23,341 nucleotides of DNA from Candidatus Latescibacterota bacterium (GTDB taxonomy: Bacteria; JAAXHH01; JACQVL01). A program made the translations under genes and the position numbers. Positions 1 through 23,341 of the stretch are shown in pieces (positions within the stretch are counted from its first letter, which is position 1; the number at the start of each line of letters is the position of its first letter). The DNA is taken from contig JACQVL010000069.1 of assembly GCA_016209865.1 (NCBI GenBank), forward strand, positions 1 through 23,341, in the 5' to 3' direction. The notes under the pieces are model-generated. The model saw nothing but the letters and a program-made list of their open reading frames with translations. It was not told where the DNA came from and ran no database searches.

Positions 1-60
1 CCGTAGGGGCGATCCTTGTGATCGCCCGCATCGGGGCGAATACAAGATTCGCCCCTACAG
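1..60. repeat. Dispersed double-hairpin palindromic repeat
   Basis: The outer ends are complementary (gtagggg near base 3, cccctac ending near base 58). Inside are two separate hairpins. The first has arms gggcgatc and gatcgccc around a short ttgt-type loop (about 7-27). The second has arms ggggcgaat and attcgcccc around a short loop (about 34-56). The whole can fold as a cruciform or cloverleaf. Elements of this appearance are common as dispersed intergenic repeats in several bacterial phyla; that is recall from general knowledge, not a search. It may be a REP-like element or a small non-autonomous transposon. It starts at the window edge, so its left end may be incomplete. Confidence 0.75.
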
Positions 61-170
61 GTCTTTACCGATTTTGGTCGTCAAAATTCATTAGCCGTGC
101 CATTAACCAATCGATATCAATATACACATAAGTAGAGTAGGTTGTCAACGTTCTCATCGGACGACGACCG

Positions 171-1376
171 TCAGATCACCCCATCGCGGCGCAGCGCGAC
201 GAGTTCGTCGGCGGTCAGGCCGAGCAGCCGGCCGTACACCTCGGCGTTGTGCTCGCCGAGGAGTGGGGGTGGGCGATCCACACCCCCCGGTGTGTCCGAG
301 AGCTTGCAGGTGATCCCTGGCAGTTCGATTCGTCCCATCACGGGATGAGCCACGGGGACGACCATGTCCCGCGCCCGGAGCTGGGGGTGATGGACGGCCT
401 GATCGACCGTCTGGACTTTCGCGCAGGGGATGGATTCGGCGTCGAGCAGCGTCACCAGGGCGTCGGCGTCGTGGTGAGCCGCCCAGGCCTCGATCACCGG
501 CTTGATGAGTCCCTCGTAGTGCGCCAGGCGCTGGTCGTTCGTGGCGGTGCGCGGGTCGGTGACCCAGCCTGGCCGGTCGAGCAGCCGGCACAGGTTTCCC
601 CAATGGTGCGGTTTATAGGCCCCCAGGTAGACGTACCCATCCCGGCAGCGGAAGACATCGTACACGCAGACGTCCTGGTGGCGGCTCCCGACCCGCCCGA
701 GGACGTTCCCGGCTAAGGTGTAATTGACGACGGCGGATTCCATGATGGAGAACACGGCGTCCAACTGCGCCACATCCACCCACTGGCCGCGTCCCGTCCG
801 TTCACGCGCGTAGACGGCGCACAGAATCCCGAACGCGGCGTGGATGGCCGCGCTCGAATCCCCGATGGCGGGGTTGACCCGCATGGGCGGGCCGTCGGGC
901 GCGCCGATCAGGCTCATCAGCCCGGACAGCGCCTGTGCGTTCCCGTCGTACGACGGGCGGGCGGAGAGCGGGCCGGTCTGGCCGTAGCCGGAGATGCTCG
1001 CCAGGATGACCCGCGGGTTGGCCTGCTGGAGGACCTCCCAGCCGAGGCCGAACTTCTGCATCGTGCCGGGCGCGTAGTTCTCGACGACCACGTCCGCCTG
1101 CGTGACGAGCCGGATGAAGAGGTCGATCGCTGTCGGGTGTTTCAGGTTGAGCGTCACCCCGTACTTGTTCCGGTTGAGCATGGCGAAGTACCCGCTACGC
1201 TCCTCGCCCGGTTGGTGATCCTTGTACGGGCCGATCCGCCGGGTATCATCCCCGCCCGCCGGGTTCTCCACCTTGATGACCTCCGCCCCCATGTCCGCCA
1301 GCACCATCGTACAGTAGGGTCCGGCGTAGACGCGGGTGAGGTCGAGCACACGCAGACCGTCCAGGGCTTTGCGCAT
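171..1376 (-). CDS. CaiB/BaiF family III CoA-transferase
   Basis: This 401-residue protein is predicted to move CoA between an acyl-CoA donor and a carboxylate in the cytoplasm, as formyl-CoA:oxalate and carnitine CoA-transferases do. The N-terminus (GLRVLDLTRVYAGPYCTMVL, followed by ADMGAEVIKVENP) and GQWVDVAQLDA are typical of the family. Asp173, in IGDSSAA, sits where the family's catalytic aspartate that forms the acyl anhydride is expected. The length fits the usual 380-430. I chose ATG 1376 because GGAG lies 5 nt upstream and family homology begins at once; a longer reading to 1412 would only add translated repeat sequence. It is divergent from mazG. The substrate cannot be told from sequence; a role in acyl or aromatic acid activation is inference. 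Confidence 0.9.
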   Translation of the reverse strand: MRKALDGLRVLDLTRVYAGPYCTMVLADMGAEVIKVENPAGGDDTRRIGPYKDHQPGEERSGYFAMLNRNKYGVTLNLKHPTAIDLFIRLVTQADVVVENYAPGTMQKFGLGWEVLQQANPRVILASISGYGQTGPLSARPSYDGNAQALSGLMSLIGAPDGPPMRVNPAIGDSSAAIHAAFGILCAVYARERTGRGQWVDVAQLDAVFSIMESAVVNYTLAGNVLGRVGSRHQDVCVYDVFRCRDGYVYLGAYKPHHWGNLCRLLDRPGWVTDPRTATNDQRLAHYEGLIKPVIEAWAAHHDADALVTLLDAESIPCAKVQTVDQAVHHPQLRARDMVVPVAHPVMGRIELPGITCKLSDTPGGVDRPPPLLGEHNAEVYGRLLGLTADELVALRRDGVI

Positions 1377-1392
1377 GGGGGCTCCGTGAATC

Positions 1393-1605
1393 AGTGGTCG
1401 GTGGTCGGACAAGAGCAGTGACGAGTGACAAGTGACGAGTGACGAGAAAAAATCCGTAATCGGTTGTCATTCCCGCGAAAGCGGGAATCCATGTCTGGGA
1501 CAGTATACGAGCGCGAAGACAGAGCGGCAAGTTAAAAATCGGTCGGACAGTTTTCCCTTGACTTCCTCTCTTGGGGCGGGTAGACTTGGTGGTCGGTGGT
1601 CGGTG
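1393..1605. repeat. Heptad-repeat element with dRS3-like core (locus a)
   Basis: The space between the divergent CoA-transferase and mazG starts is filled by period-7 words. AGTGGTC and GGTGGTC run at 1393-1406, four AGTGACG/AGTGACA units at 1417-1444, and two GGTGGTC units plus a partial at 1588-1605. Between the left and right arrays lies the perfect palindrome ATTCCC-N8-GGGAAT at 1469-1488 followed by ATCCATG. Unlike most other loci here, the GGTGGTC arms are direct, not inverted. The left array ends 16 nt from the CoA-transferase start codon. The promoters of both genes must lie in or beside it, but I see no convincing -35/-10 pair. Confidence 0.85.
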
Positions 1606-1632
1606 AAAAGATAGAGTGAAAGGCATGCGTAC

Positions 1633-2424
1633 ATGACACCATTTGAACGATTGGTCAACATTATGGCGACGCTCCGGGCTGAGCACGGATGTCCGTGGGA
1701 CCGGCAGCAGACGCACGAGTCGATCCGTCCCTACCTGATCGAGGAGGCGTACGAAGTGCTGGACGCGATCGATCAGCGCGATGATACGCGGTTTCGGGAA
1801 GAACTGGGCGACCTGCTTCTTCAGATCGTGTTTCATGCCCAGATGGCGCGTGAGGGCGGCCGGTTCACGATCGACGACCTCATCACCACCGTCGTGGAGA
1901 AGCTGATCCGCCGGCATCCGCATGTGTTCGGGTCTGTGGAGGCGAAGACGGCCGACCAGGTCCTGATCAACTGGGAGAAGATTAAACATACAGAAGGAGG
2001 ACAGCAACGGAAATCGGTCTTAGAGGGCCTTCCCAACCATCTTCCGGCCTTGCTCAAAGCGTACCGGGTGCAGGAGAAAGTGGCTCGTGTGGGGTTCGAC
2101 TGGAGTGCGGTGGATGACGTGTTCAAGAAGGTACAGGAGGAAATCACAGAATTCCGGGATGCGTATGCTGTCTGGGATCGGGAGAGACTGGAAGACGAGT
2201 TTGGCGACCTGCTGTTTTCCTTAGTCAACCTGGCCCGGCACATCAGGATTAGCCCGGAGGATGCGCTCCGGCGGACGATCCAGAGATTCGTCGACCGGTT
2301 TCAGTACATCGAAGAGACGTTGAGGCTCAACGGCGAGAGTCTCGACAATGCCTCTCTCGAACGGATGGACGCGCTCTGGGAAGAGGCCAAGCGTCGGGAA
2401 GAAGAAAGGGGAGAAAAGGGGTGA
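1633..2424 (+). CDS. mazG: MazG nucleoside triphosphate pyrophosphohydrolase
   Basis: This 263-residue cytoplasmic enzyme hydrolyses NTPs and dNTPs to NMP and pyrophosphate, a house-cleaning and starvation-response function. It has the full two-domain architecture. The first MazG domain has E37-E38-x-x-E41 with E56-E57-x-x-D60, and the second has E169-E170-x-x-E173 with E187-x-E189-x-x-D192. These are the EExxE and ExxD metal-binding pairs. The N-terminal FERLVNIMATLRAEHGCPWD is diagnostic. ATG 1633 is preceded by GAAAGG about 9 nt upstream. The neighbours suggest a single-gene transcript. The C-terminal tail is lysine/glutamate-rich. Confidence 0.95.
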   Translation: MTPFERLVNIMATLRAEHGCPWDRQQTHESIRPYLIEEAYEVLDAIDQRDDTRFREELGDLLLQIVFHAQMAREGGRFTIDDLITTVVEKLIRRHPHVFGSVEAKTADQVLINWEKIKHTEGGQQRKSVLEGLPNHLPALLKAYRVQEKVARVGFDWSAVDDVFKKVQEEITEFRDAYAVWDRERLEDEFGDLLFSLVNLARHIRISPEDALRRTIQRFVDRFQYIEETLRLNGESLDNASLERMDALWEEAKRREEERGEKG

Positions 2425-2450
2425 GGGTACTCTTCACCGCTCGCATTGTC

Positions 2451-2484
2451 CAGCCGACACGAGGGGCACATGTCGTGTCGGTTG
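2451..2484. terminator. Candidate bidirectional hairpin between mazG and higA
   Basis: Arms at 2451-2462 and 2473-2484 can pair over 12 bp with one G-T wobble around a 10-nt loop (core arms CCGACACGA and TCGTGTCGG). It sits between two convergent genes, 27 nt after the mazG stop and 57 nt after the antitoxin stop, which is where a shared terminator would be. Neither strand has a following T-tract, so classic intrinsic termination is uncertain. Confidence 0.45.
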
Positions 2485-2540
2485 GGATGGATTGGCGGCA
2501 CTCTGCGATGCACCATCGCCCAGCCCCGGCTCTTGACGCA

Positions 2541-2885
2541 TCACGAGGAGACGGGTGTGGCTTCGCCCAGCGGGACAAAAGCGATGGTCAGCCGATGATG
2601 GAGCGCCGCGGCGATCCGCCGGAGCATCGACAGCGAATGCCCCTCATAGTCGGCCTGTTCCAACCGACTGATCACGGAGGCGGTCGTCCCAATGCGTTCG
2701 GCGAGTTCCCGTTGGGTCAGCCCCGCGGCCGTCCGCAGCGCATAGATTTGCTCGGCGACCTCCAGGTTCGTCTCCTCTTCGGCGAGCATCGCTTCCAGAT
2801 CGGGATGCCCCTGGATGAAGCGTCGGGACAGGATCTCGACGGCATCTGAGGTCTTCCGGGATTTGGACCGCTTTCCCTGGGTCAT
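2541..2885 (-). CDS. higA: HigA-type XRE antitoxin
   Basis: This 114-residue helix-turn-helix protein is the likely antitoxin and autorepressor of the adjacent HigB-like toxin. The XRE domain spans about residues 43-98. The recognition region is GLTQRELAERIGTTASVISRLE, the usual Q-x-x-L-A-x-x-x-G-x-x-x-x-x-I-S-R-x-E pattern. The lysine-rich N-terminus (about 1-40) is an extension that may contact the toxin. ATG 2885 lies 3 nt after the toxin stop codon. A GGAGGAG motif lies inside the toxin's 3' end, a little far (about 14 nt), so translation is probably coupled. Toxin-first order is characteristic of higBA. The role is inferred from family and context. Confidence 0.85.
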   Translation of the reverse strand: MTQGKRSKSRKTSDAVEILSRRFIQGHPDLEAMLAEEETNLEVAEQIYALRTAAGLTQRELAERIGTTASVISRLEQADYEGHSLSMLRRIAAALHHRLTIAFVPLGEATPVSS

Positions 2886-2888
2886 AAT

Positions 2889-3263
2889 TTACGTCAACTC
2901 CTCCGTATAGGTATGCCTGCCCGGATCCTGAACAAATTTCTGGCGTCGCCTGATCGCTGTGTCAATCGCATGAGGGGGCACGCGATGTTCTTTAATCACC
3001 CCGTGAGCCAGCACCGCGACAGTCCGGCCATGAAAGAAATACAGGATGCGATAGTGGACACCCTGGAGATCAACCCGGAGTTCGTAAATCTCATCCCGGA
3101 GATAGTCCGCTTCCGGCCGTCGCAGCTCATGTCCTCGTTCTCGCAGCCGCTTGATGCGGGCGAGACATTTGACGCGGGCTTTCGGGCTTAATTCCTCCAT
3201 CCAGTCCAAGATCGGCACCGTCCCATCCTCGTCCTGGTACAAGACCACCGTGCCTACCGGCAT
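2889..3263 (-). CDS. higB: HigB-like toxin, phage Gp49-like (RelE superfamily)
   Basis: This 124-residue protein resembles phage-derived Gp49-like/HigB toxins, mRNA interferases that act on translating ribosomes. Recognisable parts are the N-terminal strand and helix (GTVPILDWMEELSPKARVKC), the basic helix RIKRLRERGHELRRPEADYL, and the core strands DEIYELRVDLQGVHYRILYF followed by FHGRTVAVLAHGVIKE. The YELR-x(6)-YRILYF signature is typical of the family. ATG 3263 has a very strong Shine-Dalgarno (AGGAGGGGAGGA) just upstream. It heads a two-gene operon with the XRE antitoxin. Toxicity is inferred; the C-terminus is about 15 residues longer than in many homologues. Confidence 0.85.
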   Translation of the reverse strand: MPVGTVVLYQDEDGTVPILDWMEELSPKARVKCLARIKRLRERGHELRRPEADYLRDEIYELRVDLQGVHYRILYFFHGRTVAVLAHGVIKEHRVPPHAIDTAIRRRQKFVQDPGRHTYTEELT

Positions 3264-3294
3264 TCCTCCCCTCCTGAATCAGGCATTCATTGAA

Positions 3295-3325
3295 GCAATA
3301 TTAGCAAAATTGCGAACTCTGTCAA
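3295..3325 (-). promoter_or_regulatory. higBA promoter with operator-like palindrome
   Basis: On the minus strand there is a consensus -35 TTGACA (3325-3320), a 16-nt spacer and a -10 TAATAT (3303-3298). It lies about 35 nt upstream of the toxin ATG. An inverted repeat GCAAT-N9-ATTGC at 3295-3313 overlaps the -10 box and is a natural candidate operator for the HigA protein. Box match and position are seen directly; the regulatory role is inference from how type II toxin-antitoxin operons behave. Confidence 0.7.
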
Positions 3326-3599
3326 GGAAAAGATAGCCCCAGGAGGAGCGGCGTTTAACAATCCGTCCCGATGTGAACAAGTGTTACCTTGATTTCGTGA
3401 CCGGGTTGTTGAACTCGGAAATTACGGGGTTACGCGGATGTTGACAAGGGGAATCGGTTGGTAAGAAAAACGCTCCGTTGTGGACCCAACCGGGCTTCCT
3501 CGGTCATCCCTCCATTCTGTCCACCGGCATCCCCAGCCTACTCACCGTAAGTGGCCCGAGAAGGTGTTGAGCCAATGGGAACGAGCGGGCGTAGTCGGA
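3326..3599. other. Gene-free spacer
   Basis: I see no supported coding sequence, hairpin or repeat between the toxin promoter and the FlgD-like remnant. The stretch is of mixed composition. It may be decayed sequence belonging to the remnant next to it. Confidence 0.4.
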
Positions 3600-3899
3600 T
3601 CAGGATGACGACAGCGTGTCGTGATCCGTCCGGTCAGACGATGGAACAGGAAGGTGTTCGTCAGGCGTCAATGCTGTGATTGACGCCGATGCGGACAGAA
3701 GACGACAGATCTCAGAATCTTGGCTCACTTCACTTAGGAGCATCTTTTTTGTGCGGGTGAATACCGTCTTGTTTCCCTCTTGAATAGCGAGGTGGTAGAA
3801 GTACACCCCGCTGGTCACCCGCTGCTGCGCCGCATTCCGGCTGTTCCACTCGACCTGATAGAACCCGTCGCTCCTGCCGACGTTCTCGTGACGGCTCAC
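3600..3899 (-). pseudogene. Fragment of a FlgD-Ig/secretion-tail C-terminal domain protein
   Basis: This 99-residue reading frame contains a good match to the end of FlgD-like Ig domains found at the C-termini of large secreted proteins: GFYQVEWNSRNAAQQRVTSG, then VYFYHLAIQEGNKTVFTRTK, then KMLL at about residues 12-55. In full-length proteins several hundred residues precede this, and they are absent here. The last 45 residues after KMLL look unrelated and are probably read-through. A GTG at 3899 overlaps the SpoIIE phosphatase stop as GTGA, so the frame could be translated by coupling, but I think this is a relic. A short functional gene cannot be excluded. Confidence 0.5.
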
Positions 3900-5227
3900 C
3901 CCGTCTCCGCGAATGTCCGGTCGTCTCGTTTGATCACCAGCATGGTCAGATCATCGTATTGGGGTCTTGGCTCTGCAAACCTCTGGACGGTGTCCTGGAC
4001 GACCTCGAGGAGTGCGGTCGTGGTCAGGTGCCGATGGGTCGTCACGAGGCGGAGGAGTTGCTCCAGCCCGAATTCTTCCTCTCGCTCATTCAGCGCTTCG
4101 GTCACGCCATCGGTGAAGAGCAGTAAAACAGCCCCGGGCTCCACCAAGACCTGGCCTTCGTCGTAGGGGACTTCCGCCTCCACCCCGAGCACTAACCCCC
4201 CCCTGTCCAGGAACTGACACGTGCCCCCGGGGCCTAGCAAGATGGGAGCATTGTGTCCCGCATTGACATACGTAAGAGCCCCCGTGGGCAGGTCTAACAC
4301 GCCGTAGAAGAGCGTCACGAAGGTGGCCGTGGACGTGCTGCCACACATCAGCCGGTTGACCGTCGAGACCAGGCGGGACGGCGTGGGATCGTTGCGGCTC
4401 TGCACCCGCATATAGGCTTGGGTCGCCGCCATCAGGAGCGCAGCGGGAATCCCTTTGTCCGAGACATCGCCCAGCGCCAAGCCCAGCGACTGCTCCCCGA
4501 AGCGGAACATCTCATAATAATCGCCCCCCACCTCCTCGCAGGGCATATTACACGCGGCAATGGCGTATTCCCCGATCGTGGCGTCGATGCGCGGCAAAAG
4601 CTGTTGTTGAATCTCCCGTGCGATCTGCAACTCGTGTTCCAGGCGTCGCTTGGCCAGAACTGCTTTGTAAAGTAAGGCGTTTTCGATCGCCACCGCGGCA
4701 TGCGACGACATCGCCTCTAAGAACCGCTCGTCGTCCTCGGTGAAGAAGCCCTCCTGTTTGTTCAGCACCTGAAGCACCCCGATAATCTTGCCAGCGCGGT
4801 TCCGGATGGGCAGACAGAGGACCGTGCGGGTGCGATAGCCCGTGGTCTCGTCAATCCCTGCATAAAATCGGGGGTCTTCATAGGCATTCTGAATGTTGAT
4901 GGTCTCACCGGTTTGGGCCACAGCCCCGGCGAATCCTTTCCCGAGAGGGAGGCGAATGTTGAGCCATTCCTCCCCTTCGAGCACCTTGGACCAAATCTCC
5001 CCGCGGACCTCATCCACCAGGTATAAGGTGCCGCGCTCGGCGTTGAGGTTGTGCGTCGCGAGCGCGACGATGAGGCTGAGCAACCGATCCAGATCCAACG
5101 TGGCGTTCATCATCTTGCTGGCCTCGAGGAGCGCTTGCAACTGGTCAACACCCACGCGATCCGTGCTGCGGCGTAGAGAGCTCCGGCGGTCTGCGTCTTG
5201 CCGGCGTTCCTCCTCCGCGGTCTTCAT
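3896..5227 (-). CDS. GAF-domain PP2C-type (SpoIIE/RsbU-like) serine phosphatase
   Basis: This 443-residue cytoplasmic regulator probably dephosphorylates the STAS protein encoded just upstream. A GAF sensor domain covers about residues 44-186, a helical linker with AREIQQQLLP about 190-212, and a SpoIIE/PP2C domain about 220-435. Metal-binding aspartates are visible at D236 (GGDYY), D254 (GDVSDKG), D373 (FTDGVTE) and D425/D426 (YDDLTML). I chose ATG 5227 because a perfect AAGGAGGT lies 9 nt upstream; the frame stays open to 5320 but those residues look non-coding. The gap to the STAS gene is 31 nt, so the two are co-transcribed. The GAF ligand is unknown. No kinase (RsbW-like) gene is seen in the window, so it must be elsewhere if the switch is complete. 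Confidence 0.92.
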   Translation of the reverse strand: MKTAEEERRQDADRRSSLRRSTDRVGVDQLQALLEASKMMNATLDLDRLLSLIVALATHNLNAERGTLYLVDEVRGEIWSKVLEGEEWLNIRLPLGKGFAGAVAQTGETINIQNAYEDPRFYAGIDETTGYRTRTVLCLPIRNRAGKIIGVLQVLNKQEGFFTEDDERFLEAMSSHAAVAIENALLYKAVLAKRRLEHELQIAREIQQQLLPRIDATIGEYAIAACNMPCEEVGGDYYEMFRFGEQSLGLALGDVSDKGIPAALLMAATQAYMRVQSRNDPTPSRLVSTVNRLMCGSTSTATFVTLFYGVLDLPTGALTYVNAGHNAPILLGPGGTCQFLDRGGLVLGVEAEVPYDEGQVLVEPGAVLLLFTDGVTEALNEREEEFGLEQLLRLVTTHRHLTTTALLEVVQDTVQRFAEPRPQYDDLTMLVIKRDDRTFAETG

Positions 5228-5258
5228 GGCCAGCCCACCTCCTTCCCCTTGCTCACCC

Positions 5259-5621
5259 TCAGCCCTCAGCCCCAGCCTGAGCGGTTTCAAAACTGGCGAT
5301 GGCCTGCTCCACACTGTCATACGACTTGAACAGGCGAGCTAAGCGGGTCCGGGTGAGGATGCGGTGGAGAGGCTCGGAGACATTGGCAAGCTTGAGTTCC
5401 CCCCTCTGATCCCGGACCGCCCGATGGATGGTGATCAAGAGACTTAACTGGGCACTGGTGACTCGCGTGACAGATGCCAGGTCGATGATAAACTTCGAGA
5501 GCTGTTCTTCCTGAGCTAGCCGCAGCACCTCCCGGTGGCACGCCGCGAAATCCCCCTGGCCTTGGGGGGGGCCTAAGAAGAGAATAGCCACCGCCCCTTT
5601 CCGTTGACTTAAGACCGCCAT
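5259..5621 (-). CDS. STAS-domain anti-sigma factor antagonist
   Basis: This 120-residue single STAS domain is of the SpoIIAA/RsbV type. In partner switching the unphosphorylated form binds an anti-sigma kinase and frees the sigma factor. The pattern FIIDLASVTRVTSAQLSLL aligns with the family's phosphorylation loop; Ser56 (TSAQL) falls on the conserved phosphoserine. The usual D-S-S-G is T-S-A-Q here, a divergent loop. ATG 5621 is favoured over ATG 5636 because GGGAGGGG lies about 4-5 nt upstream of it. It is followed 31 nt later by the SpoIIE phosphatase, its likely partner. Whether the target is a sigma factor or another output such as a diguanylate cyclase cannot be told. Confidence 0.88.
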   Translation of the reverse strand: MAVLSQRKGAVAILFLGPPQGQGDFAACHREVLRLAQEEQLSKFIIDLASVTRVTSAQLSLLITIHRAVRDQRGELKLANVSEPLHRILTRTRLARLFKSYDSVEQAIASFETAQAGAEG

Positions 5622-5815
5622 CTCGTCCCCTCCCATCTATTAGGGGTAAAGGTAGCGAGCGTGTCACCAACCGCAATACCCTTTGGATTCCTTTGCTCAC
5701 GAAGGGTTTGTAGCGCTATCTTCACTCAGGGCCTATGTTACATCAGGGTGTCGAAATCGCCGGACAAAAACGCTCCGGTCGCAAAATGAGACGAAAGACG
5801 ACAGGAGCGTGCCGC

Positions 5816-5983
5816 TCAAAAAACGTTATGAAAGATAATGGAAGAGGCTGGACGACGACGCCGGCATGCGCCGTGATCATCGCCTTCATCAGGGTGTCGT
5901 GGCAGATCACTGCCGCACGCAGGGTCTCGGTATTCCCAGGGTATGGTGCTGCCTGCGAGATCAGGGAAGATGAGGCTCTGCAT
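5816..5983 (-). CDS. Possible small protein of unknown function
   Basis: A 55-residue frame begins at ATG 5983 with MQSLIFPDLAGSTIPWEYRD. It is preceded at 4-nt spacing by GGAGGGGG (5988-5995) and, further up, by a promoter-like pair. I recognise no family, no signal peptide and no membrane segment. The second half is rich in Asp, His and Arg (DEGDDHGACRRRR). The translation signals are better than those of most spurious frames, but the codon choice is unconvincing. It could be a decayed gene start or chance. Confidence 0.25.
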   Translation of the reverse strand: MQSLIFPDLAGSTIPWEYRDPACGSDLPRHPDEGDDHGACRRRRPASSIIFHNVF

Positions 5984-6051
5984 GATGCCCCCTCCGCGGC
6001 TGATCGAACATACACGGATGCAGCAAAGAGGAAGGGAGTGTGTAAAGCGAA

Positions 6052-6079
6052 AAAATAGGAAACGAGGAGTGAAAGTCAA
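6052..6079 (-). promoter_or_regulatory. Promoter-like -35/-10 pair
   Basis: On the minus strand TTGACT (6079-6074) is followed after 16 nt by TATTTT (6057-6052). It would read toward the small frame at 5983 and possibly the STAS/phosphatase operon beyond it. Match quality is fair; function is inferred only from the boxes. Confidence 0.35.
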
Positions 6080-6233
6080 GAGCTTTTTCTGATTAGACTC
6101 TTTCCAGTGAGTCCCGAAGGACGTATAACGGGGAGACTGTCAACCACGAATGCGGCACTACAACAAGGAACGAGAGAGGAACGTGGTGTCTTTTTCCATG
6201 GAAGGCGACACCATCTGTCTGTCGACCACCGCT

Positions 6234-7163
6234 TCAGTACACCTCCAGATCATGACCGGAAACGACCTTGCCGTCGTAGCCCTGCCGGATTTCTTTCAGT
6301 AATTCTTCCTCCGTCGAGCTCCAGATCAACTGATGGTAGAGGATCAGCAAGCCCGGCCTCGTTTGCGCGGCGATCGCGGCCAGTTCCGCAGATGAAGTGT
6401 GAAAGTTAGCGTGGTACCGCTGCCATTCCGGCGGGCGTGTCTGGAAGCCGGCCTGCGAGTACACCTCATGGATCAGTACATCGCACCCCTTCGCCTGTTC
6501 GATGAGGCCGGGACTCGGAACGGCGTCCCCTGAGATCACGATCGTCCGGTCGGGCGTCTCGAAGCGGTACCCGAACGCCTGCGGCCAGGAGCCGTGCTTG
6601 ACCGGGAACGCTCTCACCGTGACGCGCTCATCCCGGTACACGATGCCCGGCGTGATCTCGTGCGCGTTGACCTTGTAGCCTTCCGTATTGGCGGGCTCCA
6701 GGCCGTTGATGCGGATGTCGATGTCCTGCTGGTATGCCTTCAGGAGGTGATCGGTCATCGCGGTGACGCCCGGCGGCCCGTAGACTTCAAGCGGCACGTT
6801 CCGTCCCAGCACCCACGGCGTAAAGATGAGATCAGGCAGGCCGACCGTATGGTCGGAATGGAGGTGAGTGATGAAGACCCGTTTGAGGTTGGGCGCGTCT
6901 AACCCCTTGACCCCTGCTCGAAACGCCGCCGCGGCCCGCCGCACCACGCCGGGGCCGCAATCGACCAGGTACGAGGTCCCGTCGACGACGATCGCCACCG
7001 CCGGGCCGGAACGATCCGGGTCTGCGTTCGGCGTTCCCGTCCCGAGGAGGACGATCTGAGTGCGTGTGAGAGGATTGGCCTGAATCGCGGGAGTCGTGGC
7101 ATGGACGCGGTCTCCCGCCAGCCCAGTGATCGTGATCAGACAGACCAGTACGACGCGGTTCAT
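6234..7163 (-). CDS. Exported metallo-beta-lactamase-fold hydrolase (RNase Z/arylsulfatase-like)
   Basis: This 309-residue MBL-fold metallohydrolase belongs to the RNase Z/AtsA-like branch. Metal ligands are H100-x-H102-x-D104-H105 (THLHSDHTVGLPDL), H190 (PVKHG), D213 (SGDAV) and H277 (YHQL). The strand QIVLLGTGTPNADPDRSGPA is typical of the branch. The first 22 residues (MNRVVLVCLITITGLAGDRV) look like a signal peptide ending near HA-TT, so the protein probably acts in the periplasm, which argues against tRNA processing and for a small-molecule ester or phosphodiester substrate. ATG 7163 is chosen because the signal peptide starts there; the purine-rich AGAAGG abuts it, so the ribosome site is weak. 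It appears to be a single gene. An IS remnant lies 36 nt upstream of its start. Confidence 0.85.
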   Translation of the reverse strand: MNRVVLVCLITITGLAGDRVHATTPAIQANPLTRTQIVLLGTGTPNADPDRSGPAVAIVVDGTSYLVDCGPGVVRRAAAAFRAGVKGLDAPNLKRVFITHLHSDHTVGLPDLIFTPWVLGRNVPLEVYGPPGVTAMTDHLLKAYQQDIDIRINGLEPANTEGYKVNAHEITPGIVYRDERVTVRAFPVKHGSWPQAFGYRFETPDRTIVISGDAVPSPGLIEQAKGCDVLIHEVYSQAGFQTRPPEWQRYHANFHTSSAELAAIAAQTRPGLLILYHQLIWSSTEEELLKEIRQGYDGKVVSGHDLEVY

Positions 7164-7198
7164 CCTTCTGCGTTCATGGAACGATTCCCGTGTGGAAA

Positions 7199-7218
7199 CC
7201 TCGGACTTCAGTCCGGGG
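7199..7218 (+). repeat. Left hairpin of the IS remnant
   Basis: CCTCGGAC pairs with GTCCGGGG around the loop TTCA (7207-7210). The third pair is a T-G wobble, exactly as in the right hairpin. It could be the left-end recognition hairpin or the right end of a lost neighbouring copy. It also lies 36 nt upstream of the MBL gene start, in its leader. Confidence 0.7.
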
Positions 7219-8016
7219 AGAAACACGACCAGAAGAAAACCATTGCTCTCCTACAAGGGCTTGGATCGGGTCTCGGTCCTGTCGCTGCGTGGACGGCTGA
7301 CCATCCCGTTTGTCTGCGGAACCTCTCACCATGCCCGGCTCTCCCGTATCCGAGGCGAAGCCGACTTGATCGAACGGGATGGGATGTGGTTCCTGCTCCA
7401 GACGGTCGAATTGCCGGAACCACCGCCGACCGATGTGGCCGACTATCTCGGTGTCGATCTGGGCATCGTCAATCTGGCGACCGACTCGGACGGCACGGCA
7501 CACAGCGGCAAGACGGTTCACGGTCTTCGGCGACGACATCACCGGCTCCGACAACGGCTTCAATCGAAGCAGACCAAAAGCGCCAAGCGTTTGCTCAAGC
7601 AACGACGCCGCAAGGAAACCCGGTTTCAACGCGATGTCAATCACTGCCTCAGTAAGACGCTGGTCACGACGGCTCAACGCACCGGACGCGGACTTGCCCT
7701 GGAAGACCTCACCGGCATCCGCACCCGGATCAGGGCTCAGAAGCCGCAGAGACGTGTCCAGTCCAGTTGGGCCTTTACTCAGCTCCGCCAATTTATCGAG
7801 TACAAGGCGAAGCTGGCGGGTGTGCCCCTCGTCCTCGTTGATCCCCGGAATACCTCGCGCACCTGTCCGGTCTGTGGACACTGTGAGAAAGCCAACCGGA
7901 AGACCCAAGTCTTGTTCTCCTGTGTGCGGTGCTTCTTCTCTGGAAACGCCGATACCATCGCGGCGGAGATGATCCGCCGGGCCGCTGTCAACCGGCCAGA
8001 CGTGGACGCCGCGTAA
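7219..8016 (+). pseudogene. tnpB: 5'-truncated tnpB (IS605 OrfB-type RNA-guided nuclease)
   Basis: About 265 residues match the C-terminal two thirds of TnpB, usually 370-400 residues. The part before LDRVSVLSLRGRLTIPF, including the N-terminal helix-turn-helix region, is missing. What remains includes the beta strands ending ADLIERDGMWFLLQTVELP, RuvC-I GVDLGIVNLAT (Asp codon 7456), RuvC-II LALEDLTGIRTR (Glu codon 7702), a zinc ribbon TCPVCG...SCVRC, and RuvC-III GNADTIAAEMI (Asp codon 7951). All three acidic catalytic residues are intact. The frame is open upstream through the left hairpin (a GTG at 7192 is in frame), so a shortened protein could be made, but I see no ribosome site. The 3' end and right hairpin would normally encode the guide RNA scaffold. 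Confidence 0.85.
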
Positions 8017-8031
8017 GCGGTGAGCTACAAG

Positions 8032-8051
8032 CATCTGACTTCAGTCAGGTG
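8032..8051 (+). repeat. Right hairpin of the IS remnant
   Basis: CATCTGAC pairs with GTCAGGTG around TTCA (8040-8043), with a T-G wobble at the third pair. It follows the tnpB stop by 16 nt, the usual place of the right-end hairpin. On the minus strand it holds the stop codon (8047-8045) of the neighbouring glycosyltransferase. It could also act as a terminator for either gene. Confidence 0.75.
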
Positions 8052-9070
8052 TTGTTGACCGCCCTGAGTTCAAACGGTGGGGCTGCGGGTTGGGTAGGAA
8101 ACCTGTAACCAGGACCGGTCGCGCGTGCGATCAGGTAGCGGATGCCGGCGGACGCCAACAGCGCGAGGCCCAGGATGCGGGTCGCGACCGCCTGACCGAT
8201 GCTGCGCTGGTATTTCTTGAAGAACCGGTAACAGCTCCGGTGCGACATCAGGATCATGCGCGGGCGGACCTTCCGGACACTCCCGCCGCCGTGATGGATG
8301 AGACGGGCTGATGGCAGAAAATAGATCTTCCAGCCCTGTTGTTTCATCCGGAGACACCAGTCGACATCGTTGAAGAACATCTCGAACTGTTCGTCCATCA
8401 GGCCAACCTGAGAGACGACCTCTCGCCGGACCATCAGGCTCGACCCGCGCGGCTGATCGACTTCGCGGAGCGCCTGGTGATCGAAATCCCCCATCCGCCA
8501 GCGTCCGAACACCGGGTGCGCCGGGAAGAGACGGCTGAAGCCCATGAACTCCCAGACGAACGTCGTGTACGTCGGGAACGCACGGCATGACGGCTGGAGA
8601 CGGCCGTCCGGGTAGCGCAGTTGCGGGCCCACCGCCCCGGCATCCGGGTGGGCTTCGAGGAACGCCCGCATCCGGTGCAACGCGGCTGGCTGGACGACCG
8701 TATCCGAACACAGCAGAAGGACGTACTGGCCGGTGCTGAGGTGGAGCCCCTGATTGAACGCCACCGTGCATCCCCGGTTCTGGTCGTTGACGATCAACCG
8801 GGCGGCCGGAAAGCGGTGTCGAATCAGGTCCGGGCTGCCATCGACCGAACCGTTATCGATCACGATCACCTCGATCGGGTCCCCGTTCGCGGCGGCGTAG
8901 ACGGAGCTGAGACACGCGCTCAGGTATTCAAGACTGTTCCAACTGACGATGATCACCGAGAGGTCGGTCAGGTCAGGAATCGTCGCACGCTGGACGCCCG
9001 CATCGGGCCAGGCGTAGCCAGCCGAAGTCACTGAAACAGGGTGATGGAGTTCATCGAGTCGTAATGACAT
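8045..9070 (-). CDS. Family 2 glycosyltransferase (WbbL-like)
   Basis: This 341-residue GT-A enzyme probably transfers a sugar such as rhamnose during surface polysaccharide assembly at the inner face of the membrane. The opening DLSVIIVSWNSLEYLSACLS and VIVIDNGSVDGS are typical of the GT2 nucleotide-binding fold. S122-D-T (LLLCSDT) occupies the DxD-like position, and FFNDVDWCLRMKQQGW marks the acceptor region. ATG 9070 (MSLRLDELHH) has AGGA about 9 nt upstream; a TTG at 9088 is an alternative. It overlaps the end of the preceding glycosyltransferase gene by 20 nt, so the two form one operon. Its last codons and stop lie in the right hairpin of the IS remnant, so the C-terminus may have been changed by the insertion. 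Confidence 0.9.
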   Translation of the reverse strand: MSLRLDELHHPVSVTSAGYAWPDAGVQRATIPDLTDLSVIIVSWNSLEYLSACLSSVYAAANGDPIEVIVIDNGSVDGSPDLIRHRFPAARLIVNDQNRGCTVAFNQGLHLSTGQYVLLLCSDTVVQPAALHRMRAFLEAHPDAGAVGPQLRYPDGRLQPSCRAFPTYTTFVWEFMGFSRLFPAHPVFGRWRMGDFDHQALREVDQPRGSSLMVRREVVSQVGLMDEQFEMFFNDVDWCLRMKQQGWKIYFLPSARLIHHGGGSVRKVRPRMILMSHRSCYRFFKKYQRSIGQAVATRILGLALLASAGIRYLIARATGPGYRFPTQPAAPPFELRAVNNT

Positions 9071-10343
9071 CGTCGAGTATCCTGGCAAGGCGTTCGGTCA
9101 GGTGTTGGCGAGTGAATGCGGACAACGTTTCATCAGGGGAAGACGGAGGCCGCCTGTCCACGGTGGCGCGACGCACCCACTCCTGAATCGCGCGGACGAT
9201 CCCGGCCGTGTCATGCGGATGGACGACCGTCCCCCGGCCGGATCGGAGGAGCAACTCCTGTGCGGCGCCATCGGGGACGAGGCCGAGGATCGGGCGGCCT
9301 GCGGCGAGACATTCGTAGATTTTGCCGGTCGGCACGCCGCGAGCCCGGCTATCATCCGACGACACGAGCAGGAGGAGCAGATCGGCATCGACGATGTACG
9401 CGAGGGCGTCACGGTGTGGGAGATACCCGAACGGGGTCACCACGCCGTCCAGCCGGTACTGGCGGATCATCGCGGGGACGTCAAGGCCGATGGCTGCTCC
9501 GACGAGCTGGACGTGCACGCGCGAAGCCAGGTCAGGCTCCTCGTCCAGCACCTGCCGGAGCGCGCAGAACAGCGGTTCCGGGTTTCGAGCCTGGTTGATC
9601 GTCCCACAGTAGGTCATCGTCAACCGGCCGTTCTGGTGAGGCGTGGGGGTGAGAAAATCGTCCGGGTCATAGCCGTTCGTCAGGACGCACACGCCGGCGA
9701 CATCGCCCCGGACCGCGGCCAGGCCGGCGGCGATCTCCGGGGAGACGGCGATGGCGCGGTCGGCCCGTCGGACGACGAGCCGTTCCAGCGTCCGGGTCAG
9801 CATCCGGTGAAACGGGCTGGGCGGCTGGCTGAATTCCCCGTCGGTCCATCCGTCACGAAAATCCGCCACCCACGGCAGGCCCGTCATCCTCTTCAAGAAC
9901 AGCCCGGCCAGATGCCCGGATGCCGGAGGGAACGTCGAGAGGACGGCATCCACCCGTTCTGACCGGATGAGGCGCCAGGCCCGGGCGACCGCGAACGGCA
10001 CCCAGCCGACCTGATGATCCGGGAACAGACACCAGCGGGCGAGGGCGCGTCCCGGAGAGCCGGGAGGTTTCGACTGAGGGACGTGCAGCGCCTCACGCGG
10101 TCTCAGGAGGAAGCCTACGCGCAGGGGATCGCACGACCCCGTCCGGCAGATCGTGGCGTCGGGCGGGATGTCATCGAGCAGGGACTCATCCCGGTCGTAG
10201 TACCGCACGTCTTTCACCGTCACCACGATCGGTCGCCAGCCGTAGGCCGGGAGGTATTTCACGAACTTGAGCACCCGCTGCACCCCGCCAAGCCCCATCG
10301 GGGGAAAATAGTACGCGAAGATCAGGACCGTGCGCATCCTCAT
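9051..10343 (-). CDS. Family 4-like (GT-B) glycosyltransferase
   Basis: This 430-residue GT-B enzyme is likely to use an activated sugar donor in polysaccharide or glycolipid synthesis. The N-terminal FAYYFPPMGLGGVQRVLKF (residues 9-27) is the acceptor-domain glycine-rich loop. The C-terminal Rossmann half has TMTYCGTINQARNPEPLFCA, then DADLLLLLVSSDDSRARGVP and GKIYECLAAGRPILGLVPDG (340-359), the usual donor-binding region. No membrane segment is evident. Start 10343 (MRMRT) has GGTGG about 5-8 nt upstream; the ATG at 10337 is equally possible. Translation of the following GT2 gene begins inside its last codons, which points to joint function. Confidence 0.9.
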   Translation of the reverse strand: MRMRTVLIFAYYFPPMGLGGVQRVLKFVKYLPAYGWRPIVVTVKDVRYYDRDESLLDDIPPDATICRTGSCDPLRVGFLLRPREALHVPQSKPPGSPGRALARWCLFPDHQVGWVPFAVARAWRLIRSERVDAVLSTFPPASGHLAGLFLKRMTGLPWVADFRDGWTDGEFSQPPSPFHRMLTRTLERLVVRRADRAIAVSPEIAAGLAAVRGDVAGVCVLTNGYDPDDFLTPTPHQNGRLTMTYCGTINQARNPEPLFCALRQVLDEEPDLASRVHVQLVGAAIGLDVPAMIRQYRLDGVVTPFGYLPHRDALAYIVDADLLLLLVSSDDSRARGVPTGKIYECLAAGRPILGLVPDGAAQELLLRSGRGTVVHPHDTAGIVRAIQEWVRRATVDRRPPSSPDETLSAFTRQHLTERLARILDDVITTR

Positions 10344-10427
10344 CGAATCACCACCCTCGTTTCGGCCGCGGGGGCTCCCTCTCTATTTTCTACGAATGAA
10401 CGTGCGATCTGGATTTGTGGGACACGT

Positions 10428-13400
10428 TTACATGAACACGTCATACCGCGACCCGACATCCGGGTATTTGGTGACCTCGATCCGGGCCGGGAAGGCGTTC
10501 TTGAGCTGTTCCAGATGGGTCACGACCACGATCTTATCGAAATCTTCCTGAATCTCCTGCAGGGCTTCGACCAGGTATTCCAGGCCCTGAGCGTCCTGCG
10601 TCCCGAACCCTTCATCGACGATCAGCGTCCGCAGCCGGGTGCCCGCACGATGAGCGAGCAGTTTTGAGAGCGCGATGCGGAGCGCGAAATTCGTCCGGAA
10701 CGCTTCTCCGCCGGAGAACAACTCATACGGCCGCGTCCCCAGTTCATCGCTGATTTTGATGTCGAGCGTCTCTTTCGTGCCCCCGGTCTTCAGGTCGCGG
10801 AGCGGTTCGATCGTGATCTGCGTCCGGTTGCCGGTGAGCCGGCTCAGAATCCGGTTGGCTTCGTCCTCGATCTCCGGGATGGCGTTCTCGATGATGAGCG
10901 CCTGGATGCCGTCTTTTCCGAACGCGGTCGCCAGTTTATCGTAGATGTCATACTCCCGGCCTGCCGCCTGCTGCTGTCGCTCGATCTCGACCAATCGCTC
11001 GGCGTCAGCTTCGTGCCGATCCGCCTGCCGTTGCGCGGCTCCGAGTTGTTGATTTTTCTCATTCTGCTTAGCCCGAAGGTCCGCCAGTTGCGCACTCCGC
11101 AAACGAATCTGCTGCTCGACAGACCCGGCCTGGAGGGTCTTCGCGTGCAGGTCCTCGATCCGGCTGGATTCGCGGCCGCGTTCTTCCTCCTTGTCCCGAG
11201 CCCGCGCTTCGAAGTCGGCTAAGGCCGTCCGTGCTGTCTCCAATTGGCGCTGCGCCTGGTCGAGCTGTTCTTTCCGGGCCGGGACGGTGTTCAACCGGTT
11301 GAGCCGTTCCTCGACCTGCGCGTGGCGCGCTGCGTCGTAGGCGACCGCCTGGATGTCCGACTGGAGTGCGGTGAGCTGGACCTGGGCATCGGGAGCATAC
11401 GCTTGTTCACGCAATCGCTGGTCGAACCGGGCGATCTGCTCCTGAATCGTGGCGAGCGACGCGACAGCCGTCTCTTTGCGGGCGTGTGCCGCGTCAAGAC
11501 GGGCTTTTTCCCCCTCGAACCGTTGCAATTCCCGCAATTTGGCTTTCACCTTCTCATGCCGATCCCTGTCGTACCCGATCTCGGCCTGCTGGCGCGTGAG
11601 GTCAGCCAGGGCGCGTTGGGCGTCGTGCGCGAACTGGCGCGTCGCTAATCGGTCGTTCAACGCGTCGACCTGGCGTTGGACGGCGAGCGTCTCCTGGGCA
11701 GCGTCGCGCGCAGACCGGGCGGCGGCTTCCGCCTCCGCCAGCCCCTTCCGCACGGTAGGGATCGACTCGATGGCCGGGCCGTTCTCTTTGTACTGCCGGG
11801 CCAGAGACGCCCGTTCATCCTGATGGAGCTTGATCCTCTGGTGCAGGCGTTCGATCTCTTCGGCGTGCTGTTTGAGCTGGGCGGCGAAGTTGGCTTCGAT
11901 CGCTCGACGGCGGGGGACATCGAGCTTGGCGTCACAGAGCGGGCAGTGAGCTTTCTCGTCCCGTTCCAGGACGGCGAGCTTGTAGCGCGTCTCTTCGTCG
12001 TCGCGTTCATACTGCTTGATCTGCTTCGTGAGCGTCTCGATCTGCCCCTTGATGGCGACCCCGCGCTCCGTGATCTCTTTCTGTTTCTGCTCCAGGGGCG
12101 TGAGGCGCTCGATGCGTTGCTGGAGTTCGGCGACTCGCTCCTCACACGCTGTCACCTTATCCGCTCGCGCCTTGAGGTCTTTGAGCCGATGGGAATACCC
12201 GCCGAGTTCACTCTGAAGCGCGGCTCGCGCCTGCAGGATTTCTTCTTGCCGTGCGCGAATGTGTCGTTCGAGGTCGTCGTGCCGATCCCGTTTCTCGTCC
12301 CATTGTTCATCCGCCAGCCGGCCGCGTTGCAGGTCGTCGTAGCCTTTCTGGATGGCCGCCTGGTGTGTGAGGAGTTCCGCGTCCTCGGCGAGCGTCCGCT
12401 GGATCGTCTCGCGCTGGGACTCTAACGCCTGGCGTTGCTTTTCGACAGCGTGCCGGGCTTGCTCGATCACGCGCTCGATCTGGCCGCAGCGTTCCTTCAG
12501 ACGGAGGACGGCGACTTGTTTCTGGGCGAGTCCCTCGCGTTCGCTGGCGAGCGTCTGATATTCCTGGTACGCCCGTTCGATCTCCTCCTGGTCGGCCAGC
12601 ACCGCCTGGTACCCGGCGACAACGTCACGCTGACTGGCGATGCTGGCGGTCAGCGTCTTGAGCTGCTGATCCAGCCGTTCCTTGTTGCCGCGCAGGTCTG
12701 CCACCTGGCGCTTCGCTTCGTTCAGCTCTGCTCTGCGCTCCCGGAGGACGTCCAGTTCCTGTTCGACGATCGTGATCTGGGCCGAGAGATCCTGGATCGC
12801 CTGTTTGTGTTCGGCGATCGTCCGGGCGCACGCGTCCCGGTCTTGTAACATCTCGTCGATCTGCCGGCGCTGCTTCTCGCAGTCATCGTGGGTTCGAGCC
12901 GCCTGCTGGGCCCGTTCCCGGGCGCGCTGCTCCAGCTCATCGTACCGGGACAGCCCCAGAATCTCCGCCAGAATCTTCTTCCGTTCCCTGGCGCTCCGTT
13001 TGGTAAACTCGTCGGCCCGTCCCTGGAGGATGAACACCGAGTTGATGAACGTCTCATAGTCCATCCGCAGGGTGTCGATGATCTCTTGCTGGGTGCTGTT
13101 AATGCTGCTCTGGGTGATGGCTTTGAACTCGCCGGATTCCTCGTCATAGACCTGGAACTCCAGGTTCGTCTTGCCCCCGCGCCCGGTCTTCTGGTACTGG
13201 CGGTGGATGCGGTACCGGTCGCCTTCCAGGTCGAACTCAAACTCGACGGCCATCTCGGTCGTCCCGATCCGCAGGAGGCCGTCATCCGGTTTCCGGTCGC
13301 TGGACGCTTTTCGCGCTTCCCCCCAGACAGCCCAGGTGATCGCGTCGAGCAGCGCCGATTTCCCGTGTCCGTTGTCGCCCGATAGACAGACGACGCGCAG

Positions 13401-13475
13401 CGGCTCGAAATCCAGCGTCGGAACCTGCTCCCCGTAGCTGAGAAAGTTTTTGAGCGTTAACCGGACGGGTACCAT
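10428..13475 (-). CDS. sbcC: SbcC, exonuclease SbcCD ATPase subunit (Rad50-like)
   Basis: This 1015-residue SMC-like ATPase pairs with SbcD to cut hairpin and protein-blocked DNA ends. Walker A is GDNGHGKS (33-40). A long coiled coil covers about 180-500 and 530-840, broken by the zinc hook C511-P-L-C514. The ABC signature is S921-G-G-E, and Walker B is TLIVDEGFGTQD with D954-E955. The length is usual for the family. I use ATG 13475 (MVPVRLTLKNFLSYGE) because homology starts there; the frame stays open to 13529 only through the heptad repeat. No clear ribosome site is seen, as the repeat's left arm starts 16 nt upstream. Unusually it is separated from sbcD by a sugar-nucleotide gene. Confidence 0.97.
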   Translation of the reverse strand: MVPVRLTLKNFLSYGEQVPTLDFEPLRVVCLSGDNGHGKSALLDAITWAVWGEARKASSDRKPDDGLLRIGTTEMAVEFEFDLEGDRYRIHRQYQKTGRGGKTNLEFQVYDEESGEFKAITQSSINSTQQEIIDTLRMDYETFINSVFILQGRADEFTKRSARERKKILAEILGLSRYDELEQRARERAQQAARTHDDCEKQRRQIDEMLQDRDACARTIAEHKQAIQDLSAQITIVEQELDVLRERRAELNEAKRQVADLRGNKERLDQQLKTLTASIASQRDVVAGYQAVLADQEEIERAYQEYQTLASEREGLAQKQVAVLRLKERCGQIERVIEQARHAVEKQRQALESQRETIQRTLAEDAELLTHQAAIQKGYDDLQRGRLADEQWDEKRDRHDDLERHIRARQEEILQARAALQSELGGYSHRLKDLKARADKVTACEERVAELQQRIERLTPLEQKQKEITERGVAIKGQIETLTKQIKQYERDDEETRYKLAVLERDEKAHCPLCDAKLDVPRRRAIEANFAAQLKQHAEEIERLHQRIKLHQDERASLARQYKENGPAIESIPTVRKGLAEAEAAARSARDAAQETLAVQRQVDALNDRLATRQFAHDAQRALADLTRQQAEIGYDRDRHEKVKAKLRELQRFEGEKARLDAAHARKETAVASLATIQEQIARFDQRLREQAYAPDAQVQLTALQSDIQAVAYDAARHAQVEERLNRLNTVPARKEQLDQAQRQLETARTALADFEARARDKEEERGRESSRIEDLHAKTLQAGSVEQQIRLRSAQLADLRAKQNEKNQQLGAAQRQADRHEADAERLVEIERQQQAAGREYDIYDKLATAFGKDGIQALIIENAIPEIEDEANRILSRLTGNRTQITIEPLRDLKTGGTKETLDIKISDELGTRPYELFSGGEAFRTNFALRIALSKLLAHRAGTRLRTLIVDEGFGTQDAQGLEYLVEALQEIQEDFDKIVVVTHLEQLKNAFPARIEVTKYPDVGSRYDVFM

Positions 13476-13490
13476 AGAAGTTTGGGAAAG

Positions 13491-13617
13491 ACAGTGGTCA
13501 GTGGTCAGTAAAAACCAAACCGCAGACAAGCTGGTGATTTTCCCGTACCATGTACTGCGTCATTCCCTCGAAAGCGGGAAGTCCATGGATTAGCTCTTAC
13601 TGACCACTGACCACTGA
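13491..13617. repeat. Heptad foldback element with dRS3-like core (locus b)
   Basis: The left arm (13492-13511) and right arm (13597-13616) are exact reverse complements over 20 nt, built of the word AGTGGTC. The right arm ends at the base before the stop codon (13618-13620) of the dehydratase/reductase gene, and the left arm ends 16 nt before the sbcC start. Between them lies a decayed copy of the ATTCCC-N8-GGGAA core (13562-13580) followed by GTCCATGG. It fills nearly the whole space between the two genes, and in mRNA would form a stem of at least 20 bp. Confidence 0.9.
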
Positions 13618-14601
13618 CTACTGTCCCTGTACATGCTCACGCCAGTAGTTGAGGCATTCTTCGATCGTCTCCTGCCAGGTGTAGGTCGGGGCCCATCCGG
13701 TGGCCTGGCGGAATTTGGTGCTATCGCCGATCAGGACGGGCACGTCGGATGGGCGCATCCGGCTGGGGTCCTCCCTGGTGGTGATCGTGACGTCGCTCAG
13801 GCTGAGCAGATGGTCGAGCATATCACGAATACGCGGGGAGTTCCCGGAGGCGATGTTGTAGGCCTCTCCCCATTCGCAGTGCCCGTCGAGGCTCATCCAG
13901 TAGGCGCGCACGATGTCCTTCACGTTCGTCATATCACGGATGGGATCGAGGTTGCCGTGGGAGATGACGGGTTCGCGGAGGCCGCGTTCGATCTGGGCGA
14001 TCTGAACGCTGAACGAGGCTTCGGAGAACCCTTCATGCCGCCGGGCGCCGCTGTGGTTGAACGCCCGGGTCCGGACGATCTTCATCCCATAGCTTTTGGC
14101 ATACTGCCATCCGAGCACATCCTGCGCCACTTTACTGCACCCGTAGGGGGAGAGCGGACGCAGCGGGTTCGTTTCTTTCACCGGAATCTCATGCGCGTGG
14201 ACGAGACCATATTCCTCGCTGCTCCCGCAGATCTGGATTCGGCATTCCAGACAGGCTTCCCGGATGGCTTCGAACAGGTTCACCTGCCCGACGGCGTTCG
14301 TGACCAGACACTCGGCGGGGGCCAGCCACGAGGTCGGGACGTGGGACATCGCCGCCGTGTGAATACAGCGTTCGGGTTGATACTTTCTCAGGATCGTGTA
14401 CAGGCTATGGGTGTCGGTCAAATCTCCGATTTCCCAGAGCACCTTCGGGTGGTGGAGCAGGTGGGTGACATTCTTCAGGTCCGACCGGCGGCGGCGCATC
14501 GCCACGATCTCGTAATCCGGATGTTCGGCGAGGATGTAGTCGATCATCGTGCTGCCGACCATCCCGGTCGCCCCGGTGACAAGGACGGATGACATGGACA
14601 T
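13618..14601 (-). CDS. NAD(P)-dependent sugar-nucleotide dehydratase/reductase (GMD/RMD-like SDR)
   Basis: This 327-residue extended short-chain dehydrogenase probably converts a GDP- or other NDP-sugar for surface polysaccharide synthesis. It has the Rossmann motif GATGMVG (10-16), S127-S128-E129 in GSSEEYG, and the catalytic Y153-x-x-x-K157 (SPYGCSK). The segments IHTAAMSHVPTSW and RTRAFNHSGARRHE recall GDP-mannose 4,6-dehydratase and GDP-4-keto-6-deoxymannose reductase; I cannot decide between them. Its ATG at 14601 overlaps the sbcD stop as TAATG, with GGAGG a few bases upstream, so translation is coupled to sbcD. A second ATG at 14595 is possible. Its 3' end runs straight into a heptad repeat. 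Confidence 0.85.
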   Translation of the reverse strand: MSMSSVLVTGATGMVGSTMIDYILAEHPDYEIVAMRRRRSDLKNVTHLLHHPKVLWEIGDLTDTHSLYTILRKYQPERCIHTAAMSHVPTSWLAPAECLVTNAVGQVNLFEAIREACLECRIQICGSSEEYGLVHAHEIPVKETNPLRPLSPYGCSKVAQDVLGWQYAKSYGMKIVRTRAFNHSGARRHEGFSEASFSVQIAQIERGLREPVISHGNLDPIRDMTNVKDIVRAYWMSLDGHCEWGEAYNIASGNSPRIRDMLDHLLSLSDVTITTREDPSRMRPSDVPVLIGDSTKFRQATGWAPTYTWQETIEECLNYWREHVQGQ

Positions 14602-15851
14602 TATCCTCCAGACGACGCCTGGTGCTCTTCTTCGAGTTCACGCTGCAGTAGTTGAGCGCACCGTTTCATGTCTGCGGCGTACGATTCAAGGTCAGGGTTG
14701 TTCTCGAAATAGCGGTCAAGCGCGTCGAGACAACTCAGTTCTTCAGAGACGGCCGCGCGCCTGATCCGCTGAGGGGTTTCCGTCTTCCGCACGATGCTGG
14801 CGACGAGAAACGCCTGGTCTAAGCCAGCCCGGAGCGCTCTGAGGTCGATCTTGTGCTGCAGTTCCTCCGGCACGGTATAGATGACCCGCACGATCGCGCC
14901 CGCGAGGTCTCGGCGTTCGATCTCGCGGAGGATGGTGTGCGTCGGCTGTTCGTCCTCCGGGCTGATCGTCACGTCGATCGTGATAAACGGCCGGGCCGGC
15001 GTCGGGATAAACCGGTACTGCACCTCCTTACCGTCCAGTTCAACCAGGCAAAACCCTTTCTCTTCCTGCTCTTCCCCGAAATCGACCCGTTCGATACTGC
15101 CGGGGTAGACGACGCGGGGCTTCCCACGCGGGTTGAGGTCCTGGAACCGGTGGACATGGCCGAGGGCGCAGTAGTCGAACGCCGGGTTGGCCAGGACGCT
15201 CGTCAGGATCGTCGGGTCATGCCCGATGACGGCGGAGCGTTCTGTGCCGGACAGCCGGGCATCCGCCGCGGTGATGTGGGCGAGGAGAAACGACGGGAGC
15301 GACGGGTCGAGGTCGTCCGCCCACGACTGGATGATGGTGGTACAGATTTCTTCGATCTTCTGCCGTATCTCCGTTTCGGAAAGGTCTTTATACTCATCCT
15401 TCGTCAACAACGTGCTCTTCGTCGGCCAGGGAAGGCAGGCGACCTGTACCGCGCCCTGTTTCGTCTGGATGACGAGCTTCTCCGGTTTCGAGATGATGGC
15501 GATGTCCGTGACGCCGAGCGTCCCGAAGATATCGATCGAAGACGCCTTCCCGTACGCCACCGGGTTGTCATGGTTCCCGATGATCATGACGACCGGGATC
15601 CCGGCATCGCTGAACCGGCGGAACTGCGCGGCAAATGCCCGCTGGTGGGTCGGAGTCGGGTCGCACGTGCGGTACGCATCCCCCGCGAAGAGGACGAGGT
15701 CGGCTTTTTCCTCGATGCCCGTATCGACCGCGAAGCTGAGGCACTTGGAGAAGTCCTGCAGCCGGGTATGGAGTCCGGTCGCCGGGTCGAGCCGTCCGTA
15801 GTTCTCCATCCCCATGTGGATGTCAGCGATGTGAAGGATTTTGAGGGACAT
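14601..15851 (-). CDS. sbcD: SbcD, exonuclease SbcCD nuclease subunit (Mre11-like)
   Basis: This 416-residue calcineurin-type phosphoesterase provides the nuclease site of SbcCD. Metal-binding motifs appear in order: D10-I-H12 (HIADIHMG), GD58 (FAGDAY), GN93-H94-D (IGNHDNP), H in LLAHITAA (about 205), and GHVH in CALGHVHRF (about 235). The C-terminal third (about 290-416) would be the capping and SbcC-binding region. ATG 15851 is the natural start as homology begins at once (MSLKILHIADIHMG), but no Shine-Dalgarno is visible: the repeat arm of locus c begins about 10 nt upstream. The stop overlaps the start of the sugar-nucleotide gene. Confidence 0.95.
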   Translation of the reverse strand: MSLKILHIADIHMGMENYGRLDPATGLHTRLQDFSKCLSFAVDTGIEEKADLVLFAGDAYRTCDPTPTHQRAFAAQFRRFSDAGIPVVMIIGNHDNPVAYGKASSIDIFGTLGVTDIAIISKPEKLVIQTKQGAVQVACLPWPTKSTLLTKDEYKDLSETEIRQKIEEICTTIIQSWADDLDPSLPSFLLAHITAADARLSGTERSAVIGHDPTILTSVLANPAFDYCALGHVHRFQDLNPRGKPRVVYPGSIERVDFGEEQEEKGFCLVELDGKEVQYRFIPTPARPFITIDVTISPEDEQPTHTILREIERRDLAGAIVRVIYTVPEELQHKIDLRALRAGLDQAFLVASIVRKTETPQRIRRAAVSEELSCLDALDRYFENNPDLESYAADMKRCAQLLQRELEEEHQASSGG

Positions 15852-15860
15852 GGAAAAACC

Positions 15861-15997
15861 AGGGGTCAGGGGTCAGGATTCAGGGGTCAGGAAAGGAATA
15901 GGTCACAAGTCATAAGGTCACAGGTCGGAAGGTCGCAAGCCGGAATCTGACCTTCGACCTTTATGTTTTTCCTGACCCCCGACCCCTGACCCCTCAG
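15861..15997. repeat. Nested heptad foldback element (locus c)
   Basis: The outer left arm repeats AGGGGTC (15861-15892) and the outer right arm is its reverse complement (15970-15994). They match at 22 of 25 positions over 15868-15892. An inner set of AGGTCAC/AGGTCGG words (15900-15936) folds on TGACCTTCGACCT (15948-15961), giving a second hairpin in the first. The right arm ends 2 nt before the oxidoreductase stop (16000-16002), and the left arm begins about 9 nt before the sbcD start. There is no ATTCCC-type core. Confidence 0.85.
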
Positions 15998-15999
15998 TT

Positions 16000-17202
16000 C
16001 TACAGCTTCCAATATTCGTTGATGTCCTTCTGGTACCCCTCGACCTTCCCGGCGACGACCTCGTCGACGGAGACGGCCTGGCCGCACCAGGATGACTCGT
16101 AGATCGCCTCGCTGATGGCTTTTGCTCGCAGGCCATCCCACCCATCGACTTCCGGGCGGCGGCGATGGGCGACGGCATCGATGAAATCATAACATTCGAG
16201 CACGACCCCGTCGGTGATCCCGTGGGGAAAGAGCTGTTCCTTGCGTCCGGCGTCCAGGCTGAGCAGGAATTCGATCTTCAAGTCGTTCAGATACTTCACC
16301 GATCCTTCTTTGAGTTGTACTTCCGGGTTGCCCGACATGAAGCCGTGGAAGACATCCCCTGTGTCCTCGATCGACCCTTCGCTGCCGTAGTACAGCACGT
16401 GGTTAAACCCTTTGCCGGGCGCGGCCTGCGACCAGCTCCAGGTGCCGATCAGACCGCTCTTGAACGTCAGGGTCGCCGTCCAGGAATCCTCCACGTCGCC
16501 GCACACAGTCTGACCGGACGCGTCCGTATACTCCTTCGGTTCGAACGCGCGGACTTCCGCGTACACCCGGTCGACGTCCCCGAAGAAATACCGGATACTG
16601 TCCATGTAGTGCGCCCCGCTGTCCATCACCATCCAGCCGCCGCTCATTCGCTTCTGGACTCGCCATTGCATCGCCCCGCTGGACAGGCTGGAGGGAGACC
16701 AGCTCGCGTGCTGGACGAAGAACAGGCGCGGCGTCCCGATCATCTTCCGTTCGTTCAGCACCCAGTGGATCGTCCGCTGTCCTAAGTACCGGCGGATGTT
16801 CTCCGCGGTGGCCACGATCCGGCCGTGCTGTTCGGCGGTCTCGATGATCTTCCGGCTGGCTTTGACAGTAATGCCGAGGGGTTTTTCGATGATGACATCG
16901 ACCCCGGATTCCAGGCAGGGGAGGGCGGAGGCGTGGTGATAACAGTGCGGGGTGGCGATGTCAGCGGCGGTCAGGGATTCCTGCTTCAGCATCATCTCGA
17001 CAGCGGTGTACACGTTCGGGGATTTCCCCTGGAATTCCCGGATGGTGCGGGCAAACCCGCGTGCCCGTTCCTCCACGGTGTCGCAGACGGCGGCGAGTTC
17101 AAAATTCCCGATGCCGCGCGTCTTCAGCGTCTGATACGCCCGCAGGTGCCCCCCGGCCATGCCGCCACACCCGATCATCGCCAATCGTACGGGTTCCGCC
17201 AT
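16000..17202 (-). CDS. Gfo/Idh/MocA-family NAD(P)-dependent oxidoreductase
   Basis: This 400-residue sugar or inositol-type dehydrogenase has the N-terminal Rossmann motif GCGGMAGGH (11-19). The family's E106-K107-P108 follows VDVII, and D194-x-x-x-H198 (MDSGAHYMD) is the likely catalytic part of the C-terminal domain. ATG 17202 has GGAGG about 6 nt upstream; the frame stays open to 17352 but that part is not protein-like. The substrate is unknown, as family members use many sugars and cyclitols. The nearby sugar-nucleotide gene and glycosyltransferases make a polysaccharide role possible, but it is separated from them by repeats and sbcCD. It is divergent from the EamA gene. Confidence 0.9.
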   Translation of the reverse strand: MAEPVRLAMIGCGGMAGGHLRAYQTLKTRGIGNFELAAVCDTVEERARGFARTIREFQGKSPNVYTAVEMMLKQESLTAADIATPHCYHHASALPCLESGVDVIIEKPLGITVKASRKIIETAEQHGRIVATAENIRRYLGQRTIHWVLNERKMIGTPRLFFVQHASWSPSSLSSGAMQWRVQKRMSGGWMVMDSGAHYMDSIRYFFGDVDRVYAEVRAFEPKEYTDASGQTVCGDVEDSWTATLTFKSGLIGTWSWSQAAPGKGFNHVLYYGSEGSIEDTGDVFHGFMSGNPEVQLKEGSVKYLNDLKIEFLLSLDAGRKEQLFPHGITDGVVLECYDFIDAVAHRRRPEVDGWDGLRAKAISEAIYESSWCGQAVSVDEVVAGKVEGYQKDINEYWKL

Positions 17203-17384
17203 GCGTTCCTCCGTTCGTTCCGTCGTGTGAGGCTTTTGTCCGGTGTCCTGCCGCGTCCCTAACGTCCAGAATATGTTGAGTATACGACGTGGCAAAAAGG
17301 CTGTCAAATGAATTTTCAAGACTGCATGGGCAGATGGACGGTGAAGAGGCAAAAGCAGTCGATCTGTCTTTTTGGGTTTCCCGT

Positions 17385-17419
17385 ACCCCTAACCCCGAAT
17401 CCCGAACCCCGAATCCCCT
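17385..17419. repeat. Single-arm heptad array (locus d)
   Basis: Five consecutive 7-nt units run without a break: ACCCCTA, ACCCCGA, ATCCCGA, ACCCCGA, ATCCCCT. It lies in the divergent space between the oxidoreductase and the EamA transporter, 17 nt before the nearer EamA ATG. I see no inverted partner nearby. The same words in the same orientation occur 1.5 kb away at locus f. Confidence 0.85.
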
Positions 17420-17453
17420 TTCGCCTTTTCGCCCCATGCTTTATTTTGTGCCC

Positions 17454-18317
17454 ATGCGTCTCTCCCCCTATCTCGGCCTGGCGTTCGGCGTCGCGTGTAC
17501 CGCTGGCGCGGCCATCTTGATCCGTTTAACGGATGCGCCATCCCTGGTCATCGCCGCGTACCGACTGACGATGGCCTCTGTCCTGCTCCTGCCGGTCGCG
17601 CTCCTGCGGTCGGGCGAGGAACGAAGACGCCTGACGGGGCGGGATTGGCGCTGGATGGCGGCATCTGGCGGGCTGTTGGCCGTCCATTTCGCGTCGTGGA
17701 TCTCCTCCCTCGCCTACACGTCTGTCGCCAGCTCGGTCGTGCTCGTCACCACCTACCCCCTCTTCGTCGGCCTGGGAGCACACTGGCTGATGCGCGAGCG
17801 GCTCTCATCCGGGATGTTAGGCGGCATCCTGGTGGCCGTCATCGGCGGAGGGATCATCGGGTACGGGGATTTCAGCTCCGGGCGCGATGCGCTCTTCGGG
17901 GATGCCCTGGCCGTCGTGGGCGCGTTCTCCGGGGGCGGGTATTTGATGATCGGCCGGCATCTGCGCCGCCGGTTGTCGTTGATGACCTACATCGCGGTCG
18001 TCTACTCGACGGCAGCGGTCATCTTAGCGGTCATCGCCGTGGGGGCGGGCTACCCGGTGACCGGGTATTCCCGGATGACCTACATGCTGCTCCTGGCGCT
18101 GGCGGTCGGGCCTCAACTCCTCGGCCATTCTTCCCTCAACTGGGCGCTGAAGTACCTGTCCGCCGCGTTCGTCAGCGTGAGCGCCCTGGGGGAACCGGTC
18201 GGCGCGACCGTGCTGGCGGCGGTTGTGCTCGGAGAGCCCGTCCCACCGTTGAAGCTCGCTGGCGGCGTGTTCGTCCTGACGGGTATTTATCTGACGTTGC
18301 GGGAAGAACAACGTTAA
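17454..18317 (+). CDS. EamA/DMT-family transporter
   Basis: This 287-residue inner-membrane protein has about ten hydrophobic segments in two EamA repeats (about residues 5-140 and 150-285). Examples are YLGLAFGVACTAGAAILIRL near the start and LGEPVGATVLAAVVLGEPVP followed by PLKLAGGVFVLTGIYLTL at the end; the GEP-x(3)-A-x(4)-GE motif is typical of the second repeat. Such proteins export or import metabolites such as amino acids, and the substrate cannot be predicted. ATG 17454 (MRLSPYLG) is my choice; ATG 17436 adds six residues. Neither has a ribosome site, as a heptad array occupies the leader. Its stop codon lies inside the octad repeat shared with the convergent BCCP gene. Confidence 0.9.
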   Translation: MRLSPYLGLAFGVACTAGAAILIRLTDAPSLVIAAYRLTMASVLLLPVALLRSGEERRRLTGRDWRWMAASGGLLAVHFASWISSLAYTSVASSVVLVTTYPLFVGLGAHWLMRERLSSGMLGGILVAVIGGGIIGYGDFSSGRDALFGDALAVVGAFSGGGYLMIGRHLRRRLSLMTYIAVVYSTAAVILAVIAVGAGYPVTGYSRMTYMLLLALAVGPQLLGHSSLNWALKYLSAAFVSVSALGEPVGATVLAAVVLGEPVPPLKLAGGVFVLTGIYLTLREEQR

Positions 18318-18394
18318 CACGTTGGAACGTTAGAACGTTTACACGTTCACCCATGAACAACGTTCAAACGTTAGAACGTTCTAACGTGCCAACG
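18311..18394. repeat. Octad foldback element between convergent genes (locus e)
   Basis: Five 8-nt units of the form ACGTTNNN run at 18311-18350 (ending AAC, GGA, AGA, TAC, CAC). After six bases, units of the form NNNACGTT run at 18357-18394. The arms are inverted, and AACGTT is itself a palindrome. The EamA stop TAA (18315-18317) is part of the first unit, and the last unit ends at the base before the BCCP stop (18395). It may serve as a shared terminator, though there is no T-tract. Period 8 differs from the 7 seen elsewhere. Confidence 0.9.
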
Positions 18395-18901
18395 CTATCT
18401 TTCTAACACCACCAGCACATCCCCCTTATTCACCGCATCCCCTGGCTGGACTCGCACCTCTTTCACCCGCCCGTCCGCGTGGGCCCGCAGCTCGTTCTCC
18501 ATCTTCATCGCTTCGATGATGACGACGCCCTGTCCGGCGGTGACGGCATCTCCGACGGCGACTTCGACCGCGAGCACCCGGCCGGGCATCGGGGCGGTGA
18601 TCGTTTGAGGAGCCGTCCGGTGATGCCGCTTCACCGCGCCACGGAGCCGGGCGACAGAGGCGGATTCGACGGCCACGTCGTAGACAACTCCATCGATCAT
18701 CACCCGCCAGACGTCCGAGACCTCCAGCACCGTCGCCGTGTACGACCGCCCATCGATCAGGAGCGAGTAGGTGGCCGCTGAATCGAGGGGGACGAGGTCG
18801 ACCTGCATGGGGACGCCGGTGATGTCAACCCGCGTCGAGCCGGGCTGGTCCTCAACGTCCACGGTAAACGAGTTGGCTCCCAGATTTGCCAGGTATTTCA
18901 T
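18395..18901 (-). CDS. Biotin carboxyl carrier protein of acyl-CoA carboxylase (BT-BCCP)
   Basis: This 168-residue protein carries carboxybiotin between the biotin carboxylase and the carboxyltransferase encoded upstream. The C-terminal biotinyl domain (about 98-168) has the E130-A-M-K133-M site, where Lys133 would be biotinylated, with the flanking APMPGRV and GDAV turns. Residues 1-90 form a beta-rich region (YSLLIDGRSYTATV, WRVMIDGVVYDVAVE) like the BT domain that tethers BCCP in propionyl-CoA carboxylase alpha chains. ATG 18901 has AGAGG about 6 nt upstream; the frame upstream (to 18982) is the heptad array and the accC end in another frame. It is the last gene of the carboxylase operon. 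Confidence 0.92.
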   Translation of the reverse strand: MKYLANLGANSFTVDVEDQPGSTRVDITGVPMQVDLVPLDSAATYSLLIDGRSYTATVLEVSDVWRVMIDGVVYDVAVESASVARLRGAVKRHHRTAPQTITAPMPGRVLAVEVAVGDAVTAGQGVVIIEAMKMENELRAHADGRVKEVRVQPGDAVNKGDVLVVLER

Positions 18902-18915
18902 CGATACCTCTTTCC

Positions 18916-18945
18916 TTCCCGAACCCCTAATCCCGAACCCCGAGC
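18916..18945. repeat. Single-arm heptad array (locus f)
   Basis: Four 7-nt units (TTCCCGA, ACCCCTA, ATCCCGA, ACCCCGA) plus a partial GC fill the 44-nt gap between the biotin carboxylase stop (18946-18948) and the BCCP start. Read on the gene strand the array begins right after the stop codon. The words are shared with locus d, in the same orientation. There is no inverted partner. Confidence 0.85.
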
Positions 18946-20439
18946 CTACCGAAGGGCCGCCCGCCGTCCGGCCAGCTTCCACGGGCTGTGGCCGGGGGCG
19001 CTGCTCGATGAGACCGGGGTCCGCATCGTCTGCTGGTGCCGGTGTGCCATGATGGCGGCGAAGGCGGCCGCGACCAGGGGCTGGTGATCGGTCTCAGCCG
19101 GTGGGGTCATCTGGTGGAGAAAGCTCGTCGAATACTGGCCTGACACGAACCGGGGGTCAGCCAGGGCGCGCAGATGGAAGGGAATCGTCGTCTTGATGCC
19201 CCCGATGTCGTACTCGGCAAGGGCGCGTCGCATCCGGGCGATCGCTTCGTCCCGGTCCGCCGCCCAGACGATCAGCTTGGCGATGAGCGGGTCATAGTAG
19301 ATCGGAACTTCATACCCGCGATACATCCCGCTGTCGAGACGGACGCCCGGGCCGCCGGGCTCGGTCAGCCGGGTGATCAGGCCGATGGACGGGATGAAGT
19401 TGTCGTCCGGGTCTTCGGCGGAGACCCGGCATTCGATCGCCGCGCCCGTGAACCGGATCGACGCTTGCGTGAACGGGAGGGGTTCGCCGGCCGCGATGCG
19501 GATCTGTGCTTTGACCAGGTCGAGGCCGGTGCGCATCTCCGTGACCGGATGCTCCACCTGCAGCCTGGTGTTCATCTCTAAGAAATAGAAATGGCGATCC
19601 TGATCGACGATGAACTCGATCGTCCCCGCGTTCGTGTACCCGACCGCTTCTGCGGCGCGGACAGCCGCTTTACCCATCGCGCGCCGCATCGCGTCGTCGA
19701 GCGCGCACGACGGGGATTCTTCGATCAGTTTCTGATGCCGGCGCTGCACGGAACATTCCCGTTCGCCCAGATGGACGACGTGGCCGTGGGCATCCGCGAG
19801 CACCTGGAACTCCACATGCCGGGGCTCGCTCAGACACTTCTCGACGTAGACCGTCGGGTCGCCGAATGCAGACTGCGCCTCCGACCGCGCGGCCCGGAGG
19901 GCGCCGGCCAGTTCCCCCTCGTCCTGCACGACGCGCATCCCTTTTCCGCCCCCGCCCATCGCCGCTTTGATGAGCACCGGATACCCGATGGATCGGGCCA
20001 CCCGGCCGGCCTCCGTGTCGTCCGCTAACCCTTCGTCGGTGCCGGGGACGACGGGCACGTGCGCGGCTCGCATCGTCCGCCGCGCCGCGGTCTTATCCCC
20101 CATCGCCCGGATGGCGGGACCGGACGGCCCGATGAAAGTCAGTCCCGCATCCGCGCAGAGGTCGGCGAAGTCCGCGTTCTCGGCGAGAAACCCGTAGCCG
20201 GGATGGATGGCCTCCGCCCCGGCTCGACGAGCCACCTCGACCAGTGTTTCGCCGCGGAGATAACTTTCTGTCGAGGGCGGTAGGCCGATGGAGTACGCTT
20301 CATCCGCGTAGCGGACGTGCAGGGCGCTCCGGTCCGCCTCAGAGAACACGGCGACGGCCGCGATGTCCATCTCATGACACGACCGGATGATCCGGACGGC
20401 GATCTCCCCCCGGTTGGCAATTAATATCTTCCTAAACAT
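18946..20439 (-). CDS. accC: Biotin carboxylase subunit of acyl-CoA carboxylase
   Basis: This 497-residue ATP-grasp enzyme carboxylates biotin on the BCCP with ATP and bicarbonate. The N-terminus FRKILIANRGEIAVRIIRSC, the glycine loop GGGGKGM (162-168), EVEFQV-type strand RHVEFQVLAD, and EMNTRLQVEHPVTE (288-301, Arg292 catalytic) are all present. It exceeds bacterial AccC (about 450) by some 50 residues; the tail ends in HSPWKLAGRR, which resembles the start of the BT domain in fused PccA/MccA chains. ATG 20439 is fixed by homology; the nearest ribosome-site match (AAAGG) is about 13 nt away. It lies between the carboxyltransferase and BCCP genes in one operon, with repeats in both gaps. Confidence 0.95.
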   Translation of the reverse strand: MFRKILIANRGEIAVRIIRSCHEMDIAAVAVFSEADRSALHVRYADEAYSIGLPPSTESYLRGETLVEVARRAGAEAIHPGYGFLAENADFADLCADAGLTFIGPSGPAIRAMGDKTAARRTMRAAHVPVVPGTDEGLADDTEAGRVARSIGYPVLIKAAMGGGGKGMRVVQDEGELAGALRAARSEAQSAFGDPTVYVEKCLSEPRHVEFQVLADAHGHVVHLGERECSVQRRHQKLIEESPSCALDDAMRRAMGKAAVRAAEAVGYTNAGTIEFIVDQDRHFYFLEMNTRLQVEHPVTEMRTGLDLVKAQIRIAAGEPLPFTQASIRFTGAAIECRVSAEDPDDNFIPSIGLITRLTEPGGPGVRLDSGMYRGYEVPIYYDPLIAKLIVWAADRDEAIARMRRALAEYDIGGIKTTIPFHLRALADPRFVSGQYSTSFLHQMTPPAETDHQPLVAAAFAAIMAHRHQQTMRTPVSSSSAPGHSPWKLAGRRAALR

Positions 20440-20464
20440 ACTTTAGGAAAGTCCTTTCTCATCT

Positions 20465-20547
20465 AAGGACAAAAGACAAAGTACGAAGGACGAAAAAGCA
20501 AGTCGATTCTTTTCACTTTCGTCCTTTGTCCTTCGTATTTCGTCCTT
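20465..20547. repeat. Heptad foldback element (locus g)
   Basis: Left arm 20465-20495 and right arm 20517-20547 are 31 nt each and are reverse complements at 26 of 31 positions. They are built of words such as AAGGACG, AAGGACA and AAGTACG. The loop is 21 nt and has no ATTCCC-type core. The right arm ends at the base before the carboxyltransferase stop (20548-20550). It lies inside an operon, so the stem would form in the mRNA between two subunit genes and could affect their relative output. Confidence 0.9.
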
Positions 20548-22098
20548 TCATAATGGAATATTCCCGTGCTTCTTCGGGGGGTTCGTATCCCGCTTGTTCT
20601 TCAGCATCTCCAGGGCGGCGATCAGACGGGGACGAGTCTCCTGTGGTTGGATGACCTCATCAATGTAGCCCATCCGCGCGGCGATGTACGGGTTGTCGAA
20701 TTTCTCGCGGAACTCCGCGATCAGGCGCTGCCGGGTCGCCTCCGGGTCCTTCTCTTGAGCGATCTCGCGCCGGTAGAGGATGTTGACCGACCCTTCCGGC
20801 CCCATGACCGCAAACTGCGCGGTCGGCCAGGCGTAATTGATGTCCGCCCGGATGTGTTTGCTGTTCATCACACAGTACGCCCCCCCGTACGCCTTGCGGG
20901 TCACGACGGTCAGCCGGGGGACGGTGCTCTCGCAGAACGCGTACAGGAGCTTGGCGCCCTCTTTGATCACCCCGCCGTGCTCCTGACTGACGCCGGGGAG
21001 GAAGCCGGGAACGTCCTCGAACACGACGAGCGGGAGGTTGAACGCGTCGCAGAACCGGACGAACCGGGCCCCCTTGACGGAGGAGCGGATGTCGAGCACC
21101 CCCGCTAAGGACGCGGGCTGGTTGGCCACGATGCCCACCGGCTTCCCGTTTAGCCGGGCAAACCCGATGACGAGGTTGTCGGCAAACTCTTTCTGAACCT
21201 CCATGAAGTCGCCGTGATCGATGACCCGTGTGATGACATCCCGGATGTCGTACGGTTTATTCGGGTCATCCGGGACGATGCGGGTCAGCGCCTCGTCCAT
21301 CCGGTTCGGGTCGTCCGTCGACTCGACGGCGGGCGGGTCTTCCAGGTTGTTCGACGGCAGGAAGGCGAGGAGGCGTTTCACGTCGAGGAGGCAGGTCGCT
21401 TCGTCGGCCGCCGCAAAATGGGCGACCCCGCTCACCGAGTTATGGGTGTGCGCCCCGCCTAACTCCTCGAACGTCACCTCTTCATGCGTGACCGACCGGA
21501 TGACGTCCGGGCCGGTGATGAACATGTAGCTTGTATCCTCGACCATGAAGACAAAATCCGTGATGGCGGGAGAATAGACCGCGCCCCCCGCGCAGGGGCC
21601 CATGATGACGGAGATTTGCGGGATAACTCCGGACGCGAGGACGTTGCGCAGAAAAATATCGGCGTACCCGGCCAGACTGATCACGCCCTCCTGGATGCGC
21701 GCCCCGCCGGAGTCCTTCAGGCCGATGAGCGGCGCCCCGTTCTTCATGGCCAGGTCCATCACCTTGCAGATTTTCTCTCCATACGCCAGGCCGAGCGACC
21801 CGCCGAACACGGTGAAGTCTTCGGCGATGACGTAGACGAGCCGGCCGCCGATCGTGCCGTAACCGGTCACCACCCCGTCGCCGAGAATCCGGCGGTCCCC
21901 CATCCCGAAGTCGTCGCACCGGTGGGTGACGAACGCGCCCAGTTCTTGAAAACTGCCTTCGTCGACAAGGAAGGCGACGCGCTCGCGGGCGGTCCATTTC
22001 CCCGCCTGGTGCTGTTTTTTGATGCGCTCGCTTCCCCCGCCCAGACTGGCTTCCTGGCGGAGAGCTTCCACACGTTTCATCTTCTCGACCATCGACAT
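20548..22098 (-). CDS. pccB: Acyl-CoA (propionyl-CoA-type) carboxyltransferase subunit
   Basis: This 516-residue crotonase-fold carboxyltransferase moves CO2 from carboxybiotin to an acyl-CoA, most likely propionyl- or acetyl-CoA. Family features are ARERVAFLVDEGSFQELGAF, the oxyanion-hole segments KDSGGARIQEGV (128-139) and SQEHGGVIKEGAKLLYAF (371-388), and AYGGAYCVMNSKHIRAD (403-419). It is as long as PccB. Cys409 stands where Asp marks propionyl-CoA enzymes and Ile acetyl-CoA enzymes in actinobacteria, so the substrate is open. Start 22098 has GGAGAGGGG about 7 nt upstream; ATG 22092 is possible. It is the first gene of the carboxylase operon. A methylmalonyl-CoA decarboxylase alpha subunit is less likely because a biotin carboxylase is present. 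Confidence 0.93.
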   Translation of the reverse strand: MSMVEKMKRVEALRQEASLGGGSERIKKQHQAGKWTARERVAFLVDEGSFQELGAFVTHRCDDFGMGDRRILGDGVVTGYGTIGGRLVYVIAEDFTVFGGSLGLAYGEKICKVMDLAMKNGAPLIGLKDSGGARIQEGVISLAGYADIFLRNVLASGVIPQISVIMGPCAGGAVYSPAITDFVFMVEDTSYMFITGPDVIRSVTHEEVTFEELGGAHTHNSVSGVAHFAAADEATCLLDVKRLLAFLPSNNLEDPPAVESTDDPNRMDEALTRIVPDDPNKPYDIRDVITRVIDHGDFMEVQKEFADNLVIGFARLNGKPVGIVANQPASLAGVLDIRSSVKGARFVRFCDAFNLPLVVFEDVPGFLPGVSQEHGGVIKEGAKLLYAFCESTVPRLTVVTRKAYGGAYCVMNSKHIRADINYAWPTAQFAVMGPEGSVNILYRREIAQEKDPEATRQRLIAEFREKFDNPYIAARMGYIDEVIQPQETRPRLIAALEMLKNKRDTNPPKKHGNIPL

Positions 22099-22115
22099 CG
22101 GACAACCCCTCTCCT

Positions 22116-22264
22116 ATTTTGGATTTTAGATTTTGGATTTTGGATTACTGGTCTGCGGCAAGTGCTTAGACCATCGAGCAAACGCGATTCGGCTTTCATG
22201 GGTTAGTCCCGTGCGAGCAGGAATCCATTCTCCAACCCAAAATCCGAAATCCAAAATCCAAAAT
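22116..22264. repeat. Heptad foldback element with decayed dRS3-like core (locus h)
   Basis: The left arm (22116-22143) is four units of ATTTTGG or ATTTTAG. The right arm (22237-22264) is its reverse complement at 26 of 28 positions. Between them, at about 22205-22232, is TAGTCCC-GTGCGAGC-AGGAATCCATTC, a degraded copy of the ATTCCC-N8-GGGAATCCA core at locus a. The right arm ends at the base before the glycosyltransferase stop (22265-22267). The left arm ends 18 nt from the pccB start codon, leaving room only for its ribosome site. Confidence 0.9.
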
Positions 22265-23341
22265 CTACCTTAGCCATCCCCGCTCCTGGTACATCGCCTG
22301 CATCCGTCTCACCACGTTCCGGGCGTCATGGTACTGCTCGACCCACTGCCGGCCGTGCTGGCCGTGCGCGTGGCGAAGACGCGGGCTGCGGATCAAGTCT
22401 ACCAGGCGGCCGTACAGCGTCTCCGCGTTGACGTTGACGAACGGATGGTCGGGGATGAACGCCTCATGGTCGGGCGGCAGGTTGGTGCAGACGGGAATCC
22501 CCATCGACAAAGCTTCCAGCGAACTCATCCCGTATCCGACCCCGCCTGCGTTGGTGATCTGGTCGATGACGATGTCACTCGTCTGTTTGAGGGCGATGAC
22601 CTCCGCATGAGGTTTCCGTTCGACGAACACGAACTCGATCCCGTGTTCGTGTTCGAGTCGTTTCCCGACCGCGATGATCCAGTCTGAGCCTTTATACCGC
22701 CGGTTGGTCGCGGAATGGAAGACCCGGAGTCGGGGGTTCTCGCCGTCACGCACCCGGTACCGCCCGGGATCGAACGGGAAGAACAGGTACGTGATGCGTG
22801 GGTGGAGGCGCAGGTGGTCGAACTCCACCGTGAAATTGAGATGACTGACCGCATCGACCGCCGGGATGACGCCGCGGGTTCTGAGATCGCTGCCTAAGTA
22901 GCAGCAGACGATCTTCTTCCCTCGCGCGTGTAACGCCTGAACGTGTTCTCCGGTCCGGAAGAAATCCAGTCCGCCGTCGAGTTGATACAGATCATGATTG
23001 AAGAAATCAAGGGACTCCAGGGCGGCGTGTATGCGACGACGCCAGAGACGTTCTCGAATCGTGATAAGCGCTGCTTCCAGCCGGTTCCCTGGTGCCCAGA
23101 CGAGGGGGCATTTCGCCTTTTCGCCGGGTTCTCTTTTCACCCCTGTTAATGCCCGCTGGCTTGCCGACGACAGCCGATCCCGCGCGGCACAGAACAACCG
23201 GCCGTCGAGCCAGGGCAGGTCGAGGCAGAGGTCCTCCTCGAACCCGTACCGGTTCCGTCCGAACGTGACCAGCCGGCTGTCGATGCCGAGCGCGCGTTCC
23301 GCCTTCACGAAGGCGATGGGCACCCCGGCGGTGTTGAACGG
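22265..23341 (-). CDS. Glycosyltransferase (GT-B, family 4-like), 5' end beyond the window
   Basis: At least 358 residues of a GT-B glycosyltransferase are visible. A GTG at 23323 could be a start, but the frame is open to the window edge and encodes NTAGVP just before it, a normal N-terminal loop, so the gene most likely continues outside. The C-terminal half has RLRVFHSATNRRYKGSDWII, then TSDIVIDQITNAGGVGYGMS and SLEALSMGIPVCTNLPPDHE, the donor-binding region with the E-x(7)-E-like pattern. The unusual middle (LDFFNHDLYQLDGGLDFFRT) is not specific. The role is presumably in polysaccharide synthesis, like the pair at 8045-10343. Confidence 0.88.
   Translation of the reverse strand, partial: PFNTAGVPIAFVKAERALGIDSRLVTFGRNRYGFEEDLCLDLPWLDGRLFCAARDRLSSASQRALTGVKREPGEKAKCPLVWAPGNRLEAALITIRERLWRRRIHAALESLDFFNHDLYQLDGGLDFFRTGEHVQALHARGKKIVCCYLGSDLRTRGVIPAVDAVSHLNFTVEFDHLRLHPRITYLFFPFDPGRYRVRDGENPRLRVFHSATNRRYKGSDWIIAVGKRLEHEHGIEFVFVERKPHAEVIALKQTSDIVIDQITNAGGVGYGMSSLEALSMGIPVCTNLPPDHEAFIPDHPFVNVNAETLYGRLVDLIRSPRLRHAHGQHGRQWVEQYHDARNVVRRMQAMYQERGWLR

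Follow-up and report, generated by a model that had tools for sequence, protein, structure and literature searches.

Mirrored period-7 arrays at gene boundaries of a Candidatus Latescibacterota genome: many words in one layout

Heptamer repeats of the types GGGAATC and GGGGA(C/T)T have been described from Xanthomonas and Nostoc, where they are intergenic and occur preferentially as four units (Rehm et al., 2015; PMC4692102). Each Xanthomonas genome has 70-75 inverted heptamer pairs (PMC4692102), and the trnL intron of Nostoc contains a heptad stem with mirrored arms (PMC4476775). The first-pass annotation of the DNA studied here had taken mirrored arms for a new arrangement, which these two cases contradict: heptamer repeats with inverted pairs and with the polarity described below are already known, and so are mirrored heptad stems. 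Up to now, the heptamers from Xanthomonas, Nostoc, and Beggiatoaceae have been treated word by word, via properties of the word itself (quadruplexes, protein binding).

Arrays in the window and in the genome

The window, which is the whole stretch of 23,341 nt that was analysed, is contig C356 of a source genome of 3.75 Mb (356 contigs, estimated to be 83% complete). Self-similarity was scored at each spacing for periods 3 to 30 and compared with dinucleotide shuffles. Six period-7 segments exceeded the strict score in the window (none in the shuffles); besides period 7, only its multiple 14 and, at one place, period 15 were enriched. Arrays of 7-nt units (8-nt in space e) had been claimed for eight intergenic spaces, and Tandem Repeats Finder detected them in seven of these; the eighth array (space f) is degenerate, falls below the segment score cut-off, and was read by eye (Table 1). 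An Rfam search of the whole window gave nothing above the gathering score.

The mirrored arms are confirmed for spaces b, c, e, g, and h, and the RNA folds of these five spaces are better than those of all 200 shuffles (z -5.4 to -7.9). Spaces a, d, and f do not have them. Space a carries two GGTGGTC arrays on one strand and one AGTGACG array, the four-unit haplotype of which is also found at 5 other sampled loci. A single C-rich arm is present in each of spaces d and f; that of space d lies 36 nt upstream of a plus-strand start codon (according to gene calls by a simple dicodon model, so that start codon positions are approximate), and that of space f is flanked by biotin-carboxylase and biotin-carrier genes. 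The mirrored arm of space g adjoins the stop codon of a carboxyltransferase (accD-like) gene. The 8-nt word initially given for space e had to be corrected to AACGTTNN. It belongs to a separate period-8 class, with about a dozen loci genome-wide.

Table 1. Arrays and arms in the eight intergenic spaces of the window.
Space	Feature	Position	Strand	Method or score
a	Outer array GTGGTCGGTGGTCGG, CGGTGGT family	1394..1408	+	Tandem Repeats Finder
a	Array AGTGACG-AGTGACA-AGTGACG-AGTGACG-AG	1417..1446	+	Tandem Repeats Finder, period score
a	Second GGTGGTC array, orientation as first	1588..1605	+	Tandem Repeats Finder
b	G-rich 5' arm CAGTGGTCAGTGGTCAGT, then AAAAACC	13492..13509	+	Tandem Repeats Finder, inverted-arm search
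b	Mirrored 3' arm ACTGACCACTGACCACTGACTACTG	13599..13623	-	RNA fold z -7.9
c	5' arm, G-rich (AGGGGTC)	15860..15891	+	Tandem Repeats Finder, inverted-arm search
c	Mirrored 3' arm	15971..15994	-	RNA fold z -6.8
d	Lone array CCCCTAACCCCGAATCCCGAACCCCGAATCCC, CGGGGTT family on - strand	17380..17417	-	Tandem Repeats Finder
e	Mirrored period-8 AACGTTNN array, convergent genes on either side	18303..18403	.	z -6.5
f	Lone degenerate array TTCCCGAACCCCTAATCCCGAACCCCGAG, CGGGGTT family	18916..18944	-	Sequence, by eye
g	5' arm AAGGACA/AAGGACG	20465..20495	+	Tandem Repeats Finder, inverted-arm search
g	Mirrored arm	20517..20547	-	Inverted-arm search; RNA fold z -6.1
h	5' arm ATTTTGG-ATTTTAG-ATTTTGG-ATTTTGG-ATT	22116..22146	+	Tandem Repeats Finder, inverted-arm search
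h	Mirrored 3' arm CCAAAAT	22234..22265	-	RNA fold z -5.4

The genome was sampled by 69 contigs totalling 636 kb, which were picked regardless of arrays and include the window. The arrays proved not to be rare: the sample holds 116 of period 7 and 17 of period 8, with at most 8 for any other period that is not a multiple, and extrapolation leads to roughly 680 period-7 arrays in the whole genome. With a slightly lower score, 143 arrays were obtained, 110 of them lying between genes and 15 in coding sequence. Arrays are most frequent in gaps that separate tandem genes, which are preferred over divergent gaps. The 143 arrays are built from 31 words, most of them belonging to nine families. AGTGACG is the top word (41 arrays), and CGGTGGT, ATTTTGG, AGGGGTC, AAGGACG, AGTGAAG, AGTGGTC, CGGGGTT, AAATGGG, and AGTGGGC represent smaller families. 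A neighbour at a distance of one mutation exists for 27 of the 31 words, 13 being expected from shuffled words. The view that each locus has a word of its own had to be abandoned, as the same words recur throughout the genome; that the arrays are not copies of one single element holds, there being at least nine word families. The arrays conform to heptameric short tandem repeats as tandem arrays of a 7-nt unit which are mainly intergenic. In the published cases one word dominates each genome, although this is no strict part of the definition; the source genome departs from it (31 words, at least nine families).

Samples from seven genomes of the same phylum (261 kb) yielded a single low-complexity hit, and 15 other genomes of the phylum lack a two-copy AGTGGTC pattern that the source genome contains. 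Because they are nearly absent from the sampled relatives, the arrays look like a feature of the source lineage within its phylum.

Pairing, polarity, placement, and phase of the arms

Pairs of arrays which share a word and lie within 400 nt are inverted in 35 cases and direct in 2 in the unbiased sample. In a larger set, which adds contigs chosen for AGTGGTC and is biased to that extent, the G-richer word is on the 5' side in 46 of 47 pairs; this order also holds in convergent (4/4) and divergent (3/3) gaps. The G-first polarity is identical when read on either strand. Relative to genes, the G-rich strand reads away from the nearest one in 134 of 155 gap arrays (P 2e-21), and the arrays which follow this rule have a median distance of 4 nt from stop codons and of 19 nt from the approximately placed start codons. 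As in the Xanthomonas/Nostoc type, the G-rich strand is thus near the 5' neighbouring gene and pairs are inverted.

The arrays usually consist of 3-4 phase-locked units; variant units are shared among them, and their borders are rich in A. Of the 63 arrays in the AGTGACG family, 58 have their end at AG/AGT and 53 their start at AGTGACG, and a single array has five units. In other families the ends are fixed as well, and the inner border is again A-rich. Across loci, the variant unit is mostly at position 2, a bias that one analysis may overstate, since it trimmed variant units at the array ends. A pattern search for haplotypes, which is free of this effect, retrieved the same seventh bases over successive units at unrelated loci (G-A-G-G at 6, G-C-G-G at 5). 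The fixed phase and ends, the capped number of units, and the recurring haplotypes favour the copying of a ready-made unit of ~31 nt over free slippage, and the arrays within a family look like dispersed copies of such a unit.

The two arms of a locus are more alike than arms that merely have their word in common but belong to different loci (P 0.008 in the source genome; P 0.002 in an acidobacterial genome), and the two arms of a locus therefore share variants. Many arms are lone, so that pairing is not always needed.

The same gaps in other genomes

A set of 80 named loci, fetched for another reason and unrelated to the source genome, was scanned for periods. Period 7 was on top with 44 arrays, compared to 10-11 for periods 6 and 8, and 15 inverted pairs were found versus 3 direct ones. 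Genomes labelled as Acidobacteria, Armatimonadetes, and Gemmatimonadetes carry arrays, in part with the identical word AGTGGTC. An Armatimonadetes genome (G037) is an exception with respect to pairing, with 20 arrays and no inverted pair in its sample.

Orthologous gaps, which the first-pass annotation had proposed to compare in sister genomes, were compared in other phyla. In 30 species of the Caldilineales, about a dozen words occur in one and the same stop-to-start space between accD and accC; in roughly 13 of these species the space lacks a clear array. About eight words were encountered in the hslV-hslU gap of Acidobacteria. The word CGGTAAT is common to four Caldilineales species with AccD proteins that are at least 95% identical, and words differ at 87-89% identity. 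The layout thus outlasts the sequence: the same gap keeps an array, with a different word. This bears out the initial observation that period and architecture stay constant while words change, and it does so for orthologous sites, where the array persists in many species.

For the Caldilineales, the word of the locus was compared with the lexicon of its genome by pattern matches. The genome with GTGATGC in the gap (G104) has 212 exact GTGATGC doublets and 161 CGGTAAT doublets genome-wide; that with AGTGCGT in the gap (G141) has 244 matches of a reversed control pattern which by chance contains AGTGCGT. These counts indicate that a new local word can be common elsewhere in its genome. Arrays in the first half of Caldilineales gaps are G-rich in 10 cases, C-rich in 2, and even in 3, those in the second half are G-rich in 1, C-rich in 8, and even in 3, and in the opposite-strand pairs that were checked by eye the G-rich word comes first.

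The site of hairpin g could be compared directly with relatives. Most of 14 genomes from the same order have a gap of ~11 nt at the accD-accC junction; in L003, one of the 14, it extends to about 57 nt and contains no array; the gap in the source genome is 108 nt and is filled by the hairpin. The simplest reading is that hairpin g was gained in the source lineage.

Possible origins and comparison with known systems

The explanation that we prefer, and to which as a whole we would assign about an even chance, regards the heptad arms as tiny non-coding repeats that form one class across the genome. An arm comprises 3-4 copies, locked in phase, of a heptamer that is rich in G and poor in C, is ~25-31 nt long with A-rich borders, and begins just after a stop codon, its reverse complement often ending just before the next start codon. 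With arm and reverse complement at its ends, the gap can therefore fold into a long stem. The arms may have spread by copying from the word pool of the genome itself, an assumption for which most of the data come from one genome in fragmentary contigs and against which it counts that searches of this 83% complete genome for Y1 and RVT_1 domains yielded no copying enzyme. Template switching is known as a process by which hairpins arise and are maintained (PMC8794818); between inverted repeats it might keep the two arms of a locus alike, and 7-nt slippage would then only adjust the copy number. The most weakly supported part is that selection may tolerate arms only at gene edges and G-first, where the RNA stem-loops would do little harm or would help to separate neighbouring genes. 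In a wider form, which is tentative and on present data rather doubtful, the arms would follow a word-independent grammar (about four 7-nt units, the G-strand leading, in the space between stop and start codon) and would constitute a widespread bacterial class of gene-boundary elements; orthologous sites would retain the layout and repeatedly receive new words from the pool of their own genome, the copying being independent of both hairpin transposases and reverse transcriptases.

The origin initially suggested, slippage at each locus on a foldback stem, would expand the sequence of the locus in 7-nt steps, with template switching (PMC8794818) mirroring the arms. The covariation of arms within a locus, the change of words at orthologous sites, the prominence of period 7 in the 80 unrelated loci, and longer arrays in Caldilineales, such as an uninterrupted run of at least 13 GTGATGC units in genome G103, are all compatible with it. 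In the source genome, however, the ends are phase-locked, the unit number is capped and almost never exceeds five, unrelated loci have haplotypes and the position of the variant unit in common, and words stem from a genome-wide lexicon, whereas independent events would yield far more different words. We thus consider creation from local sequence unlikely.

Selection could instead act on the stem rather than the word, the arms being bidirectional transcription terminators or gene insulators. This would suit the strong folding of the mirrored spaces, the moderate A/T borders (A-rich borders correspond to T-runs after the 3' arm), the preference for tandem over divergent gaps, and the persistence of the architecture through word change, as well as the excess of G-U over A-C mismatches in tandem gaps of the source genome (58:33; binomial P about 0.01). 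The Caldilineales, however, lack a G-U excess (8:15), and their arrays and those of Gemmatimonadetes lack A/T borders. Arms also occur in accD-accC and hslV-hslU, gene pairs which are usually co-transcribed, and the loops show no enrichment of promoters (sense and antisense scores of 7.42 and 7.39). We regard selected terminators or insulators as quite unlikely. The equal promoter scores also led us to reject a promoter in the loop that is insulated by the arms, and the mismatch types of the source genome and of the Caldilineales conflict with each other with respect to pure RNA-stem selection.

Mobile elements similar to REPINs or BIMEs, in which a hairpin-acting transposase moves inverted pairs and lone arms are remnants, appear very unlikely to us. 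The inverted pairs, constant polarity, lone arms, intergenic position, and dispersed families fit the description of REPINs (PMC3116915), and the window has a TnpB-like gene. The inverted hairpin doublets do form dispersed families, but the arms are tandem heptamers and not palindromes, there are many words per genome, and a linked Y1 (RAYT) transposase was not found: a search for the Y1 domain (PF01797) gave no match in the 83% complete source genome, and the same search was positive in two relatives whose samples are devoid of arrays. RAYT-driven mobility was rejected on this basis. A telomerase-like or reverse-transcriptase origin, considered in view of the G-first polarity, was likewise rejected, as the search for RVT_1 (PF00078) gave no match in the same 83% complete genome. 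Avoidance of Rho loading as the cause of the polarity does not fit with the many lone C-rich arms near start codons.

G-quadruplexes, with four units supplying four G-tracts as proposed for GGGNATC repeats, would match the four-unit preference and polarity reported in PMC4692102 and could be formed by AGGGGTC and CGGGGTT, but are hardly credible as a general explanation and are largely refuted by the AGTGACG family: this commonest word has no G-tract (nor has AGTGAAG) yet shows equal preference for 3-4 units, polarity, and edge placement, so that the four-unit preference does not generally result from quadruplex formation.

Many unrelated words that follow one set of rules for length, polarity, and placement, and that are swapped at fixed sites, point to a common process acting on the architecture. 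With dozens of orthologous gaps, such a process is directly testable by strain comparison.

Among the described systems, the heptamers of Xanthomonas and Nostoc resemble the arrays most closely, being intergenic, with a four-unit preference, inverted pairs, and a G-rich strand that points away from the nearest gene; as here, they are scarce between divergent genes and mostly kept between orthologous genes (PMC4692102). They differ in having one word type per genome, compared to at least nine families here, where words devoid of a G-tract obey the same rules, and replacement of words at orthologous sites is not described for them in PMC4692102. Abundant intergenic heptamer arrays near gene edges in several phyla are also formed by the TAACTGA repeats of Beggiatoaceae, Cyanobacteria, and Bacteroidetes (MacGregor, 2015; PMC4679880) and by the cyanobacterial STRR, but these have one word, are essentially direct repeats (with one inverted case), and are mostly found upstream of start codons. 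REPINs and BIMEs (PMC3116915) share the inverted hairpin pairs, constant polarity, lone remnants, several families per genome, and extragenic location, but have palindromic units and a linked Y1 transposase in place of heptamer arrays with no detectable Y1. In the literature searched, which excludes most subscription papers, neither multi-word lexicons nor cross-phylum word replacement in orthologous intergenic regions were found. The P6b element of the Nostoc trnL intron (Kaasalainen et al., 2015; PMC4476775) has a mirrored heptamer stem in which the word class has been repeatedly replaced in situ, as in our arrays, but this concerns a single group I intron site rather than hundreds of intergenic sites. 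What is added here to the known heptamer repeats is their multi-word, multi-phylum form.

Recurrent host gaps and reversed-word controls

Mirrored heptads, short period-7 word arrays in inverted pairs, recur in the hslV-hslU gap of Acidobacteria (loci L231-L260) and in the accD-accC gap of Caldilineales (L261-L290). The accD-accC junction also carries them in the window and in Gemmatimonadetes locus L103.

Two reversed doublets meant as controls turned out to match real words: reversed AGTGGTC has 41 matches in genome G042 (named locus L131) and reversed GTGATGC has 244 in the Caldilineales genome G141. A reversed heptamer is thus unsafe as a control in array-rich genomes.

Other elements of the window

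The window carries a TnpB-like gene and a probable toxin-antitoxin pair (see the table); a whole-genome search of the assembly, which is an estimated 83% complete, found no Y1 TnpA. A dispersed palindrome, GTCATTCCCGCGAAAGCGGGAATCC, lies within the loops of several array pairs, both in the window and elsewhere in the genome.

Features and their coordinates (L numbers, sampled loci with position)
Feature	Position	Strand	Remarks
TnpB-like gene	window 7096-8016	+	OrfB_IS605 and Cas12f1-like TNB domains
Gp49-like (HigB type) and helix-turn-helix genes	window 2541-3263	-	probable toxin-antitoxin pair
AACGTTNN period-8 arrays	window 18303-18403; L034 3458; L037 2149; L161 3147; L204 5138; L207 8765		
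Palindrome GTCATTCCCGCGAAAGCGGGAATCC	window 1466-1492		degenerate copies at about 13559-13585 and 22203-22230
Further inverted repeat	window 1-60		contig end; GTAGGGGCGATCC ... GGGGCGAATACAAGATTCGCCCCTAC

Period-8 arrays

Period-8 AACGTTNN arrays occupy about a dozen loci across the genome. Two spacer bases vary while the palindromic core is mostly unchanged, and in this respect they differ from the heptads.

Follow-up and report, generated by a model that had tools for sequence, protein, structure and literature searches.

Tandem arrays between genes

The window analyzed here is the whole stretch of 23,341 nt from a Candidatus Latescibacterota bacterium. Its genes include those for MazG-family, sbcC-like, sbcD-like, epimerase, Gfo/Idh/MocA oxidoreductase, EamA, biotin/lipoyl-domain, biotin carboxylase and carboxyltransferase proteins, and short tandem arrays with units of 7 or 8 nt (arrays a to h) lie at the edges of the gaps between them (Table 1). 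Array f is visible in the sequence but falls under the threshold of our detector.

Table 1. Short tandem arrays in the window and the gene ends next to them
Array	Positions	Strand	Word	Adjacent gene end
a, left	1394..1446	.	GTGGTCG x2, then AGTGACG x4	Upstream of minus-strand gene 171-1376 (start, 1376)
a, right	1588..1605	.	GGTGGTC	MazG-family start (1633) 27 nt on; violates the polarity rule
b, start-side arm	13489..13521	.	CAGTGGT	Beside sbcC-like start (13475)
b, stop-side arm	13599..13623	.		Overlaps TAG stop (13618-13620) of epimerase gene; stop is a word variant
c, start-side arm	15860..15894	.	CAGGGGT	8 nt from sbcD-like start (15851)
c, stop-side arm	about 15968..15994	.		5 nt from Gfo/Idh/MocA oxidoreductase stop (16000)
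d	17380..17428	.	CCCGAAC, C-rich on sense strand	EamA start (17454) 25 nt on
e, left arm	18311..18350	.	AACGTTnn, 8-nt period	EamA stop TAA (18315-18317) inside
e, right arm	18359..18394	.		Abuts stop (18395) of biotin/lipoyl-domain gene
f	about 18919..18943	.	CGGGGTT, weak	~2 nt past TAG stop (18946) of biotin carboxylase gene
g, start-side arm	20465..20495	.	GAAGGAC	25 nt from biotin carboxylase start (20439)
g, stop-side arm	20517..20547	.		Abuts carboxyltransferase TGA stop (20548-20550)
h, start-side arm	22116..22146	.	TTTTGGA	17 nt from carboxyltransferase start (22098)
h, stop-side arm	22234..22265	.		1-nt overlap with TAG stop (22265-22267) of gene 22265-23323

The original prediction for this locus was that arrays b, e, f, g and h start exactly at the base after a stop codon. 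This was confirmed, with exactness in the window amounting to distances of about -7 to +5 nt; array f, adjacent but weak, begins slightly past its stop. Array c, predicted 2 to 5 nt past its stop, was measured at the upper end of that range. The overlap of array b with a stop codon that fits its own word and the EamA stop inside array e were both found as described, and sbcD (stop at 14601), named as the one 3' end without an array, has no real gap there.

We then used 537 kb of the same genome (only ~14% of it), with genes from a home-made caller, for the genome-wide tests. Our detector revealed 209 arrays of period 7 or 8, of which 185 have period 7, compared to 2 period-7 arrays in Markov-resampled sequence, which rules out a chance origin. 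The called intergenic gaps make up 8% of the bases, yet they hold 162 of the 209 arrays, an intergenic bias like that of the heptamers of Xanthomonas and Nostoc. A typical period-7 array spans 18 to 32 nt, or about 2.5 to 4.5 units of 7 nt. Many words coexist in this one genome (AGTGACG, GATTTTG, CAGGGGT, CGGTGGT, GAAGGAC, CGGGGTT and the 8-nt AACGTTnn). They share an architecture of 3 to 4 units, fixed ends and A-rich flanks on both sides. Stops that lack nearby arrays are not A-rich; therefore, the A-rich flanks belong to the block, and a preexisting A-rich target after stop codons was rejected.

Placement at stop and start codons

The adjacency of arrays to stop codons was borne out both in the window and over the 537 kb. 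In the genome-wide distance test that the original prediction had proposed, the median distance from stop to array was 4 nt (quartiles, -1 and 11) versus 21 nt for random placement. Among co-directional gaps of 120 to 180 nt, an array edge lay within 10 nt of the stop on 24 of 29 stop sides, compared to 5.7 expected (200 simulations, maximum 12). The same was true of 6 of 11 stop sides in gaps of 180 to 500 nt (1.5 expected), giving 30 of 40 when gaps of at least 120 nt were pooled (7 expected). Of 104 stop-side arrays, 40 begin before or inside the stop codon, and arrays of the AGTGACG family form a 7-nt ladder at -5, -12 and -19 relative to the stop. In some genes, the stop codon comes from the word.

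Three features had been missed by the original prediction: the crowding of start sides, a fixed strand polarity and inverted pairs of the same word.

Arrays crowd start sides too, where they leave about 15 to 20 nt for the ribosome-binding site and avoid the 10 nt preceding the start. In divergent gaps, an array lay within 25 nt of the start on 10 of 28 start sides, compared to 3.1 expected. Can a process linked to stop codons or 3' ends, such as transcription continuing past ribosome release, seed the arrays, as the original prediction had offered as one option? The attraction to stops in long gaps, its greater tightness at stops than at starts and the composition of arrays without a partner, which beside stops are G-rich on the sense strand (35 to 4, stop half), are all consistent with such a process. 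However, divergent gaps have no 3' end and bear arrays equally often per gap (35%, compared to 37% of co-directional and 31% of convergent gaps), start-side arrays also sit at the gap edge, and stop codons beside arrays are used in much the same proportions as elsewhere (TAA at 25 of 64 versus 127 of 475 stops). We therefore consider seeding from 3' ends very unlikely. Counted per base, divergent gaps are poorer in arrays (13 array-bearing gaps in 9.3 kb versus 93 in 25.2 kb).

Strand polarity and inverted pairs

When arrays are read in the direction away from the gene, the G-rich strand leads in 134 cases and the C-rich strand in 12. The polarity persists in the partnerless arrays described above. 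The rule also holds, with other words of 7 and 8 nt, in a related genus (G013; 48 to 6), where arrays are likewise crowded at stops. Neither a selective boundary at the end of the coding sequence nor a 3'-end process accounts for this polarity.

For Xanthomonas and Nostoc, formation of G-quadruplexes has been suggested to set placement and strand, a suggestion that could draw on the G-tracts of some words (CAGGGGT and CGGGGTT) and on the four G-runs of at least 3 found in 26 of the 185 period-7 arrays. Arrays without any GGG or CCC obey the rule nonetheless, with a polarity of 95 to 10 and a median stop distance of 3 nt. These data lead us to reject quadruplex formation as a general cause, which we regard as extremely improbable.

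In gaps with two arrays, the same word was inverted in 29 of 43 cases, compared to 5.8 expected, and direct pairs of the same word were not found. Paired arrays bracket nearly the whole gap: 16 nt of the gap lie outside the arms (median, 3.5 nt on the stop side and 17.5 nt on the start side). One potential explanation is that the inverted arms fold in the transcript and protect the 3' end of the upstream mRNA or attenuate the downstream gene, in which case selection would pin one arm to the stop and its partner to the stretch ahead of the ribosome-binding site; a role of this kind has been proposed for REP/BIME palindromes. The same-word inversion speaks for such hairpins, as does folding, since five gaps in the window fold far better than shuffled sequence (z, -4.3 to -8.0). 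On the other hand, the 116 array gaps yielded an inverted partner in just 51 cases, divergent gaps carry arrays too, and one gap (C223:35452-35670) bears different words at its two ends with a terminator-like stem between them. Arms within a gap matched no better than same-word arms of other gaps (12 of 28), and therefore, pairing is not kept at the variable positions. A scan of the arrays between 13400 and 22400 with loops of 3 to 8 nt only revealed no terminator-like site (stem plus T-run) at the hairpins of the window, and intrinsic terminators were rejected. We regard selection for RNA hairpins as an unlikely origin of the placement.

The same comparison of arms (12 of 28) gave no sign of fine-scale homogenization between them.

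Added DNA and related repeats

As a reference for empty sites, we used a relative (G002) that has the same gene pairs and no period-7 array in 120 kb. Its gaps at these gene pairs measure -16 to 182 nt, compared to 39 to 219 nt in this genome, and the median change in co-directional gaps was +68 nt with arrays and +2 nt without (P = 2.7e-4). In this relative, which lacks period-7 arrays, the same genes thus stand much closer together, and we conclude that the arrays are added DNA. At the junction between the carboxyltransferase and biotin carboxylase genes, the window has a 108-nt hairpin where most relatives of the order have only the stop, 8 to 10 nt and the ATG; the C terminus of the protein at this junction is unchanged despite the hairpin.

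Added DNA would also be expected of elements with terminal inverted repeats or of the REP/MITE type, which would insert as a compact hairpin, G-rich in its 5' arm and C-rich in its 3' arm, and leave single arrays as decayed copies. The fixed polarity of paired arms, the defined ends, the A-rich flanks and one gap with nested arrays (C223:9955-10096) agree with this proposal. However, the arms enclose the entire gap and do not form a compact insert. Gaps with their arrays masked match one another mostly through a dRS3-like stem, the other top matches being dispersed palindromes, largely from array-free gaps. A search for a Y1/IS200-type transposase (PF01797) found none in this genome (83% complete) or in the related genus, and mobilization of the RAYT/REP kind was rejected on these grounds. 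We consider such elements a doubtful source of the arrays.

Our observations place the blocks, as added DNA, at both edges of the gap with the G-rich strand outward from the gene. The explanation we favor, with moderate confidence, is that the arrays are dispersed repeat blocks added to intergenic DNA and retained where nothing essential breaks. Blocks would persist only at such sites, limited on the 3' side by the last essential codon and on the 5' side by the ribosome-binding site, so that exact abutment of the stop would reflect the margin of tolerated space rather than recognition of the stop. Polarity and same-word inversion may come from making or copying the blocks in pairs at the DNA level, which is the weakest step. 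Tolerance alone predicts neither the polarity, which partnerless arrays show too, nor the abutment in gaps of 120 to 500 nt unless the middle of the gap is constrained; the lower number of arrays per base in divergent gaps also counts against the explanation we favor.

The selective boundary of the original prediction is thus retained in part: arrays extend to the final base that is required, or provide the stop themselves, and clear the ribosome-binding site, but the polarity is left unexplained. Growth of the arrays up to that boundary did not gain such support, as fixed ends, 3 to 4 units and A-rich flanks resemble placed blocks more than tracts expanding until something halts them. Seeding at 3' ends was not upheld. 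A further proposal, which we make tentatively and think unlikely, is that a process acting on DNA sets oriented blocks of 7 to 8 nt units, with the G-rich strand outward and in any word, at the boundaries of coding and noncoding DNA at both gene ends, copies each in inverted form to the opposite edge of the gap, and does so in unrelated phyla too, using different words. Should the polarity prove mechanistic, it would point to an undescribed way of building intergenic DNA.

Rehm et al. (2015, PMC4692102) described the same placement at gene edges in Xanthomonas and in Nostoc, in each case for a single G-rich heptamer. These heptamers, GGGAATC and GGGGA(C/T)T, form about four tandem units with an intergenic bias and G-quadruplex potential, lie on the coding strand near stops and on the noncoding strand near starts, occur in inverted pairs and are under-represented in divergent gaps. 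The arrays reported here share the 7-nt unit, the intergenic bias, the strand-dependent placement at stops and starts and the inverted pairs. They differ in their many words, in that most cannot form quadruplexes, in distances of a few nucleotides and in divergent gaps, which are under-represented here per base but not per gap. We found no perfect tandem of either heptamer in the sequence read. TAACTGA repeats of Beggiatoaceae, Cyanobacteria and Bacteroidetes are intergenic, strand-biased and near start codons; some overlap and terminate the upstream open reading frame, and one set lies directly past a stop in reverse orientation (MacGregor 2015, PMC4679880). That system differs in its single word, its mostly start-side location and the rarity of inverted pairs, and the sequence read holds no tandem TAACTGA copies. 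REP/BIME palindromes are intergenic inverted hairpins, often near or overlapping coding regions and plausibly transcribed (GTAG and CGTC REP review 2013, PMC3733652). Unlike them, the arrays here are tandem 7-mers in many words, with no Y1 transposase found.

What is new is that many words, mostly incapable of forming quadruplexes, follow one placement rule; relative to Rehm et al., the empty-site comparison and the stops supplied by words are new. The placement rule of 2015 is thereby extended to several unrelated words and, for polarity, to a second genus, so that what looked like a peculiarity of certain words becomes a general rule for where such tracts lie and which way they face. Because many unrelated words obey the rule, a cause specific to any single sequence is disfavored, and array-free relatives with the same gene pairs reveal what was added.

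Cyanobacteria have short tandemly repeated repetitive (STRR) sequences, which are tandem repeats of heptamers in intergenic DNA, and we presume that their words resemble those of the arrays here. In a BLAST search of array words against plasmids, the best matches covered only the dRS3-like stem next to the arrays; the low-complexity filter had presumably masked the arrays themselves. In one case, a plasmid of Trichormus variabilis, a period-7 array that is G-rich on the gene strand lies 2 nt past a stop codon.

Distance of the arrays from stop and start codons

The original prediction held that the arrays, tandem tracts of a 7-nt (in some cases 8-nt) word in intergenic gaps, start exactly at stop codons. 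In the window they do adjoin the stops, but with a spread of about -7 to +5 nt, array f being the weakest case. Distances were also measured in a larger sample. The source genome is a 3.75-Mb draft of 356 contigs, 83% complete, of which the window is contig C356; the genomes searched included no further members of its family. An additional 514 kb came from 20 regions of contigs picked for GGTCAGG arrays and 20 contigs picked by number. This sample covers ∼14% of the genome, and its larger part stems from contigs selected for one word. That selection biases abundance, but distance and polarity should be unaffected. Gene calls came from a home-made codon-model caller, which performed sensibly in the window; arrays were defined as runs of self-match with a period of 6 to 9.

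The proposed genome-wide test bore out stop adjacency, with a median stop-to-array distance of 4 nt versus 21 nt for random placement in the same gaps. In long co-directional gaps (120 to 500 nt), 30 of 40 stop sides had an array within 10 nt, where 7 were expected; the adjacency is thus no by-product of short gaps. Crowding was similar on the start side, with a reserve: the last 10 nt were avoided and arrays peaked 15 to 20 nt upstream, start positions being less sure than stops with any gene caller. An array lay within 25 nt of the start on 10 of 28 start sides of divergent gaps (expected, 3.1). Where arrays were paired, only 16 nt of the gap lay outside the arms, the inverted same-word arrays at its two ends.

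Outward polarity and inverted pairing

The G-rich strand ran 5' to 3' outward, from gene into gap, in 134 arrays, versus 12 in the opposite sense. Co-directional gaps kept this polarity in both the stop half (72 versus 5) and the start half (39 versus 1), as did their partnerless arrays (35 versus 4 and 7 versus 0, respectively). Convergent gaps gave 11 versus 0, and divergent gaps only 12 versus 6. G-quadruplex formation was rejected as a general cause: arrays with neither GGG nor CCC kept both polarity (95 versus 10) and stop distance (median, 3 nt). In 378 kb from G013, another genus of the order, 7- and 8-nt arrays of other words (AACTCACC, ACCTGCCC, and AAATCACC; e.g., pieces L240-L257) followed the same polarity rule (48 versus 6). 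A single cyanobacterial array, on Trichormus variabilis plasmid C, was arranged as in the window genome.

Among the 43 gaps with at least two arrays, 29 had the same word inverted at both outer ends (5.8 expected with shuffled partners; maximum, 14 in 2,000), and none had a same-word pair in direct orientation. Paired gaps folded strongly (z of -4.3 to -8.0 in five window gaps). A hairpin function of the arms at the RNA level is possible but cannot be general. No partner was detectable in 65 of 116 array gaps, and variable positions of the arms were unmatched within a gap, the arms matching no better there than with same-word arms elsewhere (12 of 28). Moreover, the gap at C223:35452-35670 (another contig of the genome) has different words at its ends and a terminator-like stem between them. 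It is also possible that the gaps hold a hairpin mobile element, against which stand the little loop sequence shared beyond dispersed palindromes, the lack of a Y1 transposase in the 83% complete genome, and the bracketing of the gap by the arms.

Blocks usually comprised 3 to 4 units, with ends fixed within the word (AGT...GAGT, GATT...GATT, CAG...CAG, and CGGT...CGGT). Both flanks were A-rich (51 to 68% A at the nearest positions; background, 24%). This is no property of stops, since stops without arrays show no A after them.

Added DNA and readings of the placement

In G002, a relative in the same order (∼1.3 Mb compared), no period-7 arrays were found in 120 kb. Gaps of array-bearing co-directional pairs conserved with G002 were longer in the window genome (median, +68 nt; n = 13), whereas array-free pairs changed by +2 (n = 31; P = 2.7e-4). 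Between the carboxyltransferase and biotin carboxylase genes, the window has 108 nt of hairpin, whereas the junction in most relatives in the order consists of the stop, 8 to 10 nt, and ATG; the protein's last residues are the same. In some genes the array enters the reading frame and provides the stop. The word's own TGA serves as the stop in AGTGACG arrays, giving a distance ladder of -5, -12, and -19. These word-supplied stops extend the remark that forward TAACTGA repeats terminate reading frames (MacGregor 2015, PMC4679880).

Are the arrays seeded by a process linked to 3' ends, as one reading in the original prediction had it? Divergent gaps should then be array-free, but 35% bore arrays (co-directional, 37%; convergent, 31%), although they were poorer in arrays per base than other gaps. 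Because divergent gaps are as array-rich per gap and their start sides are approached too, such seeding is unlikely. The other reading, a selective boundary, fits most of the data: blocks would extend as far as the last important base at a gene's 3' end and the ribosome-binding site at its 5' end. It leaves unexplained the edge preference in long gaps and the outward facing, which suggest something of how the blocks are made.

Gene-edge arrays are known in kind. Rehm et al. 2015 (PMC4692102) described such repeats in two xanthomonads (GGGAATC) and in Nostoc (GGGGA(C/T)T), with four units preferred, inverted pairs in Xanthomonas, placement within 50 bp of the stop (coding strand) or start (noncoding strand), some repeats overlapping the stop, and no function found. 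TAACTGA arrays lie upstream of starts, some overlapping upstream stops (MacGregor 2015, PMC4679880). New in the present data are the word independence, the sharpness, the empty-site evidence, and the recurrence with other words in G013.

Other repeats beside the arrays

Positions of individual arrays and accompanying repeats (C, contigs of the window genome; L, fetched pieces)
Sequence	Position	Feature	Remarks
Window	1-60	Imperfect palindrome, ∼56 nt, GTAGGGGCGATC...GATTCGCCCCTAC	Dispersed repeat; other intergenic copies in L020, L025, L029, L037, and at C223:26185
Window	∼1468-1493	dRS3-like stem (ATTCCC-N-GGGAA)	In loop between array arms
Window	13561-13586	dRS3-like stem	In loop between array arms
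Window	15900-15965	Second, degenerate array (AGGTCACAAGTC..., period ∼15) with own inverted partner	Nested inside arms of array c
Window	22623-22658	Period-6 palindromic tract ACGAACACGAAC...GTTCGTGTTCG	Within coding sequence of last gene
C223	9955-10096	Array-coded protein tail (example); layered arrays	Outer GGTCGGT/GGTCAGT, next AACAATC, then AGTGACG
L009	near 4120	Layered arrays	Same layers
C190	23477-23602	Array-coded protein tail (example)	
L017	4407-4581	Array-coded protein tail (example)	
L238 (T. variabilis plasmid C)	15416-15450	Period-7 array	2 nt past stop; G-rich on gene strand

The dRS3-like stem, which has matches in Neisseria among others, occurred, among gaps of at least 60 nt, in 22 of 101 array-bearing versus 4 of 119 array-free ones (Fisher P = 3e-5).
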